Assembly: GCA_017460915.1 (NCBI GenBank)
Contig: JAFUAA010000029.1
Location: 24,643-88,642 of the forward strand
Source of the DNA: Bacteroidales bacterium
Lineage (GTDB): Bacteria; Bacteroidota; Bacteroidia; Bacteroidales; F082
Direction of reading: 5' to 3'
DNA: 64,000 nucleotides
How positions within the stretch are numbered: the stretch's first letter is position 1; every line of letters starts with the position of its first letter. The translations under genes were made by a program, and so were the position numbers. The notes beneath the pieces were generated by a model. It worked only from the letters and a program-made list of their open reading frames with translations, did not search any database and was not told the origin of the DNA. Shown here piece after piece: positions 1 through 64,000 of this stretch.

Positions 1-877
1 CGGGATGCGAGATGTCGACTACATGCAACAAGATGTCCGACTCGCGCACTTCGTCCAACGTGGATTTGAACGACTCCACGAGATGGTGCGGCAACTTGCG
101 GATAAACCCAACCGTATCAGACAAGAGGAAAGGCAAATTCTCCACCACCACCTTGCGCACGGTGGTGTCCAAAGTGGCGAAAAGCTTGTTTTCGGTATAG
201 ACCTCCGACTTGCTCAGCAGGTTCATGATCGTGGATTTGCCCACATTGGTATAGCCCACCAAAGCCACACGGACAAGTTTGCCACGGTTTTTGCGCTGCA
301 CGGTTTTTTGCATATCAATGTCCTTCAGCTTTTCCTTCAGTAAGGCGATGCGCTCAGTAATCAAACGGCGGTCGGTCTCAATTTGGGTCTCACCTGGGCC
401 GCGCATACCGATACCGCCCCGTTGACGCTCCAAGTGGGTCCACATGCGGGTCAATCGCGGCAGAAGGTATTGGTATTGCGCCAGTTCCACCTGCGCCTTG
501 GCATGCGCTGTATGCGCATTGGAAGCGAAGATGTCCAAAATCAAGCTAGTGCGGTCGATGACGCGGCACTCCAAAGTCTGCTCCATATTGCGGGCTTGGG
601 TGGCGCTCAGCTCATCGTCGACGACGGCAATCTCTATGTTCTCCGCCTTGATGTACCGGTGAATCTCCTCCAATTTGCCCGAGCCCAAATAAGTCACGCT
701 GCTCGGATGGTCCATGACCTGCACGAAACGCGCTACGGGCACACCGCCAGCGGTTTCCAAGAGAAAAGCCAATTCGTCCAAATATTCCTCAGTGCGCTCG
801 CGGCCCTGTTGCTTCGAGGCCACGGCGACGAGGACGGCACGCTCTGGTATTTTTTCGTAGGTTATGAAGTCGCCCAT
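1..877 (-). CDS. hflX: GTPase HflX, C-terminus cut by window edge
   Basis: HflX is a ribosome-associated GTPase that splits stalled or stress-inactivated 70S ribosomes. The protein begins MGDFITYEKIPERAVLVAV and has the N-terminal HflX nucleotide-binding region (YLGSGKLEEI, VIDRTSLILDIFA), then the family hallmark GGIGMRGPGETQIETDRR around residues 170-190, then the G domain with a Walker A-like GYTNVGKSTIMN and the G3 region LLSDTVGF. The reading frame is open to base 1, so the end of the G domain and the C-terminus lie outside the window. No stop or frameshift is seen in the 292 visible codons. The next gene upstream is a toxin-antitoxin pair on the same strand. Confidence 0.93.
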   Translation of the reverse strand, partial: MGDFITYEKIPERAVLVAVASKQQGRERTEEYLDELAFLLETAGGVPVARFVQVMDHPSSVTYLGSGKLEEIHRYIKAENIEIAVVDDELSATQARNMEQTLECRVIDRTSLILDIFASNAHTAHAKAQVELAQYQYLLPRLTRMWTHLERQRGGIGMRGPGETQIETDRRLITERIALLKEKLKDIDMQKTVQRKNRGKLVRVALVGYTNVGKSTIMNLLSKSEVYTENKLFATLDTTVRKVVVENLPFLLSDTVGFIRKLPHHLVESFKSTLDEVRESDILLHVVDISHP

Positions 878-901
878 GTTTTTCCTAGTTAATGCAAAAC
901 C

Positions 902-1177
902 TCATTTATCGTCGTAATGTCCGTAAGCAGAAATCACGAGAACTACCACTTCGGTTTCGTAAATACGATAAACCATGCGGTGTTTCTTTGTGATTTCGCG
1001 ACTCCATCGTCCTTCGGGCTTGCCCTTCGACGGCACGGGGTGGCCGAGACCTGTTTTGGGATGTTCGCGAAGTTCTTCTATGAAACGCTGGGCTTTCTTG
1101 AAGGCTTTCGGTTCGCTTTTGGCCCACTTCTCCAAGCCATATCGTGCTTGTATGTCGAATTCAAGTTTATATGTCAT
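902..1177 (-). CDS. YoeB/Txe-family mRNA interferase toxin
   Basis: A 91-residue protein of the YoeB/Txe branch of the RelE superfamily, ribosome-dependent endoribonucleases that cut mRNA in the A site. Visible signature: WSREITKKHRMVY, matching the YoeB stretch with the arginine that corresponds to E. coli R65, and a C-terminal AYGHYDDK carrying the conserved His-Tyr pair (E. coli H83/Y84). By eye alignment the residue matching the catalytic-base glutamate E46 of E. coli YoeB is a valine (GLGHPVPSKG in place of a GKGKPEPLK-type segment), so full activity is uncertain. It overlaps its upstream partner by 11 bp, the usual arrangement for a toxin translated after its antitoxin. Confidence 0.88.
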   Translation of the reverse strand: MTYKLEFDIQARYGLEKWAKSEPKAFKKAQRFIEELREHPKTGLGHPVPSKGKPEGRWSREITKKHRMVYRIYETEVVVLVISAYGHYDDK

Positions 1178-1436
1178 GGCCTAAGCGTCTTAAGAATGTT
1201 GTCAAGTCCTCGTTGGGCAACATTGCCTCGCATTCGCCCCGCTCATGGGCGGCTTCGGCTCGCTCAATCATAGCATAAAACTCTTCCTTGCTCATTGCCG
1301 TTGGGTCTTCCGTCATTTCTTTGGCGACCTTGCGGATGTATTTGGCCACCCGCCTCATCATGGTCTCGTCTTCGGCAATGATGCCCATGTCGCGCCATAT
1401 CTGGGCGTTTAAGGCGTTTAGTTGTACTGCGGTCAT
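1167..1436 (-). CDS. antitoxin of YoeB/Txe-type pair
   Basis: An 89-residue protein directly upstream of and overlapping the YoeB-like toxin gene, which identifies it as the likely antitoxin. It begins MTAVQLNALNAQIWRDMG, followed by a basic, helix-rich stretch (MMRRVAKYIRKVAKEM) and an acidic C-terminal half (EEFYAMIERAEAAHERGE) of the kind that wraps around RelE-fold toxins. It does not look like a standard YefM/Phd sequence, so it may be one of the Bacteroidetes-specific partners. Antitoxins of this class usually bind their own promoter; no clear palindromic operator was recognised in front of it. Confidence 0.75.
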   Translation of the reverse strand: MTAVQLNALNAQIWRDMGIIAEDETMMRRVAKYIRKVAKEMTEDPTAMSKEEFYAMIERAEAAHERGECEAMLPNEDLTTFLRRLGHDI

Positions 1437-1511
1437 TTTTCCTTTTTTGATTTATGCCGCAAAAATAATCATTTTCGCCCACACCGCAACAATTTTCTGT
1501 CGGTCTTGTGC

Positions 1512-1532
1512 GGCTGCCGTGATACGACAGCC
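1512..1532. repeat. hairpin shared with the alaS terminator
   Basis: GGCTGCCGT-gat-ACGACAGCC forms a 9-bp stem with one mismatch and a 3-nt loop, followed by CCTACA. The same architecture (GGCTGcCAC-gat-GTGaCAGCC) recurs at 19935-19961 between alaS and the downstream gene. It lies in the upstream region of the toxin-antitoxin operon and may be a terminator or a dispersed hairpin repeat. Confidence 0.5.
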
Positions 1533-1547
1533 CTACAATTCCTTCCC

Positions 1548-1624
1548 TGTAGGGACGTACCGCGTGCGTCCGCCTCTGAACGGTGAAACGAACCGCTGGG
1601 CGGACACACGCGGTGTGTCCCTAC
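1548..1624. repeat. long palindromic repeat, TGTAGGGACG family
   Basis: About 77 bp with inverted ends: TGTAGGGACGTACCGCGTGC at the left and a near-complementary GCGGTGTGTCCCTAC at the right, with inner GTCCGCC/GGCGGAC arms around a central TGAACGGTGAAACGAACC. The outer ends resemble the 28-30-bp palindromes at 3401, 7348, 10577 and 53917, so it is probably the larger form of one dispersed intergenic repeat family. Confidence 0.6.
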
Positions 1625-1640
1625 CACCTTTTCCGTTGGA

Positions 1641-2027
1641 TTAAAAATTCAGATAAACGCCCATTCCAATGCCCTTGGTGGCCGGGCCGAAGCTGAGGGA
1701 ATCTGCTGGTGGTTGGGCGCAGTACTGGTTATAGACTTGGTAGGCGTTGTTTTTCTTTTTACTGCCAGCAATGTAAAATGGGATTGATGCCAAGGCAACT
1801 GGAGCTCCAATAGCTAGACCACCTCCTTTTAGATAACCACTCGCAATTAAACCTGTTAGTGTTAAAGTTACGCCTAATCCAACACCTGTTATTACGAGAA
1901 TATTTCCTGTTTTGATTTGCCTTGAGCCTTTCTCATAGGAATATCTTGCTTTTGGACAATTCCTTATGATTTCCAGATACTCTTCGTTAGTCAATCTCCG
2001 TCCTCCCAAAGCATAGAATTTCACCAT
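1641..2027 (-). CDS. small glycine-rich membrane protein, possibly the detached tail of the gene upstream
   Basis: An open frame that would start MVKFYALGGRRLTNEEYL and encode about 128 residues. Two hydrophobic, glycine-rich segments (around ILVITGVGLGVTLTLTGLIA and GGGLAIGAPVALASIPFYIA) are followed by SKKKNNAYQVYNQYC and an end GIGMGVYLNF, a layout common in Bacteroidetes proteins with a paired glycine-rich membrane hairpin. It overlaps the end of the CsgG/LpoB-like frame by about 40 bp in a different frame. Either it is a separate small gene or, because the upstream gene is already broken, it is the original C-terminus displaced by a frameshift. A 14-bp direct repeat (AGAAATTCTTTTCC) at 2028-2041 and 2048-2061 sits at the junction. 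Function unknown. Confidence 0.5.
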   Translation of the reverse strand: MVKFYALGGRRLTNEEYLEIIRNCPKARYSYEKGSRQIKTGNILVITGVGLGVTLTLTGLIASGYLKGGGLAIGAPVALASIPFYIAGSKKKNNAYQVYNQYCAQPPADSLSFGPATKGIGMGVYLNF

Positions 2028-2550
2028 AGAAATTCTTTTCCTTGGTAAGAAATTCTTTTCCCAACCCGACCACCTCTGGCTTTTCATCCATTAGGTTCTC
2101 GGCCAACTGACGGGCAATTCTTTCCATCAACGCGCGATAGGTCGAGCCAGAAGACTTGGCAGCTCCAGCCGTGGTCTTGATTTGGCCCGTTTCCACATCC
2201 ACGGCACGAATGTCCACATTGTATTCGTCCGTCAATAAGTTCACTGTGCCAATTAAAACGGATTCCACGCCCAAGATGCGACCCACTTGGACACATTGTT
2301 GGACGGTAAGTTCTCCCTAAAGTTTCTGTTCTTTGAGCACCTCGTACAGTTGTGTCCGCTCCACGATGTCGAACTTCTTCGTCTCGAAAAGCGTGTTGAT
2401 GAGCATGTCGCTGAGACCTTCCACCTCATTGGCGTTCACGCCCACGCCGGCCTTGAAGTCCATCACGGCGATTTTCATTTTCTTGTTTTGCGCTGTGGCC
2501 GCCATCGCGAAGGCCAACAGCAACATGATGATTAAAGATAGTTTCTTCAT
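1987..2550 (-). pseudogene. CsgG/LpoB-like lipoprotein-type gene with in-frame amber codon
   Basis: Codons 1-77 encode a signal peptide (MKKLSLIIMLLLAFAMAATAQ) and the start of a CsgG/LpoB-type domain (KIAVMDFKAG, LSDMLINTLFETKKFDIVERTQL). A TAG at 2317-2319 then interrupts the frame, which continues without shift as GELTVQQ, VGRILGVESVLIGTVNL and VDVETGQI, exactly the expected second half of the domain. Family members are periplasmic or outer-membrane lipoproteins that assemble curli-like secretion pores or activate penicillin-binding proteins; this copy has a plain signal peptide with no obvious lipobox. A glutamine codon (CAG) at the stop would give a normal-looking sequence. The frame ends after a further short stretch where another frame takes over, so the locus may be broken twice. 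It might still make a truncated 77-residue peptide. Confidence 0.7.
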
Positions 2551-2611
2551 GATTTTGATGATTTAATGAGTTATTGTTTGATTTGAATTTCTGCATTTCA
2601 AAAGGACATAA

Positions 2612-2743
2612 AAAAAAGAACCGCGAACTCTTGCCGAGACCCGAGGTCCTAGACTACCCACCAATACAAACAAGAAGTCCGCGGAATATCCACGAACATT
2701 CTCGCTTCTTTTGTATTGGTTGAAATTGTCTAGGTTTCGAATC
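2612..2743 (-). ncRNA. candidate structured small RNA, class unknown
   Basis: Read on the minus strand the segment folds into one long interrupted hairpin: GATTCGA pairs with TCGGGTC, CCTAGAC with GTCTAGG, and ACCAATACAAAAGAAG with CTTCTTGTTTGTATTGGT, separated by small asymmetric bulges; the apex also has GAAT/ATTC. The 3' end runs into GGTTCTTTTTTTT, a U-rich terminator-like tail. A Bacteroidetes-type promoter lies just upstream (next entry). The shape resembles 6S RNA, but a better 6S candidate lies beside zapA, so this is probably a different small RNA. A 61-codon open frame across it has no protein-like features. Confidence 0.55.
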
Positions 2744-2745
2744 AT

Positions 2746-2775
2746 CAAAGAAAAGCGAAAACGCTTTTATGCCAA
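2746..2775 (-). promoter_or_regulatory. promoter of the candidate small RNA
   Basis: On the minus strand TTG is followed after 19 bp by TTTCTTTG, close to the Bacteroidetes TTG-N19-TAnnTTTG promoter. Initiation would fall at about 2743, where the RNA's outer stem begins. Confidence 0.5.
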
Positions 2776-2862
2776 TATGTTGAAAATGTGTTTATTCTGT
2801 CATTCGATAGGGTTTGTTTTGTGAATTGTTGCGGCAAAAACAGGAAAAAAACATCAAAGCCC

Positions 2863-2892
2863 TTGCGGGGAACGGAAAAAGTTGTAATTTTT
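2863..2892 (+). promoter_or_regulatory. promoter-like element for a second candidate RNA
   Basis: TTG at 2863-2865, a 19-bp spacer and TAATTTTT at 2885-2892 match the Bacteroidetes promoter spacing, with one mismatch in the -7 element. It points into 2893-3002, which contains no convincing protein gene. Confidence 0.4.
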
Positions 2893-3002
2893 CGGTGTCA
2901 ATCTAAAAGGAATGGCTATCCGGGTAAGTTTCCCGCGAGGGGTAAGCCCTCACCGACACTGCCCAATGTTTAAAGAGAGCCGCCCAACAACGGCTCTTTT
3001 TA
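2893..3002 (+). ncRNA. candidate short noncoding RNA with terminator
   Basis: Downstream of a promoter-like element, CGGTGTC (2893-2899) can pair with GACACTG (2955-2961), enclosing two small hairpins (GGGTAAGTTTCCC and GAGGGGTAAGCCCTC). The segment ends in a strong terminator: AGAGCCG-8 nt-CGGCTCT followed by TTTTATT at 2976-3002. A 61-codon frame runs through it (2788-2973) but its composition is not protein-like. No known RNA family was recognised. Confidence 0.4.
2976..3002 (+). terminator. intrinsic terminator
   Basis: Seven-base-pair stem AGAGCCG/CGGCTCT with an 8-nt loop followed by a T tract. It ends the candidate RNA and abuts the stop of the convergent broken gene at 3000. Confidence 0.75.
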
Positions 3003-3387
3003 TTTGGAATACTTCTTCATAAACAAACTGTAGAAAGACCTGCTTTGCGACATCTCCCTTGAAACAGAAATACTCTTCCCGCCTTTGAACACAAGCACCT
3101 CAATCGCGCCATCGTTATGTTCAAAATGGTGTTTGATACTACGTGCTAATGAACTTGGCCTGTAATTGGGAAGAATAAACACCTTGTATCCATGCGTCAC
3201 TGCTTTTCGAGCCGCATTGAACAGATTATCATAGTCATTGCTTGCTTCACCACCTTGCTGAGAAGATATTTATTTCATTCTCAATAGGATGAAAGACATC
3301 CATTCGGGCGATCCGTTCCACTTGTCGGGAGATGTCGGCACCTTTCAGGATATGCAATTTGGCCAGTTCCGCTGCAATGTTGCCCAT
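3000..3387 (-). pseudogene. frameshifted gene of unknown function
   Basis: The first part reads MGNIAAELAKLHILKGADIS, then VERIARMDVFHPIENEINIF, and stops in frame at 3247. Shifting frame near 3255 continues it plausibly as SQQGGEASNDYDNLFNAARK, THGYKVFILPNYRPSS and VLVFKGGKSISVSREMSQ, ending KKYSK at 3000. Together this gives about 125 residues of one small soluble protein. The GYKVFILPN and VLVFKGGKSI segments faintly recall nuclease-like C-terminal toxin domains, but I cannot assign a family. A palindromic repeat lies just upstream of its start at 3401-3430, and a terminator faces its end. Confidence 0.6.
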
Positions 3388-3400
3388 TGTCGTTAGGATT

Positions 3401-3430
3401 TGTAGAGATGCAAAATTTTGCGTCTCTACA
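3401..3430. repeat. 30-bp intergenic palindrome, TGTAGAGACG family
   Basis: Left arm TGTAGAGATGCAAAA and right arm TTTTGCGTCTCTACA are complementary with a single T/G mismatch and no loop. The core GCAAAATTTTGC is the same as in the copy at 7348-7377. It sits between the end of trpS and the start of the broken gene downstream. Confidence 0.85.
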
Positions 3431-3434
3431 AGCA

Positions 3435-4427
3435 TTAATAGGGTCTAAATCCAATAATCTTCCTCACCTCGTTCAGCGTCTTCGCGGCGCTCTCGCGGGC
3501 CTTTTCGGCACCCATGCGGGCGATGCGGTCGAGGCGCTCCGTATCGGATGAGAACTCGATGATGCGCTCACGAATCGGAGCAACGGTTTTCTCCAAGTCT
3601 TCGGCCAACTGCTTCTTCATGTCGCCATAGCGGATGGAGCAGTCGTTCCATTTTTCGTCGAAGAACTTCACCGTCTCGGGCTCGCTCACGATGCTCATCA
3701 TCGTGAAGAGGTTCTGGATCACCTCGGGTTTGGGGCTGTTGGGCTCAGTCGGGCCGCTGTCGGTGACGGCGCGCATCACCTTCTTGCGCATCGTTTTCTC
3801 GTCCTCGAAGAGGTAGATGCAGTTGCCGTCGCTCTTGCCCATCTTGCCGCTGCCGTCGAGGCCAGGCACTTTGATGGCATCGCCGCCAAAGTAGTAGTTT
3901 TGTGGCTCGGGGAAGAACTCGATGCCATAGATATTGTTGAAACGGCGGGCGCACTTGCGAGCCATTTCCATGTTCTGCTCCTGGTCCTTGCCCACAGGCA
4001 CCCATTTGGCACGATGTTGCAAAATGTCGGCAGCCATCAAGGTGGGATAGGTGAACAAGCCAGCGTTCACGTTGTCAGGCTGTTGGCGAGCCTTTTCCTT
4101 GAAGGTGGTCACGCGACCGAGTTCGCCGATGTAGGCGTTCATATTGAAATAAAGATACAGTTCAATGGTCTCGGGCACGTCACTTTGGATATAAATCGTT
4201 GCCTTTTCGGGGTCGATTCCGCAGGCCAGGTATTCGGCCAAGATGGTGCGTGCCGAACGTTGTATGTTTTCCGGTTTGGGGTGCGTGGTCAGCGAATGCC
4301 AGTCGGCGATGAAGAAGTAGCAGTTATAGTCTTCCTGCATTTTCACGAAGCTGCGCACGGCGCCGTAATAGTTGCCAAGGTGGAGGTTTCCGGTGGGGCG
4401 GATGCCGCTCAATACGATGTCCTTCAT
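3435..4427 (-). CDS. trpS: tryptophanyl-tRNA synthetase
   Basis: A 330-residue class I synthetase that charges tRNA-Trp in the cytoplasm. The HIGH-type signature is seen as GNLHLGNYYGA near residue 13, the tryptophan-pocket segment as FIADWHSLTT near residue 40, the helix ADILQHRAKWVPVGKDQEQN near 133, and the KMSKS loop as SGKMGKSDGN near 195. Length and order match bacterial TrpS. It is transcribed alone from a -7 element at 4480-4487, with a palindromic repeat 4 bp beyond its stop. No anomaly seen. Confidence 0.97.
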   Translation of the reverse strand: MKDIVLSGIRPTGNLHLGNYYGAVRSFVKMQEDYNCYFFIADWHSLTTHPKPENIQRSARTILAEYLACGIDPEKATIYIQSDVPETIELYLYFNMNAYIGELGRVTTFKEKARQQPDNVNAGLFTYPTLMAADILQHRAKWVPVGKDQEQNMEMARKCARRFNNIYGIEFFPEPQNYYFGGDAIKVPGLDGSGKMGKSDGNCIYLFEDEKTMRKKVMRAVTDSGPTEPNSPKPEVIQNLFTMMSIVSEPETVKFFDEKWNDCSIRYGDMKKQLAEDLEKTVAPIRERIIEFSSDTERLDRIARMGAEKARESAAKTLNEVRKIIGFRPY

Positions 4428-4479
4428 GATATGTCGAATTGTTGATTTGTTTTTCCTATGAATTGTCTAAATGGGGTTG

Positions 4480-4487
4480 CAAAAGTA
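4480..4487 (-). promoter_or_regulatory. -7 element of trpS
   Basis: TACTTTTG followed by CAACCCC on the minus strand, about 50 bp before the trpS start, matches the Bacteroidetes TAnnTTTG element. Confidence 0.55.
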
Positions 4488-4538
4488 AGAAATTTATAGC
4501 TGCAATGGCTAAAACGTGAAAAATGATGATTTTTTCCC

Positions 4539-4546
4539 TAATTTTG
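4539..4546 (+). promoter_or_regulatory. -7 element of hutU
   Basis: TAATTTTG followed by CGGC fits the TAnnTTTG element. It lies 37 bp before the chosen ATG and inside any longer reading of the gene, which supports the downstream start. Confidence 0.6.
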
Positions 4547-4582
4547 CGGCGAAAACAAGCCAACAAACAAAATCAACATAAA

Positions 4583-6583
4583 ATGAACACACTGAACGAT
4601 TTCCAAAAAGAGATTCTTGCCGGCATCTCCGACGAACTGCCGGAAGTAAAAGAATATGACCTGAACATCAACCACGCGCCCAAGCGCAAGGACATCCTCT
4701 CCAAGGAGGAGAAGAAACTGGCCATCCGCAACGCTTTGCGTTACTTCCCGGCCAAGTTCCACAAGACGCTGGCGCCCGAATTTGCCGAGGAACTGGAGAA
4801 ATACGGCCGCATCTACATGTACCGTTTCCGTCCATCATACAAGATGTACGCCCGCCCGATTGAGGAATACCCTGCCAAATGCAAGCAGGCCGCGGCCATC
4901 ATGCTGATGATCCAGAACAACCTCGACCCCGCCGTGGCGCAACATCCGCACGAACTCATCATCTACGGTGGCAACGGCGCCATCTTCCAAAACTGGGCGC
5001 AATACCGCCTCGTGATGCAGTACCTCGCCAACATGGAGGAAGACCAAACCCTCGCCATGTACAGCGGTCACCCGATGGGTTTGTTCCCGTCGCACAAGGA
5101 CGCTCCGCGCGTGGTGGTCACCAATGGCATGATGATTCCGAACTACAGCAAACCCGACGACTGGGAGCGCTACAACGCCCTCGGCGTGACGCAATACGGC
5201 CAAATGACCGCCGGCTCATATATGTATATCGGCCCCCAAGGCATCGTCCATGGCACGACCATCACCGTTTTGAATGCAGCACGCAAGCAAGGCGGCGGCA
5301 CCGCGGGCAAACTCTTCATCACCGCGGGTTTGGGTGGCATGAGCGGTGCCCAACCCAAGGCCGGCAACATCGCCGGCGTGGTGAGTATCACCGCCGAAAT
5401 CAACCCAGCTGCCACGCAGAAACGCTATCAGCAAGGCTGGGTGGACGAGGTCCACGACAACATCGAGGAACTTTTCAAGCACGTCAACGAGAGCATCGCC
5501 AAGACGGAAGCCCGCAGCTATGCCTACCAAGGCAATGTGGTGGACCTTTGGGAATATGCCGCCGAGCATAACATCCATGTCGACCTCGGCTCCGACCAGA
5601 CCTCGTTGCACAATCCGTGGGCTGGTGGTTATTATCCTGTCGGGCAGTCGTTTGAAGAATCCAAGACGATGATGGCCGAGAATCCTGAGCTTTTCAAGGA
5701 AAAGGTGCAGGCTTCGTTACGCCGCCATGTGGCCGCCATCAACAAACTGACTGCCAAGGGCATGTACTTCTTCGACTACGGCAACGCCTTCCTGCTGCAA
5801 AGCAGCCGCTCCGGCGCCGACATCCTGAAGGCCGACGGCACCTTCCGCTATCCTTCCTACGTGCAGGACATCATGGGCCCGATGTGCTTCGACTACGGCT
5901 TCGGTCCCTTCCGCTGGGTGTGTGCTTCGGGCAAGCCTGAAGACCTCGCCGTCACCGACGACATTGCCTGCCATGTGCTGGAGACCATTGCCAGCACCGC
6001 ACCTGCCGAGATTCAGCAACAGATGCGCGACAACATCCAATGGATCCGTGGCGCGCAGGCCAACCATCTCGTGGTCGGCTCGCAAGCCCGTATCCTCTAT
6101 GCCGACTGCGAAGGCCGCACCAAGATTGCCGCCGAGTTCAACAAGGCCATCGCTGACGGCCGCCTGAGCGGTCCCGTCGTCCTCGGTCGCGACCACCATG
6201 ATGTGAGCGGTACCGACAGCCCGTTCCGCGAGACTTCCAACATCTACGACGGCTCGTCGTTCACCGCCGACATGGCCGTACAGAACGTCATCGGCGACGG
6301 TTTCCGTGGTGCCACTTGGGTGAGCATCCACAACGGTGGCGGCGTAGGCTGGGGTGAAGTCATCAACGGAGGCTTCGGTATGGTCCTTGACGGCAGCACC
6401 GATGCCGACCGCAGACTCCACAGCATGCTCCACTGGGATGTGAACAACGGCATTGCCCGCCGCAACTGGGCCCGCAACGAAGGCGCTACCTTCGCCATCA
6501 AACGCGCGATGGAGGCAGAGCCGAAACTGAAAGTCACTTTACCCAATCTCGTTAATGACGAGATCCTGGAAGGGTTGTTCTAA
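4583..6583 (+). CDS. hutU: urocanate hydratase
   Basis: Urocanase converts urocanate to imidazolonepropionate, the second step of histidine degradation, with tightly bound NAD+. The 666-residue protein begins MNTLNDFQKEILAGISDELP; a start 20 codons earlier is open but overlaps the promoter-like TAATTTTG. Typical stretches are YGGNGAIFQNWAQYRLVMQY, YSGHPMGLFPSH, FITAGLGGMSGAQPKAG and, around residues 441-449, GPFRWVCASG with the conserved active-site-region cysteine; near the end RDHHDVSGTDSPFRETSN and SIHNGGGVGWGEV are intact. The length is that of the longer Bacteroidetes form. No other histidine-utilisation gene (hutH, hutI, ftcD) is in the window, so the rest of the pathway must be elsewhere. 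pyrH follows 44 bp downstream on the same strand. Confidence 0.97.
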   Translation: MNTLNDFQKEILAGISDELPEVKEYDLNINHAPKRKDILSKEEKKLAIRNALRYFPAKFHKTLAPEFAEELEKYGRIYMYRFRPSYKMYARPIEEYPAKCKQAAAIMLMIQNNLDPAVAQHPHELIIYGGNGAIFQNWAQYRLVMQYLANMEEDQTLAMYSGHPMGLFPSHKDAPRVVVTNGMMIPNYSKPDDWERYNALGVTQYGQMTAGSYMYIGPQGIVHGTTITVLNAARKQGGGTAGKLFITAGLGGMSGAQPKAGNIAGVVSITAEINPAATQKRYQQGWVDEVHDNIEELFKHVNESIAKTEARSYAYQGNVVDLWEYAAEHNIHVDLGSDQTSLHNPWAGGYYPVGQSFEESKTMMAENPELFKEKVQASLRRHVAAINKLTAKGMYFFDYGNAFLLQSSRSGADILKADGTFRYPSYVQDIMGPMCFDYGFGPFRWVCASGKPEDLAVTDDIACHVLETIASTAPAEIQQQMRDNIQWIRGAQANHLVVGSQARILYADCEGRTKIAAEFNKAIADGRLSGPVVLGRDHHDVSGTDSPFRETSNIYDGSSFTADMAVQNVIGDGFRGATWVSIHNGGGVGWGEVINGGFGMVLDGSTDADRRLHSMLHWDVNNGIARRNWARNEGATFAIKRAMEAEPKLKVTLPNLVNDEILEGLF

Positions 6584-6627
6584 ACAATTTTGCCAACGGA
6601 AATACTGAATTACCGCATCTTAAAATT

Positions 6628-7341
6628 ATGACTATGAAATACAAAAGAGTATTGCTGAAACTCAGCGGCGAGGCCCTGATGGGCAGCCAGCCATACGGCA
6701 TCGACCCGCAACGCCTGGCCGACTATGCCGACGAAATCATCGAAGCCGCCCAGGCAGGCGTGCAAATCGGCATCGTCATCGGCGGCGGCAACATCTACCG
6801 TGGCCTGCAAGGTGCCTCGAAAGGCATGGACCGCATCCAAGGCGACTACATGGGCATGCTCGCCACCGTCATCAACTCGATGGCCATGCAATCCACCCTA
6901 CAAGGCAAAGGTCAGAAAGCCACCTTGCTGTCGGGCCTCTACATCGACCGCATCGCCGACACGATGAGCAGCGCCAAGGCCATCCGTCTGCTTGAGGAGG
7001 GCCACATCGTGGTGATGGGTGCTGGCACAGGCAATCCCTTCTTCACCACCGACACCAGCTCAGCCCTCCGCGCCGTCGAAATCAAGGCCGACATCATCCT
7101 GAAAGGCACCCGCGTTGACGGCATCTACACCGCCGACCCCGAGAAAGACCCCACCGCCACCAAGTTCGAGCACATCACTTACGATGAGGCCTACCAGCGC
7201 AACCTGAAGGTGATGGACATGACCGCCTTCACCATGTGCAAGGAAAACGACATGCCGATGTATGTCTTCGACATGAACACGCGCGGCAACCTGATGAAGG
7301 TTTTGCGTGGCGAGAATATCGGAACATTGGTGACGAAATAA
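6628..7341 (+). CDS. pyrH: UMP kinase
   Basis: Hexameric bacterial uridylate kinase of the amino-acid-kinase fold, phosphorylating UMP to UDP with ATP. The 237 residues begin MTMKYKRVLLKLSGEALMG; a second ATG two codons in is equally possible. Visible motifs: LLKLSGEAL (phosphate loop), VIGGGNIYRG near residue 51, MGMLATVINSMAMQ near 75, GTGNPFFTTDTSSALRA near 133 (UMP and phosphate contacts), and ILKGTRVDGIYTADP near 157. The length is standard. In many bacteria pyrH lies next to frr; here frr is 2.6 kb downstream, with a glycosyltransferase and a broken outer-membrane gene in between. Confidence 0.97.
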   Translation: MTMKYKRVLLKLSGEALMGSQPYGIDPQRLADYADEIIEAAQAGVQIGIVIGGGNIYRGLQGASKGMDRIQGDYMGMLATVINSMAMQSTLQGKGQKATLLSGLYIDRIADTMSSAKAIRLLEEGHIVVMGAGTGNPFFTTDTSSALRAVEIKADIILKGTRVDGIYTADPEKDPTATKFEHITYDEAYQRNLKVMDMTAFTMCKENDMPMYVFDMNTRGNLMKVLRGENIGTLVTK

Positions 7342-7347
7342 TTCATA

Positions 7348-7377
7348 TGTAGAGACGCAAAATTTTGCGTCTCTACA
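7348..7377. repeat. 30-bp intergenic palindrome, TGTAGAGACG family
   Basis: A perfect palindrome: TGTAGAGACGCAAAA followed by its exact reverse complement. It is 6 bp downstream of the pyrH stop and just before the next gene, so it could act as a transcription terminator in either direction. The core matches the copy at 3401. Confidence 0.9.
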
Positions 7378-7391
7378 AAACAAAACGGTTT

Positions 7392-9287
7392 ATGAGAACC
7401 CGCAAAAACCATCTGCGCAAAACCCACAATGCGTCGAGCCGAAAGATGGATTACATCCTTCTCGGCGTCATCATGCTGGTGGCGGCCGTGTTACGCTTGT
7501 GGAAACTCGGACAAGTGCCTTTCATGCACGACGAGTTCAGCGCCCTGCTGCGCACTCGCTTCGACAACTTCAACGACTTCATCCAGCAAGGCGTGATGCC
7601 CGACAGTCATCCCATCGGGGTGCAGCTGTTCCTTTGGGGTTGGGTGAAACTCTTCGGCTGGAGCGAGTTCTGGATCAAGCTGCCCTTCGTGCTGATGGGC
7701 ATCGGTTCCATATACCTTATTTATTTAATAGGACGACAGTGGTTCAACCGCAAAGTGGGATTGTTCTCCGCTGCCTTCTTCGCCGTCAGCCAATTTATGG
7801 TGTTTTACAGCCAGTTGGCGCGGCCCTACTCACCAGGCATGTTTTTCGTCCTGCTGATGGCTTGGTTCTGGTATCGTGTTGTTTTCGAGACGAAAACGAC
7901 GACAAAGGATTACGTTGGCTTTGCCCTATCGGCTTGGGCATGCTCTCTCATCCAATATTTCTCCATCGCCCAAGCGGGGCTGATTTTCCTGACGGGATTG
8001 TTTTTCCTGCCGAAAGAACGTCGCAAAGCCTATTGGCTCAGCGGCATAGGTGCTGTGGCTTTGTTTGCCCCTACCCTGCCCATTTTCTACCAGCAGCTCC
8101 TCGTCAGCGGCAGCATCGGGGGCTGGCTGAGTGCACCAACAGGTGCTTTCCTCATCAATTTCATCGAGCATACGATGAACTATTCGCAGCTGTTCATGTT
8201 TGCCGTGGGCATCATCGTCCTATTGCCCATCATCCTCGGCAAGCGCGACAAAAGCAACAATCCCTTGCGTTGGGCAGGCCTGGGCTGGTTTGTCATCATT
8301 TTTGCCATCGCCTTTGTTTACTCCTTGTTCAGAGAGCCTATTTTGCAACATAGTACGCTGATTTTCAGTTATCCATTCGTCATCATAGTGGCGTTTTCGT
8401 TGTTCAAGAACCGCACTTTGTCGCCTTGGCAAACCGCATTGACCGTGGCCGTCATCCTTTTTGTTGGCACCACATCCTTGATTCTGACCCGCCAGCATTA
8501 CGACCTGATGTATCATCAAGGCTTCGACCAGATTGCCGTGGAGATGCAGGCCGACAAAGAAAAATACGGCGATCAAATACACTTTGCGACCCGCGCTGAG
8601 ATTGGCGAAGCGGCTGAGTTTTACCAAGTCCCGACGGGCATTGGGAATCGTGTCGTCCTCAACCGCTACACCCTGATGGGCGACCTCGACCATTGGCTCA
8701 ATGGGCAGCACAAAGAAGCTCCAATGCTGGGCTTTGGCTGGACCGATTATGCCAGTCCCGCATGGGAAACCGAAGCGGTGGCCCACTACCCCTATCTCGT
8801 CAAGAAGAAAGACTGGTTCACTTCGCGTTATCTCACCTTGAGCAAGACGCCCATCGAAGGCAGCCAATATGCGCTCACCACACTTTCCGAAGAATCCTAC
8901 ACATGCTACGGCGAAGAATGGGGCAAGCCGTATTTCCTCTGCTGCGACTCGCTGGCCGACGATGTGGAAGCCCTGGGTATCATTTTCAATGTTAGGGCGA
9001 ACGACAGCATCCGCGATTGCAACGTCGTCATCGAAGTGCACGACACCGCCACCGACTCATTGCTGTTTTGGCACAGCCTTAACCCAGGCGAAAACGCTTA
9101 CGCAATGGGCGAAAACGCCCTTGTGGATGCCATCAATTTCGCCGACGAGAAAGTGAGCAAGCGAGGCACGACCGTCAAGACCTACCTTTGGAACCAAGGC
9201 CACAACCAGATGATTGTCGACAAGGTAAGCTACTACACCACGCGCAAATCACTCATCCTGAAAGGGTTGTATGAGCCTTTGAACTAA
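7392..9287 (+). CDS. GT39/ArnT-like membrane glycosyltransferase
   Basis: A protein of about 631 residues with the layout of GT-C fold glycosyltransferases of the PMT/ArnT type, which use polyprenyl-phosphate sugars on the periplasmic face. After a basic N-terminus (MRTRKNHLRKTHNASSRKMD) come about ten hydrophobic helices up to residue 375. The first loop holds the acidic motif VPFMHDEFSALLRTRF and then MPDSHPIGVQLFLW, the usual catalytic region. The C-terminal third is soluble and probably periplasmic. I chose the ATG at 7392; an in-frame codon at 7365 lies inside the palindromic repeat, and ATG 7446 (MDYILLG) is also possible. The acceptor is unknown, and no linked sugar pathway identifies it. 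Confidence 0.8.
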   Translation: MRTRKNHLRKTHNASSRKMDYILLGVIMLVAAVLRLWKLGQVPFMHDEFSALLRTRFDNFNDFIQQGVMPDSHPIGVQLFLWGWVKLFGWSEFWIKLPFVLMGIGSIYLIYLIGRQWFNRKVGLFSAAFFAVSQFMVFYSQLARPYSPGMFFVLLMAWFWYRVVFETKTTTKDYVGFALSAWACSLIQYFSIAQAGLIFLTGLFFLPKERRKAYWLSGIGAVALFAPTLPIFYQQLLVSGSIGGWLSAPTGAFLINFIEHTMNYSQLFMFAVGIIVLLPIILGKRDKSNNPLRWAGLGWFVIIFAIAFVYSLFREPILQHSTLIFSYPFVIIVAFSLFKNRTLSPWQTALTVAVILFVGTTSLILTRQHYDLMYHQGFDQIAVEMQADKEKYGDQIHFATRAEIGEAAEFYQVPTGIGNRVVLNRYTLMGDLDHWLNGQHKEAPMLGFGWTDYASPAWETEAVAHYPYLVKKKDWFTSRYLTLSKTPIEGSQYALTTLSEESYTCYGEEWGKPYFLCCDSLADDVEALGIIFNVRANDSIRDCNVVIEVHDTATDSLLFWHSLNPGENAYAMGENALVDAINFADEKVSKRGTTVKTYLWNQGHNQMIVDKVSYYTTRKSLILKGLYEPLN

Positions 9288-9348
9288 GGATTGCCAGATG
9301 GCACAGTATTTGCCAGTTTTTCTATTCATAACTTTAAATCAAACAGTT

Positions 9349-9915
9349 ATGAAAAAGACAATTCTGGCTCTTGCCATCGTGTTGATGACGATTACGTCAT
9401 TTGCACAAGAAAACAATGAAAAACCATTCCAAATTCAACGCGGCTACAAAGGTTTCTTGGAAACAGGCCTTGGCTGCGTTTGGAATCAGTACAGCGTAGA
9501 CGGCTATCTATACAAGATATCAACAACGCACGGCTATCAATTCAATGACTAGGTTTTCGCTGGTCTTGGCGTCGGTTATGGCGTTGGAATCTTCAGCTCA
9601 CCCAAACTCATCCCGTTTTACGGTTCGTTCCGCTATGTGTTCATGCCTACAAAAAAGGCAAGTCCTGTGGTTAGGGTCCGTGCCGGTGCCTACTATTCCA
9701 TGAAGAACTTCGGCCCCTACGGTGACGTAGGTGTTGGCGTGCGCTTCGCCACCAAAAGTCGCATCGCCTTCAATTTGATGACGACGTACACTTATTACCA
9801 TGATGTCACCGTCACACATTATCACTCGAGTTTTATGAGTATGTATCCCAGTTACTACGAAGACAGGCAAGACAACATCTCAAACGTCTCGTTGGTCTTT
9901 AGTCTGGAATGGTAA
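9349..9915 (+). pseudogene. outer-membrane beta-barrel-like protein interrupted by in-frame TAG
   Basis: The frame starts with a signal peptide (MKKTILALAIVLMTITSFAQ) and reads RGYKGFLETGLG, TTHGYQFND before a TAG at 9550-9552, then resumes in the same frame with VFAGLGVGYGVGIF, PFYGSFRYVFMP, YGDVGVGVRFATK and ends VSLVFSLEW, whose terminal aromatic residue is typical of outer-membrane beta-barrels. The intact protein would have about 188 residues. The stop falls where a glutamine (CAG) would fit. Truncated at residue 67 it would not form a barrel, so it is probably a pseudogene or an assembly error; readthrough cannot be excluded from sequence. It stands alone between the glycosyltransferase and frr. 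Confidence 0.75.
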
Positions 9916-9961
9916 AGCACAAAAAAAAGACGCAGAACCGTTTCTGAAACGAAAAAAAGCC

Positions 9962-9969
9962 TATTTTTG
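9962..9969 (+). promoter_or_regulatory. -7 element of frr
   Basis: TATTTTTG followed by CCCTC, 20 bp before the frr start; it matches TAnnTTTG. Confidence 0.6.
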
Positions 9970-9988
9970 CCCTCAAATTTTTAAAGCT

Positions 9989-10552
9989 ATGACAGAAGAT
10001 TCCCAATTTGTATTAGACGAAGCCACTGAAAGCATGGACAACACCATCAAGCACTTGGAGCACGAATTCCAAGGCATCAGGGCAGGAAAAGCCAATCCGG
10101 CCATGCTGAACGGCGTTATGGTTGAATATTATGGCACAACTGTGCCCATCGAGCAGACCGCCAACATTGGCTGCACCGACGCCCGCATGATTGTGGTGCA
10201 ACCCTTCGACAAGAGCGCGCTCAACAACATCGCCAAGGCCATCATGAACGCTAACTTGGGCTTCAATCCCATCAACAACGGCGAGATTTTGCGCATCAGC
10301 GTGCCCGCTTTGACCGAGGAACGCCGCCGCGACCTCGTGAAGCGCACCAAGAACGCCGCCGAGGAAGCCAAAGTCGGCATCCGTGGCATCCGCCGCAACG
10401 CCAACGACGAAGCCAAGAAACTCGAAAAAGACACCATTTCGGAAGACGAGTCGAAGCTCCTGCAAGAAGAGATTCAGAAACTCACCGACAAATACATCAA
10501 GAAAATCGACGACCTCACCGAGCTGAAGTCGAAAGATATTCTTACCGTGTAA
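9989..10552 (+). CDS. frr: ribosome recycling factor
   Basis: RRF dissociates post-termination ribosomes with EF-G. The 187-residue length is standard. Typical segments are the helical arm MDNTIKHLEHEFQGIRAGKA, VEYYGTTVPIEQTANI, RMIVVQPFDKSALNNIAKAI, GEILRISVPALTEERRRDLV and the closing helix LTDKYIKKIDDLTELKSKDI. It has its own promoter and is followed by a palindromic repeat between it and the convergent ddl. No anomaly. Confidence 0.98.
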   Translation: MTEDSQFVLDEATESMDNTIKHLEHEFQGIRAGKANPAMLNGVMVEYYGTTVPIEQTANIGCTDARMIVVQPFDKSALNNIAKAIMNANLGFNPINNGEILRISVPALTEERRRDLVKRTKNAAEEAKVGIRGIRRNANDEAKKLEKDTISEDESKLLQEEIQKLTDKYIKKIDDLTELKSKDILTV

Positions 10553-10576
10553 TCAGGATTTAAAAACGAAACAATT

Positions 10577-10606
10577 TGTAGAGACGTAGCGCGCTACGTC
10601 TCTACA
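10577..10606. repeat. 30-bp intergenic palindrome, TGTAGAGACG family
   Basis: A perfect palindrome: TGTAGAGACGTAGCG plus its reverse complement. It lies between the convergent frr and ddl genes, where a bidirectional terminator is expected. The ends match the copies at 3401 and 7348 but the core differs (TAGCGCGCTA). Confidence 0.9.
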
Positions 10607-10612
10607 TTTGTT

Positions 10613-11584
10613 TTACAACACGTTTTCAATCGCCATTCCAAACAACCGTTCCAAGGTCAGGCCGAAGCAACGCGCCTGCGCAGGAATGATGCTCGCCTCC
10701 GACATGCCAGGGACGATGTTCGCCTCGATGAAGAACACGCCCTCCTCGCTGACGATGTAGTCCATACGGACAAAACCCTTGCACTCTAATTTCTCATACA
10801 GCATCGCCGTCGTCGCCTTGATTTCCAGCTCGATGTCTTCGTCCACTTGGGCAGGCGTCACCTCATCGCATTTGCCGGCGGTGTATTTCGCCTCATAGTC
10901 GAAAAACTCGTTTTTGCTGCAAATCTCGGTGAGCGGAAAGACCATCATTTTGCCTCGGTAATTCATGGCGCCACAGCCAAATTCGCGACCGTCGACGAAC
11001 TTCTCGCACATTACCTGTCCGCCCGCGGCCATGGCCGTCTCGATGGCAGGAGCCAATTGCTCATCGGTCTTCACCTTGGTCACGCCCACGCTGGAGCCAT
11101 TGCACGTCGGCTTGACAAACAGCGGCAGTCCCAACTGCTTGATGATTTCGGCTTCATCGAAAGCGTCACCTTCATTAATCAACACCGATGGCGACACGTT
11201 AATCCCATAGGAAGCCACCACGCGCTTGCAGAAATCCTTATGGAAGGTGAGCGCGCAAGTGGTCAGGCCCGACGAAGTGCACGGGATACCCATCAGCTCC
11301 AGATAGCCCGAAAGCGGCCCGTTTTCGCCCGGTTCGCCATGCACGGCATTGAAAGCCACGTCGAACTTGATTTTGCGTCCATCGACTTGGATGGAAAAAT
11401 CGTTCTTGTCGACCTCCACATGGCTGCCATCGTCCAAAAGGCCGTACCAGCCTTTCTTCGATACTACAACAATATGAGAATCATAAAGTTGCGAATCCAA
11501 ATTCTTTTTCACCACATGGGCACTTTTGACGGAAATCTCGAATTCTCCTGTATCACCGCCACAAATAATTGCCACGTTTTTCAT
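10613..11584 (-). CDS. ddl: D-alanine--D-alanine ligase
   Basis: ATP-grasp ligase that makes D-Ala-D-Ala for peptidoglycan in the cytoplasm. The 323-residue protein begins MKNVAIICGGDTGEFEISVK, the family's N-terminal glycine-rich motif. VHGEPGENGPLSGYLELMGI (residues about 80-100), the ATP-binding segment PLFVKPTCNGSSVGVTKV, CEKFVDGREFGCGAM, and the metal-binding end FIEANIVPGMSEASIIPAQ are intact. It is divergent from the PASTA-protein gene, which also acts at the cell envelope; this ddl/PASTA/rluD neighbourhood recurs in Bacteroidetes. Confidence 0.96.
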   Translation of the reverse strand: MKNVAIICGGDTGEFEISVKSAHVVKKNLDSQLYDSHIVVVSKKGWYGLLDDGSHVEVDKNDFSIQVDGRKIKFDVAFNAVHGEPGENGPLSGYLELMGIPCTSSGLTTCALTFHKDFCKRVVASYGINVSPSVLINEGDAFDEAEIIKQLGLPLFVKPTCNGSSVGVTKVKTDEQLAPAIETAMAAGGQVMCEKFVDGREFGCGAMNYRGKMMVFPLTEICSKNEFFDYEAKYTAGKCDEVTPAQVDEDIELEIKATTAMLYEKLECKGFVRMDYIVSEEGVFFIEANIVPGMSEASIIPAQARCFGLTLERLFGMAIENVL

Positions 11585-11678
11585 ATTTTTTGTAATTTTG
11601 TCGGTTTAAACTTCATAACAATAAATTCACTCAAAAGTGAGTTGTAAAAAACACGGCTAAAATAGTAAAAATAGAAAT

Positions 11679-12572
11679 ATGGGACGTTTTCAGTTTCTCA
11701 AGGAAAAGAAATTTTATCTCAACCTGGTCATCATATTGGTGTTATGCATCGTTTTGATTTGGCTAACATTCAGATTGTTAGACAGATATACGCGACATGA
11801 CAAAGTTTACACCATGCCTGATTTCATAGGGCAAGACTACCGCGAGGTGAAACGCCAACACTCGAAAGACTTCCATTTCATCTTGATTGACAGCGTTTAT
11901 CCCAAGGGACAACAGCCTGGAAGCATCTATCAGCAGGACCCCTTGCCTGGTTCGAAAATCAAGAAAGGGCGCAATGTTTACGCCATCATCGTGGCCGTAA
12001 CCCCCGAAAAAACCCTCATGCCCAACCTGAAAGGCATTTCGTTGCGTGAGGCCATCGGTCGCCTCGAATCCAGCGGTTTAGAAGTGGATCACCTTGATTA
12101 TGTGGATTATACCTACAAGAACAACATCATTGAGCAATACTATCAGGGGCAACCCATCGCGCAAGGCACCGAACTCGTCAAAGGCAGCCAGATTGTTCTC
12201 AAGGTGGGTATTGGGCAAGACAAATCGAGGGTCAAAGTGCCCAACCTCATCGGGAAACCTGCCACAGACGTGAAACACCTGCTCAACCTCGCCGGGCTCA
12301 ATCTCGGCAAAGAAGAATTTGAGGACTCCGACAGCTTGCAATACATGTGCATCAGGCGCATGAGCCCTGGACCTAGCTCTGGTTCGGTCAATGCCGGCAC
12401 GTTCATCGACGTGGTCTACCATTCCAGCAAAACCATGGACTTCAAAAAAGACATGAACGAGCTCATACATGAAGACTCGTTGGTCAACGTTCCGCAAAAA
12501 ATTGAAATTGAAATAGATACAATCAAAGAATCCGTAGAAACCACTGACTATGAATATGAAGATGAATTTTAA
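11679..12572 (+). CDS. membrane-anchored PASTA-domain protein
   Basis: A 297-residue protein with a short cytoplasmic N-terminus (MGRFQFLKEKKFY), one transmembrane helix at about residues 14-34 and a periplasmic part with three consecutive PASTA units: MPDFIGQDYREVKRQ near 47, MPNLKGISLREAIGRLESSG near 115, and VPNLIGKPATDVKHLLNLAG near 187. PASTA domains bind cell-wall muropeptides or beta-lactams in kinases and penicillin-binding proteins; here no catalytic domain is attached, so it may be a cell-wall sensor or scaffold. The acidic C-terminus overlaps the start of the next gene by 23 bp, so the two are probably translationally coupled. Confidence 0.9.
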   Translation: MGRFQFLKEKKFYLNLVIILVLCIVLIWLTFRLLDRYTRHDKVYTMPDFIGQDYREVKRQHSKDFHFILIDSVYPKGQQPGSIYQQDPLPGSKIKKGRNVYAIIVAVTPEKTLMPNLKGISLREAIGRLESSGLEVDHLDYVDYTYKNNIIEQYYQGQPIAQGTELVKGSQIVLKVGIGQDKSRVKVPNLIGKPATDVKHLLNLAGLNLGKEEFEDSDSLQYMCIRRMSPGPSSGSVNAGTFIDVVYHSSKTMDFKKDMNELIHEDSLVNVPQKIEIEIDTIKESVETTDYEYEDEF

Positions 12573-14658
12573 GGCTTTAGCCTTGGTTTTGGCTCTTGGC
12601 CTCATCGCCAGCCAAGCCACGGCACAAGAAATATTGACCCCATTCAGCACAGGCACCGAAAAAGCACCCACGAGAAGCCGCGCCGCCGAAGCTCGCTTCC
12701 TGCCTTTCTTCGACGACTTCAGCCACAGCTCGCTTTATCCCGATTCGACGAAATGGACCGACAACAATGCCATGGTGAATGACGGTTTTCCGCTGTGTCC
12801 GCCCAACCGCAACGGCGTCACTCTCGACGTGCTTGACGCCAACGGCCGTGTTTACGACTACGCCATCAGCAATGCCTTTATCGCGGAATACCTGACTTCG
12901 GTACGCATCCGTCTCGACTCCATCATGGAACCCGAGCCTCGAGCCCTCACCCCTGCCGATTCGGTGTATTTGAGCTTCTATTACCAACCCCAAGGCAATG
13001 GCAACGCGCCCGAACCGCAGGACTCGTTGGTGCTGCAATTCGGCACCACCACCGAACATCAGGAATTCCTTTATCTTGATTACCAAAATTATAGCATTGC
13101 CGAAATCTTTGCACACATGCAGGTCGACACGCTGTTTCCAGGCGACACGGTGTGGGCCTTCGAAGGCTGCACGCCGGGTCTTTTCGCCCTTATCACCGAC
13201 ACGTTGACCCAGATGACCCAAGGCCAGATGGCCGTGCCCTGCGACTCGGTCTTCACCACTGTGGCCGACACCACCTGGTACCACATTTGGAGCGTGTCTG
13301 GCCAAACTTTGGAAGCCTTCATGAACGAAAACGACGGCCAGTATTTCAAGCAGGTGATGATTCCCATCCGCGACTTGAAGTTCTTCCGCGACGATTTTTA
13401 TTTCCGCTTCTACAACTACGCCAGCATCGTCGGCTCGTCGCTGCCCAGCAACCGGAGCAACGAGGACAACTGGAACATCGACTTCGTTTACCTGAACATC
13501 AACCGCACCATCCACGACACCGACTATCCCATGCTGACTTTCTCGGGACAACGGCCTTCGTTCTTCAACCGTTACCAAGCCATCCCCTACCGCCAATATC
13601 GCGTCAATCCCAATTCCGCCTTGCGCGAGAATCTGGAACTCGACATCGCCAACCTCGATGGCGTCGACCACGAGGCGCACTATTATTATAAGGTGCAACA
13701 AATTGGCGGCAATCAGCACTACGAGCGTCGTTTAGAGGCCGAGATTATCCATCCCTACAAGCTGTCGGGCTACCTGCAATGCCCCGATTACGGCGAGTCG
13801 CCAGCCTGCCCATATGTAGGCGAGCTATTCGGCCTCGATATGTGGCGCGACTCCGTGTCCTACCAAGTCAGCCACTACATCTACGATTCGGCCTGCATTC
13901 CGCCTCTGATGGATTCGATGGTTTACCGCATGGGCATGTACAATTATTACGCTTATGACGACGGCATCCCTGAACTCGGTTTCGGCGTGCGGCCTGCCGG
14001 TGGCAAGTTCGCCGTCCGTTTCGACGTGGCCGACTACGACACCATCCAAGGCGTGCAACTGCTCTTCAACCACACGCTCAACGACGCCAACAACAAGTAT
14101 TTTGACATCGTGGTCTGGAGAGACGAAAACGGCAAGCCAGGCGAGGAAATCTACCGCCTTGCCAACCAACGCCCCCAATGGCAAAAGCAGCCTTTCCGCT
14201 TCACCTATTATAAGTTTGACCGCACCGTGGTGACCGCCAACACCTTCTACATGGGCATTGAGCAACGCAGCGACGACCTCATCAACATCGGTTTCGATGC
14301 CTCCAACGACAACCGCCAGTACAACTTCATCAACACCAACGGCTCGTGGCAACCCAGCAGCAAAAAAGGCACACTGATGATTCGTCCCGTCGTGGGTGCA
14401 TCATATTACATCGGTGTTGAGGAACAAGCCCACGAAAGCCTTACGCTTTATCCCAATCCCGTCAGGGCCTCCTTGCACTTGGAAGGCGACTTTGGCAAGA
14501 GCCTAATCAGCATCTACGACCTTACCGGACGTAAAGTGTATCAGAGCGAATACCAAAACGAAATAGCGCTGTCACACCTTGGCAACGGATTGTATTTCCT
14601 CAGCATCACCACCGCGGAAGGCCAGATTATCAACCAGAAATTCATCATCGAGAAATGA
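12550..14658 (+). CDS. secreted protein with T9SS C-terminal sorting domain
   Basis: A protein of up to 702 residues. The start is within the previous gene; ATGs at 12550, 12556 and 12562 are all possible, with MNFKALALVLALGLIASQAT as signal peptide. The C-terminal 75 residues are a type A sorting domain (LTLYPNPVRASLHLEG, LISIYDLTGRKVYQSEY, LGNGLYFLSITT, INQKFIIEK), which directs export across the outer membrane by the type IX system with surface attachment or release. The middle part, with FFDDFSHSSLYPDSTKW and repeated aromatic beta-strand segments, has no recognised enzymatic motif. It overlaps rluD by 4 bp (ATGA), so it is the middle gene of a three-gene operon. Confidence 0.88.
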   Translation: MNMKMNFKALALVLALGLIASQATAQEILTPFSTGTEKAPTRSRAAEARFLPFFDDFSHSSLYPDSTKWTDNNAMVNDGFPLCPPNRNGVTLDVLDANGRVYDYAISNAFIAEYLTSVRIRLDSIMEPEPRALTPADSVYLSFYYQPQGNGNAPEPQDSLVLQFGTTTEHQEFLYLDYQNYSIAEIFAHMQVDTLFPGDTVWAFEGCTPGLFALITDTLTQMTQGQMAVPCDSVFTTVADTTWYHIWSVSGQTLEAFMNENDGQYFKQVMIPIRDLKFFRDDFYFRFYNYASIVGSSLPSNRSNEDNWNIDFVYLNINRTIHDTDYPMLTFSGQRPSFFNRYQAIPYRQYRVNPNSALRENLELDIANLDGVDHEAHYYYKVQQIGGNQHYERRLEAEIIHPYKLSGYLQCPDYGESPACPYVGELFGLDMWRDSVSYQVSHYIYDSACIPPLMDSMVYRMGMYNYYAYDDGIPELGFGVRPAGGKFAVRFDVADYDTIQGVQLLFNHTLNDANNKYFDIVVWRDENGKPGEEIYRLANQRPQWQKQPFRFTYYKFDRTVVTANTFYMGIEQRSDDLINIGFDASNDNRQYNFINTNGSWQPSSKKGTLMIRPVVGASYYIGVEEQAHESLTLYPNPVRASLHLEGDFGKSLISIYDLTGRKVYQSEYQNEIALSHLGNGLYFLSITTAEGQIINQKFIIEK

Positions 14659-15713
14659 ACGACGAGCTCAACGAAACCTTAGACACTGAACTGGCCGAAG
14701 AAGGCAACGAACTCTTCGAACACATCCGTTTTGTGGTCGACCAAGGGCAACAGGTGGAACGCATCGACCTCTTCCTGACCAACCACATCTCCAACATCTC
14801 GCGCAACCGAGTGCAAAACGCGGCCAAGGCAGGCAACATCCTGGTCAACGACAAGCCGGTGAAGCAAAACTACAAGGTGAGGCCCAACGACGTGATTTCC
14901 ATCGTATTCACCTATCCGCCTCGCGACACCGACATCAAGCCGCAGTACATCCCATTAGACATCGTCTACGAAGACAAAGACGTGATTGTCATCAACAAGC
15001 AGGCTGGATTGGTGGTTCACCCTGGCCACGGCAACTTCGAAGGCACGTTGTTGCATGGTTTGGCCTATCATTTCGAACACACCCAGCAAAACATCGAGAA
15101 CAGGTTTGGCTACCTCGTTCATCGCATCGACAAAGACACCACCGGCCTGATGATTGTGGCCAAAAACGAAACGGCACAAGCCGTGCTGGCCCATCAGTTT
15201 TTCGAACATACCATTCACCGCCGTTATAACGCCCTGGTTTGGGGCGATTTCGACGAAAACGAAGGCACCATTGTGGGCAACATCGGACGCAGCAACGGCG
15301 ACCGCCGCAAAATGACCGTCTATCCTTTAGGCGAACATGGCAAGGAGGCCATCACACACTGGAAGGTCTTGGAACGATTTGGCTATGTGACGCTGAACGA
15401 ATACCGATTGGAGACGGGTCGCACCCACCAAATCCGCGTCCACTCACAATTCATCGGGCATCCATTGTTCAACGACGCCATGTATGGCGGCGACGTCATT
15501 CTGAAAGGCACCACTTTCACGAAATACAGGCAATTCATCGACAACTGCTTCAAAATCATGCCACGCCATGCCTTGCATGCCAAGGAACTGGGCTTTGTGC
15601 ATCCCACCACGGGCGAACAGATGATGTTCACCTCCGAGCTGCCTGCTGACATGACGCAGGTGCTGGAAAAATGGCGCACCTATCTGAAGGCGAAAAATCT
15701 GTTTGAGGAATAA
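14655..15713 (+). CDS. rluD: 23S rRNA pseudouridine synthase, RluD/RluA family
   Basis: Converts specific uridines of large-subunit rRNA to pseudouridine. The 352 residues contain an N-terminal S4 RNA-binding domain (VERIDLFLTNHISNISRNRV, AGNILVNDKPVKQNYKV), then the catalytic domain with HRIDKDTTGLMIVAKN around residue 158, whose Asp is the nucleophile, and ETGRTHQIRVH near residue 253. The N-terminal 20 residues are an acidic extension. The ATG overlaps the stop of the T9SS gene. No anomaly. RluD is the closest match, but other RluA-family specificities cannot be separated by eye. Confidence 0.92.
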   Translation: MNDELNETLDTELAEEGNELFEHIRFVVDQGQQVERIDLFLTNHISNISRNRVQNAAKAGNILVNDKPVKQNYKVRPNDVISIVFTYPPRDTDIKPQYIPLDIVYEDKDVIVINKQAGLVVHPGHGNFEGTLLHGLAYHFEHTQQNIENRFGYLVHRIDKDTTGLMIVAKNETAQAVLAHQFFEHTIHRRYNALVWGDFDENEGTIVGNIGRSNGDRRKMTVYPLGEHGKEAITHWKVLERFGYVTLNEYRLETGRTHQIRVHSQFIGHPLFNDAMYGGDVILKGTTFTKYRQFIDNCFKIMPRHALHAKELGFVHPTTGEQMMFTSELPADMTQVLEKWRTYLKAKNLFEE

Positions 15714-15718
15714 TTTAG

Positions 15719-15837
15719 ATTCCCTTCGGGGAATGGCAAGCGATAGTCAGGGCGTTTTGCGGAGGCAAACAACGATCCAAACCCTGTAACTGTATCAGCC
15801 GCTTGACAACAACACACCAACTCCATTCCCCGCAGGG
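15719..15837. repeat. intergenic hairpin repeats after rluD
   Basis: ATTCCCTTCGGGGAAT (15719-15734) is a tight hairpin, and CATTCCCCGCAGGGG near 15823-15837 is a second related one; the two CATTCCCC/GGGGAATG sequences can also pair over about 100 bp. This is the space between the convergent rluD and merR genes and probably serves as termination signal. No protein gene is seen. Confidence 0.5.
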
Positions 15838-15845
15838 GTACCCAT

Positions 15846-16196
15846 TTATCGTTTCTGCCTTTCGGCCAGAGCCTTATCCAAATCAAGGAGAAAATGACGG
15901 GTCTTGTCGAGCGTCTCCAAAAGGATGATGCGTTCCTCGTAGTCGCTGAAGCGCTCCTTAAGGGCTTGTTTGGCACCAGCCAGAGTGTAGCCTTTCACCT
16001 TGAGCAACTGATAGATGACGTGCACGTAACGCACATCCCGCTCGGTGAAGAGGCGGTTGCCTTTCTTGTTTTTGCGAGGACGCAGCACATCAAACTCCTT
16101 TTCCCAATAGCGAATCATCGAAGTGTTGACATTGAACATGCCAGCCACCTCACCGATTGAATAATAATACTTTCCTGTGGTCTTGGTTTCTTCCAT
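15846..16196 (-). CDS. MerR-family transcriptional regulator
   Basis: A 116-residue protein with an N-terminal winged-helix MerR domain: YYSIGEVAGMFNVNTSMIRY, WEKEFDVLRPRKNKKGNRLF, TERDVRYVHVIYQLLKVKGY, TLAGAKQALKE, followed by a coiled-coil dimerisation helix ending LDLDKALAERQKR. There is no C-terminal effector domain and no metal-binding cysteine, so it is the short form common in Bacteroidetes. Its stop-to-start spacing to the M23 peptidase upstream is only 2 bp, suggesting an operon with that cell-wall enzyme. The target is unknown. Confidence 0.9.
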   Translation of the reverse strand: MEETKTTGKYYYSIGEVAGMFNVNTSMIRYWEKEFDVLRPRKNKKGNRLFTERDVRYVHVIYQLLKVKGYTLAGAKQALKERFSDYEERIILLETLDKTRHFLLDLDKALAERQKR

Positions 16197-16198
16197 GA

Positions 16199-17173
16199 TT
16201 AATCCATTGTTTGGGTTGGTAAGGTTGATTGTTTGAGGATTTGGTCGTATTCATCTGGTGTCAAATCGCTGTAAAAGAAGTTGATAGGATCTATCTGGAC
16301 ATCGTTTTTCAGCACCTCGTAATGCAGGTGGACACCCGTAGCCTTGCCTGTACTGCCGATGTACCCAATGACCTGACCGCGTTTCACCTTCTGCCCCTTC
16401 CTGACCGCAGGTTTCTGAAGATGAGCATAGCGCGTCTTGTAACCATAGCCATGGTCGATGATCACCATGTTGCCATACCCCCACGCATTCTTCTCCACAT
16501 CAAACACCACACCATCACCCGTGGCATAAGCTTCGGTTCCCAAAGTGGACGAGAAATCCATTCCGCTATGGAACTTCTCGATCTTGTAAATCGGGTCAGG
16601 GCGATGGCCGAAATACGAGGAAATGTACTTGATTTCGGTCTCCTTCAAAGGAAAAATGGCAGGAATGTGCGCCAGCATGTCCGACTTGTTGCGAGCCAAA
16701 GCGAACAAGGTATCGTAAGAAATGGATTGGTTATAGAGCTGACTTGCTATGATATCCAACTTACGCCTTGCATTTACCACTTGACCTGAGTTCATGTATC
16801 CAAACAAGTCGGCATAACGGTCGGCATCCGAGAAGCCCGACTTGCGCACCGAGCTTGGAATCGGGTCGGCCTCAAACATCACGCGATACAAGTCGTTGTC
16901 ACGTTGCTCCAAATCGGAGACCAGCAACTCCATTTGATTGAGCCGGTCGTCCAGAATCTCATATTGCAGCTTCATATACTCGAGCTCGCGCGTCTGGCTC
17001 TTCTCCTTCGGCGACTTGAAGAAGGTGAAAAGAAGGACAGCGAACACAAAAGCAATGCCCAACACCGCGAGGAAAATGAGAATGAAACGCAAGACTTTCT
17101 TCGACCTCGACATCTCGAGAACCTCGAAATTCTGCGTCAACTGGTTGAATATGTAGTGTTTCTGTCTCGCCAT
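16199..17173 (-). CDS. M23 family peptidoglycan peptidase, membrane anchored
   Basis: A 324-residue protein starting MARQKHYIFNQLTQNFEVLE (an in-frame codon four residues earlier gives no extra conserved sequence). One transmembrane helix (about residues 28-52) is followed by a coiled coil (LQYEILDDRLNQMELLVSDL) and a LytM/M23 domain in the last 130 residues. Zinc ligands are visible as HSGMDFSSTLG (His, Asp) and HLHYEVL (the HxH motif), with YGNMVIIDHGYGYKTRYAHL in between. Such enzymes cleave peptide cross-links of peptidoglycan, or activate amidases if degenerate; here the ligands appear complete. It is divergent from alaS. Confidence 0.93.
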   Translation of the reverse strand: MARQKHYIFNQLTQNFEVLEMSRSKKVLRFILIFLAVLGIAFVFAVLLFTFFKSPKEKSQTRELEYMKLQYEILDDRLNQMELLVSDLEQRDNDLYRVMFEADPIPSSVRKSGFSDADRYADLFGYMNSGQVVNARRKLDIIASQLYNQSISYDTLFALARNKSDMLAHIPAIFPLKETEIKYISSYFGHRPDPIYKIEKFHSGMDFSSTLGTEAYATGDGVVFDVEKNAWGYGNMVIIDHGYGYKTRYAHLQKPAVRKGQKVKRGQVIGYIGSTGKATGVHLHYEVLKNDVQIDPINFFYSDLTPDEYDQILKQSTLPTQTMD

Positions 17174-17223
17174 GATTTCAAACAAATTAGCCTAAATAAC
17201 GGGCTGATTTCATTTATAGTGCG

Positions 17224-17231
17224 CAAAAATA
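17224..17231 (-). promoter_or_regulatory. -7 element of the M23 peptidase operon
   Basis: TATTTTTG followed by CGC on the minus strand, about 50 bp before the peptidase start; matches TAnnTTTG. Confidence 0.5.
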
Positions 17232-17243
17232 GAATTTTTGGCG

Positions 17244-17251
17244 TAAATTTG
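17244..17251 (+). promoter_or_regulatory. -7 element of alaS
   Basis: TAAATTTG followed by CACG, 51 bp before the alaS ATG; matches TAnnTTTG and is back to back with the divergent promoter at 17224. Confidence 0.55.
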
Positions 17252-17301
17252 CACGATTTTTTGAAGCTTTTTTTGAAGTAAAACAATACAACTCTTTATC
17301 A

Positions 17302-19911
17302 ATGAACGCTTACGAGATTAGAAATAGCTTTTTGGACTTCTTCCGCTCCAAAGGGCATGAGATTGTGCCTTCGGCACCCATCGTCGTCAAGAACGACCCA
17401 ACCCTGATGTTCACCAACGCCGGCATGAACCAGTTCAAGGACATCTTCCTCGGTAACCAACCCGCCAAGTGGAACCGCGCCGCCGACACGCAGAAATGCC
17501 TGCGCGTTTCGGGCAAACACAATGATTTGGAGGAAGTCGGACACGACACCTACCACCACACCATGTTCGAGATGCTGGGCAACTGGTCGTTTGGCGACTA
17601 TTTCAAGAAGGAAGCTATCGCCTACGCTTGGGAATACCTCACCGAAGTGGTGAAAATCGACAAGGACAGACTCTACGTGACCGTTTTTGGTGGCGACGAG
17701 AAGGATGGCCAAGCCGCTGACATGGAGGCTTATAACTATTGGAAGGAGCATGTCAGCGAAGACCGCATCATCTACGGCAACAAGAAGGACAATTTCTGGG
17801 AAATGGGCGAGACGGGTCCCTGCGGCCCCTGCTCCGAAATCCACATCGACTTGCGCGACAACGAGGCAAGAAAGCAAATCGCCGGCCGCGAGCTCGTCAA
17901 CAAAGATGACCCGCAAGTGATTGAAATTTGGAACCTCGTCTTCATGCAATACAACCGTATGGCCAACGGCCAGTTGGTGGAACTGCCCGCCAAGCACGTC
18001 GACACGGGCATGGGCTTCGAACGCTTGGTGCGCGTGCTGCAAGGCAAGACCTCCAACTACGACACCGACGTCTTCCAACCCTTGATTCAGGAACTTGCAA
18101 AGATGTCGGGCATAGCCTACGGCCAGGCTGAGAAGACTGACGTTGCCATGCGTGTCGTCGCCGACCATTTGAGAGCCGTCAGCTTCGCCATCGCCGACGG
18201 ACAACTGCCCTCCAACAATGGCGCAGGTTATGTCATCCGTCGCGTGCTGCGTCGTGCCGTGCGCTATGGCTTCACCTTCCTCGGCTTCGAGGAGCCGTTT
18301 GTTTACCAACTCTTGCCGATTCTCGTCGGCCAGATGGAGCACAACTATCCGGAAATCAAGTTGCAACAGGAGTTGGTCGGCAAGGTCATCCGTGAGGAGG
18401 AAGCCTCGTTCCTGCGCACTTTGGCCCAAGGCATCAAGCGTTTTGAGGGCTATGTGGAGCAACACCAAGGCCAAGACATCGACGGCAACTTCGCCTTCGA
18501 GCTGTTCGACACCTTCGGTTTCCCCATCGACCTTACGCAACTGATGGCCAACGAGAAAGGCATCAACGTGGACATGGACGGCTTCAAGGCCAACCTCGAA
18601 GAGCAGAAAAACCGCTCGCGCAAGGCCGCCGAGAAAGCCAACGGCGACTGGGTGGTGGTGAACGAAGGTGAGGAACCGACTGAATTTGTGGGTTATACCG
18701 ACATGACTTGCAAGAGTCACATTCTGCGCTATCGCGAAGTTACGGCCAAGAAAAAGACCCACTTCGAAATCGTGTTGGATAAGACGCCTTTCTACGCCGA
18801 AATGGGCGGCGAGGTGGGCGATACCGGCACCTTGACTTCTGAAAACGAGACGATTAAGATATTGAACACGGTAAAGGAAAACAATCTGGTGATTCACATC
18901 ACCGAGCAGTTGCCGCAAACGCCCGAGGCTGTTTTCACTGCCACCATCGACGTGGAACGCCGTCGGCGCATCGCCAACAACCACAGCGCGACCCACCTGA
19001 TGCACGCCGCTTTGCGACAAGTCTTGGGTTCGCATGTCGAACAAAAGGGCTCATTGGTCGATGACCAGCGTTTGCGTTTCGACTTCAGCCACTTCGCCAA
19101 GATGACGCCCGAGGAAATCCGCCATGTGGAAAAACTCGTCAACCAGAAAATCCGCGAGAACATCCCCAACGTGACCTACGCCGAAATCCCGATTGACGAG
19201 GCCAAGGCCCTGGGCGCCACGGCTTTGTTCGGCGAGAAATACGGCGACAAGGTGCGCGTGGTCGTCTTCGACAAGGACTATTCGATGGAACTCTGCGGCG
19301 GTTGCCACACTTCCGCCACGGGCAACATCGGCATGTTCAAGATCGTCAGCGAGGGAGCCATTGCTGCGGGCATTCGCCGCATCGAGGCCATCACGGGCGA
19401 GGTCGTGGAGCAATACCTTGACGAACAGTTGGATCTTATCGGTCGCCTGCGCGAAAGCGTCAAGTCGCCCGACTTGGTAAAAGCCGTCACCTCGTTGAAC
19501 GAGCAGAACTCTGCTTTGAAGAAAGAAGTGAATCACCTGATGCAAGAGAAAGCCCAAGCCATGGCCGAACGCCTCCACGAAAAGGCCACTGACCACGAAG
19601 GCTACAAACTCATCATGGACAACCTGCCCTGCTCCGGCGACCAACTCCGAAACATTGCCCTGATGCTCAAGCAGATGAACGAGAGCACCATCGCCATTTT
19701 GGGCTCCGTTAGCGAGGGCAAGCCTGCACTCTGCCTACTGCTGCCCGAAAGCTTCGCCGACACCAAAGGCCTTGATGCCACCAAACTCATACGTGAGGTA
19801 GCCAAGGAAATCCAAGGCGGTGGCGGCGGACAGAAGACCCTCTGTGTGGCCGGTGGCCGCAACACCGATGGTCTGCCGAAGGCGATGCAGCTGCTGAAGG
19901 AAAGGATTTAA
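17302..19911 (+). CDS. alaS: alanyl-tRNA synthetase
   Basis: An 869-residue class II synthetase that charges tRNA-Ala and clears mischarged Ser and Gly. Order seen: catalytic core from the start (MNAYEIRNSFLDFFRSKGHE; motif 2 region with HNDLEEVGHDTYHHTMFEML; GETGPCGPCSEIHIDL near residue 170), tRNA-binding middle, editing domain with NNHSATHLMHAALRQ (HxxxH) and ELCGGCHTSATGNIG (CxxxH), and a C-Ala domain ending GGGGGQKTLCVAGGRNTDGL. All zinc/editing residues are present and the length is normal. It is followed by a strong hairpin terminator shared with the convergent pyrophosphatase gene. Confidence 0.98.
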   Translation: MNAYEIRNSFLDFFRSKGHEIVPSAPIVVKNDPTLMFTNAGMNQFKDIFLGNQPAKWNRAADTQKCLRVSGKHNDLEEVGHDTYHHTMFEMLGNWSFGDYFKKEAIAYAWEYLTEVVKIDKDRLYVTVFGGDEKDGQAADMEAYNYWKEHVSEDRIIYGNKKDNFWEMGETGPCGPCSEIHIDLRDNEARKQIAGRELVNKDDPQVIEIWNLVFMQYNRMANGQLVELPAKHVDTGMGFERLVRVLQGKTSNYDTDVFQPLIQELAKMSGIAYGQAEKTDVAMRVVADHLRAVSFAIADGQLPSNNGAGYVIRRVLRRAVRYGFTFLGFEEPFVYQLLPILVGQMEHNYPEIKLQQELVGKVIREEEASFLRTLAQGIKRFEGYVEQHQGQDIDGNFAFELFDTFGFPIDLTQLMANEKGINVDMDGFKANLEEQKNRSRKAAEKANGDWVVVNEGEEPTEFVGYTDMTCKSHILRYREVTAKKKTHFEIVLDKTPFYAEMGGEVGDTGTLTSENETIKILNTVKENNLVIHITEQLPQTPEAVFTATIDVERRRRIANNHSATHLMHAALRQVLGSHVEQKGSLVDDQRLRFDFSHFAKMTPEEIRHVEKLVNQKIRENIPNVTYAEIPIDEAKALGATALFGEKYGDKVRVVVFDKDYSMELCGGCHTSATGNIGMFKIVSEGAIAAGIRRIEAITGEVVEQYLDEQLDLIGRLRESVKSPDLVKAVTSLNEQNSALKKEVNHLMQEKAQAMAERLHEKATDHEGYKLIMDNLPCSGDQLRNIALMLKQMNESTIAILGSVSEGKPALCLLLPESFADTKGLDATKLIREVAKEIQGGGGGQKTLCVAGGRNTDGLPKAMQLLKERI

Positions 19912-19934
19912 GGAAACAATCTTTCATAAAACAT

Positions 19935-19961
19935 TAGGGCTGCCACGATGTGACAGCCCTA
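19935..19961. terminator. bidirectional terminator hairpin
   Basis: TAGGGCTG-c-CAC-gat-GTG-a-CAGCCCTA forms a stem of 11 pairs with one mismatch between the convergent alaS and XTP pyrophosphatase genes. The core hairpin is repeated at 1512-1532. Confidence 0.7.
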
Positions 19962-19964
19962 TAT

Positions 19965-20546
19965 TCATGCCTCTTTGGTTAGGAACTCTATCAATTTCCG
20001 CGTGGCGCGGCCACGATGGCTGATGACGTTTTTCACTTCGTGGCCCAGCTCAGCGAAGGTCTGGTCGTAACCGTCGGGCTGGAAAATCGGGTCGTAGCCA
20101 AAACCCTCGCTGCCGCGTTGCGTTTCTGTGATGTGTCCGTCGCAGCGGCCTTCGAAGAAATAGGATTCGCCGTTCAGGTTCAAGGCAATCGCCGTGCGGA
20201 AAGCCGCCTTGCGGTTGGTTTGACCCTTCATCGCGGCCAACATCTTGTCCACGTTGTCCTGATAGGTGCAATGCTCGCCGGCATAACGCGCCGAATACAC
20301 GCCCGGTGCGCCGCCCAAGGTTTCCACCTCGAGGCCCGTGTCGTCGGCAAAGCAATCCACATGGAACTTGTTCGTCACAAAGTCCGCCTTAATCTTGGCG
20401 TTGCCTTGGATGGTGTCGGCGTCTTCGATGATTTCCTCATGGCAGCCGATGTCGTCGAGGCTCAAGACCTCATAGAGGCCATCCATGATTTCGCGCATCT
20501 CGCGCAACTTGTTTATGTTGTTCGTGGCAAATACGATTTGTTTCAT
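19965..20546 (-). CDS. rdgB: non-canonical purine NTP pyrophosphatase (RdgB/HAM1)
   Basis: House-cleaning enzyme that hydrolyses dITP, XTP and similar nucleotides to monophosphates. The 193 residues start MKQIVFATNNINKLREMREI, the substrate-binding signature. DCFADDTGLEVETLGGAPGV (residues about 65-84), the Tyr-rich YSARYAGEHCTYQDN, GSEGFGYDPIFQPDGYDQTF and SHRGRATRKLIEFL at the end are all family motifs. Length and order are standard. It is convergent with alaS and separated from ung by a 160-bp repeat region. Confidence 0.96.
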   Translation of the reverse strand: MKQIVFATNNINKLREMREIMDGLYEVLSLDDIGCHEEIIEDADTIQGNAKIKADFVTNKFHVDCFADDTGLEVETLGGAPGVYSARYAGEHCTYQDNVDKMLAAMKGQTNRKAAFRTAIALNLNGESYFFEGRCDGHITETQRGSEGFGYDPIFQPDGYDQTFAELGHEVKNVISHRGRATRKLIEFLTKEA

Positions 20547-20570
20547 AAGATTTCAAGATTGATTCTATAG

Positions 20571-20734
20571 AACTACAGATTTCACGGATTTTACTGACTC
20601 ATTCCGATAATTATAAGGATGCAAGCATCCCATTCTCACAGATGGGCTGACGCGAGCAGAAATCCGTACAAATAGGCCGTTCGCGGCCTTCGAATTTTCT
20701 GTCAAAATCTGTTTCATCTGTGTAATCTGTAGTT
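20571..20734. repeat. imperfect inverted repeat between rdgB and ung
   Basis: The left end reads AACTACAGATTTCACGGATT and the right end carries AAATCTGTTTCATCTG and GTGTAATCTGTAGTT, so the outer ends AACTACAGATT/AATCTGTAGTT are exact inverted copies of each other. Inside are short hairpins (GATGCAAGCATC, AGGCCGTTCGCGGCCT). This is the structure of a dispersed intergenic repeat. No protein gene is seen in it. Confidence 0.65.
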
Positions 20735-21412
20735 TCATAATGTCCAGTCAATAGGTTCTATTCCGTTTTGTATCAAATAATTGTTCGTCTGCGAAAAATG
20801 ATGGCACCCGAAGAAGCCTCGGCTGGCCGAGAGCGGCGATGGATGCACTGACTTCAGAATCAGGTGTTTGAACGGGTCAATCAAGGCTTGCTTCGCGATG
20901 GCATAGTTGCCCCAAAGGATAAAAACGAGGTGATCGCGTTGCTCGGAAAGGGCACGAATGGCCGCATCGGTGAACTGTTCCCAGCCGTGGCGCGAGTGCG
21001 AGGCGGCCTGTCCGGCACGCACCGTCAGCGAGGCATTGAGCAGCAGCACCCCTTCCCTCGCCCACTTCTCAAGGTTGCCCGAACGCGCCATCGGCACGCC
21101 AAGGTCGTCGTGCAACTCCTTGAAGATGTTCTGCAAACTGGGCGGGAAAGGCACGCCGTCGGGCACTGAGAACGAAAGTCCGTGCGCCTGACCTGGTCCG
21201 TGATACGGGTCTTGACCCAAAATTACGACCTTCACCTTATCGAAAGGAGTGAGGTTAAATGCGTTGAAAATCAGCGGTCCGGGAGGATAGACGGCGTATT
21301 GCCGCTTCTCGCTCACCAGAAACGACTTCAAATCCGCAAAATACGGTGTTTCAAACTGCGGCTTCAGCACTTGGTACCAAGTTTCATCAATATCGGGTTT
21401 CTTTGCTTCCAT
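20735..21412 (-). CDS. ung: uracil-DNA glycosylase
   Basis: Family 1 UDG, which removes uracil from DNA to start base-excision repair. The 225-residue protein shows the water-activating motif [20 protein letters not shown] near residue 63, [37 protein letters not shown] near 122, FILWGNYA and the Leu-loop [19 protein letters not shown] near 190. All catalytic motifs (GQDPYH, HPSPLS) are intact. It is transcribed alone; no anomaly. Confidence 0.97.
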
Positions 21413-21561
21413 AACGTTTGTGTGTGTTTGCGGGGACTGAAATCCCCGATGAATTCTGGTCGCCCTTCAGGGCTCTGCTTTTATGCAATCGATAAAATTT
21501 CTGCAAAGATGGCAATTTTTTGGAGAAAAATGCGTTTCTTTGCAAATCAAATTTCATCAAG

Positions 21562-21693
21562 ATGAAGAGAAGAATGGCCATCGTATTGCTAATCGCCTTT
21601 GTTTCAGGCATTATCATGACTTCGTGCGGCTCCAACAAGAGTTGCCCTGCCTACGGCGAATCGCAAAAGTACATCAAGGAGACTCGTTATTAA
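21562..21693 (+). CDS. 43-residue lipoprotein
   Basis: A very small gene: MKRRMAIVLLIAFVSGIIMT followed by the lipobox cysteine in SCGSNKSCPAYGE and an end IKETRY. The signal peptide plus cysteine gives a mature lipopeptide of only about 22 residues. Similar tiny lipoproteins with a CPAY/CPAF-type motif are frequent in Bacteroidetes. The downstream outer-membrane protein starts 22 bp after the stop, so the two are probably co-transcribed. Function unknown. Confidence 0.7.
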   Translation: MKRRMAIVLLIAFVSGIIMTSCGSNKSCPAYGESQKYIKETRY

Positions 21694-21715
21694 TTAAGGT
21701 GTTGGAGGTAACGCC

Positions 21716-22504
21716 ATGACGGCCTTCAGACGACCTTTCCGGCGGTTGCTTTTGTTCACGCTTTTCGGAGCGTGTCCTTTTTTATTGTCGGCACAAAACA
21801 TTGACATACAAAGTGATGACGACAAACCCTTGGAGGAACGCATCATCTATAGCCACCAAAACACCTACAACATTGCCCTACATTCGCAAGGTTTCGGGGT
21901 GGGCTTCAAGCTCGGGCGCATCAAGAGCATCAACGTGACCAACAACTGGGAGGCAGAGGCTGTTTCGCTGCATTCGCTCAAAGAAATCAAGACCATGAAC
22001 CTGTCGCAGTTCAACAGCAGACCGTTCGTCTACGGCAAGCTCAACAACGTGTTTGTGTTGCGATTCGGCTACGGTCAGGAACGGCGCATCTTCGGCAAGC
22101 CCTATTGGGGCGGCATCGAAACGCGCTGGACCTACGAGTTTGGCGCCTCGTTGGCTTTGGCCAAGCCGTATTATTACTATGTGGTCACCTATCAACCGAG
22201 CGGATCGGGAAGCTATTATGAACGAATCGAAGAGCAAAAATTCGAGCAAGACATCGACATTTTGGGTCGAGCCTCGTTCATCAAAGGCATTGAGGAGACT
22301 CGGCCTTCGCCTGGTGTGCATGCCTCGGCGGGACTGAGTTTCGAGATTGGCAAGTCGCGCACCCGCGTGCAGGCCATCAACGTTGACGTGAAAGCGGAAT
22401 TGTTTCCTTTGGGTGTTTCCATCATGGATTCGGAAAGGAACCGCATGTTTTACCTCACTTTCATGCTGTCGTACAATTGGGGGGCGCGATTCAACAAGTA
22501 CTGA
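21716..22504 (+). CDS. putative outer-membrane beta-barrel protein
   Basis: A 262-residue secreted protein: basic N-terminus and hydrophobic signal (MTAFRRPFRRLLLFTLFGAC, then SAQ), followed by alternating strands such as QGFGVGFKLGRIKSINVTN, NVFVLRFGYGQERRIFGK, GASLALAKPYYYYVV and a C-terminal MFYLTFMLSYNWGARFNKY. The strand pattern suggests an outer-membrane barrel or a porin-like family protein. No domain with an assigned function is recognised. It probably shares a transcript with the small lipoprotein upstream. Confidence 0.7.
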   Translation: MTAFRRPFRRLLLFTLFGACPFLLSAQNIDIQSDDDKPLEERIIYSHQNTYNIALHSQGFGVGFKLGRIKSINVTNNWEAEAVSLHSLKEIKTMNLSQFNSRPFVYGKLNNVFVLRFGYGQERRIFGKPYWGGIETRWTYEFGASLALAKPYYYYVVTYQPSGSGSYYERIEEQKFEQDIDILGRASFIKGIEETRPSPGVHASAGLSFEIGKSRTRVQAINVDVKAELFPLGVSIMDSERNRMFYLTFMLSYNWGARFNKY

Positions 22505-22593
22505 AAACAAACGGTTTAGGTGTTGTGGCGTAGCATCCAGAAAAAAATCCGAAAAAAAATCCTCGATTTTTCTTGCGGCATTCAAAAAAACAT

Positions 22594-22601
22594 TATTTTT
22601 G
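22594..22601 (+). promoter_or_regulatory. -7 element of the tRNA-Gln gene
   Basis: TATTTTTG followed by CAGCC, 13 bp before the tRNA 5' end; matches TAnnTTTG at the expected distance for a short leader. Confidence 0.65.
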
Positions 22602-22614
22602 CAGCCGATTTCAG

Positions 22615-22687
22615 TGCCCAATGGTGTAATTGGCAACACGACTGACTCTGGATCAGTAAAGTCCAGGTTCGAACCCTGGTTGGGCAA
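22615..22687 (+). tRNA. tRNA-Gln (anticodon CTG)
   Basis: Acceptor TGCCCAA/TTGGGCA, D region TGGTGTAATTGGCAACACG, anticodon stem ACTGA/TCAGT with the 7-nt loop CTCTGGA, whose middle gives anticodon CTG, and TPsiC arm CCAGG-TTCGAAC-CCTGG. Discriminator A. The CCA end is not fully encoded (CAA follows). CTG reads CAG codons only, so a separate tRNA-Gln(TTG) should exist elsewhere. Confidence 0.95.
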
Positions 22688-22692
22688 CAAGC

Positions 22693-22724
22693 AAAAAGAG
22701 AGACTTAAAAAAGTCTCTCTTTTT
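22693..22724 (+). terminator. terminator after tRNA-Gln
   Basis: AAAAAGAGAGACTT-aaaa-AAGTCTCTCTTTTT is a perfect 14-bp stem ending in T5, directly after the tRNA. Confidence 0.9.
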
Positions 22725-22813
22725 GTTTGACTGTCTAGAAGATTGTGGTAGGCTTCACCTGGAGGTCATCACAATTGGAGATAATCTTCGTGGTGCCGTC
22801 AGGATAGACCCGT

Positions 22814-23479
22814 TTAATACTCTTTAAACTCGTCGCCGACGCTCTCATACTGGTAGTTCTCCCCTATCTGCTCCTCGTCATCAGAGATCAGCACGGGCTC
22901 GCCCTGCTGCCAAGTCTCATAGTCCCAATCGGTGACCTGGCCGTTGTCCATGTTGTACAGTCTTTCCTTATCCAAGGAATAGGAATCCCAGCTGAACTCA
23001 TGATACAAACCCAACATGTTGCGACTTGCATAATACTCCAAAGGAAAGACAGTGCCGTAGGTCTCGGTGACGCATTTCTCGTAATCCACGCCCCAGTCTG
23101 CCATCTGCTCTGGTTGCGGATTGGTTTCCGTCAAGTTGATGCGTCTCAGCATCATGCGACCTTTGACGGGTACACAATAATACAAGTAGTCGTCTTGGGT
23201 GAAGACACAGTTCACCACGCTGTCGGTCTCTGCCATGTAGGGAATTGCGGTCGAAGTCTTCGAGTCGTAGAAAAACAACTTACCGCTGCCGAGTACGGCC
23301 ATGTCGCATCCCGAAAGGTCGACAAGCTCTTGTTCCTCGACTTCGGGAGTTGTCTCCTCTACAGTAACATTGTTGTCTGGAGCAAGGGAGCCGTTGTCCA
23401 TTGCTTGTTTTGGTGTGTTGTTGCAGCTGACGACAGTCAGGACTGCCATCATGAGCATAAAACAAGAAACCGTTTTCAT
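22814..23479 (-). CDS. hypothetical lipoprotein
   Basis: A 221-residue protein starting MKTVSCFMLMMAVLTVVSCN, with lipobox VVSC at residues 16-19; a longer in-frame reading upstream runs into the udk gene and lacks protein-like sequence. After an acidic linker the body contains DLSGCDMAVLGSGKLFFYDS, YLYYCVPVKGRMMLRRINLT and GLYHEFSWDSYSLDKERLY, a pattern of short beta strands that may be a small propeller or beta-sandwich. The family is not recognised. It lies downstream of udk on the same strand with a 43-bp gap. Confidence 0.75.
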   Translation of the reverse strand: MKTVSCFMLMMAVLTVVSCNNTPKQAMDNGSLAPDNNVTVEETTPEVEEQELVDLSGCDMAVLGSGKLFFYDSKTSTAIPYMAETDSVVNCVFTQDDYLYYCVPVKGRMMLRRINLTETNPQPEQMADWGVDYEKCVTETYGTVFPLEYYASRNMLGLYHEFSWDSYSLDKERLYNMDNGQVTDWDYETWQQGEPVLISDDEEQIGENYQYESVGDEFKEY

Positions 23480-23522
23480 GACAAATAAAACTAATTTGAT
23501 AATCCTATTGGAATTCAATGTT

Positions 23523-24131
23523 TTACTTACCCAAATGCATTCTGATTCGAGAAGCCAGAATGTCGACCACCACGGGGCTGGAGCCGCGCGGCAGAATGAT
23601 GTCGGCAGTACGTTTGGTGGGATCGATGAATTGTTGGTGCATGGGTTTGACGAAGGTCTGGTAATGGCGCAACACGTCTTCCCAAGTACGTCCGCGTTCG
23701 GCAATGTCGCGACGTATGATGCGCATCAGACGCTCGTCGCCATCGGTATCCACAAACACCTTGATATCCATACGTTTGCGCAGCTCCTCGTTGACCAGCA
23801 CCATGATGCCTTCCACGATGATGACCTCCGTGGGATGCACATAAATCACCTCTTGCGAACGCGCACAGGTGACGTAGGTATAAATCGGCATGGGGATGGT
23901 CTCGCCTTTTTTCAGGCGGTCAAGGTGGTCGATAAGCAAGTCCCACTCAATGGCATCAGGGTGGTCGAAGTTGATTTGCTTCTTCTCCTCGGGTGTCTTG
24001 TCGCCGTTGTCATAATAATAGGCGTCTTGCGAAATGACTGATACTGAGTTTCCTGGCAATTGGCTGACTAATTCCTTCACGACGGTGGTCTTGCCCGAAC
24101 CTGAACCGCCTGCAATTCCAATGACTAACAT
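23523..24131 (-). CDS. udk: uridine kinase
   Basis: Salvages uridine and cytidine to UMP and CMP with ATP or GTP. The start MLVIGIAGGSGSGKTTVVKE places the P-loop at residues 7-15, as in the family; an ATG eight codons earlier is possible but less usual. Other motifs: SQDAYYYDNGDKTPEEKKQI, NFDHPDAIEWDLL, PTEVIIVEGIMVLVNEELRK, FVDTDGDERLMRIIRRDIAE, and TFVKPMHQQFIDPTKRTADI. At 202 residues its length is typical. A -7 element TACTTTTG lies at 24153-24160. Confidence 0.96.
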   Translation of the reverse strand: MLVIGIAGGSGSGKTTVVKELVSQLPGNSVSVISQDAYYYDNGDKTPEEKKQINFDHPDAIEWDLLIDHLDRLKKGETIPMPIYTYVTCARSQEVIYVHPTEVIIVEGIMVLVNEELRKRMDIKVFVDTDGDERLMRIIRRDIAERGRTWEDVLRHYQTFVKPMHQQFIDPTKRTADIILPRGSSPVVVDILASRIRMHLGK

Positions 24132-24152
24132 GATTGAGAGGTTTTGATGGCA

Positions 24153-24160
24153 CAAAAGTA
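24153..24160 (-). promoter_or_regulatory. -7 element of udk
   Basis: TACTTTTG followed by TGCC on the minus strand, 22 bp before the udk ATG; matches TAnnTTTG. Confidence 0.55.
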
Positions 24161-24215
24161 AGGAATTTGTTGAATTGTTGGGTGTTTAATCGTTTAATTG
24201 ATGCAAGTTTTTTAG

Positions 24216-24223
24216 TATTTTTG
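24216..24223 (+). promoter_or_regulatory. -7 element of the FMN-binding lipoprotein gene
   Basis: TATTTTTG followed by CACG, 25 bp before the ATG; matches TAnnTTTG. Confidence 0.6.
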
Positions 24224-24247
24224 CACGACTTTTAAAAAGCAAGAATT

Positions 24248-24748
24248 ATGAACACAATCCAAAGAATCGCAGGCGGTGTGTTGCTCGCTGGAGTGTTGGG
24301 CATCTCGGGATGCGGCCAAAAAGTGAAATGGCCTGCTCTTCCCGTCGAGGAAATCTCGTCCTACTACAGCGATGCCGCCAAAACCAAAACCATCGACACA
24401 GCTTATTACGAAATCCAAAACGCCCAAGGCGAAAAAATCGGCACGGTGCTGTTCTCCGCACCTTATTCCGACGGCGTGAAAGGCTTCAACGGGCCTACAC
24501 CTCTATTAATAGCCTTGGATGCTGAAAGCCGCATCAAGGAAGTTGCACTTCTGGAAAACCAGGAGACACCCCGTTTCGCCCAACGCGTCGTTGAAGGCGG
24601 ACTCTATGAAAGTTGGAACGGCCTCACTCCCGCCGAAGCCTTGAACAAGGAAGCGGATGCCGTGAGTGGTGCCACCTACACCTCCAACGGTGTGAAACAA
24701 AGTCTGGCCGTCCGGCTGAAAGCCTACGAAAGGCAGCTCAAGAAGTAA
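24248..24748 (+). CDS. FMN-binding domain lipoprotein
   Basis: A 166-residue exported protein: signal with lipobox GISGC (Cys22) followed by an FMN_bind domain like that of RnfG/NqrC. The flavin-attachment motif is DAVSGAT (residues 137-143), fitting the DxxSGAT consensus in which ApbE attaches FMN to the last threonine. Upstream, GTVLFSAPYSDGVKGFNGPT and LLIALDAESRIKEVALLENQ correspond to the domain's beta sheet. Unlike Rnf/Nqr subunits it stands alone, so it may be an extracytosolic electron carrier with an unlinked partner. No ApbE gene is in the window. Confidence 0.85.
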   Translation: MNTIQRIAGGVLLAGVLGISGCGQKVKWPALPVEEISSYYSDAAKTKTIDTAYYEIQNAQGEKIGTVLFSAPYSDGVKGFNGPTPLLIALDAESRIKEVALLENQETPRFAQRVVEGGLYESWNGLTPAEALNKEADAVSGATYTSNGVKQSLAVRLKAYERQLKK

Positions 24749-24815
24749 ACAAGAATCCTTGGTACGATTTTTGTGTTTTTCCGAGGCATTATTAATATCT
24801 AAAATTGACTGCCTT

Positions 24816-25487
24816 ATGAAAAAACACTTGTTGTCACTTTGCCTCCTGCTGGCAGTGACCTTCACCGCCGAGGCACAAATGCGACCTCCAAGACCGCATT
24901 ATCCTCATCACCCCAAGCGGACTGTGGTCAAGCCCGCGCCGCCCAGAACCCCAAGGCCACCCTATAGCCCCATGGGTGAGTTCCGTTTCCATGTGTTGGC
25001 CGATTTGGGTGTAGGCGATTTCGGCGCCGTCTTCATGCACGAAATTCCTTTCCACTTCAGCGTGGGCGGCATGGCCGAATACCAAATCGGGCATATGACC
25101 AGCATAGGCCTCGGTGCAGAGTATTATTCCAGCTACGGCAAACATTGCCGTTTGTTTGAGAACATGCAGGAAACCTATATCCATACGGTGCCCGTCTATG
25201 CCAACCTGAAATTCACGCTGCCCGACGCTCCCATCAGCCCCTTCATCGAAGGTCGCATTGGCTATTCGCTTCCTGCAGGCGAAGTGACCTGCCTCAACAT
25301 GAATGGAGTGTACCAATACATTTCCACAGGATTGTACACGGGAGGTGGCATTGGGCTCAAGATCTATCGAACCAACCTCAGTTGCGGCGTCTCCGTCATT
25401 GATGTGGTCGACAAGGCCTTGGGCTTCAACGGTGGCCGCGTGGATGTGATTACGGACTATTACGTGCGGCTGTCATTCGCGTTCTGA
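24816..25487 (+). CDS. outer-membrane beta-barrel protein, OmpA/porin-like family
   Basis: 223 residues starting MKKHLLSLCLLLAVTFTAEA; a longer in-frame start upstream is not favoured because this ATG directly opens the signal peptide. After the signal is a proline/histidine-rich linker (MRPPRPHYPHHPKRTVVKPA) and then about eight beta strands (FHVLADLGVGDFGAVFM, GLGAEYYSSYGKHCRLF, YANLKFTLPD, FIEGRIGYSLPAGEV, GGGIGLKIYRTNLSCGVSV) ending YYVRLSFAF with a terminal Phe, the outer-membrane insertion signal. The convergent rsmI gene overlaps its last 15 bp. Confidence 0.8.
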   Translation: MKKHLLSLCLLLAVTFTAEAQMRPPRPHYPHHPKRTVVKPAPPRTPRPPYSPMGEFRFHVLADLGVGDFGAVFMHEIPFHFSVGGMAEYQIGHMTSIGLGAEYYSSYGKHCRLFENMQETYIHTVPVYANLKFTLPDAPISPFIEGRIGYSLPAGEVTCLNMNGVYQYISTGLYTGGGIGLKIYRTNLSCGVSVIDVVDKALGFNGGRVDVITDYYVRLSFAF

Positions 25488-26165
25488 CAACACGCCGTCT
25501 CTCCCTTCAAGAACAATGACGATTTCGCCTTTTATCTCCTTCTTCGAAAAATGCTCGATGACCTCTGCCAAGGTGCCTCGGGCATTTTCTTCATGGACTT
25601 TGGTCAACTCGCGCGAAACGCTGACCTTTCTTTCTGCGCCACAAACCTCGGCCAATTGCTGCAAGGTCTTCAACAAACGGAACGGCGATTCATACAAAAT
25701 CGTGGTATACCAATGGTCCGCCACTTCCTTCAATTTGGTCTGACGGCCTTTCTTGTGCGGCAGAAATCCCTCAAAGATAAACTTTTCGGCCGGCAGGCCC
25801 GAGTTGACCAAAGCCGGCACGAAAGCCGTCGGGCCAGGCAGGCATTCCACCTCGATGCCACGTTTCACGCATTCGCGCACCAACAAGAACCCTGGGTCGG
25901 AGATGGCTGGCGTGCCTGCGTCTGTGACCAAAGCCAAGGTCTCCCCCGCTTGAAGACGGTCGGCGATGTGTACCACCACTTGATGTTCGTTGCGGATATG
26001 GAATGCCGTCATCGGCTTGCTGATGTCCAGATGCCTCAGCAGGTTCCCCGAAGTGCGGGTGTCCTCGGCAAGAATGCCGTCCACCTCTTTCAGTACACGG
26101 ATGGCCCGCAAGGTGATATCCTCAAGATTACCTATGGGTGTTGGAACAAGATAGAGTTTCGACAT
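25473..26165 (-). CDS. rsmI: 16S rRNA (cytidine 1402-2'-O)-methyltransferase
   Basis: RsmI methylates C1402 in the decoding centre with S-adenosylmethionine. The protein of about 230 residues starts MSKLYLVPTPIGNLEDITLR, the tetrapyrrole-methylase-fold signature; an ATG four codons earlier is an alternative. DGILAEDTRTSGNLLRHL, LALVTDAGTPAISDPGFLLV near residue 80, CLPGPTAFVPALVNSGLPAE near 111, and FLPHKKGRQTKL are intact. It lies 8 bp after an upstream gene on the same strand and overlaps the neighbouring outer-membrane gene tail to tail. Confidence 0.95.
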   Translation of the reverse strand: MSKLYLVPTPIGNLEDITLRAIRVLKEVDGILAEDTRTSGNLLRHLDISKPMTAFHIRNEHQVVVHIADRLQAGETLALVTDAGTPAISDPGFLLVRECVKRGIEVECLPGPTAFVPALVNSGLPAEKFIFEGFLPHKKGRQTKLKEVADHWYTTILYESPFRLLKTLQQLAEVCGAERKVSVSRELTKVHEENARGTLAEVIEHFSKKEIKGEIVIVLEGRDGVLSERE

Positions 26166-26173
26166 GGCCCGGT

Positions 26174-27253
26174 TCAATCAAACTTACGCGTGACCAAATC
26201 CCTGAGTTTCTGATAGGCCTCATTGCTGCTGTTCCACTGCAGCTCAATCTTCAGCTCGTTGAGATAAATCATCGCACCGTTCAAAGTCTTCAAGTCGTTG
26301 AGGTTTTCGATGGACTTGTTGTATTTTTCCATACTTCCGCCAAACAACTCATTGACAAACAAAAACTTATCATTGATTCCGATGGCCGATCTTAGGTCAT
26401 GGACTGGATTCTGCTGCAACTTGGCCGCAAGGGAATGGTCTTCCTGCATCATCTTGTCGCCCAAGGTTTCAGAAGTGGAAAGCTCAAACCCTGCATCGTC
26501 GTTATCGAAGAAGTCGGAAACGCTATTGGTTTCACTCCGACCAAAGTCAACAGGTTCATTATAAGGAATTTCATCCTCAACTTGGGGCATCTCCAAGGGG
26601 TTGTCCTTCTCCAAATCCTCGCCGTGCACGCGGTCACGCTCGGGAATTTCATCTTCGGGGATGGCTTCCATCACATGCACGACCTTCCCTTCGGTTTGGA
26701 TCGCCACTGGCTCTGGTTCCAACCCTTTCTCTTGCTCCTCTTCGGGCATATCCTCGAAACGGAAGAAGAAACCGAACTCGTCGCCCAAAGGCTTTTCCTC
26801 CACGGGCGCTTCCTCGACAGGAGCCTCTGTCCCGGCGGGCTGCTGGGTGGTCTGAGGCTCAGTGAACCTTTCTACGACTGGCTCTTCAACCCTTATGATT
26901 GGCATTTCTTCTGCTGGTGCATCAGGTGTTACTTCCTCTGGCTCAGCCACTTCCTGCTCTTGCTCCACTTCCGCTTCAGGCTCGGTGGGCGTTTCTTCCT
27001 GCATCATGCCACCAAAGAGACCTGAAAAGGCCTCGGCATCAAAAGGAAGGTCCTCGTCAAGAGGTTCGTCGCCCAAATTGATGCTGCAAAGTTGGTCGTA
27101 AATGGTGTGAGTGCGGTTCATCAGCACATCCAAATCAAGCAACCCAAGCGGCTTTTCGTTTCTGAGAAGATAGTTGACCTGTTGGTATAACAAACTGATT
27201 TCCTGCTTGATAGAAACCAGTTTTTCTTTTTGGTTCTCAAATTTGTCGTTCAT
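26174..27253 (-). CDS. acidic protein of unknown function with conserved C-terminal domain
   Basis: 359 residues with three parts: an N-terminal helix (MNDKFENQKEKLVSIKQEIS, LLYQQVNYLL), a long Glu/Pro-rich disordered middle (residues about 65-255; repeats such as EAPVEEAPVEEKP), and a C-terminal helical domain DLRSAIGINDKFLFVNELFG, NLNDLKTLNGAMIYLNELKI. The C-terminal domain looks conserved in Bacteroidetes, but I know no function for it. No signal peptide or membrane helix, so it is probably cytoplasmic. It may be co-transcribed with rsmI 8 bp downstream. Confidence 0.8.
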   Translation of the reverse strand: MNDKFENQKEKLVSIKQEISLLYQQVNYLLRNEKPLGLLDLDVLMNRTHTIYDQLCSINLGDEPLDEDLPFDAEAFSGLFGGMMQEETPTEPEAEVEQEQEVAEPEEVTPDAPAEEMPIIRVEEPVVERFTEPQTTQQPAGTEAPVEEAPVEEKPLGDEFGFFFRFEDMPEEEQEKGLEPEPVAIQTEGKVVHVMEAIPEDEIPERDRVHGEDLEKDNPLEMPQVEDEIPYNEPVDFGRSETNSVSDFFDNDDAGFELSTSETLGDKMMQEDHSLAAKLQQNPVHDLRSAIGINDKFLFVNELFGGSMEKYNKSIENLNDLKTLNGAMIYLNELKIELQWNSSNEAYQKLRDLVTRKFD

Positions 27254-27343
27254 ATAGGATTTATCTTTATTTTTGCTTCGACGTGTTCAGCAACCATGCT
27301 GAAAAGAATTTGCTAAAGTACAAATATTCTAAATACTAACGAC

Positions 27344-27979
27344 ATGTTTATCGAAAAAGATTCTCACAATAGGTCACAAGGATGGATTGAAGTGATTTGC
27401 GGCTCCATGTTTTCGGGCAAGACGGAGGAATTGATTCGCCGTTTGAAGCGCGCCAAAATTGCCAAACTGAAGGTGGAGATTTTCAAGCCAGGCGTCGACA
27501 CGCGCTACAGCGACGAAGACGTGGTTTCGCACAACGCGACGGCTTTGCACTCCATCCCCGTGGAAAGCGCCAATGAGATTCTTTTTTATGCCACCGACGT
27601 TGACGTGATTGGCATCGACGAGGCACAATTCCTTGACGATGAACTTCCTAACGTTTGCTCCCAACTGGCCAATCAAGGCGTGCGCGTCATCATTGCGGGT
27701 TTGGACATGGACTTCTTGGGCCATCCCTTCGGCCCTATGCCCAAGCTGATGGCCATCGCCGAGGACGTAACCAAAGTGCATGCCATCTGCGTACGATGTG
27801 GCAGCCAAGCACAATTCTCGCACCGCATCATCGCGGGCGAAAAATTGGTACTACTAGGTGAGACGGAAAGTTACGAGCCCCTATGCCGCGCCTGCTACTT
27901 GAAGGCTCGCGAAGAGAAATTATTTTCCTCGGCCTTGGACAACAATCAAGACGGTGTAAATCAAGATCTTAATATCTAA
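27344..27979 (+). CDS. tdk: thymidine kinase
   Basis: Type II thymidine kinase, salvaging thymidine to dTMP. The 211 residues include the P-loop [20 protein letters not shown] near residue 18, the Walker B region [18 protein letters not shown] near 89, [20 protein letters not shown] near 120, and a zinc finger: [14 protein letters not shown] and, closer to the C-terminus, CRACYLK. All features are intact. The last 60 bp overlap the convergent sugar-transferase gene, an unusually long tail-to-tail overlap that leaves no room for a terminator. Confidence 0.96.
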
Positions 27980-29344
27980 ACTTAGGCTGACGTTTTCGAT
28001 ATAGAGCACGTCGTATTTCAGCCGTTCAATCATTTCCTCCACGTTTTCGGCGTAGCCGTATTTCACTTCGCCCCAACTGGTGATGCCCGGCTTCACTTTC
28101 AGAAGCAAACGATAATAAGGTGCCGTCTCCATGATTTTATCAATAAAATATTGACGTTCAGGACGATAGCCAACAAGCGACATATCGCCTTTCAGCACGG
28201 TCCAAAACTGCGGGATTTCGTCCAAACGCACCTTGCGCATGAATTTTCCGAACTTGGTGATGCGTGGGTCATCGTCACTCGAAAGCATGGGCGTGCCGCT
28301 CGATTCGGCATCAACCCTCATGCTGCGGAACTTGGCCATCTTGAAAGGCTTGCCGCCCTTGCCGATGCGTTCTTGCACGTAGAAAATCGGACCTTTCGAG
28401 GTGGCTTTCACGATGAGGGCACAAGCCAAAAACACAGGTGAGAGAATGACAAGCGCCAAAGCGGAAGCAACAATATCAAAAGCCCGCTTCACCACCCGTT
28501 GCCAGATGGGCATCAGCTCGGGCGTGACCTGCACCAAAGGAGCCTGCCAGATGGCCGACTGCTTGACCGAGCCAAACACCAAATCCTGCATGGCCGGAAT
28601 GATTTTCACGTTGGCATCCGTCGTGTCGACCACGGTAAGCAACACCTTCATCGTCTCCACCTCGGAACGTTCAATGGCAATGACAACTTCCTCGACGTTG
28701 TTTTCCTTAACGATGCGCTCAATGTCGTGATATGATCCCAAACGCGGGAGGAACTCGCCCAGTTTATATTCCTTCTTATCGTAAACATTGAGAAAGCCTA
28801 TGACGCGCCGCCCCGATGGCTTCACCTCCTCTTCGATTTCCCTGAAGATGGCGCAAGCGTTGTCGTTGCTGCCCACGATGAGCGTGTTGAAGCCTATCTT
28901 CTTGTTCCTAATCCTTGAAATCACCGTCGTGGTGATGATGAGACGCGGAATGTAAGTCATCAGGAACTGGAAAGTGAACAACGCGATAAACGATTGATAA
29001 TAAGATTTATAACTCGCCACATCATCGTCAAGAATGACCACAAAAAACAACACCACCACACCAAGCAAGGTGATGAAGAAAGTCTGGCCCAATTCCTTGA
29101 GGCGCGACTTCATGTAGACCTTTTCGTAGGCTCCCGTCACGGCATGGAACAGCTGCCAGCAAATGGGGATGATGGCCACACCGAGCCAGAAACTTGGCGT
29201 GGCGAACGAATGCGTGATGCGGTCCCAATAATTGATGTAAAGGTCTTCGTGCGCCTTGCGGAAAAAGTAAAACAATGTCCACGCCAGGATGGAGGCAATC
29301 CAATCGACGATGAAATAGACCGATGCCAATCTCTTCTTGTTCAT
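27920..29344 (-). CDS. polyprenyl-phosphate sugar-1-phosphate transferase (WcaJ/PglC type)
   Basis: Starts surface polysaccharide synthesis by moving a sugar-1-phosphate from a UDP-sugar to undecaprenyl phosphate at the inner membrane. Of 474 residues, the N-terminal part has four transmembrane helices, the middle is a Rossmann-like domain ([20 protein letters not shown]), and from about residue 285 comes the catalytic bacterial sugar transferase domain: [76 protein letters not shown]. The sugar specificity is unknown, and no capsule gene cluster is adjacent. It overlaps the upstream lipoprotein gene by 4 bp (ATGA), so they form an operon. Confidence 0.92.
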
Positions 29345-30315
29345 AAATCTTGTAAATCTCGATACAGCAGTTTCAGATTGTCCAAATAATAATAACGACG
29401 TTCGTTAATCGGATGATACACAACATTATAATCCAGATCTTCCTGAGTCGTCAAGTCGGAAGTGAAATACAGCTTGAAATAAGAGGCTGAGTGGTAATCG
29501 TTCATCAAAGGCCCGATGTTGATGTAAATCTTGTTCCATCTCTCGGGTTTGTCGTGCGTCTTGTCGGTCGGCGTCACCTTGACCAGTTTCAGCGTTTTCA
29601 ATTGATAGCTTTCATAATACTGGACGCCAACGCAAAACGTGTCGTTGCAGCAGTAATCCATCTCGAGCAGGCAATAAACGCCTGAAGAGAAATCCTTATA
29701 GAAATCAAATTCATCCGCCGTGGCCAAAACAAAATCCAAGGAATCGGGCGGCAATTCCACCTTGCCCGAGAAAAACGAGTTGGCGGAAAGCCAAGCCTCG
29801 CTACCCGTCACGCGAACGATGTTCGCATCGCTTTCGGGCTCGGGCAACAAGCTGCTCGTGTTTTCAAAATCCTCAGTCCAGGCCAAGTTGGTGCCATCAC
29901 CGATGGGATAATAGCTCAACACGGGCTGTATGGTGACGATGCTGTCTTCCACGAGATTCAGGCTTTCATACACCCTGCGTTGGTAGAACGGATACCTGTC
30001 GCGAGCATCCGATCGGCCATCCACCTTGATGCCGCCATAAACAATCACTTTGTGCGCCCCCTTTTTCAGGACGGGGAACGTGGCAGGCAACTCAAAAGCA
30101 CCAATCAGTTGGTCGTCGACATAGACCCATGCGTCCGTCAGCTTTGAGGTAGGGGCTCCGAAGGCATAATAATCCGTATTCGGGTCAACAGTGATGGAGT
30201 CGATATGAATGTAAGAAGGCACAGTCTGCCCGCCTTCAAACTTCCTGCACGAAAGAGCTCCCAACATGAATAGGACAACTCCTACAACCGCAAAAAGGGT
30301 AGATTTTCGAATCAT
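29341..30315 (-). CDS. hypothetical lipoprotein
   Basis: 324 residues with a lipoprotein signal (GVVLFMLGALSCRKFEG; Cys at about residue 23). The mature part has SYIHIDSITVDPNTDYYAFG, LTDAWVYVDDQLIGAFELPA, KKGAHKVIVYGGIKVDGRSD and LAWTEDFENTSSLLPEPESD, typical of beta-sandwich surface lipoproteins. No assigned family is recognised. The four-base overlap with the sugar transferase suggests they are made together, perhaps for polysaccharide assembly at the envelope, but that is inference from position only. Confidence 0.8.
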   Translation of the reverse strand: MIRKSTLFAVVGVVLFMLGALSCRKFEGGQTVPSYIHIDSITVDPNTDYYAFGAPTSKLTDAWVYVDDQLIGAFELPATFPVLKKGAHKVIVYGGIKVDGRSDARDRYPFYQRRVYESLNLVEDSIVTIQPVLSYYPIGDGTNLAWTEDFENTSSLLPEPESDANIVRVTGSEAWLSANSFFSGKVELPPDSLDFVLATADEFDFYKDFSSGVYCLLEMDYCCNDTFCVGVQYYESYQLKTLKLVKVTPTDKTHDKPERWNKIYINIGPLMNDYHSASYFKLYFTSDLTTQEDLDYNVVYHPINERRYYYLDNLKLLYRDLQDL

Positions 30316-30374
30316 GATTGTATTATTTTACTAAGGAAACGACAGCCATTGGGGATTATTGTAGCAACTGCCGT

Positions 30375-31361
30375 TTATTTCTTCACCTTGGCACTCGACT
30401 CGCTGACCGCATCAAGGATACGATAGGCCAATTTCAGCACGTTGATGCCATCATTGATACTTACCGTTGGCGTGGTATTGTGGACGATGGCTCCATAAAA
30501 GCTCTCAAGCTCGGTTTTTATCGCGTTAATCGGATGGATTTCAGGCATTTTGAAAGTGATTTGCTTTTCGCGGCCATCGGCCAAAGTGATGGTGGTCGAA
30601 AGCGGATTGGTTTCGTCCACGGTGTCGCTGATGCGGAAGACTTCTGCTTTCTTGTCGAGGAAATCCACGGTGATGTAGGCGTCTTTTTGGAAGATGCGGG
30701 TCTTGCGCATGTATTTCATCGACAGGCGCGAAGCCGTCAGGTTGGCCACCGCGCCGTTCTCGAACTCGATGCGCACATTGGTGATGTCGGGCGTGGGGCT
30801 GACGATGCTCACGCCGCTCGCGCTGATGTGGGCGATTGGCGACTTGACGATAGTGAGCAGAATATCAAGGTCGTGCACCATCAAATCAAGGACGACGGGC
30901 ACATCCGTTCCACGCGGGTTGAACTGCGCCAAGCGATGCGCCTCGATGAACAGCGGTTCGCCGATGAAAGGCTCAGCGGCGATGAAAGCCGGATTGAAAC
31001 GCTCCACATGCCCAACTTGCACCTTCACGCCCGCCTCGTCAGCGAGTCTCTTCAAGGCGTTGGCCTCGTCGGGCGTGGCCACGATGGGCTTCTCGATAAA
31101 GACGTGCTTGCGTTTCTGTAAGGCTTTTGAGGCGCACTCAAAATGGCGGATGGTGGGCGTGACGATGTCCACCACATCCACCGCATCTATCAGTGAATCA
31201 ACGGAATCGAAGCATCTTGCTCCCGTTTCCGCTTCCACCTGTCGCGCAGTTTCTTCAACAGGGTCAAAAAAGCCAACCAGATCATATTCTTCGATTTGTT
31301 TGATGCAGTCGAGATGAATCTTGCCCAAATGTCCTGCACCTAAAACACCGATTTTCAGCAT
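30375..31361 (-). CDS. Gfo/Idh/MocA-family oxidoreductase
   Basis: NAD(P)-dependent sugar-type dehydrogenase, 328 residues. The N-terminal Rossmann fold is seen in KIGVLGAGHLGKIHLDCIKQ, the strand DVVDIVTPTIRHFECASKAL, and the catalytic EKPI in RKHVFIEKPIVATPDEANAL near residue 94; the C-terminal alpha/beta domain includes VQVGHVERFNPAFIAAEPFI and LVVHD-like VVLDLMVHDLDILLTIVK. It resembles UDP-sugar or viologen-exporter-type oxidoreductases often found in lipid A/polysaccharide pathways, but the substrate cannot be told. A -7 element TATTTTTG lies at 31378-31385. Confidence 0.92.
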   Translation of the reverse strand: MLKIGVLGAGHLGKIHLDCIKQIEEYDLVGFFDPVEETARQVEAETGARCFDSVDSLIDAVDVVDIVTPTIRHFECASKALQKRKHVFIEKPIVATPDEANALKRLADEAGVKVQVGHVERFNPAFIAAEPFIGEPLFIEAHRLAQFNPRGTDVPVVLDLMVHDLDILLTIVKSPIAHISASGVSIVSPTPDITNVRIEFENGAVANLTASRLSMKYMRKTRIFQKDAYITVDFLDKKAEVFRISDTVDETNPLSTTITLADGREKQITFKMPEIHPINAIKTELESFYGAIVHNTTPTVSINDGINVLKLAYRILDAVSESSAKVKK

Positions 31362-31377
31362 AGACGATAATTTTGCG

Positions 31378-31385
31378 CAAAAATA
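31378..31385 (-). promoter_or_regulatory. -7 element of the oxidoreductase gene
   Basis: TATTTTTG followed by CGC on the minus strand, 16 bp before the start codon; matches TAnnTTTG. Confidence 0.6.
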
Positions 31386-31431
31386 GTCTTTTTATCGTTT
31401 CGCGAAGCCGATTTTCCCGTAATTTCGCGGC

Positions 31432-32097
31432 ATGAACTCCAACTTAGAAGACACTTACCGCCACAAAGGCCTCCGCAAGCAACTCGTCGACCAACTGAAA
31501 GCCAAAGGCATCACCGACGAGACCGTACTTTCGGCCCTCAGCGAGGTGCCGCGCCATGTGTTCCTCGACTCTTCTTTCGTCGAACTCGCCTATCAGGACA
31601 TGGCCTTTCCCATCGGCTCGGGGCAGACCATTTCGCAGCCTTCGACGGTGGCTTTCCAAACCCAACTTTTGCAAGTGCAGAAAGGCATAAAGGTGCTCGA
31701 AATTGGCACGGGTTCGGGCTACCAGGCTTGTGTGCTCGCCGCGATGGGCGCCAAGGTGTTCAGCATCGAGCGGCAGCGCAACCTGTTTTTCAAGACCAAA
31801 GAAATCTTGGAGCAACTTCCCTTCCGCGTGAAGACCTTCCTCGGCGACGGCTTTGAAGGTCTGCCCACCTACCAGCCTTTCGACCGCGTCATCATCACGG
31901 CAGGCGCACCGGGTGTCCCTGAAAAACTTATCGAACAGATGAAGCCCAACGGCATCATGGTCATCCCAATGGACAACGCCGAAGGCGAAGGCCAAACCAT
32001 GCTGAAAATCACCAAAATGGAAGACGGCTCACTGAAAAAAGAGGAATTCGGCGACTTCAAGTTCGTGCCCATGCTGAAGGAGATTGGGAACGATTAG
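31432..32097 (+). CDS. pcm: protein-L-isoaspartate O-methyltransferase
   Basis: Repairs isoaspartyl damage in proteins with S-adenosylmethionine. The 221 residues include VPRHVFLDSSFVELAYQDMA near residue 36, FPIGSGQTISQPSTVAFQTQ, the SAM motif VLEIGTGSGYQACVLAAMGA near 88, and DRVIITAGAPGVPEKLIEQM. It ends MLKEIGND with a TAG stop, which shows that TAG is a normal terminator here. A hairpin follows at 32104. Confidence 0.95.
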   Translation: MNSNLEDTYRHKGLRKQLVDQLKAKGITDETVLSALSEVPRHVFLDSSFVELAYQDMAFPIGSGQTISQPSTVAFQTQLLQVQKGIKVLEIGTGSGYQACVLAAMGAKVFSIERQRNLFFKTKEILEQLPFRVKTFLGDGFEGLPTYQPFDRVIITAGAPGVPEKLIEQMKPNGIMVIPMDNAEGEGQTMLKITKMEDGSLKKEEFGDFKFVPMLKEIGND

Positions 32098-32103
32098 ACT
32101 ATC

Positions 32104-32137
32104 TTTATCGAGGTTTTTCCCGAGAAACCACGATAAA
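32104..32137 (+). terminator. hairpin after pcm
   Basis: TTTATCG-a-GGTTT ... AAACC-a-CGATAAA pairs over 12 bases with one mismatch; an A-rich tract follows rather than a long T run, so termination may be partly factor-dependent. Confidence 0.55.
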
Positions 32138-32151
32138 ACAAAAATTCTTCT

Positions 32152-32159
32152 TATTTTTG
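32152..32159 (+). promoter_or_regulatory. -7 element before ATPase A
   Basis: TATTTTTG followed by CAAAATC; matches TAnnTTTG. It is 68 bp before the ATG at 32227, so the repeats at 32174-32220 lie in the transcribed leader. Confidence 0.6.
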
Positions 32160-32173
32160 CAAAATCATTATTT

Positions 32174-32220
32174 CATACGGAAAAGTGTAGCATCATCACA
32201 CAAATCCATACGAAAAAGTG
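32174..32220 (+). repeat. 33-bp-period leader repeat of ATPase A
   Basis: CATACGGAAAAGTG at 32174-32187 recurs 33 bp later as CATACGAAAAAGTG at 32207-32220, separated by 19 unrelated bases. The second copy ends 6 bp before the ATG. The core GAAAARTG-like motif is shared with the 34-bp-period repeats in front of the ATPase gene at 61673. Confidence 0.7.
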
Positions 32221-32226
32221 CATTTT

Positions 32227-33546
32227 ATGAGAATAAAGAGAGAGATAGAAGACCAATTATTGGCTTGGAAGCAGTCCAAAAACAGGAAACCGTTATTATT
32301 GCAAGGAGCGCGTCAGATTGGAAAAACTTGGATGATGGAGGCTTTCGGGAAGGCCTATTACGACTATTGCGTGAAGTTCGACTTCGACCGCCATCCCGAA
32401 TACAAAGATGCATTCCTGACCTCCAAAGATCCAGAAAGAGTGCTGAAGGAATTAGCCATTTATAGCAATGTGCCGTTGCTCCCCGAAAAGACGCTCATCA
32501 TCTTCGACGAAATCCAAGAATGCGAGGAGGCTCTGAACAGCCTGAAATATTTCTACGAGGATGCCCCGCAATACCACATCATAGCGGCAGGTTCGCTGCT
32601 TGGCGTGGCCGTAAAAAAGCGAAGCATGAGCGTTCCCGTCGGCAAGGTGAAGATGATGCGAATGTATCCGCTCACTTTCCGCGAGTTCCTACGCGCATCA
32701 GACCCGAAGACCTTTGAATACATTGACGCCATCCAAACCGCTGAACACCTTCCCACGATGGTTTTGAACAAACTACTGCTGGAATACAAGCGGTATCAGG
32801 TCTGCGGCGGAATGCCAGAAGCGGTCGTGGCCATGCTCGACAACCAAGGCATGGAGGCCGTTGAAGAAGCGTTGCAGGGCATTTTGGACTTGTACGAATT
32901 GGATTTTGCGAAATACGCCAATCCCGTGGAAATACCGAGAATCCGCACCATTTGGCATTCGCTATCTTCGCAACTGTCGAAGGGAAACCGAAAGTTCATC
33001 TATAAGGTGATTCGCTCAGGGGCACGGTCGAAGGACTACGAGGATGCCTTGCTATGGCTCAAGGATGCCGGCCTGATTTACCAGATTTTCAACATCTCCA
33101 AACCCGGCATTCCCTTGAGCGGCTATGCCGAGCCAGATGCCTTCAAGGTCTATGCCTGCGATTGCGGCTTGCTGCGCCGATTGGCCCATGTGACTGCCGA
33201 CACCATCATCAACTACAATGCGGGTTTCACGGAATTTAAGGGCGCATTGGCGGAGAATGTGGTGCTTCAATCCTTGGTGAGCAACAAGGATGCCGAAGTA
33301 CCGTATTATTGGACTTCGGGCAACACCGCGGAAGTGGAGTTTGTCATCCAACACCAATCGGAAATCATCCCCATCGAAGTGAAGGCCGAGGGTAATGTGT
33401 GCGGCAAAAGCCTGACCGTCTATAACAACCGCTACCAGCCCAAACACAGGGTGCGGTTTTCCGCCAACAACCTCCAGCAGAACGATAATTTGTTGAGTAT
33501 CCCCTCGCCTATGGCGTGCTGGCTGATGAAATTCTTGGAGGAATAA
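32227..33546 (+). CDS. AAA ATPase with DUF4143 domain (copy A)
   Basis: A 439-residue protein starting MRIKREIEDQLLAWKQSKNR. The N-terminal AAA_14 domain has Walker A LLLQGARQIGKTWMM (residues about 22-36) and Walker B TLIIFDEIQECEEALNSLKY near 90, with the sensor-like HIIAAGSLLGV. The middle is winged-helix-like, and the C-terminal DUF4143 region has EVEFVIQHQSEIIPIEVKAE near 383, matching the E...ExK pattern of PD-(D/E)XK nuclease folds. This family is very common in anaerobes and archaea, usually as isolated genes, and its role is not established. It ends 3 bp from the stop of the convergent broken propeller-like gene. No frameshift seen. Confidence 0.9.
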   Translation: MRIKREIEDQLLAWKQSKNRKPLLLQGARQIGKTWMMEAFGKAYYDYCVKFDFDRHPEYKDAFLTSKDPERVLKELAIYSNVPLLPEKTLIIFDEIQECEEALNSLKYFYEDAPQYHIIAAGSLLGVAVKKRSMSVPVGKVKMMRMYPLTFREFLRASDPKTFEYIDAIQTAEHLPTMVLNKLLLEYKRYQVCGGMPEAVVAMLDNQGMEAVEEALQGILDLYELDFAKYANPVEIPRIRTIWHSLSSQLSKGNRKFIYKVIRSGARSKDYEDALLWLKDAGLIYQIFNISKPGIPLSGYAEPDAFKVYACDCGLLRRLAHVTADTIINYNAGFTEFKGALAENVVLQSLVSNKDAEVPYYWTSGNTAEVEFVIQHQSEIIPIEVKAEGNVCGKSLTVYNNRYQPKHRVRFSANNLQQNDNLLSIPSPMACWLMKFLEE

Positions 33547-33549
33547 TCC

Positions 33550-34806
33550 TTATTCCCCAATCCTCACCTGATACAAAGCCTTGCGCTTGTTGATGCCCGT
33601 GGGATAGATGAAATACAACACGCCGTTGTGGATTCGCATCTTTTGCGCGAAAGGATATCCGCTCAGGTCCTTCACGGAATTGGCCGTTCCCGTCTGCAAA
33701 TCAATTCGTTTCAGGGTATAGATGCCGTCGTTGACAAAGAAAGTGTAGAACTGCTTGGCGCCTTTGTCCACCAAAACCTGATGCTTCCAGCGGTGGTCGG
33801 GCAGGATTTTCCCATTCCAGTTGCGGTATTCGTGGAAAGTGAGCGGATAATGTTCCAACTCATTGCCATCAGCATCAAAAACGAGGGTTTCGCGGTCGGT
33901 GAAAGCCAAAATGTAGAACTTCTTGTCGATTTCAAAGATGGGGTTGTTGATAGGATCGGCGACCCCAAAAATTGGTGCCTATACCGCCCGTGTGGAGCAA
34001 AAACCAAATATCGTCGCGGGCTTCCTCGTCCACGATGTAATGGAACTGTTCGGGCTCTTCATCGCTGCCCAACCGATGGCGATAATAGCCCATTTCTTTG
34101 TTGTAATAGAAGTAGCGGCCTGTGATATAAACGCTGTCGGCAGCGGCCAAAATGGTGGAAAACTTGTCCTGGAAAGACTTCCGCGACATGGAATGATAGA
34201 AGTTCATCTGGCCTTTCTTTCCATTGCCGTACTCAATACCTGACTGGCTTGGTAGTCGTTGAGCGCGTGGATTTCGCCGAAAGCGTCTTGGTTGAGGTAT
34301 TTGTAGCGCGACGAAATCGGCATTTCGTGCAGCGTGTCCATGTCAAAGGAAAGGTGCAGCAAAGCGGAATTCCAACGCCGATAGACAATCATATAGATGC
34401 CGTCCTCGCGGATGGTGTAGTCGATGACGCTCATCACGGGGTTGTCGAAAACAACGTGCGGCGCATTGGCCGTGATTTCCACTTCAAGCAACTCATGGCT
34501 CTTTGTCTTCATACTGATTTTCAAGTTCTTGCCATTCAAATCCTTCTCCTTGACGGTGTAATAAGTCGGTTCGAAGACCATGTGCGCAAACCGAAGTTGT
34601 TCGCCCGCTTTGACATGTCCAAAAGCGAAGCGGCCTTTATCGTCGGTGACCGAAACGAGGAGTGAATCGCGAATGTAAACGCTCACATTCTCAATGGGTT
34701 TTCCGTTTTCGTCGCTGCAAACGCCTTGCAGGAAAGCAGGCTCCTGCGCCTTCATCTGAAAGGCCAGATTGAGTGAAAGAAACAAGAGGAGTAAAGTCTT
34801 TTTCAT
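33550..34806 (-). pseudogene. carboxypeptidase-regulatory/propeller-like protein with two frameshifts
   Basis: The N-terminal part is a signal peptide (MKKTLLLLFLSLNLAFQMKA) and a carboxypeptidase-D regulatory-like domain (FLQGVCSDENGKPIENVSVY, DDKGRFAFGHVKAGEQLRF). By comparison with the intact paralogue at 36366, the frame shifts near 34238-34246 (correct continuation GIEYGNGKKGQMNFYHSMSR, SFQDKF) and again near 33962-33972 at an A5/C4 run (continuation VADPINNPIFEIDKKFYILA). The last frame ends KRKALYQVRIGE. Joined, the product would be about 415 residues with a 6-bladed propeller-like C-terminal part. As read here it cannot make a full protein. Its 3' end faces ATPase A with only 3 bp between. 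Confidence 0.8.
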
Positions 34807-34911
34807 AGCCAAAGTATTTTATTTCGGCTACAAAAATAGATATTTTAAAAACAAAAAAAAACATTTTAGAAAGAATTTATGCAATCGACCTTGCTATAAC
34901 CCGAATAGCCA

Positions 34912-35007
34912 TATACGAATATCACAAAAACACAAACCAAAACGCAGCAAAAACATAAAGCAAAATACCGCAAAAATATAAAGTAAAATACCACAAAAAC
35001 ATAAAAT
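34912..35007 (+). repeat. four 23-bp-period tandem repeats upstream of ATPase B
   Basis: The motif CAAAAACA or CAAAAATA begins at 34925, 34948, 34971 and 34994, exactly 23 bp apart. Units read approximately AAAATACCACAAAAACATAA with the first and second degenerate (AATATCACAAAAACACAAAC; AAAACGCAGCAAAAACATAA). They end about 26 bp upstream of the -7 element of ATPase B. The design resembles the repeats at 54703-54772 in front of the related ATPase C. Confidence 0.85.
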
Positions 35008-35032
35008 CAACGTGAGATAACGAATATTTTAC

Positions 35033-35040
35033 TATCTTTG
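35033..35040 (+). promoter_or_regulatory. -7 element of ATPase B
   Basis: TATCTTTG followed by CGCC, 28 bp before the ATG; matches TAnnTTTG. Confidence 0.65.
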
Positions 35041-35067
35041 CGCCAGATATTTAGATTGATTTTGACA

Positions 35068-36357
35068 ATGGATTACTTACATCGCGTGTTTGACACCCAA
35101 TTATCAGAGTATTTGGATGCTTTTGGAGCCGTTCTCATTGAGGGCCCAAAATGGTGCGGAAAGACCACCACAGCCATGCAACAAGCAAAAAGCATCTTGA
35201 AAATGCAAGAGCCTGACAACATAGAGGCCAATCTGTCCACCGCACAAACCAAACCCTCTATTTTGCTGAAGGGCGACACGCCAAGGCTCATTGACGAATG
35301 GCAAGTTGCACCTGTGCTTTGGGATGCCGTGCGCACCATGGTGGACGAGCGTTCCGAGCCTGGGCAGTTCATCCTAACAGGTTCAAACGCTGTTGACCGC
35401 TCAAAAATCAGGCACAGCGGAACGGGACGAATCGCACGGCTGGAAATGCTGCCCATGAGTTTGTTCGAGTCAAAGGAGTCCAATGGAAGCATTTCGCTAA
35501 CCCAGCTTTTCAACGACCCCGACTTGGACATTGATGGCATTCGTTCCGATTTGAGCATTGAACAGCTTGTGTTTGCCGCTTGCCGAGGCGGATGGCCTGC
35601 TTCATTGAGCCGAAAAACGGAAAAAGCCCAGTTGCTGATTGCCAAAAACTACATCACGACGGTTTGCGAGGTAGACATCCAAAACATTGACGGAGTGAAC
35701 CGCAACGCCAACCTTGCGCGCGCCATTTTGCGTTCCTACGCCCGCAACCTATCTACACTTGCAAAGAAGGCGAGCATTGTGGCTGATGTCAACGCGACCA
35801 CCGAGACCTTATCGTTGCCCACTTTCGACGACTATCAACAAGCCTTGCAAAAGTTGTTTCTCATTCAAGACATTGAGGCTTGGAGCCCGGCTATACGCTC
35901 AAAAAGCGCCATCCGAAGCGGCTTGAAACGCGAATTGGCCGACCCATCCATGGCTGTTGCCGCCTTGGGGCTGTCGCCAGAGGTTCTAATGACTGACATG
36001 AAGACTTTCGGATTTTTCTTTGAGTGCCTATGTGTTAGGGATTTGAGAGTCTATTCCCAAGGATTGGGTAGCCATGTCAGTTATTACCACGACCGCTATA
36101 ATTTGGAGGCCGATTTCGTCTTGCATCTTGACGATGGTCGTTACGCGCTCATCGAATGCAAGTTAGGCAGTCGAGACATTGAGGAAGGAGCACAACACCT
36201 AATACAATTAAAGGACCTTATCAGGAAATTCAACAAGGAAAACACGCTCACGCAACTTCGCGAGCCCGACTTGCTCATCATTCTGACGGGCGGACAGTTG
36301 GCCTACACTCGACCCGACGGCGTGAAAATCATTCCGATTGGCTGCTTAAAAGACTGA
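35068..36357 (+). CDS. AAA ATPase with DUF4143 domain (copy B)
   Basis: A 429-residue protein starting MDYLHRVFDTQLSEYLDAFG; an in-frame TTG ten codons earlier overlaps the promoter and is rejected. Walker A is GAVLIEGPKWCGKTTTAMQQ near residue 20, Walker B TPRLIDEWQVAPVLWDAV near 72, with GQFILTGSNAVDRS as sensor region. The C-terminal part has LEADFVLHLDDGRYALIECK near 350 (E-D...ExK, nuclease-fold-like) and ends KIIPIGCLKD. With copy C at 54843 it forms a subfamily (GPKWCGKTTTA, IGCLKD) distinct from copies A and D. Its stop is 8 bp from the stop of the convergent propeller-like gene. Function unknown. Confidence 0.9.
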   Translation: MDYLHRVFDTQLSEYLDAFGAVLIEGPKWCGKTTTAMQQAKSILKMQEPDNIEANLSTAQTKPSILLKGDTPRLIDEWQVAPVLWDAVRTMVDERSEPGQFILTGSNAVDRSKIRHSGTGRIARLEMLPMSLFESKESNGSISLTQLFNDPDLDIDGIRSDLSIEQLVFAACRGGWPASLSRKTEKAQLLIAKNYITTVCEVDIQNIDGVNRNANLARAILRSYARNLSTLAKKASIVADVNATTETLSLPTFDDYQQALQKLFLIQDIEAWSPAIRSKSAIRSGLKRELADPSMAVAALGLSPEVLMTDMKTFGFFFECLCVRDLRVYSQGLGSHVSYYHDRYNLEADFVLHLDDGRYALIECKLGSRDIEEGAQHLIQLKDLIRKFNKENTLTQLREPDLLIILTGGQLAYTRPDGVKIIPIGCLKD

Positions 36358-36365
36358 TCTTGAAA

Positions 36366-37721
36366 TCATTCAATCCTCACCCTATTCAGCACCCCTTGGT
36401 TCTTTCCTGCATCGAAAAACACGCTGTAGGCATAGCCGCCGTGCACCATGAACACTTTGGGGTAGATTTTCTTGCTGGCTTTTTGTCCTATGCCGACAGA
36501 GCCTGTCTCAGGATCGTACAGGCCAACATGATATACCCCATTGTCCACGAACAATCCGTATACCTTACCCGTGGTCTTGTCGATGAGGAACTCATTTCTG
36601 AAAAACTTCTCGCCCGAAGTGACCAAAAGAGGCCGTCTTTCTGTAACCTTGAAGTCCTGACCGATTTCCACGATTTCACGGTTGTCAAGACCAACGAATT
36701 GAAGCCGGTCATTGATTATTAAAGGAACAATTTGGTATTCCTTTTTTGCCAGCATGGAGCAATACCTTTGTATCATTCCAAGCAAAGTCGGGGTTTCGGC
36801 CAATCGCACCAGATTCCCGTCCCATATTCCTTCGTTGATGAGGTCAATTCCGTTTTCCTCTGTCACCGCTTGATGGTATTCGTTTTGGATGTTCATCCAT
36901 GCCGACTGGCAGACGCGGTAGCCTAGGGTGTCAATGAAACTGCATAGATATTGCGGTTTTTCCATGGAGCCGTCTTTCATCATGTAAAGGTAATCCTGAC
37001 TTTTTCCGTGATTGAATTTAAGCCAGTAGAGACCTCTGTCGTGTACTATTGTCTTGACAATGTATGCCCCATTGAACTCGCACACGATTTTGAGCAATTT
37101 ATTGCGGAAATCCTCCCGTGAGAAAGTGGAAACGGACAGAATGCCTTGTTTTTCATCAAGATACACCTGCAAGCAACTATCCTGCCCGACAAGAATCAGG
37201 TCGTTGAAAGCGTCAATGTGCAGTTTCTCAAAGAGTTGGTCGAAATCCTTGCGTGCCAACTCTATACCATCGGTGTCTAAAACAACCATCGACGAGGCTT
37301 TGGGACGGTTTCCCAGCAGGTAGATTTTGTTGTCCATAAACGCAATGTCGGCAATGTTACGGTTGGTTCCCGACCTATAGAAATCCTGATAAGCCGAAAC
37401 GCCCACTTCCTGAAGGTCGTAACTCATCTTCCGCATTCGGAAACTGATATTGATGGAATCGCGCTGCAATTGCTTTGTCGAAAGACTCACTACGGTATCG
37501 TTATAACCGATGCAAGAATAATACAGGTTGATTTGATTCGAGCGGTCGTAAATCGGCAGCCAATAATGGCCTTTGGCGTCGGTGCTGGTGCCGTAAGGCG
37601 TATTCACGATGCTGATGTTCACGTTCTCCACGCCGAGGTTGCCGTAAACCATGGTTTTGGTTTGGGCAATGAGTAGGGTTGAAATGAAAAGAAAAAAGCA
37701 GAGGGTAAGCGTATTTTTCAT
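36366..37721 (-). CDS. carboxypeptidase-regulatory/propeller-like exported protein
   Basis: The intact paralogue of the broken gene at 33550: 451 residues with a signal peptide (MKNTLTLCFFLFISTLLIAQ), a carboxypeptidase-regulatory-like beta-sandwich (NVNISIVNTPYGTSTDAKGH, YYSCIGYNDTVVSL), then propeller-like repeats (NIADIAFMDNKIYLLGNRPK, GLYWLKFNHGKSQDYLYMMK, KVYGLFVDNGVYHVGLYD, KVFMVHGGYAYSVFFDAGKN). Such two-part proteins are common in Bacteroidetes periplasm or surface; no function is assigned. It is convergent with ATPase B, mirroring the other ATPase/propeller pair. Confidence 0.8.
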   Translation of the reverse strand: MKNTLTLCFFLFISTLLIAQTKTMVYGNLGVENVNISIVNTPYGTSTDAKGHYWLPIYDRSNQINLYYSCIGYNDTVVSLSTKQLQRDSINISFRMRKMSYDLQEVGVSAYQDFYRSGTNRNIADIAFMDNKIYLLGNRPKASSMVVLDTDGIELARKDFDQLFEKLHIDAFNDLILVGQDSCLQVYLDEKQGILSVSTFSREDFRNKLLKIVCEFNGAYIVKTIVHDRGLYWLKFNHGKSQDYLYMMKDGSMEKPQYLCSFIDTLGYRVCQSAWMNIQNEYHQAVTEENGIDLINEGIWDGNLVRLAETPTLLGMIQRYCSMLAKKEYQIVPLIINDRLQFVGLDNREIVEIGQDFKVTERRPLLVTSGEKFFRNEFLIDKTTGKVYGLFVDNGVYHVGLYDPETGSVGIGQKASKKIYPKVFMVHGGYAYSVFFDAGKNQGVLNRVRIE

Positions 37722-37784
37722 AAGCGGCATTTTTCGGAGTGAAATCGTTGAAAATCACCACAAAAATCATGCCTCGAATAGGGT

Positions 37785-38864
37785 CTATGTGTTACAAATG
37801 CTTTGTATTTCCTCAAACACCGCCTCGGCTTCATCCTTTTGCAGCCCGAACTTAGCGGCAAGTTGAATGGCATCTTTCTTTCCAGGGTCTTTGTAGTTGC
37901 CGTTCACGGAAAGGCTGTGGTAGCCGCCCAAGCCTTCGCAGGGTAGCACATCGTAGGCGGGAGCCTGTTGCCACACATCGTTGCAGCGGATGAAAGCGAA
38001 GTTCTTCACATGGTCGTCGCAGTTGCCGATAATGAGATTGAATGCCATCAGACGAAACACTTTCCACAGTTCCTTGACGGAATGCGTCAGTTGGCTGCAA
38101 GCCCAAAACAGATGGGCGTAGTCGGCGGTGGGCAGACGATAATCGAGGTTCATCAGCGCGGAGAGGCTGATAACATGCAGTTTGCCACCGTCATCTGTAC
38201 GATCGAAACGCTTGGTGCCAAAGTATTTTCCCTCGAAAAGCCGCGTTTCGGCCATCTCAATGCCACATGCGCGAGCAAGCAATGAGGTCTCGTATTCGAT
38301 TTTGCCCACATTGGGAGGGTCGGTGCGGTCGCGGAATTTCACTAACCATTCAGCACCATCGTAATGCACGAAGACTTTTGGCCTTGTGCCGCCCGAGGAA
38401 CCTCCGCGCCGCCAAGCCTTGTCCAAGTTGTCGGAGTAATCCGTGTTCAGCACCCGTTGCGATTCTTCCGCCATACGGTCGAGGTCGATAATGTCTTGCT
38501 CATCGACGGTACTCAAATCGGGATGGTACTCCAAAGCACCACGCCCACGACTCCCGACAAACACCAACTGTTCCAATAAATTCAAGGAAGCCAGCGACTT
38601 GCCCTGCGACCTCAAGTAACGGTCGAGCACCAAAGCACTCCAGCCATCGGGAAGGCTATCGTCGAACACGCCGAAGTTGCCGTCAAAAGGTTTCGCGTCG
38701 GCGGTGAACAGCCTTGACTCCAAAGGCAAGTGAAACGGCGAGATGGAAAAGTCGTTCCGAATCCAGTCCGCATCGTATTCGAACATCAAACGGCTTTCGC
38801 TGTTCAAAGCCAATCTCCCGACTTTGCGCGAGCCTAAAGTCACTTCAACAATCTTTTCATTCAT
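37785..38864 (-). CDS. hipA: HipA-family serine/threonine kinase toxin
   Basis: A 359-residue HipA-like kinase, start MNEKIVEVTLGSRKVGRLAL within the end of hipB (8-bp overlap). N-terminal subdomain FSISPFHLPLESRLFTADAK, GVFDDSLPDGWSALVLDRYL, the phosphate-binding SSGGTRPKVFVHYDG, and the kinase motifs IIGNCDDHVKNFAFI (catalytic Asp/Asn) and APAYDVLP (DFG-equivalent Asp) are intact. E. coli HipA phosphorylates glutamyl-tRNA synthetase and causes growth arrest; targets vary between families, so this one is not assigned. It ends with a TAG stop. Confidence 0.92.
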   Translation of the reverse strand: MNEKIVEVTLGSRKVGRLALNSESRLMFEYDADWIRNDFSISPFHLPLESRLFTADAKPFDGNFGVFDDSLPDGWSALVLDRYLRSQGKSLASLNLLEQLVFVGSRGRGALEYHPDLSTVDEQDIIDLDRMAEESQRVLNTDYSDNLDKAWRRGGSSGGTRPKVFVHYDGAEWLVKFRDRTDPPNVGKIEYETSLLARACGIEMAETRLFEGKYFGTKRFDRTDDGGKLHVISLSALMNLDYRLPTADYAHLFWACSQLTHSVKELWKVFRLMAFNLIIGNCDDHVKNFAFIRCNDVWQQAPAYDVLPCEGLGGYHSLSVNGNYKDPGKKDAIQLAAKFGLQKDEAEAVFEEIQSICNT

Positions 38865-39183
38865 TGCGTTTCCCTCGCTTTCTGTTTTTTTGGTTAGATG
38901 CCAGTGCCTCATCCAAGGTGGCGTACTTGTGTGCGGCAAACACCTGGTCGAAGTCGTTCAGCGCATCCAAGGCATAGGCGATATGAAGCAATCCGTCCAA
39001 GGAAATCTTGCCCGTCCGCTCGAAGCGGCGGTAGGTCGCCAAAGGCACTCCCGAACGCGCCGACATCCCTTCCTGCGTCAAGTTCATCTCCAATCGACGC
39101 GCCTTTGCCCGTTCAGCCAATGCTTTCGCCTTGCCTTCTGGTGATACAGTATCAAATGATAATATATTATCAATTATATCCAT
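38857..39183 (-). CDS. hipB: HipB-type Xre antitoxin
   Basis: A 108-residue protein with an Xre helix-turn-helix at about residues 24-72 (AKARRLEMNLTQEGMSARSG, VPLATYRRFERTGKISLDGL, LHIAYALDALNDFDQVF) and a basic C-terminal tail (SNQKNRKRGKRNE). It overlaps hipA by 8 bp. As in hipBA modules it should neutralise the kinase and repress its own operon. Two palindromes that could be its operator lie inside its first codons (39143-39172), unusual unless the true promoter or start is also there. Confidence 0.88.
   Translation of the reverse strand: MDIIDNILSFDTVSPEGKAKALAERAKARRLEMNLTQEGMSARSGVPLATYRRFERTGKISLDGLLHIAYALDALNDFDQVFAAHKYATLDEALASNQKNRKRGKRNE
39143..39172. promoter_or_regulatory. candidate HipB operator inside hipB
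   Basis: TGATAATATATTATCA (39157-39172) is a perfect 16-bp palindrome and GATACAGTATC (39143-39153) is an 11-bp palindrome; both lie in codons 4-14 of hipB as annotated. They share the TGATA/TATCA half-site type typical of HipB-like operators. Confidence 0.45.
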
Positions 39184-39320
39184 AATTATTCATTAAATGT
39201 TCAAATATTAGCGTTTGCAAAGATACAACTTTTTGCATATATGGCTTCATTAATGCAAAAAAATTGGGCCAGCAAAACCTTGCCAGCCCAAATTGTGAAA
39301 AACGATGTAAAACCAATTGC

Positions 39321-40847
39321 TTATTTTTTCTTGAAAATCCCGCCCAAGATGGAACGGACAATCTGGTTGCCGAGGTTGCGGCCGATGGTCGTGGCGGTGG
39401 TGTTGAGGGTCTTTTCCAACGCCTTGCCAGCCGTCGATTTCTTCTTGGTAGTGGTCTTTCTGGAAGTGGTCTTCGTTGCTTTGGCCTTTTCCTTTTCCTT
39501 GGCTTCCTTGGCCTTGCGTTTCTCTTCCTCCTCGGCTTCCTTTTGGAGGCGTTTCTCCTCCTGCTTCTGCTGGTCGACGAGAACTTCGTAGGCGCTCTCG
39601 CGGTCGAAGCTCTTGTCGTAAACGCCATAGAGCCGCGAGTTGCGAATCAATTTTTGGCGTTGGTCGTCGGTGATGGCCCCGATTTGGCTCAACGGGAACA
39701 AGATCTTGGCCCGCTCCACAATGCAAGGCGCGCCCTTCTCGTCAAGCAACGACACCAAGGCCTCGCCCGTGCCGAGTTCGAGGATGGCGGCTTCGGTGTT
39801 GAAGTTCGGGTTGGCGCGGAAGGTCTGGGCGGCGGCTTTCACGGCCTTTTGCTCCTTGGGGGTATAGGCCCGCAATCCGTGGAGGATGCGGTTGCCCAAC
39901 TGACCGGCGATGGCTTCCGGGATATCGTCAGGACTTTGGGTGACAAAATACACGCCCACGCCCTTCGAACGAACCAAACGGATGACCTGCTCAATCTTGT
40001 CAATCAAGGCTTTGGAGGTGTCCTTGAAGAGCATGTGCGCCTCGTCGAAGAAGAAAATCAGCTTCGGCAAGGGCAGGTCGCCGACCTCGGGCAATTGGGT
40101 GTAGAGTTCGCTCAACAGCCAAAGTAAGAAGGTGGAATAGAGTTTCGGATTGAGCATCAGCTTGTCGGCAGCCAAAACGTTCATCACGCCTTTGCCGCCT
40201 TCGGTTTGCAGGAAGTCGAACACATTGAACGATGGCTCGCCAAAGAACATGTCGGCGCCCTCGGCTTCCAAAGCCAATAAAGCGCGCTGGATGGCACCCA
40301 CGCTCACCGAAGTGATGGTGCCGTAGGTCGTGGTGAACTCCTTGGAGTTTTTGGCCACATAGTCGAGCATCATGCGTAGGTCCTTCATATCGATGAGGAG
40401 CAAGCCGCGGTCGTCGGCAATCTTGAAGACGATGTTCATGATGCCCGTTTGGGTCTCGTTGAGGCCAAGGAGGCGCGACAGCAGTTGCGGTCCCATATCC
40501 GAGACGGTGGCGCGCAGCGGATGGCCTTGCTCGCCATATACGTCGAAGAAGCGCGTCGGGCAACCGTGGAAGTTCGGGTTCTCGATGCCAAACTCTGGGC
40601 AGCGTTTCTCAATGAAACTGTTCATCTGTCCCGCCTGGCTAATACCCGAGAGGTCGCCCTTCATGTCGGCCATGAAGCAGGGCATGCCCGCCTGGCTGAA
40701 GGTTTCGGCAATCACTTGCAGGGTGACGGTCTTGCCAGTACCCGTGGCACCCGCAATCAGGCCGTGACGGTTGGCCATCTTGCCAATCATATTGATGTTA
40801 CCGTTGTCGCAATGCGCGATGTAGAGTTGGTTGTCTTCTGTGTACAT
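39321..40847 (-). CDS. HerA-like ATPase, DUF853/YjgR family
   Basis: A 508-residue protein of the HerA/FtsK-type P-loop superfamily. Walker A is HGLIAGATGTGKTVTLQVIA near residue 30; MADMKGDLSGISQAGQMNSF, MNIVFKIADDRGLLLIDMKD, the Walker B PKLIFFFDEAHMLFKDTSKA near 262, and VYFVTQSPDDIPEAIAGQLG near 300 are typical of YjgR/DUF853. The C-terminal 80 residues are a Lys/Glu-rich charged tail (KRLQKEAEEEEKRKAKEAKE), then a short hydrophobic end. It is thought to act on DNA or proteins at the membrane, but its role is not established. trmB lies 10 bp further upstream on the same strand. Confidence 0.92.
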   Translation of the reverse strand: MYTEDNQLYIAHCDNGNINMIGKMANRHGLIAGATGTGKTVTLQVIAETFSQAGMPCFMADMKGDLSGISQAGQMNSFIEKRCPEFGIENPNFHGCPTRFFDVYGEQGHPLRATVSDMGPQLLSRLLGLNETQTGIMNIVFKIADDRGLLLIDMKDLRMMLDYVAKNSKEFTTTYGTITSVSVGAIQRALLALEAEGADMFFGEPSFNVFDFLQTEGGKGVMNVLAADKLMLNPKLYSTFLLWLLSELYTQLPEVGDLPLPKLIFFFDEAHMLFKDTSKALIDKIEQVIRLVRSKGVGVYFVTQSPDDIPEAIAGQLGNRILHGLRAYTPKEQKAVKAAAQTFRANPNFNTEAAILELGTGEALVSLLDEKGAPCIVERAKILFPLSQIGAITDDQRQKLIRNSRLYGVYDKSFDRESAYEVLVDQQKQEEKRLQKEAEEEEKRKAKEAKEKEKAKATKTTSRKTTTKKKSTAGKALEKTLNTTATTIGRNLGNQIVRSILGGIFKKK

Positions 40848-40857
40848 GATATTTCGT

Positions 40858-41541
40858 TTATTTGTTGATTCTGAATCGGATATACTTGATGGTGAGGCCC
40901 TGGTCGAGCCACATCTGTTCGTAGAAGGTGCGGATGGTTTTCACTTCGAGGTTGTCGTCGTTGGCGTAGAGGTCGTCCGTGGCATAGAGCAACGGAAGAC
41001 TCTGTTTTTCAACGACATCGTGAAGCGTAAACTCATACATGATGGGACTATCGGTTTTGAGGTTGAGGATGCCGTCGGGTCGGACTATTTTGCGGTAACG
41101 CTCCAAAAACTCGGGTGAGGTGAGACGATGTCGCGCATTGCGTACGCCCTCGCCGGGATGCGGGTCGGGGAAGGTGACCCAGATCTCGGCCACTTCGTCC
41201 TTGGCGAAGAAATGCTCGATTTGGTCGATGCGGGCGCGCAGGAAAGCCACGTTCTTCAGGCCTTCCTCGTTGCTCTGCTTCAGGCCGCGCCAGATGCGGG
41301 CGCCTTTGATATCGATGCCGATATAATTGATTTCGGGATGGACACACGCCAAGCCCACGGTGTATTCGCCCTTGCCGCAACCCAGTTCCAGCACGATGGG
41401 GTTGTCGTTGTGGAAAAACTCCTCATGCCACTTGCCTTGCAGCGGGAAACCTTCGCTCATGATACGTTCGAAGCTGTATTCGAACAGGTTGGGGAAGGTC
41501 TTGTTTTCGGCGAAACGCTCTAATTTGTTCTTTTTTGACAT
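40858..41541 (-). CDS. trmB: tRNA (guanine-N7-)-methyltransferase
   Basis: Makes m7G46 in tRNA using S-adenosylmethionine. The start MSKKNKLERFAENKTFPNLF is used (an upstream in-frame ATG adds a non-conserved stretch). SAM site PIVLELGCGKGEYTVGLACV near residue 45, YIGIDIKGARIWRGLKQSNE near 73, and EIWVTFPDPHPGEG (family signature for substrate binding) are present, in a protein of 227 residues. It lies 10 bp before the HerA-like gene. Confidence 0.95.
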   Translation of the reverse strand: MSKKNKLERFAENKTFPNLFEYSFERIMSEGFPLQGKWHEEFFHNDNPIVLELGCGKGEYTVGLACVHPEINYIGIDIKGARIWRGLKQSNEEGLKNVAFLRARIDQIEHFFAKDEVAEIWVTFPDPHPGEGVRNARHRLTSPEFLERYRKIVRPDGILNLKTDSPIMYEFTLHDVVEKQSLPLLYATDDLYANDDNLEVKTIRTFYEQMWLDQGLTIKYIRFRINK

Positions 41542-41564
41542 GTTTTCTGTTTTTTCGGCAGAGG

Positions 41565-41654
41565 TTGACACCGCCTGCCTATTTTGTTTTCGCCCCTACG
41601 GGGCTGGCAGGGACTGACGTCGCCTGCTTATTGGTCTGTCGCCCCTACGGGGCT
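41565..41654. repeat. two-copy 49-bp tandem repeat upstream of trmB
   Basis: CGCCCCTACGGGGCT occurs at 41591-41605 and again at 41640-41654, exactly 49 bp apart, each preceded by a related stretch (GACACCGCCTGCCTATTTTG and GACGTCGCCTGCTTATTGGT). The palindromic core CCCCTACGGGG makes each copy a hairpin. It fills the gap between trmB and the SPOR gene and probably is a dispersed intergenic repeat. Confidence 0.7.
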
Positions 41655-41659
41655 AAACT

Positions 41660-42646
41660 CTACTTCTTAATCCAAGCCTTGTATTCGGTATTAGCTCTAA
41701 TCTCGCGAAGCACAGCCGAAGCCTGCTCCTCTGTGACATAACGCCCAAAGGAAACGTACCACTGCTTGCCTTGCAACTCATAAAAAGCGCCCGTGTAACC
41801 CTTGTTTTTCAGCGAATTGACCAATCGAGCAGCATTCTCTTCCTGACCAAAACAACCCGCAATAATGAGGATATTGCCCTCTTGCACTGGCTGTCGCGCC
41901 TCGATGGTTTCCACCGCATTCTCCACCACCTCGTCCCAATCCATAATATAGCTTGGCAACGTGTAAGTCCTTGGTTGATAGACGCCTCTGACAGGTTTTT
42001 TCTTCCATTGCCCAAAGTCGATGACTTTGAAGTAATGCAAACCAAAACCGACAACAGCCAAGGCCAACACAGCCAACAGAATCCACAGCCATCCAAGATG
42101 ACGAGGACAGCCATTATCCCCCTTATCTTCCTCATGGACAGCCTTTTCGTCGACGGTGACTGGCGTATTTTTGTCCCTTTGCTGCTGTTCAATCTCCTCC
42201 TTGATTTCCTCCTTCGTCTTGGAACGCAGCACAGGTTGCGGCGTGAAATCGCACAACCCGAAGGCGTCGCTGTTGTAGTTGACGCTTTTTTCCTGCTCGA
42301 AAACCAAGTCGTCAGCCCAATCGTAATACAACGTCCCCACATCCTTCAGCACCACCTTCTTCCCTGCCTTCATGCTGTTGAAGCAGTCGGAGACAAACAT
42401 CACCAAAAGCCGTCTGGCCTCGTCTTCGGGGACTTCGTTCTTTTCAGATATGTAACTGACAACCAAATCGTTATCCTCTCGAAGATTGGCATCAAAACTA
42501 AGTTCGCTCGAAGGCATGGCAAAATAGTTAGCCACGGGATTCACCTTGGCGGACGTCGCTTTTTTCATGAAGGCACCCAAGCCAGACACCACCACGACAT
42601 CACGAACAAACAAAAGGTCAGATATGGCTTCAGCAATGGAAATCAT
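41660..42646 (-). CDS. SPOR-domain protein with N-terminal HU/CCDC81-like domains
   Basis: A 328-residue membrane protein. N-terminus: two HU-CCDC81-type domains (AISDLLFVRDVVVVSGLGAF, then MPSSELSFDANLREDNDLVV, RRLLVMFVSDCFNSMKAGKK). One transmembrane helix at about residues 185-210 (LGWLWILLAVLALAVVGFGL). C-terminal SPOR domain (ILIIAGCFGQEENAARLVNS, KNKGYTGAFYELQGKQWYVS) that binds denuded peptidoglycan glycans at division sites. This domain order is characteristic of Bacteroidetes. It ends with a TAG stop. Its ATG overlaps the kdsB stop by 4 bp, so it belongs to an operon with kdsB and the deoxynucleoside kinase. Confidence 0.9.
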   Translation of the reverse strand: MISIAEAISDLLFVRDVVVVSGLGAFMKKATSAKVNPVANYFAMPSSELSFDANLREDNDLVVSYISEKNEVPEDEARRLLVMFVSDCFNSMKAGKKVVLKDVGTLYYDWADDLVFEQEKSVNYNSDAFGLCDFTPQPVLRSKTKEEIKEEIEQQQRDKNTPVTVDEKAVHEEDKGDNGCPRHLGWLWILLAVLALAVVGFGLHYFKVIDFGQWKKKPVRGVYQPRTYTLPSYIMDWDEVVENAVETIEARQPVQEGNILIIAGCFGQEENAARLVNSLKNKGYTGAFYELQGKQWYVSFGRYVTEEQASAVLREIRANTEYKAWIKK

Positions 42647-43401
42647 TGTTCGATAAAGGTTTGGTTCTGAGCATATCGCTCTGCTTTTTCAAGGTCTGAA
42701 GGCGTATCGATGGAGACATTCTCCGAATCGGCGACTGCCATGCGAATCGAGAGTCCGTTTTCGAGCCAACGCAGCTGCTCCAACGATTCCGAAATCTCCA
42801 AACTGGTCGGTTCAAGACCTGCTATCTGTCTCAATGTCTGCGCCTTATAGGCGTAGGCACCAATATGTTTGTAATAGGAGCCTGTCCCCAGCCATTGGTC
42901 CTTATCCACGTTCTGCATGAACGGAATGGGGTTCCGACTGAAATACAAGGCTTTGCCCTCCCGATCCATGACCACTTTCACGGCATTCGGGTTGAAAAGC
43001 TCGTCTTCGTCATCCATCTTTTTTGCCAAAGAGGCCAGCATCGTATCTTCACGTAAAACCAAGTCAATCAACAAATTAATCTGTCTTGGGTCAATAAAAG
43101 GCTCGTCGCCTTGGATGTTCACTACGGCATCATACTTCTCGTCAAGCAAATCCAAGGCTTCACGGCAGCGGTCGGTGCCGCTGCGATGGTTGGGACTCGT
43201 CATCACATACTGTCCGCCAAACGCCATCACCGCATCGGCGATGCGCACATCGTCGGTAGCCACCACTACGGCATCCAGCTTCGACTTCCATGCTTGTTCG
43301 CACACGCACTGAATCATCGGTTTCCCTTTAATCAAAGCCAGAGGCTTGCCAGGGAAGCGCGTCGAAGCGTAACGGGCTGGTATGATTCCTACGACTTTCA
43401 T
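42643..43401 (-). CDS. kdsB: CMP-KDO synthetase (3-deoxy-manno-octulosonate cytidylyltransferase)
   Basis: Activates KDO with CTP for lipid A core synthesis, so the organism makes LPS. About 252 residues from MKVVGIIPARYASTRFPGKP (the nucleotide-binding N-terminus), then VVATDDVRIADAVMAFGGQY, MTSPNHRSGTDRCREALDLL near residue 75, VVNIQGDEPFIDPRQINLLI near 97, and YFSRNPIPFM near 155. All motifs are as expected. It lies between a deoxynucleoside kinase (2-bp gap) and the SPOR protein (4-bp overlap). Confidence 0.96.
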   Translation of the reverse strand: MKVVGIIPARYASTRFPGKPLALIKGKPMIQCVCEQAWKSKLDAVVVATDDVRIADAVMAFGGQYVMTSPNHRSGTDRCREALDLLDEKYDAVVNIQGDEPFIDPRQINLLIDLVLREDTMLASLAKKMDDEDELFNPNAVKVVMDREGKALYFSRNPIPFMQNVDKDQWLGTGSYYKHIGAYAYKAQTLRQIAGLEPTSLEISESLEQLRWLENGLSIRMAVADSENVSIDTPSDLEKAERYAQNQTFIEQ

Positions 43402-43403
43402 TT

Positions 43404-44015
43404 TCAAAACAATCCATTAAGCGAGCCTTCGATACGGTCGATGACAGTGCCCAAATCTTCAGGGTTTTCAAGCTCGATGTTGTCAGTATCGATGATGAGC
43501 AGTTTGCCCTCCTTATAGCCATTGACCCACTCCTCGTAGCGTTCGTTGAGGTTAGTCAAGTAACTGATGCTGATGCTTTGCTCAAACTCGCGGTTGCGCT
43601 TGGCGATGTGGCGAATCAAGGTCGGCACTGAGGCGCGGAGATAAATCAGCAGGTCGGGCGGTTGGAGGAACTTCGTCATCAGTTCGAACAGCGACTTATA
43701 ATTCTCAAAATCACGATTTTCCATCAGTCCCATCGAATAGAGGTTGGCCGCAAAGATATGGGCATCTTCATAGATGGTACGGTCTTGGATGACATCGTCG
43801 CCACTCTTGCGAATGTCCATCACCTGACGGAAACGGCTGTTGAGGAAAAAAATCTGGATGTTGAACGACCAGCGTTGCATATCCTCGTAAAAGCTGTCGA
43901 GATAGGGATTATGCTCAACTTCCTCATAATGAGGCTTCCAGTTGAAATGTTTGGCCAAAAGACCCGTAAGCGTGGTTTTGCCTGAGCCAATATTGCCGGC
44001 TACTGCAATGTGCAT
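43404..44015 (-). CDS. deoxynucleoside kinase
   Basis: 203-residue member of the dNK/dCK family that phosphorylates deoxynucleosides. P-loop MHIAVAGNIGSGKTTLTGLL at the N-terminus, substrate region HYEEVEHNPYLDSFYEDMQR, RWSFNIQIFFLNSRFRQVMD, the DRTIYED motif in VIQDRTIYEDAHIFAANLY, and the lid arginines in IRHIAKRNREFEQSISISYL. Specificity (dAdo, dGuo or dCyd) is not clear from sequence. First gene of the kdsB/SPOR operon. Confidence 0.93.
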   Translation of the reverse strand: MHIAVAGNIGSGKTTLTGLLAKHFNWKPHYEEVEHNPYLDSFYEDMQRWSFNIQIFFLNSRFRQVMDIRKSGDDVIQDRTIYEDAHIFAANLYSMGLMENRDFENYKSLFELMTKFLQPPDLLIYLRASVPTLIRHIAKRNREFEQSISISYLTNLNERYEEWVNGYKEGKLLIIDTDNIELENPEDLGTVIDRIEGSLNGLF

Positions 44016-44120
44016 GATGCGTAGTGTTTTAGATTGATAATTGAAGTGGCTAAATTAAGGAAAAGTCAGCAAAGGGAGGTCATTTTTTTGCATAAAAAAC
44101 TCAAGCCGTTGAATATCAAA

Positions 44121-45200
44121 CTATTTCGGAGCCATCTTCAGCAGATAAATGCCGACAAGGCAGAAAATGAGGTTGGGAATCCATGCGGCCAGCATCGGCG
44201 ACAGGCCGCCTGAGATGGCAAACGACTTGGAAATCTGCATGAAGAGGATGTAGGCAAAAGCGATGGTGATGCCGATGCCGAGATGCATGCCGATGCCGCC
44301 TCTCACCTTTCGGCTCGACAAGGCTGCACCGATGAGCGTTAGGATGATGACTGCCGCCGGCGCCGACATGCGTTGGTGCATTTCCACCTCGTAGGCTTTG
44401 ACGCCCTCCGAGCCACGTTCCTTCATGCTTCGGATGTGGTCGCGCAACTCGAAGAAATCCATCTCCTCGAAGTCCTCCTTCATCTTGTATAAATCCGTTG
44501 GGACCAAATTCATTACGGTATCTAAGTTGCGTCCTTTCAGCAGGACTTCGCCGTCTTCGTCGATATAGCGAACAGCGTAGGGGTCAAAATACCAACTGTT
44601 AGGCCCAAGAGTGTCGTGGTAGAGCACGTCACCCATCGCCTTGAACTTCAGTTCGCTGCCATCGTATTTTTCCCACGAGAATTTGTAGCCATACTGCTTC
44701 CCGATATTAAAGCTCTCCACATACACGAACTCATCCTTGCCCGTCTGCACGTGCACATTGCGGCCAGCGCTTTGGCTCAGCTTTTCAACATACTCGTCCT
44801 TGAATTGTCGTCGGACCTCGTTCGTCTTGGGTATCAAAAAGTTACCAAAATAAAGCGACATGATGGCAATGGTTACGGCCGCCATCATGTAGGGCACGAG
44901 AAATCGCCAAAAACTGATGCCACTGCTGAGGATGGCAATGATTTCAGTACGCGCCGCCATCTTGGAAGTGAAAAACACCACGGCGATGAAAGCGAACAGA
45001 TGAATGAAGAGGTTAATATAATAAGGTATGGACATGACGTAGTAATCCACCACCACACGTTGCCAAGGCGCGTTGTGTTTCAAGAAGCTGTCGATGTTCT
45101 CCGAAAGGTCGAAAATGATGACCACCAAAATCAGCATGGAAATGGCAAAGAAAAAAGTCCCGATGTACTTCTTGAAAATATATGCATCTATTTTCCTCAT
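44121..45200 (-). CDS. LptF/LptG-family permease (YjgP/YjgQ)
   Basis: A 359-residue inner-membrane subunit of the LPS export ABC transporter. It begins MRKIDAYIFKKYIGTFFFAI; three N-terminal transmembrane helices lead to the periplasmic beta-jellyroll (residues about 135-270: GRNVHVQTGKDEFVYVESFN, GDVLYHDTLGPNSWYF) and three C-terminal helices. The helix start KYIGTFFFAISMLILVVIIF is the typical family N-terminus. It could be LptF or LptG; only one such gene is in the window. It ends with TAG. tgt lies 40 bp upstream on the same strand, an arrangement common in Bacteroidetes. Confidence 0.9.
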   Translation of the reverse strand: MRKIDAYIFKKYIGTFFFAISMLILVVIIFDLSENIDSFLKHNAPWQRVVVDYYVMSIPYYINLFIHLFAFIAVVFFTSKMAARTEIIAILSSGISFWRFLVPYMMAAVTIAIMSLYFGNFLIPKTNEVRRQFKDEYVEKLSQSAGRNVHVQTGKDEFVYVESFNIGKQYGYKFSWEKYDGSELKFKAMGDVLYHDTLGPNSWYFDPYAVRYIDEDGEVLLKGRNLDTVMNLVPTDLYKMKEDFEEMDFFELRDHIRSMKERGSEGVKAYEVEMHQRMSAPAAVIILTLIGAALSSRKVRGGIGMHLGIGITIAFAYILFMQISKSFAISGGLSPMLAAWIPNLIFCLVGIYLLKMAPK

Positions 45201-45240
45201 TTTGTTCGTTTTTTTGACGCGAGACTGCGAGACGCAGGAC

Positions 45241-46371
45241 TCACAACCTTCTTGTCACTTTTGGAAGCATCGCGTCGCGCCATTCGGCAAAGTCGCCGCC
45301 GATGATGTGCTTGCGAGCCTCACGCATCAACCACAGGTAGAAACCGATGTTATGCAGGCTGGCAATCATGGGGCCAAGCAGTTCACCCGCGACGAAGAGA
45401 TGACGCAGATAAGCTCTCGTATATTGTGTGTCGACAAAAGTTTCGCCGTTGGGGTCGACGGGCGAGAAGTCAAACTTCCATTTTTCGTTCCTTAGGTTGA
45501 CGATGCCTTCCGAAGTGAAAATCATGCCATTACGGCCGTTTCGAGTAGGCATCACGCAGTCGAACATATCCACGCCCCGCGAAATGCCTTCCAAGATGTT
45601 GGCTGGCGTACCCACACCCATCAGATAACGCGGACGGTCCTTGGGTAGGATAGCGTTGACCAATTCTATCATCTCATACATTTTCTCGGTAGGCTCGCCC
45701 ACGGCCAAACCGCCGATGGCGTTGCCCACGGCGTTTTTCGATGCGATGTACTCTGCCGACTGCTCGCGCAAATCACGGTAAATGCAACCCTGAACGATGG
45801 GGAACAATGCCTGTTCATAGCCATATTTCGGCTCGGAGGCATTGAAGCGCCCAAGGCAACGGTCGAGCCAACGGTGGGTGCGCTCCATCGACTGCTTGGC
45901 GTAATGGTAATCGGCGGTGCCTGGCGTGCATTCGTCGAAAGCCATCATAATGTCCGCCCCGATACAGCGCTGGATGTCCACCACGTTTTCGGGCGTGAAC
46001 AGATGGCGTGAGCCATCGATGTGCGACTGAAACGTCACTCCCTCTTCCTTCATCTTCCGGATGCCCGTCAACGAAAACACCTGAAAACCACCACTATCGG
46101 TAAGAACAGGCCGCTCCCAGCCGTTGAACTTATGCAAGCCGCCTGCGGCTTCAAGCACCTCAAGGCCAGGCCGAAGATATAGATGATAGGTGTTGCCCAA
46201 GATGATTTGCGCCTTCACCTCATCGCGCACGTCACGGATATGGCAGGCCTTCACCGTTCCCGCAGTACCCACTGGCATGAAAATCGGGGTCTCAATCGGG
46301 CCATGACCCGTATGGAGAACTCCTGCACGCGCTTGGCTTTTCGCATCGTTGGAAACTATGTTGAAATTCAT
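45241..46371 (-). CDS. tgt: queuine tRNA-ribosyltransferase
   Basis: Exchanges guanine-34 for preQ1 (or queuine) in tRNAs with GUN anticodons. 376 residues with HGPIETPIFMPVGTAGTVKA, ILGNTYHLYLRPGLEVL, VLTDSGGFQVFSLTGIRKMK near residue 88 (the nucleophile-containing region is intact), IMAFDECTPGTADYHYAKQS near 141, and RYLMGVGTPANILEGISRGV, MFDCVMPTRNGRNGMIF near 265. The zinc-site cysteines expected after TAYL appear altered: AYLRHLFVAGELLGPMIASL lacks the CxC-type pattern that many Tgt proteins have before it. It begins close to a divergent promoter pair. Confidence 0.94.
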   Translation of the reverse strand: MNFNIVSNDAKSQARAGVLHTGHGPIETPIFMPVGTAGTVKACHIRDVRDEVKAQIILGNTYHLYLRPGLEVLEAAGGLHKFNGWERPVLTDSGGFQVFSLTGIRKMKEEGVTFQSHIDGSRHLFTPENVVDIQRCIGADIMMAFDECTPGTADYHYAKQSMERTHRWLDRCLGRFNASEPKYGYEQALFPIVQGCIYRDLREQSAEYIASKNAVGNAIGGLAVGEPTEKMYEMIELVNAILPKDRPRYLMGVGTPANILEGISRGVDMFDCVMPTRNGRNGMIFTSEGIVNLRNEKWKFDFSPVDPNGETFVDTQYTRAYLRHLFVAGELLGPMIASLHNIGFYLWLMREARKHIIGGDFAEWRDAMLPKVTRRL

Positions 46372-46385
46372 CGCTGATTTTTGTG

Positions 46386-46393
46386 CAAAAGTA
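46386..46393 (-). promoter_or_regulatory. -7 element of the tgt operon
   Basis: TACTTTTG followed by CACAAA on the minus strand, 15 bp before tgt; matches TAnnTTTG. Confidence 0.6.
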
Positions 46394-46417
46394 CGACTTT
46401 TTTCTCAACCTTTTTCC

Positions 46418-46425
46418 TATCTTTG
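46418..46425 (+). promoter_or_regulatory. -7 element of the GT2 gene
   Basis: TATCTTTG followed by CAATC, 23 bp before the GTG start; divergent from the tgt promoter at 46386. Confidence 0.6.
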
Positions 46426-46448
46426 CAATCACTTAAAAATCCCACACC

Positions 46449-47612
46449 GTGCAATTCAGTTTTTCATATAACAGCCTTAGTTTCATTATTTTGGTTGTCT
46501 TTCTCGTCAGCCTGCTCCTCCAATTGCTCTATCATTGGGGCATCTTCTCGAAAGTGGCCTTTTACAAAAGGAACGCACGTCCGAAACTCGACGAAGAGTT
46601 GGAACCCGTCTCTGTAGTCATCTGTGCCAGAGACGCTTACGAATATCTGAGCGAACTAATTCCCGCCTTGCTCAATCAAGATTATCCCAATTATGAAATC
46701 GTTGTAGTGAATGACTGTTCCGAAGACGAGACCGAGGAATACCTGAAAGACTTGGAACGCAAAGAACCGAAAATCAAGCCCGTGCAGCTTAAGCAGCACC
46801 TCAACTTCTTCAATGGCAAGAAGTTCCCGCTCTCAATGGGCATCAAGTCGGCACAAAACGACCTCCTTGTCCTCACCGAATGCAACTGCATGCCCGTCAA
46901 CGACCAATGGTTGCGCAGCGTGGTGAACCGCTACAACAACCGCACTGAAATCGTCATCGGCTACTGCCCCATTGCGCACAAGAAAAGTTCGCTGAACCGC
47001 CTGATGCGCTTCGACACTCTCCAAAACGCGTTGCTCTACCTTTCGGCGGCCTTGAAACACCGTCCCTATATGGGCATTGGGAAGAACCTATCCTATCGTA
47101 AAGAGCTGTTTTACAGAAACAAAGGATTCATTTCGCACTACACCACCTCCGTTGGCGACGACGACCTTTTCATTAGCCAAGTGGCCACAAAAAAGAACAC
47201 CGAAGTCTTGATTGATGCCGAAAATGCCATCCTCACCACACCTACGAGCAACTTCCGCCTCTGGATGCACCAAAAGAGCAGCCGTTATTCCACCATCCCA
47301 AAATACAGTGCGGGAGCGAGGTCTTACCTGAGCCTGTTTTACATTTCCCAGTTCTTGTTTTATGCGTCGTTCATCGCCCTGTTGTGTTTGAAGCCTGCCT
47401 TCATCATCACAGGCGGCGAAGCCTTCTACATCCCCATCTTGGCCTTCTTTTTCCTCTTGCGTTTTGGCTCACAGTTCATCATTTACTACAAAGCCTCAAA
47501 ACGCTTGGGCGAAAAGGGACTGCTCCCTGGGTTACTCATTTACGATCTGTTGTTTGCCTTCCTGGCGCCTTGGCAACGGCTGATGGGACGCATGAATGTC
47601 GGAGTGGAATGA
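46449..47612 (+). CDS. family 2 glycosyltransferase, membrane associated
   Basis: A 387-residue processive-type GT2. A GTG codon is the chosen start (MQFSFSYNSLSFIILVVFLV), which places an N-terminal transmembrane helix first; no ATG fits better. The catalytic domain has VSVVICARDAYEYLSELIPA, NYEIVVVNDCSEDETEEYLK, an acidic region LLVLTECNCMPVNDQWLRSV, and later VGDDDLFISQVA. Two or three C-terminal transmembrane helices follow (FLFYASFIALLCLKPAFII, FYIPILAFFFLLRFGSQFII). The sugar and acceptor are unknown. It ends one base before the convergent radical SAM gene. Confidence 0.88.
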   Translation: MQFSFSYNSLSFIILVVFLVSLLLQLLYHWGIFSKVAFYKRNARPKLDEELEPVSVVICARDAYEYLSELIPALLNQDYPNYEIVVVNDCSEDETEEYLKDLERKEPKIKPVQLKQHLNFFNGKKFPLSMGIKSAQNDLLVLTECNCMPVNDQWLRSVVNRYNNRTEIVIGYCPIAHKKSSLNRLMRFDTLQNALLYLSAALKHRPYMGIGKNLSYRKELFYRNKGFISHYTTSVGDDDLFISQVATKKNTEVLIDAENAILTTPTSNFRLWMHQKSSRYSTIPKYSAGARSYLSLFYISQFLFYASFIALLCLKPAFIITGGEAFYIPILAFFFLLRFGSQFIIYYKASKRLGEKGLLPGLLIYDLLFAFLAPWQRLMGRMNVGVE

Positions 47613-48368
47613 TCACCCTTTTATCTGAATCACAAATCCTTCATCCGCCAGCGGCTGCACCAAACGGCGCATTTCCTCAACGGTGAATTTCTGCAAGCCT
47701 TCTTCGGGCGTGGGTCGGTCGATGGTGTAGACCATGATTTCGCGCGGGTGCAACAAGCGTACGATGTCCATCCAACCTTCTAAGACCTCCGGTTTCGACG
47801 AATCGAAATCCCTGCCTTTCAAGAACATCGTTTGCAGGACAAAATCGCCATCAAATTGCTTCAAAGCCTCCACTACCCTATTGACGTCGTATCCAGACGT
47901 CGGATGGTTGATCTTTTCCACCAAAGCATTCGTTGGGGCATCGATTTTCATGGTCGGGTTGTCCACTTTGCGCAAAGCAGCAAAGATTTCGGGCCGATGC
48001 ACCCGAGTAGCATTCGAGAGCACAGTGATCTTCGAGGCAGGATAATAATGGTCGCGCAAACGAATTGTGTCGTCAATGATTTGCGGAAACTCGGGATTGA
48101 TGGTCGGCTCGCCATCGCCCGAGAAGGTGATGGAATCAATGGAAACACGGTCAGCCTTGCATTGTTTCAGTTTGGCCTCAAGTGCTTCGCGCACGTCTTC
48201 CGCCGTAGGCAGTTTTGTGTCGTCGCGACCGTCTTTGTTCCAACCACATTCGCAATAGATGCAATCGAAATTACAAATCTTCCCTTTTTCGGGGAGCAAA
48301 TTAATGCCTAAGGAGCTGCCAAGGCGGCGGCTCCTTATCGGTCCGAAAACGACCTCTTCTCTAATCAT
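47613..48368 (-). CDS. radical SAM protein
   Basis: A 251-residue radical SAM enzyme with the cluster motif CNFDCIYCECGWN (CxxxCxxC) near residue 32, preceded by EVVFGPIRSRRLGSSLGINL. ITFSGDGEPTINPEFPQIID is the SAM-binding GGE-like region. It matches the small Bacteroidetes proteins related to the wyosine/MoaA-type group often annotated simply as radical SAM; the substrate is unknown. It lies 11 bp after rny on the same strand. Confidence 0.9.
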   Translation of the reverse strand: MIREEVVFGPIRSRRLGSSLGINLLPEKGKICNFDCIYCECGWNKDGRDDTKLPTAEDVREALEAKLKQCKADRVSIDSITFSGDGEPTINPEFPQIIDDTIRLRDHYYPASKITVLSNATRVHRPEIFAALRKVDNPTMKIDAPTNALVEKINHPTSGYDVNRVVEALKQFDGDFVLQTMFLKGRDFDSSKPEVLEGWMDIVRLLHPREIMVYTIDRPTPEEGLQKFTVEEMRRLVQPLADEGFVIQIKG

Positions 48369-48379
48369 GGTCGTAGTTT

Positions 48380-49945
48380 TTACTTGGCATATTGTACGGC
48401 TCTCGTTTCGCGGATGACCGTAATCTTGATTTGGCCTGGATAGGTCATTTCGGTCTGGATCTTCTTCGAGAGGTCGTAGGCGATGCGGTCGGCATCTTGA
48501 TCGGTCACCTTGTCGGCACCCACAATGACGCGCAGCTCACGGCCGGCTTGGATGGCGTAAGTCTTCATCACGCCTGGATACGACATGGCCATTTCCTCCA
48601 ACTTGTTCAAACGCTGGATATAGGCTTCCACCACTTCGCGGCGGGCACCAGGACGGGCTCCCGAGATGGCATCGCACACCTGCACGATGGGCGAAATCAG
48701 GTTGTCCATCTCGATTTCGTCGTGGTGGGCACCGATGGCGTTGCAGATGTCGGGCTTTTCCTTGAGGCGCTCGGCCACCTTCATGCCAAGGATGGCATGT
48801 GGCAACTCTTCCTCATTCTCAGCCACCTTACCAATGTCGTGCAACAGACCGGCACGCTTGGCGGCTTTCACGTTGAGACCCAACTCGGCAGCCATCGTGG
48901 CGCAGAGCTTAGCTGTCTCGATGGAGTGCTGCAACAGGTTTTGGCCATAGGAGGTACGGTATTTCATGCGACCCACCATCTTAATGAGTTCAGGACTGAG
49001 GTTGTGGATACCGAGATCGATGCAGGTGCGTTTACCGATTTCCACAATCTCTTGATCCACTTGTTTCTCCACCTTATGCACCACTTCTTCAATACGCGCC
49101 GGGTGAATGCGACCGTCGGTGACGAGTTTCTGCAACGAAAGACGTGCGATTTCTCGGCGGATGGGGTCGAAGCCGGAGATAAGGATGGCATCGGGGCTGT
49201 CGTCGATGATGATTTCGACGCCCGTCATTGACTCAAGGGTGCGGATGTTGCGGCCTTCGCGACCGATGATGCGACCCTTGATTTCGTCGTTCTCGATGTT
49301 AAACACACTGACGGTGTTCTCGATAGCCGTTTCCGAAGCCGTGCGTTGGATGGTCTCGATGACAATCTTCTTGGCCGTCTGGTTGGCGCTCATCTTGGCT
49401 TCCTCTGTGATGTCCTTCACATAGACCATAGCATCGGCTTGGGCTTCCTCCTTGATGAGTTCAACGAGTTGAGCCTTAGCTTCTTTTGCCGAAAGTCCAG
49501 AGATGGTTTCCAATTTCTTGGTTTCCTCAGTGTAGATGCGATCAAGGTCGGCTTTTTTCTTTTCGAAAGTCTCGATTTGGCCTTCCAGTTTCTGCTGCGA
49601 AACCTGCACTTCCTTGGCCTTGCGCTGGGCTTCCTCCATCTTCTTGTTGGCGTCCTGCTTCAGCTGGTTGATACGGTTTTCGGCGCTGGCCAACTCGCGT
49701 TTGCGGTCGTTGCAGGCCTTTTCGTGTTCGTCCTTCATCTGGAGAAACTTTTCCTTGGCTTGCAGGATGCGTTCCTTCTTGATGACTTCGGCCTTTTCCT
49801 TGGCTTCTTCGAGCAAGGCTTGTTCTTCTTTGGTGACGGCTTTCTTGAGGAGGGTGGACGTGACGAGATAGCCAACCGCGAGGCCCACGACCAAAGCCGC
49901 TGCGGCGATGATAATCCAAGTTGTGTTTGTGATGAGTAATAACAT
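48380..49945 (-). CDS. rny: ribonuclease Y
   Basis: Membrane-anchored endoribonuclease that starts mRNA decay. About 521 residues from [20 protein letters not shown] (one transmembrane helix), a long coiled coil ([20 protein letters not shown] onwards), a KH domain with [20 protein letters not shown], and an HD domain with [15 protein letters not shown] and GAHHDEIE. A longer reading to 50023 begins in the RNA region upstream and is rejected. The gene is downstream of zapA, separated by a probable 6S RNA. Confidence 0.96.
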
Positions 49946-49982
49946 TTTAAACTCTGTTTTTACTCGAAAAAAGAGGAGAAAC

Positions 49983-50179
49983 AAAAAGAAACTGCCCATT
50001 CGTGGGATGTGTGTAAACCCCAATGTAATACGCTTATGGCCACCGCGTTGCGCAAACTTCCACTGGCACCTAAGTGCTTCCCAGAAGGGAATGAGGCCCG
50101 TTTTTGCAGAGCACGAGTAGACCGGTTGATGTGTTTGATTCTGTTGAGTTTACCAATGCGCTGAACAGGCAGTTCCAAA
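49983..50179 (-). ncRNA. ssrS: probable 6S RNA
   Basis: About 197 nt between zapA and rny. On the minus strand the ends pair: GGAACTGCC (50168-50176) with GGGCAGTTTC (49988-49997), then TGTTC/GAATG; further in, GTAAACTC pairs with GGGTTTAC, leaving unpaired regions on both sides, with two short hairpins (TTCCCTTCTGGGAA and GCACTTAGGTGC) at the tip. The 3' end runs into TTTCTTTTTGTTTC. 6S RNA, a regulator of RNA polymerase, is encoded next to zapA in many bacteria, so position, length and fold all agree. No protein gene is seen here. Confidence 0.65.
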
Positions 50180-50212
50180 TCTTCAAAGAACGGTCGGTGC
50201 CGAAGCACAGAC

Positions 50213-50512
50213 TTATGCTATTCCGCCCATCAAGTCGTTGATTCCTTGCAGTTTGCGTTCCAATTCCTGATTGCGGAAGTTCAACTCAGCATCCATCTTC
50301 ACCACCGAAGTGGCAAACTGCAAAGCCGTCATCGAAAGCAAGTCCTGCACGTCCTTGTAGGCATAGTGCTTCGAGTAGTATTTCACCCGCTCGTTGATGA
50401 GGTTGCCCGCCTTGCGGACCTTTTCTTCGTCAGCGCGAGCCACCGAAAGGCGGTAGGGCCTATCCAACAGGGTGATATTGATTGTAATCTCATCCATCTC
50501 GCTGACAGTCAT
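50213..50512 (-). CDS. zapA: cell division protein ZapA
   Basis: A 99-residue FtsZ-ring associated protein. MDEITINITLLDRPYRLSVA gives the N-terminal beta region (a start at this internal Met, five codons later, is also possible), then EKVRKAGNLINERVKYYSKH, YAYKDVQDLLSMTALQFATS and the C-terminal coiled coil MDAELNFRNQELERKLQGI. The length and pattern match. It lies 9 bp after a small coiled-coil gene and before the 6S RNA/rny. Confidence 0.9.
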   Translation of the reverse strand: MTVSEMDEITINITLLDRPYRLSVARADEEKVRKAGNLINERVKYYSKHYAYKDVQDLLSMTALQFATSVVKMDAELNFRNQELERKLQGINDLMGGIA

Positions 50513-50521
50513 TTATCTGAG

Positions 50522-50815
50522 TTATTCCTTACTGTTCAAAATCGAAACGCACCTGTCAATTTCTCTCACCAACTCACGGATGAGCTTTCTTCCTTCTTCT
50601 ACTTCTCCCTCGTTGTCGAGTGCGTTAACAATTGTAGATTTATTTATTTTGTCCTGCAACTCCGTCACCGAACGACGCAACGCCAGATTTTCCTCGTCCA
50701 ACACCGCATTCTGCTCGGCGAGCCGCTTGTTTTCCACTGCCAACTTGGCTTTTTCATCAAGCATTTTCCTCAATTTCACTTCGATTTCGGATACTATGAT
50801 GCTCAAGTCAGCCAT
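50522..50815 (-). CDS. small coiled-coil protein upstream of zapA
   Basis: 97 residues, almost all predicted heptad-type helix: SIIVSEIEVKLRKMLDEKAK, LAVENKRLAEQNAVLDEENL, ALRRSVTELQDKIN, then REIDRCVSILNSKE. It resembles the ZapB-like or cell-division coiled-coil proteins often found just upstream of zapA in Bacteroidetes. No catalytic motif. The 9-bp gap to zapA suggests co-translation. A -7 element lies at 50844. Confidence 0.85.
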   Translation of the reverse strand: MADLSIIVSEIEVKLRKMLDEKAKLAVENKRLAEQNAVLDEENLALRRSVTELQDKINKSTIVNALDNEGEVEEGRKLIRELVREIDRCVSILNSKE

Positions 50816-50843
50816 GGCACAATCGGGTTACGGAATTGTTCTG

Positions 50844-50851
50844 CAAAAATA
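50844..50851 (-). promoter_or_regulatory. -7 element of the zapA operon
   Basis: TATTTTTG followed by CAGAAC on the minus strand, 28 bp before the coiled-coil gene; matches TAnnTTTG. Confidence 0.6.
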
Positions 50852-50954
50852 CGGATTTATGTTTTACCCCGCCCTTTTTCTCCAAAAAAAATCCCAAAAA
50901 TGTTGAACATGACGAAAAAAGCCCTACTTTTAGCGCTTTAAAAACCTCATCATT

Positions 50955-52520
50955 ATGAATCTCAAGCACGCATTTATGATCGCATTGACCGCGCTTATGG
51001 CTTCCTGCGCACCAAAAGAAACCACCCTGACCTTTATCGAAACGACTGATACTCACGGTCGTTACGACGAGTTTGACAACGATGCCTACCTCATCAAGCA
51101 GATGAAGGATGAACTGGGCGACAAACTGATTTTGCTCGACAACGGCGACGACCTGCAAGGCACGGCGTTTCAATACTGTTCCAACCAAGACGCCGAGCAC
51201 CCCAACCTGGTTTCGGAAGTACTCAACTACTTCCCTTACGATGTGGCGGGCGTTGGAAATCACGACATTGAGGCGGGTCGCAAGGTGTTCGACCGACTGT
51301 ATTCCGAGGTGAAGGTGCCCGTCGTTTGCGCCAATGTCATCGACGAGGCCATGGGCGAGCCCTATTTTACACCTTATACTATTATTGAACGCAACGGTTT
51401 CCGCATCGCGGTTTTGGGCATGCTCACGCCCTATGTCGTCACTTGGGTGCCCGACCGTCTGCGTCCGGGTTTGCGTTTCGACCAACTGGAAACTGCAGCC
51501 GAAAAATGGGTGAAAATCATCCAGGAGAAAGAGCATCCCGACCTGCTCGTGGGCCTGTTCCACTCTGGCTTTGAGCCGCAGGTGCAGAACCTGCCCGAAG
51601 ACCATCCGCTAGGTCGCGAAAACGCCACGAAATGGGTGGCCGAGAACATTGCAGGCTTCGACATCATCTTCTATGGCCACGACCATCGTGCCCGCGCCGA
51701 AAAGCTGACCAATCCCAACGGCGAGCCCGTCTATGTGCTCAACTCGGGCAACCGCGCCCAAGGTCTGGCCAAGGCCGACGTGACGCTCAAAAAAGGGCAA
51801 AAACCGCAAATCAGCATCGAACTCGTCCCCACTGATGGCGAAGAGAAAGATGCCGACTTCATAGCGATGGTCCAGCCTTACCTCGACCGCGCCGACGAAT
51901 ACCAACAACGCGAGGTGGCCGAGTTGCCCGTCAACATCAGCACCGACGAGGCTTTCGGCGGTCCTTGCCTCTGGGTCGACGAGATCCATCGCTGCCAGTT
52001 TGAGACCGTCGAAGCCGAAGGTATCCACGCCGACATCTCGATGGCAGCGCCGCTCAACAGCGGCAAGACCATCGAAGCGGGCATACTGAAAGTCAGTGAC
52101 TTCTTCACCTGGTATCCTTTTGAGAACTCATTGGCCGTGATGGCCTTGACGGGCAAGGAAGTGAAGAATTTCCTCGAATACGCCTACGAGATGAAGAACC
52201 CGATTTACAATTTCGACTCGGGCGCCGGGCTGATTTATGAGGTGACCAACAAAAAACCGATGGGCGAACGCATCCACATCGTCGGCATGGCCGATGGCAC
52301 ACCCTTCGATATGGACAAGACCTACAACGTGGTGATGAACTCCTACCGCTCGATGGGTGGCGGCAACCACCTCATCAACGGCATCGGCTGGGCGCAAGAA
52401 GAAATCAAGGACCATGTGGTTTGGCAAAGCGACCGCGACCTACGTTCGCTCTTCATCGACTGGGCCGCGAAGAAAGGAGTTTTGGATACTGAACCGCTCA
52501 ATTGCTGGACCATCAAATAA
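50955..52520 (+). CDS. 5'-nucleotidase/UshA-family lipoprotein
   Basis: 521 residues: lipoprotein signal (MNLKHAFMIALTALMASCAP, Cys18), N-terminal metallophosphatase domain with FIETTDTHGRYDEF, LLDNGDDLQGTAFQYCSN, VAGVGNHDIEAG, VGLFHSGFE and FYGHDHRARA (all five metal-binding blocks), then the C-terminal nucleotidase domain (SMAAPLNSGKTIEAGILKVS, DFFTWYPFENSLAVMALTGK). The family hydrolyses 5'-nucleotides or cyclic nucleotides in the periplasm. The substrate cannot be told. The promoter is less clear (a TACTTTTA sequence at about 50929). Confidence 0.93.
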   Translation: MNLKHAFMIALTALMASCAPKETTLTFIETTDTHGRYDEFDNDAYLIKQMKDELGDKLILLDNGDDLQGTAFQYCSNQDAEHPNLVSEVLNYFPYDVAGVGNHDIEAGRKVFDRLYSEVKVPVVCANVIDEAMGEPYFTPYTIIERNGFRIAVLGMLTPYVVTWVPDRLRPGLRFDQLETAAEKWVKIIQEKEHPDLLVGLFHSGFEPQVQNLPEDHPLGRENATKWVAENIAGFDIIFYGHDHRARAEKLTNPNGEPVYVLNSGNRAQGLAKADVTLKKGQKPQISIELVPTDGEEKDADFIAMVQPYLDRADEYQQREVAELPVNISTDEAFGGPCLWVDEIHRCQFETVEAEGIHADISMAAPLNSGKTIEAGILKVSDFFTWYPFENSLAVMALTGKEVKNFLEYAYEMKNPIYNFDSGAGLIYEVTNKKPMGERIHIVGMADGTPFDMDKTYNVVMNSYRSMGGGNHLINGIGWAQEEIKDHVVWQSDRDLRSLFIDWAAKKGVLDTEPLNCWTIK

Positions 52521-52655
52521 TCACAAAACCCACAAAACCAGCAAAACTCTTTTCGGGTTTGGGGAAGCTCGCCAACCGGCGGCTTCCCGGCGGCGACGCG
52601 GTTGCGAGCCGCCACTTGTTTTCCTAAGGTTTGGGGCGTTTTGAAGGTTTTGTGA
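52521..52655. repeat. 135-bp imperfect palindrome
   Basis: TCACAAAACC at the left end has its exact inverted copy GGTTTTGTGA at the right end; inner segments (CAAAACC / GGTTTGGGG, CGGCGGC / GAGCCGCC) also pair. It fills the gap between the 5'-nucleotidase and the DUF2851 gene, and looks like a dispersed intergenic repeat rather than a simple terminator. Confidence 0.6.
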
Positions 52656-52669
52656 CAAAAAAGGAAACG

Positions 52670-53920
52670 ATGAAAGAAGAGTTTCTATATTACATTTGGG
52701 AGAATCGCCTCATCAGCAGCGACTTGCAAACCAGTGATGGTGAACAAGTAGAAATCGTGGCCACAGGCTACCGCAACACCGACTCGGGCCCCGACTTCTT
52801 GGAAGCCAAAATCCAAATCGGCGATAAACTCTGGGCAGGACACGTTGAAATCCACGTCAAAAGCAGCGACTGGAACCGCCACGGCCACCAAATGGACAAA
52901 GCCTACCAGAACGTCGTGCTCCACGTGGTGTACGAAAACGACGCCAAGGTGAACGAGATTCCGACTTTGGAACTCAAAGGCCGTTTCGAAGAAACACTTT
53001 TTGCTCATTACCAGCGGTTTGTCTCCTCAAAGAGTTGGATTCCGTGCGCCAGTTCCATCGCGCAAGTGCCGCCCTTCACGCGCCTTTCGTGGCTCGACCG
53101 AATGACCGTGGAACGCCTCGAAAGCAAGTCGGAAAGCGTCAACAAAATCCTGAACGCCAACCAATTCGACTGGGAAGATGCACTCTACAAACTGCTGATG
53201 CGCTACTTTGGCCTGAAAGTCAACAACGAGGCGTTTGAAACCTTGGCCAACCTCCTGCCTTACAAGACCTTGCTCAAACACGCCGACAACCTGCTGCAAG
53301 TGGAAGCCATGCTCTTCGGTTGCGCCGGTTTCCTTGAAGCGGACTTCACCGACGCCTACCCCAACCTCTTGAAGCGCGAATTTGCGGTGATGAAAGCCAA
53401 ATTCAACCTGCTGTCGCTGCCCGCCGAGCGATGGAAATTCATGCGGATGCGACCCTCAAATTTCCCCACCATCCGATTAGCGCAGATGGCGCAGATGATT
53501 CATCGGCACGGCTGTATGTTCTCCAAAATCAAGGAGGCGGGAAGCACGGCAGTGGTCAAGGCCCTGTTTGACGTGGAGGCATCGGGGTATTGGGAAACGC
53601 ATTACCGGTTTGACATCCCGACCGAATCGAAGCCCAAACATTTGGGCGACGCCACCGCCAATATTTTGATTATCAACGCCGTGGTACCTTTGCTATTCTG
53701 CTACGGCAAACTGCATAAGGACGAATCGTTTTGCGAGACGACGATACAATTCCTGGAAGAGACCGAGGCTGAGGACAATGCCATCATCAGGCATTTCGCC
53801 CAATGCGGCATTGCGGCGCAAAACGCGATGCAGACGCAGGCGCTGCTACACCTATATAATATATACTGCAAACGGAAACGCTGCCTCGAATGTCGATGGG
53901 GGAATGTTTTACTGCGGTAG
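52670..53920 (+). CDS. DUF2851 family protein
   Basis: 416 residues starting MKEEFLYYIWENRLISSDLQ, the start of DUF2851 proteins (an in-frame codon further upstream falls within the palindrome). Typical stretches: VATGYRNTDSGPDFLEAKIQ, LWAGHVEIHVKSSDWNRHGH near residue 60 (reminiscent of nuclease-type EVKxK/EIHV blocks), AYQNVVLHVVYENDAKVNEI, and the C-terminal RKRCLECRWGNVLL with a Cys pair. Family members are widespread in Bacteroidetes, of unknown function. The stop codon TAG overlaps a palindromic repeat. Confidence 0.85.
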   Translation: MKEEFLYYIWENRLISSDLQTSDGEQVEIVATGYRNTDSGPDFLEAKIQIGDKLWAGHVEIHVKSSDWNRHGHQMDKAYQNVVLHVVYENDAKVNEIPTLELKGRFEETLFAHYQRFVSSKSWIPCASSIAQVPPFTRLSWLDRMTVERLESKSESVNKILNANQFDWEDALYKLLMRYFGLKVNNEAFETLANLLPYKTLLKHADNLLQVEAMLFGCAGFLEADFTDAYPNLLKREFAVMKAKFNLLSLPAERWKFMRMRPSNFPTIRLAQMAQMIHRHGCMFSKIKEAGSTAVVKALFDVEASGYWETHYRFDIPTESKPKHLGDATANILIINAVVPLLFCYGKLHKDESFCETTIQFLEETEAEDNAIIRHFAQCGIAAQNAMQTQALLHLYNIYCKRKRCLECRWGNVLLR

Positions 53921-53944
53921 AGACGGTGTACACACCGTCTCTAC
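53917..53944. repeat. 28-bp intergenic palindrome, TGTAGAGACG family
   Basis: GTAGAGACGGTGT and ACACCGTCTCTAC are complementary arms around a 2-nt centre. The outer bases match the copies at 3401, 7348 and 10577. It overlaps the TAG stop of the DUF2851 gene and lies just before the end of the convergent HTH gene, so it may terminate both. Confidence 0.85.
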
Positions 53945-53948
53945 AAGG

Positions 53949-54149
53949 TCAATCGTCTTCCTCCAAAGAGAAAATCTCCTCCACTGGTTTCCCGAACACC
54001 TGCGCCATCTTCAAGGCCAGCACCGTAGACGGCACATACCTCCCTGATTCAATGGCATTTACCGACTGTCGGCTCACCCCGACCCGTTTGGCCAAATCCT
54101 CTTGCGTGAGGTTCATTTCGGCCCGCGCCACTTTCAAACGGTTCTTCAT
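53949..54149 (-). CDS. Xre-family HTH regulator
   Basis: A 66-residue one-domain regulator: MKNRLKVARAEMNLTQEDLA, KRVGVSRQSVNAIESGRYVP, STVLALKMAQVFGKPVEEIF, SLEEDD. This is the small Cro/C1-type (YozG-like) protein that typically accompanies a membrane protein of similar small size; indeed it overlaps the upstream membrane gene by 4 bp. A palindrome at 54668-54683 overlaps the -33 region of the operon and is its likely operator. Confidence 0.9.
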   Translation of the reverse strand: MKNRLKVARAEMNLTQEDLAKRVGVSRQSVNAIESGRYVPSTVLALKMAQVFGKPVEEIFSLEEDD

Positions 54150-54577
54150 TGCTCAACTCCTTTTTTGAAACGATACAACTCAATCCTATACTTGATAATG
54201 AACAAGATGAGGAAGACGAAAAACACCAAGAAATGCACATAAAAATAAGAGATTCCATAGATGAGCAATGTACTTACGATAAACAGTATCGCTGTAATGT
54301 AGGTCGCCCAAATCAGGCTTTGGGAACGGAGATGTTGCACAAACTCGTCCTCGACTTTTTCTTTTGAAAAACCGATAAACAACAATCCGATTGTCAATAC
54401 TGGCATAGCCAAAGAATATGTGTTTGTTCTTGCCATGCGAAAGAATCCGCTTTCGTTGTCGTCGTCGAAAAGGACATCAAAATACAACGAAGGCATTTTG
54501 AAATAGAAATTCGGGAACCAAAGTTGTTGCACTACAAACACTGCCACCGCTACAATGGCCAGCACCCATCCCGCCAT
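54146..54577 (-). CDS. small integral membrane protein paired with HTH regulator
   Basis: About 143 residues from MAGWVLAIVAVAVFVVQQLW, with four hydrophobic helices (others around TYSLAMPVLTIGLLFIGFSK, WATYITAILFIVSTLLIYGI and FVFFVFLILFIIKY) and an end RFKKGVEQ. The residues NYLFPHRFQ just upstream of this ATG are conserved-looking, but a longer start at 54664 lies upstream of the predicted transcription start, so a non-ATG start is possible. It is co-transcribed with the HTH gene. Function unknown; such pairs are common and the membrane partner may modulate the regulator. Confidence 0.7.
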   Translation of the reverse strand: MAGWVLAIVAVAVFVVQQLWFPNFYFKMPSLYFDVLFDDDNESGFFRMARTNTYSLAMPVLTIGLLFIGFSKEKVEDEFVQHLRSQSLIWATYITAILFIVSTLLIYGISYFYVHFLVFFVFLILFIIKYRIELYRFKKGVEQ

Positions 54578-54641
54578 TTGGAAGCGATGGGGAAAGAGAT
54601 AGTTTTTGTTTATGATGTTTAGATTTTTAAGTTTGACGCTG

Positions 54642-54683
54642 CAAAAGTAAAGCAAACTTTCCAATTAGACAAATTAATTTGTC
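54642..54683 (-). promoter_or_regulatory. promoter and palindromic operator of the HTH/membrane operon
   Basis: On the minus strand TACTTTTG is at 54642-54649, 20 bp after a TTG that lies within the perfect palindrome GACAAATTAATTTGTC (54668-54683). The palindrome thus overlaps the -33 element, a good position for Xre repression. Confidence 0.6.
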
Positions 54684-54702
54684 GTTTTTTTCAGACAAAA
54701 CC

Positions 54703-54772
54703 AAAATTTCCACAAACGACCGAACAAATTGACCACAAATAACCGAACAAAATCATCACAAACGACCGAAAT
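54703..54772 (+). repeat. three 23-bp-period tandem repeats upstream of ATPase C
   Basis: CACAAACGACCGAAC, CACAAATAACCGAAC and CACAAACGACCGAAA begin at 54711, 54734 and 54757, exactly 23 bp apart, each preceded by AAAAT or AAATT. They end about 38 bp before the -7 element of the ATPase. The period and the AAAAT-CCACAAA layout are shared with the repeats at 34912. Confidence 0.85.
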
Positions 54773-54809
54773 TTTATCAAAATACTTGCATAATAAAAAA
54801 CAAAACCAA

Positions 54810-54817
54810 TATTTTTG
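54810..54817 (+). promoter_or_regulatory. -7 element of ATPase C
   Basis: TATTTTTG followed by CAGCG, with TTG 21 bp upstream (54786-54788), 26 bp before the ATG. Confidence 0.65.
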
Positions 54818-54842
54818 CAGCGTTTTTGAAAACTTCCAAACG

Positions 54843-56119
54843 ATGAAGGCAAAATACAAACCGAGAATCGCTGACAGGCTACTTGCCAGAAAATTGGCAG
54901 GCAAAGGAGCCGTTTTGGTGGAAGGGCCAAAATGGTGCGGCAAGACCACGACTGCGCAACAACAAGCCAAGAGTTTGCTCAATCTTGGCGATAGCGAGGT
55001 CCTGAACCAAAGCCTTCGGATGATGGAAATCAGTCCAAAAACGCTATTGCAGGGCGAAACACCACGCCTGATCGACGAATGGCAGACCATTCCCCGCTTT
55101 GGGACAGCATACGCAGCGAAGTGGTCCAACGCGGCGAGTTTGCCCAATTCATCCTGACAGGCTCGTCGGTGCCCCCCCAAGCCAATGAAACCACCCATAG
55201 CGGGACAGGACGTTTTGCCCACATCAAAATGCGGCCAATGAGCCTGTTCGAGTCGGGCGAATCTACGGGAAGCGTAAGCCTTGACGCTTTGTTCGACGGC
55301 AACACCTTTGAGCCACAACCTTGCGAACTCGACCTCCAAAATATAGCCTACCTGACTTGCCGAGGCGGTTGGCCACAAGCCACGCTGATAGATGGCGACA
55401 TCGCTTTGGACCAAGCCTTTGATTACCTCGATGCGGTGACCGAACGCGACATCCAGCGCGTAGATGGAGTGAAACGCAGCCCCGAACGAACCAAGTTGCT
55501 GTTGCGCTCCTACGCCCGAAACGTCTCACAACAGGTTTCCTACGGCACCATCAAGGCCGATATGCTATCGAACGACCCAAAAACGCTCGATGAAGACACC
55601 GTGGCTGACTATATCAAAGCACTAAAGCAACTCTTTGTCATAGAAGACCTTGCGGCTTGGAATCCCAACATTCGCAGCAAATCAGCCATCCGAACCAGCG
55701 ACACTCGGCACTTTGTCGATCCAAGCATCGGCACGGCCGCATTAGGTTTGGGCCCCAACGACTTAATCAACGACCTGAATGCTTTTGGGCTACTGTTTGA
55801 AGACCTTGCTGTGCGCGACTTGCGTGTGTTTGCCGAAGCGCTCGATGGCAAATTGTACCATTATCGCGACAGCTCGGGATTGGAATGTGACACTATCTTG
55901 CACCGTCGCAACGGTTCCTACGCACTGATTGAGGTAAAACTTGGCGGTGAAAAACTCATTGAGGAAGGTGTGGCTTCGCTAAACAGCCTTGCCAACACCA
56001 TCGACACAGATCGAATGCACAAGCCTGCGTTTATGATGGTTCTGACCGCCGTGGGGCCATATGCCTACCAGCGCAAAGACGGAATTTTTGTCGTCCCCAT
56101 CGGTTGCCTGAAGGATTAA
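54843..56119 (+). pseudogene. AAA ATPase with DUF4143 domain (copy C), frameshifted
   Basis: The first frame begins MKAKYKPRIADRLLARKLAG with Walker A VLVEGPKWCGKTTTAQQ and reaches TPRLIDEWQTIP, then runs out of frame. One base missing in the C4 run at 55092-55095 would restore PLWDSIRSEVVQRGEFAQFI and LTGSSVPPQANETTHSG, and the rest follows intact to GIFVVPIGCLKD, including LECDTILHRRNGSYALIEVK (E-D...ExK pattern). Restored, the protein has about 425 residues and is the closest relative of copy B at 35068. The shift lies in a homopolymer, so it may be a sequencing error, a true lesion or a reversible slip. Not functional as written. Confidence 0.85.
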
Positions 56120-56209
56120 AGTGAGTTTTTCCAACAATCTTATTCCACTCAATCAACTATTTTCCTATTATTGCAAATCATTTCCGTTGATATTTCAAAC
56201 ATTCACGAT

Positions 56210-58216
56210 ATGGAAAACGAACAATTCAAACTGCCCGAGAACGCGCACCGCGAACTGAAACAGGGCGAAGAGTATGAGCCTATACTCTCGAAAAACAAGA
56301 AGTATCAAGAAGTTACGGTTTGGTCGGTTTGCATCGGCCTACTGATGACCATTCTGTTTTCGGCTGCCGCCGCCTACCTCGGCTTGAAGGTCGGGCAGGT
56401 GTTTGAGGCCGCCATCCCGATTGCCATCATCGCCATCGGCCTGACGGGACTGGCGCGCAAGAACGACGCCCTCTCGCAAAACGTCATCATCCAAAGCATC
56501 GGCGGCTGCTCGGGCGGCGTGGTGGCCGGCGCCATCTTCACCCTGCCAGCGCTCTACATCTTGCAAGGCAAAGGCTACCACATCGAAATCAACTTCTGGC
56601 AGGTGTTCATTGCCTCCTTGCTCGGCGGCATCTTGGGCATCCTGTTCCTCATCCCCTTCCGCAAATATTTCGTCAAGGAACAACACGGCAAGTTCCCCTT
56701 CCCCGAAGCCACGGCCACGACTCAAGTCTTGGTGAGCGGACAGAAGAAAGGCAAGGATTCTTTGCTACTGGTTATCAGTGGCTTGATTGGCGGTTTGTAT
56801 GACTTCATCGTCTCCACCTCCGGATGGTGGTCGGAGACCATCACCACACGCATGATGGGTTGGGGCGCCATGGTTGCCGACAAAGCCAAACTGATGTTCA
56901 AGGTGAACACGGGCGCGGCTGTGCTCGGCTTGGGTTACATCATCGGACTGAAATACGCCTTCATCATCTGCTGCGGCTCGATGCTGGTTTGGTTCATCAT
57001 CATTCCAGGCATGAACCTCATCTGGGGCAACCAAGTCATCGACCTGATGAACACGGGCGTGCTGCAAACCATTGGCGAGATGTCGCCCGAACAGATTTTC
57101 AAGGACTATGCGCGCCACATCGGCATCGGCGGCATCGCCATGTCGGGTGTCATCTCAATCATCAAATCGTGGGGCGTGATTAAGTCGTCGGTGGGCCTTG
57201 CCGCCAACGAGTTCAAAGGCAAGAAAGCCAGCGGCGAGCCCGTCGACCGCACGCAGCAAGACCTCTCGATGAAGACCGTCGTCATCGGCATCGTGGTCGT
57301 TTTGCTCATCACCTTCCTGTTCTTCTGGTTCGGCGTGGTGCACAACTTCGGTCACGCCTTGATTGGCATTCTGGTGGTGGCCGTCATCGCCTTCCTGTTT
57401 ACGACGGTGGCCGCCAACGCCATCGCCATCGTGGGCAGCAACCCCGTGAGCGGTATGACGCTGATGACCTTGATTTTGGCCTCCTTGGTGATGGTCGCCG
57501 CCGGACTGAGTGGTCCCAAAGGTATGACTGCCACATTAATTATAGGTGGCGTGGTCTGCACGGCTTTGGCCGTGGCAGGCGCCTTCATCACCGACCTGAA
57601 AGTCGGTTATTGGATTGGCACGACGCCCAAGAAGCAAGAGATTTGGAAGTTCGTCGGCGTGGCCGTGGCCGCTGCCACCGTCGCTGGTGTGATTATGGTG
57701 CTGAACAAGACCTACGGTTTTGTGGGCGACGACGCTCTAGTGGCTCCGCAAGCCAACGCCATGTCGGCCGTCATCGAGCCGATGATGTCGGGCGGTCACG
57801 CGCCGTGGCTGCTCTACGGCATCGGTGCCGCCATCGCCTTGATCCTCAATTTCTGCAAGGTGCCGGCCCTTCCGTTCGCCTTGGGCATGTTCATCCCGAT
57901 TGACCTCAACGCGCCGTTGCTCATCGGTGGTGCCGTGTCGTGGTTCGTGAGCTCGCGCGGCAAGAACCAGAAACTCAATGACGCCCGCTACAACCGTGGC
58001 ACTTTAATCGCCTCTGGTTTCATTGCCGGTGGCGCCCTGATGGGTGTGGTGAGTGCCATCCTCAAGTTCGCCAACGTTGATGCCGTAGCCAAGACCGCCG
58101 ACGGAACGCCGTTTGCCGAGCTGCCCGTGGCCGGCCTCATCGCCTTGGTGATGTATATCGTCATCATCGTCTACATGATTTGGGACTCGAAGCGGGCGAA
58201 GGTAGAAGAAGAATAA
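56210..58216 (+). CDS. OPT family oligopeptide transporter
   Basis: A 668-residue transporter starting MENEQFKLPENAHRELKQGE, with about 15 hydrophobic helices (e.g. TVWSVCIGLLMTILFSAAAA, IGGCSGGVVAGAIFTLPAL, IFTLPALYILQGKGYHIEIN). NIVIQSIGG-like SQNVIIQSIGGCSGGVVAGA and FPFPEATATTQVL are family hallmarks. Members take up peptides or iron-siderophore-like compounds; the substrate is unknown. An in-frame codon 13 residues earlier gives a less typical start. It is between ATPase C and mfd; no regulatory feature seen. Confidence 0.93.
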   Translation: MENEQFKLPENAHRELKQGEEYEPILSKNKKYQEVTVWSVCIGLLMTILFSAAAAYLGLKVGQVFEAAIPIAIIAIGLTGLARKNDALSQNVIIQSIGGCSGGVVAGAIFTLPALYILQGKGYHIEINFWQVFIASLLGGILGILFLIPFRKYFVKEQHGKFPFPEATATTQVLVSGQKKGKDSLLLVISGLIGGLYDFIVSTSGWWSETITTRMMGWGAMVADKAKLMFKVNTGAAVLGLGYIIGLKYAFIICCGSMLVWFIIIPGMNLIWGNQVIDLMNTGVLQTIGEMSPEQIFKDYARHIGIGGIAMSGVISIIKSWGVIKSSVGLAANEFKGKKASGEPVDRTQQDLSMKTVVIGIVVVLLITFLFFWFGVVHNFGHALIGILVVAVIAFLFTTVAANAIAIVGSNPVSGMTLMTLILASLVMVAAGLSGPKGMTATLIIGGVVCTALAVAGAFITDLKVGYWIGTTPKKQEIWKFVGVAVAAATVAGVIMVLNKTYGFVGDDALVAPQANAMSAVIEPMMSGGHAPWLLYGIGAAIALILNFCKVPALPFALGMFIPIDLNAPLLIGGAVSWFVSSRGKNQKLNDARYNRGTLIASGFIAGGALMGVVSAILKFANVDAVAKTADGTPFAELPVAGLIALVMYIVIIVYMIWDSKRAKVEEE

Positions 58217-58221
58217 ATTCG

Positions 58222-58229
58222 TATCTTTG
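58222..58229 (+). promoter_or_regulatory. -7 element of mfd
   Basis: TATCTTTG followed by CGCC, 19 bp before the GTG at 58249. It lies inside any longer reading of mfd that begins near 58180, supporting the GTG start. Confidence 0.6.
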
Positions 58230-58248
58230 CGCCACAATTTCAAACATC

Positions 58249-61200
58249 GTGGCAAGCATTTCAAACCCAATCTATAAGAATGATGCCCGCATCGACGCGC
58301 TGAGCAAGGCTCTGCGCGACGGCGGGCATTTGCTGTGCACCAACCTGACGGCTTCGTCGAAGGCCTTTGTCGTGGAAGAGACCTTCCGCCGCTTTGGCGG
58401 GCAGCACCTCATCATTTGCGCCGATAAGGAAGACGCGGCCTATTTTTACAACGACCTCGAAAGCCTCCTCGGCGAGCGTGGCATGGACTACAGCAAAAAG
58501 CAGGTGCTCTTCTACCCCACTTCCTACAAACGTCCTTACGAGCCTGAGAAGCCTGACAACACCTATATCCTTTCGCGGACCGAAGTGCTGCAACGCGTTT
58601 CCACCTCCGAGCGCAAGACCTTGATAGTGAGCTATCCTGAGGCATTGAGCGAGAAAGTCTTCACCCGAAAGCTGTTGGCTAAAAACACCTTCAAAATCAA
58701 GGTGGGCGACAAAGTCAACCTCGATTTCCTCACCGATTTGCTCTACGAATACGAGTTTGAGAACGTGGATTTCGTGGTCGAGCCAGGGCAGTTTGCCATC
58801 CGTGGCGGATTGGTGGATGTGTTCTCGTTCGCCAACGACTATCCCTACCGCATCGAGTTTTTCGGCGACGAAGTCGATAGCATCCGCAGCTTCAACATCG
58901 CCGACCAGCTCTCCATCGAGAAGCTGAAACAGATTGTGCTGCTGCCCAACATGCAGGAGCGCGCCTTCATCGAGGAACGCGAAGCCATCCTGCAATACCT
59001 GCCCGACACAACCACCGTCTGGCTAACCGATATGGCCCTCTTCGCCACGCAAGTCGACAAGGAATACGACCGCGCCGTGGAGAATTTCGAGAAGATACAG
59101 GAGCAAGAGGAGGAAGTCAAAGCGCCAAAGCCCGCTTTGCTGTTCAGCAAATCACAAGAACTATTGGCAAGCTTGATAAAACATCCCACCGTTGAATTTG
59201 GTACTTCAAGTCATCTCACACCTCCTACCTCTAACCTCCTACCTCTCAACTTCCACGCCAAGCCCCAGCCCATCTTCAGCAAGAACTTCAACCTGCTCAT
59301 CGACGACATCAACGCACACAAAGAAGACGGCTACCGCGTCATCGTGTTTTCCGAAAGCAGCAAGCAACTTTCACGCATTCAGGCGATTCTGAACGACATC
59401 AACCACAAGGACGAGACGCACCGCGACTTCGAGACCGAGACCATCGCCATCCACGGAGGCTTCATCGACGAGGACTTGAAGGTGTGCTGCTACACCGACC
59501 ACCAGATCTTCGAGCGTTACCACCGCTTCCACCTGCGCGACAACTTCTCGACCAAGCAAGCCATCACGCTGAAGGACCTCTACGAGCTGAAGCCCGGCGA
59601 CTATGTCACCCACATCGACCACGGTATCGGGCGCTTCGACGGCTTGGAGACCATCGAGAACAACGGCAAGCCACAAGAGGATATCCGCTTGATTTACAAC
59701 AACGGCGACATACTCTATGTGAGCATCCACTCGCTACACCGCATCGCGAAATACAGCAGCAAGGACGGCACGGAGCCGCACCTCAGCACCCTCGGCTCCA
59801 ACGCTTGGAACCGACTGAAAACCAAGACAAAGAGCAAGGTCAAGGACATCGCTCGCGAGCTCATCAAGCTCTACGCCGAGCGCAAACGCACGCCGGGATT
59901 CAAGTTCTCGCCCGACAATTACCTGCAAAACGAACTCGAGGCCTCGTTCATCTACGAGGACACGCCCGACCAACTGAAGGCCACCAACGACGTGAAGCGC
60001 GACATGGAAAGCGAGAACCCGATGGACCGTCTCGTGTGCGGCGACGTGGGCTTCGGCAAGACCGAGGTCGCCATGCGCGCCGCTTTCAAGGCCTGCTGCG
60101 ACTCGAAGCAAGTGGCTGTGCTTGTGCCCACTACGGTGCTCGCCCTGCAACATTACCACACCTTCAGCGAGCGCTTCGACGGCTTCCCCGTCACCATCGA
60201 ATACCTCAACCGCTTCAAGACGGCGAAACAACAGACCGAAATCCTGAAACGCCTCGAAAAAGGCGAAATCGACATCATTATCGGGACGCACCGCCTCACA
60301 GGAAAAGACGTGAAATTCAAGGATTTGGGATTGCTCGTCATCGACGAGGAACAGAAATTCGGCGTGGCCGTGAAGGAAAAACTGAAAGAGATGAAGGCCA
60401 ACGTCGATACCTTGACTTTGACCGCCACACCCATTCCCAGAACCCTGCAATTCTCGATGATGGGCGCCCGCGACCTCAGCGTCATCACCACGCCGCCGCC
60501 CAACCGCTACCCCGTGCAGACCGAACTGCGCGGCTTCGACGGCGAACTCATCCGCGATGCCATCCAGTTTGAGATTGCTCGCAACGGTCAGGTCTTTTTC
60601 ATTCACAACCGCATCCAGAACATCATGGATGTGCACGATTTCATCCTGAAATACGTGCCGGGCGTGCGCATCGCCGTCGCCCACGGGCAGATGGAAGGCT
60701 CGAAACTTGAGGACATCATGCTCGGCTTCATCAACGGCGATTATGATGTGCTGCTTTGCACCACCATCGTCGAGTCGGGCCTCGACATCCCCAACGCCAA
60801 CACCATCATCGTCAACGACGCGCATCGTTACGGTCTCTCCGACTTGCACCAGTTGCGCGGTCGCGTAGGCCGTTCCAACAAGAAGGCTTTCTGTTACCTC
60901 CTGACGCCGCCGTTGAACACGCTCACCCAAGAAGCCCAGAAACGTCTTCGTGCCTTGGAGGAGTTCTCCGACCTCGGCGAAGGCATCAACATCGCCATGC
61001 GTGACCTCGACATCCGTGGCGCGGGCAACCTGCTTGGCGCCGAACAGAGCGGTTTTATCAACGACATCGGCTTCGAGACCTACCACAAGATTTTGGACGA
61101 GGCCATCCTCGAACTGAAAGAGACTGAATTTCAGGATATTTTCGACAAGGAAGAAGAGAAATCCTACGTCGCGGACTGCACCATCGAGACCGACATGGAA

Positions 61201-61638
61201 GTGCGTTTCCCCTCGGATTACATCAACTCGACGCAGGAGCGCGTGAGCCTCTACAGCGAACTCGACCACACCAAGACCGAGGAGGCCCTGATGAAGTTCA
61301 CCGACCATCTCATCGACCGTTTCGGACCAATCCCCAAGCAGGTCAACGACTTGCTGAACACCGTCCGCTTGCGCTGGATCGCCAAGGATTTGGGCTTCGA
61401 GAAAATCGTGTTGCGCCACCACAACATGACGGCCTATTTCGTCAGCAACCAGCAATCGAAATACTACGAGAGCGGGGCCTACAAAAACGTGATGCAGTAC
61501 ATCATCACCCACCCGAAACGCACGGCGGTGAAAGAGACGAACGACAAACTACAGTTGGTCGTGAAGGAGGTCAGCACGGTGACGCAAGCGCTGGATTTGC
61601 TGCGGGAAATGGCTTGCGCGGGAAATGCGGAATTGTGA
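58249..61638 (+). CDS. mfd: transcription-repair coupling factor
   Basis: 1,129-residue Mfd that removes RNA polymerase stalled at DNA damage and recruits UvrABC. A GTG start (VASISNPIYKND) is chosen because the -7 element TATCTTTG lies just upstream. Domains in order: UvrB-homology N-terminus (FLTDLLYEYEFENVDFVVEP, GQFAIRGGLVDVFSFANDYP), the RNA polymerase-interacting CarD-like region (KPGDYVTHIDHGIGRFDGLE), the helicase with Walker A VCGDVGFGKTEVAMRAAFKA and motif VIDEEQKFGV, then GAGNLLGAEQSG and a D7 domain near the end. No anomaly; the fourth ATPase gene is convergent 34 bp away. Confidence 0.97.
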   Translation: MASISNPIYKNDARIDALSKALRDGGHLLCTNLTASSKAFVVEETFRRFGGQHLIICADKEDAAYFYNDLESLLGERGMDYSKKQVLFYPTSYKRPYEPEKPDNTYILSRTEVLQRVSTSERKTLIVSYPEALSEKVFTRKLLAKNTFKIKVGDKVNLDFLTDLLYEYEFENVDFVVEPGQFAIRGGLVDVFSFANDYPYRIEFFGDEVDSIRSFNIADQLSIEKLKQIVLLPNMQERAFIEEREAILQYLPDTTTVWLTDMALFATQVDKEYDRAVENFEKIQEQEEEVKAPKPALLFSKSQELLASLIKHPTVEFGTSSHLTPPTSNLLPLNFHAKPQPIFSKNFNLLIDDINAHKEDGYRVIVFSESSKQLSRIQAILNDINHKDETHRDFETETIAIHGGFIDEDLKVCCYTDHQIFERYHRFHLRDNFSTKQAITLKDLYELKPGDYVTHIDHGIGRFDGLETIENNGKPQEDIRLIYNNGDILYVSIHSLHRIAKYSSKDGTEPHLSTLGSNAWNRLKTKTKSKVKDIARELIKLYAERKRTPGFKFSPDNYLQNELEASFIYEDTPDQLKATNDVKRDMESENPMDRLVCGDVGFGKTEVAMRAAFKACCDSKQVAVLVPTTVLALQHYHTFSERFDGFPVTIEYLNRFKTAKQQTEILKRLEKGEIDIIIGTHRLTGKDVKFKDLGLLVIDEEQKFGVAVKEKLKEMKANVDTLTLTATPIPRTLQFSMMGARDLSVITTPPPNRYPVQTELRGFDGELIRDAIQFEIARNGQVFFIHNRIQNIMDVHDFILKYVPGVRIAVAHGQMEGSKLEDIMLGFINGDYDVLLCTTIVESGLDIPNANTIIVNDAHRYGLSDLHQLRGRVGRSNKKAFCYLLTPPLNTLTQEAQKRLRALEEFSDLGEGINIAMRDLDIRGAGNLLGAEQSGFINDIGFETYHKILDEAILELKETEFQDIFDKEEEKSYVADCTIETDMEVRFPSDYINSTQERVSLYSELDHTKTEEALMKFTDHLIDRFGPIPKQVNDLLNTVRLRWIAKDLGFEKIVLRHHNMTAYFVSNQQSKYYESGAYKNVMQYIITHPKRTAVKETNDKLQLVVKEVSTVTQALDLLREMACAGNAEL

Positions 61639-61672
61639 GAATCTATAAGCCGTTCGCTCACTCGTCTGCTCA

Positions 61673-63022
61673 TTACAACAACGGCGTCATATAAAGCGGA
61701 AGAAAAACGATGCCGTTTTCCATCTTAACATCAGAAGTGTGAAGTACATACGGCGTTGTTGATTGTTCGGCGAATTTGACACGGAACTTCTCCAAAGAAG
61801 TGATAGTGTAACGGTTGGTCGATTTTACTTCTATCGGGCTGATGTTGTGTCGGTTGGTGAGTTGTGGCTTGGGAATCAAGAAGTCTATTTCCATGCGGTT
61901 TTCGGCCACTTTTCGGTCAGGATTGGAATAGAAATACAACTTGTGCCCTGAAACCCTTAACATTTGCGCCACCAAATTCTCCACCAACATTCCCTTGTTG
62001 ATTTCCAACTTATTGAGCATCAATTTTCTATACAGTTGCTCCTTGGCGATAATCCGCTCATCAAAAGCATGTGAGATGAGCAAGCCTGTATCACCGAAAT
62101 AGCATTTCAAGGTGGTGCGTTGACGGTTGAGCCTCAACCCAATATTAGGGGCAGTGGTATTGTAGCACAAATTGACCACGCAAGCATCATCAAGCCAGAA
62201 GAAAGCTTCCTCATAATCCCGCATCCTCGCCCCCGACCTCAAGGCCGAAAGCCGGAATTTCTTCTCGTGTTGTTGCAACTGGGCTGGGATTTCATCAAAA
62301 ATGCTTGTCACTCTTGTTTCCGCTTTGGTGGCGTATTTTCCGATGTCATTACGATAGAGCCTCAAAATGCCTCGTTTGGTTTCATCCACGGCATCAAAGT
62401 CCTTGGTATCGATGTAGGTCTGCACGGCTTGGGGCATTCCTCCCACAATCATATATTGACGAAGATAATCCATCACTTTGCGGTGCAGAGGGCCCAACGG
62501 CTCAAGCCGTTCGAATTGTCGCCTGACGAAGTCCATCGTCATGTCGTCGCCTAACGCCCACAGGAACTCCTCAAAGTCCATGGGGAACATTTCAATCCGC
62601 TGTTCCTCGGAAGGAATCACAATATCGGTCACATTCTTCTTGATGGAAATCAGCGACCCAGTCTCGATATAATCAAATCGGCCGTCTTGCACAAGGTATT
62701 TGATGGCCGCCCTTGCCTTGGGATATTGCTGCACCTCGTCGAAAATGATGAGCGATTCCCGAGGGTAAAGTTTCACGCCGAAATGCAAGGAAAGGCGAAG
62801 GAAAAGTTCGTCTCGGTTCGACAGGTAATGTTCGAAAATGTTCAGTAATTCCTCTTCCATATCATTGAAATCCACAAGGATATATGACTTGTATTCGTTT
62901 TTGCCAAAGTCTTCAACGATATAGCTTTTGCCAATGCGCCGTGCACCTTCGAGCAACAAGGCTGTCTTGCCTTGCTTCTCGTTTTTCCATTTCATCAATT
63001 CCTGATAGATTTTTCTTCTCAT
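61673..63022 (-). CDS. AAA ATPase with DUF4143 domain (copy D)
   Basis: 449 residues starting MRRKIYQELMKWKNEKQGKT; an in-frame ATG nine codons upstream lies at the edge of the repeat region and is not used. Walker A LLLEGARRIGKSYIVEDF near residue 23, Walker B SLIIFDEVQQYPKARAAIKY near 88, YIETGSLISIKKNVTDI, and a C-terminal EIDFLIPKPQLTNRHNISPI then EVKSTNRYTITSLEKFRVK, the E-D...ExK pattern. It resembles copy A in the GARxIGK Walker A and N-terminus. It is preceded by 34-bp-period repeats and an inverted repeat. Function unknown. Confidence 0.9.
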   Translation of the reverse strand: MRRKIYQELMKWKNEKQGKTALLLEGARRIGKSYIVEDFGKNEYKSYILVDFNDMEEELLNIFEHYLSNRDELFLRLSLHFGVKLYPRESLIIFDEVQQYPKARAAIKYLVQDGRFDYIETGSLISIKKNVTDIVIPSEEQRIEMFPMDFEEFLWALGDDMTMDFVRRQFERLEPLGPLHRKVMDYLRQYMIVGGMPQAVQTYIDTKDFDAVDETKRGILRLYRNDIGKYATKAETRVTSIFDEIPAQLQQHEKKFRLSALRSGARMRDYEEAFFWLDDACVVNLCYNTTAPNIGLRLNRQRTTLKCYFGDTGLLISHAFDERIIAKEQLYRKLMLNKLEINKGMLVENLVAQMLRVSGHKLYFYSNPDRKVAENRMEIDFLIPKPQLTNRHNISPIEVKSTNRYTITSLEKFRVKFAEQSTTPYVLHTSDVKMENGIVFLPLYMTPLL

Positions 63023-63039
63023 GATTTTCAGCGATTTGC

Positions 63040-63125
63040 ACCTTTTCAAGGGATAAGACCAGCCATTTTATACACTTTTTCAAGGGATAAGAAATGCTGT
63101 TCCATACACCTTTTCAAGGGATAAC
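63040..63125 (-). repeat. 34-bp-period tandem leader repeats of ATPase D
   Basis: On the gene's strand three copies of TTATCCCTTGAAAAGGTG (middle copy AAAAAGTG) recur every 34 bp; on the plus strand TTTTCAAGGG begins at 63043, 63077 and 63111. They are separated by 16-bp segments that differ from each other. The last copy ends about 18 bp before the ATG at 63022. The core GAAAARGTG is shared with the repeats of ATPase A. Confidence 0.88.
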
Positions 63126-63131
63126 TGGCTG

Positions 63132-63139
63132 CAAAGAAA
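63132..63139 (-). promoter_or_regulatory. -7-like element before ATPase D
   Basis: TTTCTTTG followed by CAGCC on the minus strand is one mismatch from TAnnTTTG. Initiation from here would place all three repeats in the transcribed leader. Confidence 0.4.
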
Positions 63140-63152
63140 CAAAAAAATACGC

Positions 63153-63198
63153 TATAATCAGCCATAAGTCGCTTTTTTTCGAATTATGGCTGATTATA
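63153..63198. repeat. 15-bp perfect inverted repeat upstream of ATPase D
   Basis: TATAATCAGCCATAA at 63153-63167 has its exact inverted copy TTATGGCTGATTATA at 63184-63198, spacer 16 bp. It lies between the ATPase D promoter region and the SH3b gene. It could be an operator or an RNA hairpin; no T tract follows, so a terminator is less likely. Confidence 0.8.
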
Positions 63199-63243
63199 TA
63201 AAACCATATTATACCTGCGCATTGTCAAAAATGGCATGAAGAA

Positions 63244-63265
63244 AAGCCGACATTGCTGCCGGCTT
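63244..63265 (-). terminator. terminator of the SH3b gene
   Basis: AAGCCG-10 nt-CGGCTT on the minus strand followed by TTCTTC, just after the SH3b gene stop at 63287. Confidence 0.65.
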
Positions 63266-63286
63266 ATTCAGAAATCATCTATACAG

Positions 63287-63817
63287 TTATTCCAGATGAG
63301 TATATAGTTTTGACACCCAAAGTTCATGACCCTTGAAGTCTATTTTGTAAAAGTCTCCTGACTCGCCTAAATACTTGAATTTTTCACCAACATTGGGATG
63401 CCGATTAGAGCCATCGCCCCATTTGAAAGTGTCAGCATTTGTAGAAGGGCCAAGTCTTAAGCGGAGATCGGTTCCGTCTATAACGACATAGCTATTGGCA
63501 TTCCCGTTTTAGTTTTTCTTTTTACGAAGATTTTCATCGGTTACTTTATCACCTTCGGTTATGATAACCCAGGATCTTCCAACCATCTTAACATCTAGAT
63601 ATGAAGGGTAGGTTTTAGGGGCTTTGTTTGAATCAGTCCACACCTTTTTGTCAAAGGAGATTCTATAATAATCAGATATTTTTTCGACCAAAACATTGCT
63701 GATTTCTTGTCTGAATTCTGGATATTTGTTCAACAGTTTTATTTTGGACGACCTAATTTGTGCTCTAGTATATGTTGATTGATAATAATTGACTTGTTTA
63801 GCATATAAAGAAGACAT
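63287..63817 (-). pseudogene. SH3b-domain protein interrupted by in-frame TAA
   Basis: The frame starts MSSLYAKQVNYYQSTYTRAQ and reads VLVEKISDYYRISFDKKVWT, SYLDVKMVGRSWVIITEG to ENLRKKKN, where TAA (63509-63511) interrupts it. The same frame continues NGNANSYVVIDGTDLRLRLG, PSTNADTFKWG, then VGEKFKYLGESGDFYKIDFK and GHELWVSKLYTHLE to a second TAA at 63287. The second half matches a bacterial SH3 domain (DGTDLRLRLGPS, YVSK-like ending), which often binds peptidoglycan or ligands in Bacteroidetes exported proteins. No signal peptide is seen at the start, and a stop lies in frame not far upstream, so the 5' part may also be lost. As written only a 102-residue product is made. Confidence 0.7.
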
Positions 63818-64000
63818 TCTATTTATGTCTCTTTCATTATGATATTGCGGAGTATTAGGTTCCTAAGTTCAAGATAGAAGAGCGAAAAACAGGTGTTCGG
63901 TCGGTTATCTAAGTGGCGATGCAGAGCAGCAAGCCCTTTTCCCTAAGGTTTTGAACCGGGAGTGCGTTTGGGAAATCGCAATACAGGATGAAAAAAGGGA
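63818..64000. other. window edge without recognised gene
   Basis: No convincing start or protein-like frame is seen in these 183 bp beyond the SH3b gene, on either strand. A TTCCCTAAGGTTTTG segment near 63950 is weakly similar to one within the palindrome at 52521-52655. Confidence 0.5.

Follow-up and report, generated by a model that had tools for sequence, protein, structure and literature searches.

Clade-specific tandem repeats at the promoters of AAA_14/DUF4143 ATPase genes in a Bacteroidales genome and beyond

The stretch of Bacteroidales DNA analyzed here (64,000 nucleotides of contig JAFUAA010000029.1, assembly GCA_017460915.1; hereafter the window) carries four genes of the AAA_14/DUF4143 ATPase family, designated copies A to D (Table 1). 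Copies A, B, and D are intact and lie above the curated cut-offs of both Pfam families, PF13173 (AAA_14) and PF13635 (DUF4143). Copy C, which the initial annotation had counted as a fourth ATPase gene, is split by its frameshift into two open reading frames, an upstream fragment with the Walker A motif (54729–55157) and a downstream piece (55079–56119) that passes the DUF4143 cut-off only. The three intact copies and the downstream piece of C match the PADLOC models for PDC-S01, a single-gene phage defence candidate, with a best E value of 2.2e-168 (copy A); a role in defence is a candidate function of the window copies.

Table 1. ATPase genes, repeat arrays, and shared units in the window (positions are those of the window)
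Feature	Position	Strand	Description
Array A	32174..32222	+	two units CATACGRAAAAGTGYA, spacing 33; ATG 4 bp further on
Copy A	32227..33546	+	AAA_14 + DUF4143 ATPase, 439 aa, Walker A GARQIGKT; Pfam, PADLOC PDC-S01, AlphaFold pLDDT 94.5
Array-plus-gene unit of B	34918..36355	+	79% identical to G112
Array B	34925..35005	+	period 23, 3.5 copies (direct reading and TRF)
Copy B	35068..36357	+	AAA_14 + DUF4143 ATPase, 429 aa, Walker A GPKWCGKT; Pfam, PADLOC
Array C	54702..54770	+	period 23, 3.0 copies (direct reading and TRF)
Copy C	54843..56119	+	family gene of the GPKWCGKT type, broken by a frameshift in this assembly
Array-plus-gene unit of D	61673..63147	-	86.6% identical to G112
Copy D	61673..63022	-	AAA_14 + DUF4143 ATPase, 449 aa, Walker A GARRIGKS; Pfam, PADLOC, AlphaFold pLDDT 87.9
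Array D	63037..63124	-	three units TTATCCCTTGAAAARGTGYA, spacing 34; 2.5 copies by TRF

Direct reading and Tandem Repeats Finder (TRF) bear out the original observation of tandem repeats before all four genes, weakly in the case of A. Array A, the weakest of the four, is missing from the TRF output; its units, CATACGGAAAAGTGTA at 32174–32189 and CATACGAAAAAGTGCA at 32207–32222, scored z 4.25 (p 0.010) in one scan and z 3.9 in two later scans, and because the latter value is just below our threshold for a strong array (z≥4), copy A falls outside the set of 173 strong arrays described below. In five relatives the 33 spacing is kept, with two units that agree less well than those of the window (best lag 33 in four of the five, z at most 3.4, against z 5.9 for the window when lags 25–45 only are scanned). 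Array D, which TRF scores below only one other repeat of the window, has its units at 63124–63105, 63090–63071, and 63056–63037 on the minus strand. A -7 box was recognized before each gene, TATTTTTG for A (32152–32159) and for C (at 54810), TATCTTTG for B (35033–35040), and the -7-like TTTCTTTG for D (63139–63132). Array A lies downstream of its box and array D begins 7 bp after its own; array B stops 27 bp upstream of its box, and array C likewise lies upstream.

The phenomenon is genuine and extends well beyond the window. The same genome has 45 DUF4143 matches, and 35 of the 40 family genes with a readable start show upstream repeats at z≥4, with periods of 32–34 in 28 cases, 23 in six, and 52 in one; among control genes the figure is 28/274, in a control set that includes DNA shared with family genes. 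In a wider, cleaned sample of 281 distinct family genes, drawn from a number of phyla as well as viral contigs, and 441 control genes, strong arrays of the two main periods precede 173 family genes (104 at 32–34, 69 at 23/46) and only 7 controls, the enrichment that the initial annotation had proposed as a check. Strong repeats of any period are found before 182/281 family genes and 29/441 controls. In all, 108 of the 281 family genes lack a strong array of either main period; they include 26 of the GPRQSGKT type as well as window copy A; in named genomes this holds for 52 of 84 family genes.

Period and protein clade were found never to cross among the strong arrays of these two periods, in keeping with the early reading that repeat class tracks protein subfamily. 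Proteins with a Walker A motif of the form K-x-[CS]GK account for all 69 strong arrays at 23/46 and none at 32–34, and all other family proteins for the 104 at 32–34 and none at 23/46; nine further strong arrays have other periods. In the GPRQSGKT genes a palindrome of ~35 bp near the start codon replaces the array (21/26, compared with 11/120 controls), and one copy from the window's own genome (L035), whose start codon may be misassigned, has neither. Mixed direct and inverted sites were apparent by eye in some Clostridia.

The arrays abut or overlap the promoter, with the -7 box called by the simple pattern TAnnTTTG. All 69 arrays of the 23-bp class lie upstream of this box, in line with the position upstream of the promoter noted at the outset for B and C. 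Placement of the 33/34-bp repeats between promoter and start codon, also described at the outset, holds for A and D and does not extend to their class, in which a TAnnTTTG box accompanies 49 strong arrays; 25 of these straddle the box, 22 are upstream, and two downstream (six further strong arrays have no such box).

Once host effects are removed, the letters of the arrays track the protein rather than the host genome, a result obtained for the 23-bp class only. Within one genome many different array words occur, and the tested words are found almost exclusively before family genes or their remains (the motif of C gave 5 real matches against 3 for reversed control words); the double site of D was not found on viral contigs. 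Same-genome pairs in the 23-bp class are no more alike than protein identity predicts, and for orthogonality within a genome beyond protein divergence the difference has the expected sign without being significant (-0.0086; 226/1000 permutations as low). The correlation of letters and protein may be plain co-inheritance of both. A sliding partial Mantel scan of 69 proteins for the region that reads the array gave weak partial correlations of at most 0.23, carrying no significance values, and located no reading head. Between units the cores agree and the spacers have diverged, on average; since shuffled columns reach 85% agreement over their best 16 and the core beats 95% of shuffles in only 32/68 arrays, recent duplication of units accounts for part of their likeness.

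Array and gene can be shared as a unit. For both B and D the similarity to the relative G112 starts just outside the array, and its far end coincides with the last base of the stop codon or differs from it by at most 2 bp. Over the 20 kb of G112 compared for D nothing else is common with the window at E 1e-10, and over the 15 kb compared for B no similarity of the flanks was found. These shared units, each known from one relative, hold no partner gene, which leaves the suggestion of a toxin-antitoxin-like cassette unsupported for B and D. In five relatives of A similarity starts sharply at 32135/32136, upstream of the gene, and the gene downstream of A is common to all five, contiguous in three and ~1.8 kb away in two.

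The predicted fold combines an Orc/STAND-like ATPase, a winged helix, and a PD-(D/E)XK-like domain. In a fold search with the D model left out, residues 1–321, which comprise the AAA core, a helical part, and the winged helix, appear close to 2qen, 2fna, and 2qby, a likeness that does not by itself indicate function, and the secondary structure of the AlphaFold model of copy A outlines a winged helix (helices 236–250, 259–262, and 268–280; strands 284–290 and 301–310). Because the VIA-align rows span residues 1–356 and scarcely reach the C-terminal domain, no fold match is claimed for that domain. Its sequence does contain a putative PD-(D/E)XK nuclease pattern, E ... D ... E-x-K, by our own assignment of residues; E343, E369, D371, E384, and K386 of copy A show conservation of 90% or more across 81 sequences. 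A sequence search against known structures gave no convincing homologue, its matches being one to midasin in the ATP-binding part (46 residues, E 3.3e-07) and a weak C-terminal one to UPF0102 (60 residues, E 1.1). A REP/RAYT element was rejected as a candidate, as the Y1 transposase domain is absent and only AAA_14 and DUF4143 are detected at E 0.001.

We consider it probable that each encoded protein binds its own private array on its own promoter and thereby controls its own gene. The product would be a DNA-binding AAA ATPase whose copies sit side by side on the array, presumably as a multimer, at a spacing dictated by clade, some three DNA turns (32–34 bp) in most clades and a turn shorter, at 23 bp, for K-x-[CS]GK proteins, with the dyad as the putative binding arrangement in the GPRQSGKT clade. 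Occupancy of the array would set the gene's own transcription. An array lying over the -7 box or the transcript start would make this control repressive; in the 23-bp class, whose arrays stop shortly before the -33 region, it could be either repression or activation. Private letters would let dozens of paralogues coexist in one genome with little cross-control. The initial annotation had offered DNA or RNA as the protein's target; the DNA half is favored indirectly by the letters of the 23-bp class, the near-restriction of the words to family genes, and the shared B and D units, and an RNA target is unlikely because the 23-bp arrays all precede the -7 box.

A different use of the same sites is rather unlikely, namely that the array serves mainly recombination, homing, or replication, as iterons and transposon-end arrays do, with regulation a by-product and the unit a small mobile element. 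The borders of the B and D units, the sharp upstream border at A, and a predicted fold near Orc1/Cdc6 bound to DNA point that way, as do relatives at 30 viral-contig loci (one of them weak), the array word repeated in unchanged orientation just 3' of the gene at 4/170 loci (L029, L052, L090, L091), and a paralogue in L334 whose two-unit array is present three times. Yet two-ended arrays are exceptional, neither a target duplication nor a terminal sequence was found, orphan arrays resemble the remains of deletions, a neighbor gene accompanies A, and the geometry of arrays on promoters is consistent. Chances are slim that the arrays are the sites of some other regulator of the host, with the family genes as its regulon: the placement is typical of operators, but one genome holds many different words, same-genome pairs show no excess likeness, periods go with protein clade across many genomes, and in B and D the array accompanies the gene.

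It is slightly less probable still that the repeats function as RNA in a 5' leader (thermosensor, attenuator, protein-RNA autoregulation, or guide-like array). The A and D arrays between -7 box and start codon and the GPRQSGKT dyads near the start codon would suit such a role; against it stand the upstream position of every 23-bp array and of 22/49 33-bp arrays, and an Rfam search of the window that returned one tRNA and no other family at the gathering score. For a CRISPR- or TIGR-like guide array the same upstream position applies, transcription from elsewhere being possible. Neutral tandem duplication by slippage in AT-rich intergenic DNA has a negligible claim: in a number of arrays the entire unit is repeated almost perfectly (in L184 the spacer is 91% alike), but the idea is contradicted by periods fixed by clade in several phyla, by the rarity of arrays in controls, and by spacers that on average diverge while cores agree.

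Autoregulation from a private array has partial parallels. Orc1/Cdc6 binds repeated origin boxes, frequently beside its own gene, and the window proteins appear similar to it (2qby) and to archaeal AAA/STAND-type ATPases (2qen, 2fna) over the modeled residues 1–321; unlike these, the window family adds the PD-(D/E)XK-like C-terminal domain and has its arrays on promoters. Close to the genes of iteron-controlled plasmid initiators lie direct repeats in tandem, spanning about two turns, and each replicon has its own version; the window family, by contrast, is known as dozens of copies in one genome assembly. Restriction C proteins and toxin-antitoxin systems have an operator on their own promoter; B and D differ in being single genes without a conserved partner and in their direct repeats of fixed long period.

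A search of the literature on the family (DUF4143, AAA_14, PDC-S01) and on combinations of repeats and ATPases, with preprints outside its scope, found no description of the arrays, and the portion of the published PDC-S01 description available to us mentions no cis-acting arrays. PDC-S01 is among the most abundant uncharacterized prokaryotic gene families, with 9,986 counted in archaea and 29,494 in bacteria (PMC12988326), and the literature searched is silent on what it recognizes. The arrays supply a predicted DNA target for each protein together with a rule from clade to spacing, and point to a natural set of apparently orthogonal regulators. A bolder proposal, which we regard as quite improbable, is that the unit is a minimal mobile genetic element, an Orc-like ATPase-nuclease together with an address array that serves at the same time as operator, as control of copy number, and as site of mobility. 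Dozens of orthogonal units would then share one genome because units of the same address silence each other like incompatible plasmids. If so, the fourth most common counted prokaryotic defence system would be a huge family of self-limiting elements, defending perhaps only by attack on rivals with matching sites.

The initial annotation had placed tandem repeats upstream of all four AAA_14/DUF4143 ATPase-nuclease genes of the window (copies A to D), at 33 or 34 bp for A and D and at 23 bp for B and C, and reading of the DNA, Tandem Repeats Finder (TRF) and Pfam confirmed this. Array A scores z 4.25 in the own-genome scan and 3.9 in later scans, against a threshold of z ≥ 4; its spacing is kept in five relatives, with a lower likeness between their two units. 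Copy C carries a frameshift that breaks it. A 49-bp tandem repeat at 41557-41654, with the top TRF score in the window (124), is apparently unrelated to the family.

Arrays upstream of the four family genes in the window
Array	Position	Strand	Period or spacing (bp)	Remarks
A	32174-32222		33	just two units; weakest of the four
B	34925-35005		23	DNA reading, Tandem Repeats Finder
C	54702-54770		23	DNA reading, Tandem Repeats Finder
D	63124-63037	minus	34	DNA reading, Tandem Repeats Finder

The assembly to which the window belongs (2.98 Mb) holds 45 DUF4143 matches, 41 of them above the family cut-off, and the DNA around them gave 40 genes with a Walker A motif and a start codon. Each 200-bp upstream stretch was scored for self-similarity at all shifts of 16 to 60 bp relative to dinucleotide shuffles, z ≥ 4 being called strong; this was reached by 35 of the 40 family upstreams versus 28 of 274 controls, some sharing intergenic DNA with family genes. 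The best shift was 32, 33 or 34 in 28 arrays, exactly 23 in six and 52 in one, and the six 23-bp copies form a single clade of the protein tree with a K-x-CGK Walker A. In a later scan, seven of eight own-genome genes lacking a strong direct array had an inverted repeat at z ≥ 3, a count with no control of its own. Two contig pairs (C33/C47 and C34/C48) carry family proteins that are identical, as are the 200 bp in front of them, and are either true duplicates or an assembly duplication.

We extended the survey to a set of 281 distinct family genes, each with its upstream DNA, drawn from the same bacterial family, the phylum, 80 named-genome loci and 30 viral-contig loci. Strong arrays have lags of 32-34 in 104 genes, 23/46 in 69 and other values in nine, versus 2, 5 and 22 respectively among 441 cleaned controls, so that the enrichment expected from the window holds at the two main periods (173/281 versus 7/441). 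The expected match of period to protein clade was also borne out among the strong arrays: the 75 K-x-[CS]GK proteins have 23 in 64 cases, 46 in five, 55 in one and 32-34 in none, and the 206 others have 32-34 in 104, other lags in eight and 23 or 46 in none. In one comparison, z ≥ 4 was found in 15/199 of the 200-bp stretches downstream of genes versus 116/209 upstream. By sample, strong arrays of any period precede 34/42 genes in the own genome, 30/32 of the genus D-type, 64/68 of the genus and family B-type, 34/84 in named genomes, 18/26 in viral contigs and 2/29 in the phylum PF13635 set, nearly all GPRQSGKT proteins. In genes for GPRQSGKT proteins a palindrome of about 35 bp takes the place of the array (21/26 versus 11/120 controls), mostly no more than 10 bp from the start codon. 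At some named-genome loci (e.g. L118, L130, L142) direct TGTGAT-like sites alternate, by eye, with inverted ATCACA-like ones, and may represent a fourth geometry. At L043:4354-4553 a period-33 array (core TTTTTGTCATTTTTCCA, z 13) precedes a non-family gene whose product resembles, by eye, a kinase-AAA fusion.

The 23-bp consensus unit over 75 genes is YRAAA....GCCAAA......RAA; A-rich blocks about 10 bases apart are widely common, and the intervening bases vary by locus. In the 33-bp class, 68 arrays of at least three units show 93% agreement in the best 16 columns and 55% elsewhere, the best 16 of shuffled columns reaching 85%; taken singly, 32/68 lie above 95% of shuffles. At the own-genome and genus/family loci, every one of the 69 arrays of the 23-bp class ends before the -7 box (TAnnTTTG), at a median gap of 28 bp, and the class thus abuts the -33 region, while 33-bp arrays straddle the box in 25/49, lie upstream in 22 and downstream in two, six further arrays having no box. 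A difference of 10 bp, roughly one turn of DNA, separates the two periods and suggests that adjacent molecules stay on the same helix face.

If one host factor read all arrays, a single repeat-unit sequence, or word, would be predicted per genome, yet the own genome has many, which argues against such a factor, and in the 23-bp class a shared genome adds nothing to word similarity (difference -0.0086, not significant). Word similarity in that class climbs instead with protein identity (Mantel r 0.67, 0/500 permutations, 69 arrays), and of the 50 copies that have home paralogues, 45 resemble the nearest protein abroad more than they do any of these. When the own genome was scanned in full, the D word (17 bp, at most two mismatches) had seven sites, each lying 15-147 bp ahead of a family start (control 0), and the C word five, all within the arrays of C and its contig 36 paralogue (control 3). 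Across 170 loci of about 1.4-20 kb each, the array word recurs beyond its own counted array in nine, some merely further upstream, and reversed words recur in one. A search of 99 genus genomes for D-type double sites, with spacing free from 30 to 35 bp, returned 18 arrays in 14 genomes, every one with a spacing of 32-34 bp, and none for the reversed pattern. Thirteen precede a full family start, two a C-terminal family fragment and three the first codons only; the orphans were checked by reading, one of them being assigned by eye. The 23-bp double site gave eight arrays in eight of these genomes, seven preceding family genes and one truncated where its contig ends. The likeliest reading of the arrays is as private operators, through which each protein controls its own gene by its own address, with the clade setting the geometry; binding by the encoded protein, and the direction of control, we infer. 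The literature searched, which covered neither bioRxiv nor most subscription journals, held no published description of these arrays.

The main rival to private operators takes the array to be, in addition or primarily, the site where the unit moves or is maintained. The relative G112 matches D over 61673-63147 at 86.6% and B over 34918-36355 at 79%, and the surrounding 15-20 kb has no window similarity at E 1e-10 besides one 77-bp paralogous match. Similarity to A starts at 32135 or 32136 in all five relatives, which keep its downstream neighbour, contiguous in three and about 1.8 kb off in two. In the relative G051 the D locus, identified by its flanks (93.7 and 95%), lacks the D gene and retains the D array at 97%; another family gene adjoins, with its own, different two-unit array (spacing 34) present three times. 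Family genes are thus gained and lost, and arrays can stay after gene loss.

Several smaller features lie at these loci. An ORF at L334:5568-5765, which resembles a REP-associated transposase fragment, adjoins the orphan D array beside repeated GAGACGTTTCGGGAAACGTCTC elements, and ORF or elements may have been the route of D gene loss there. The window has a lone orphan unit at 63211-63234 (plus strand, ATACCTGCGCATTGTCAAAAATGG) that belongs to the array of a different family gene, located at about L334:6401-7759 in G051, and right-flank similarity to G051 begins inside it. An inverted repeat at 63154-63197, ATAATCAGCCATAA...TTATGGCTGATTAT, adjoins the D array, with a similar one in the relative at L334:7836-7880. 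At L349 a D-type array follows a family gene that looks complete and precedes a C-terminal family fragment of 50 residues, an arrangement that would be another sign of turnover. At L029, L052, L090 and L091 the array word appears again, similarly oriented, no more than about 100 bp beyond the downstream end of the gene, and this array-gene-array order may hint at a mobility mechanism.
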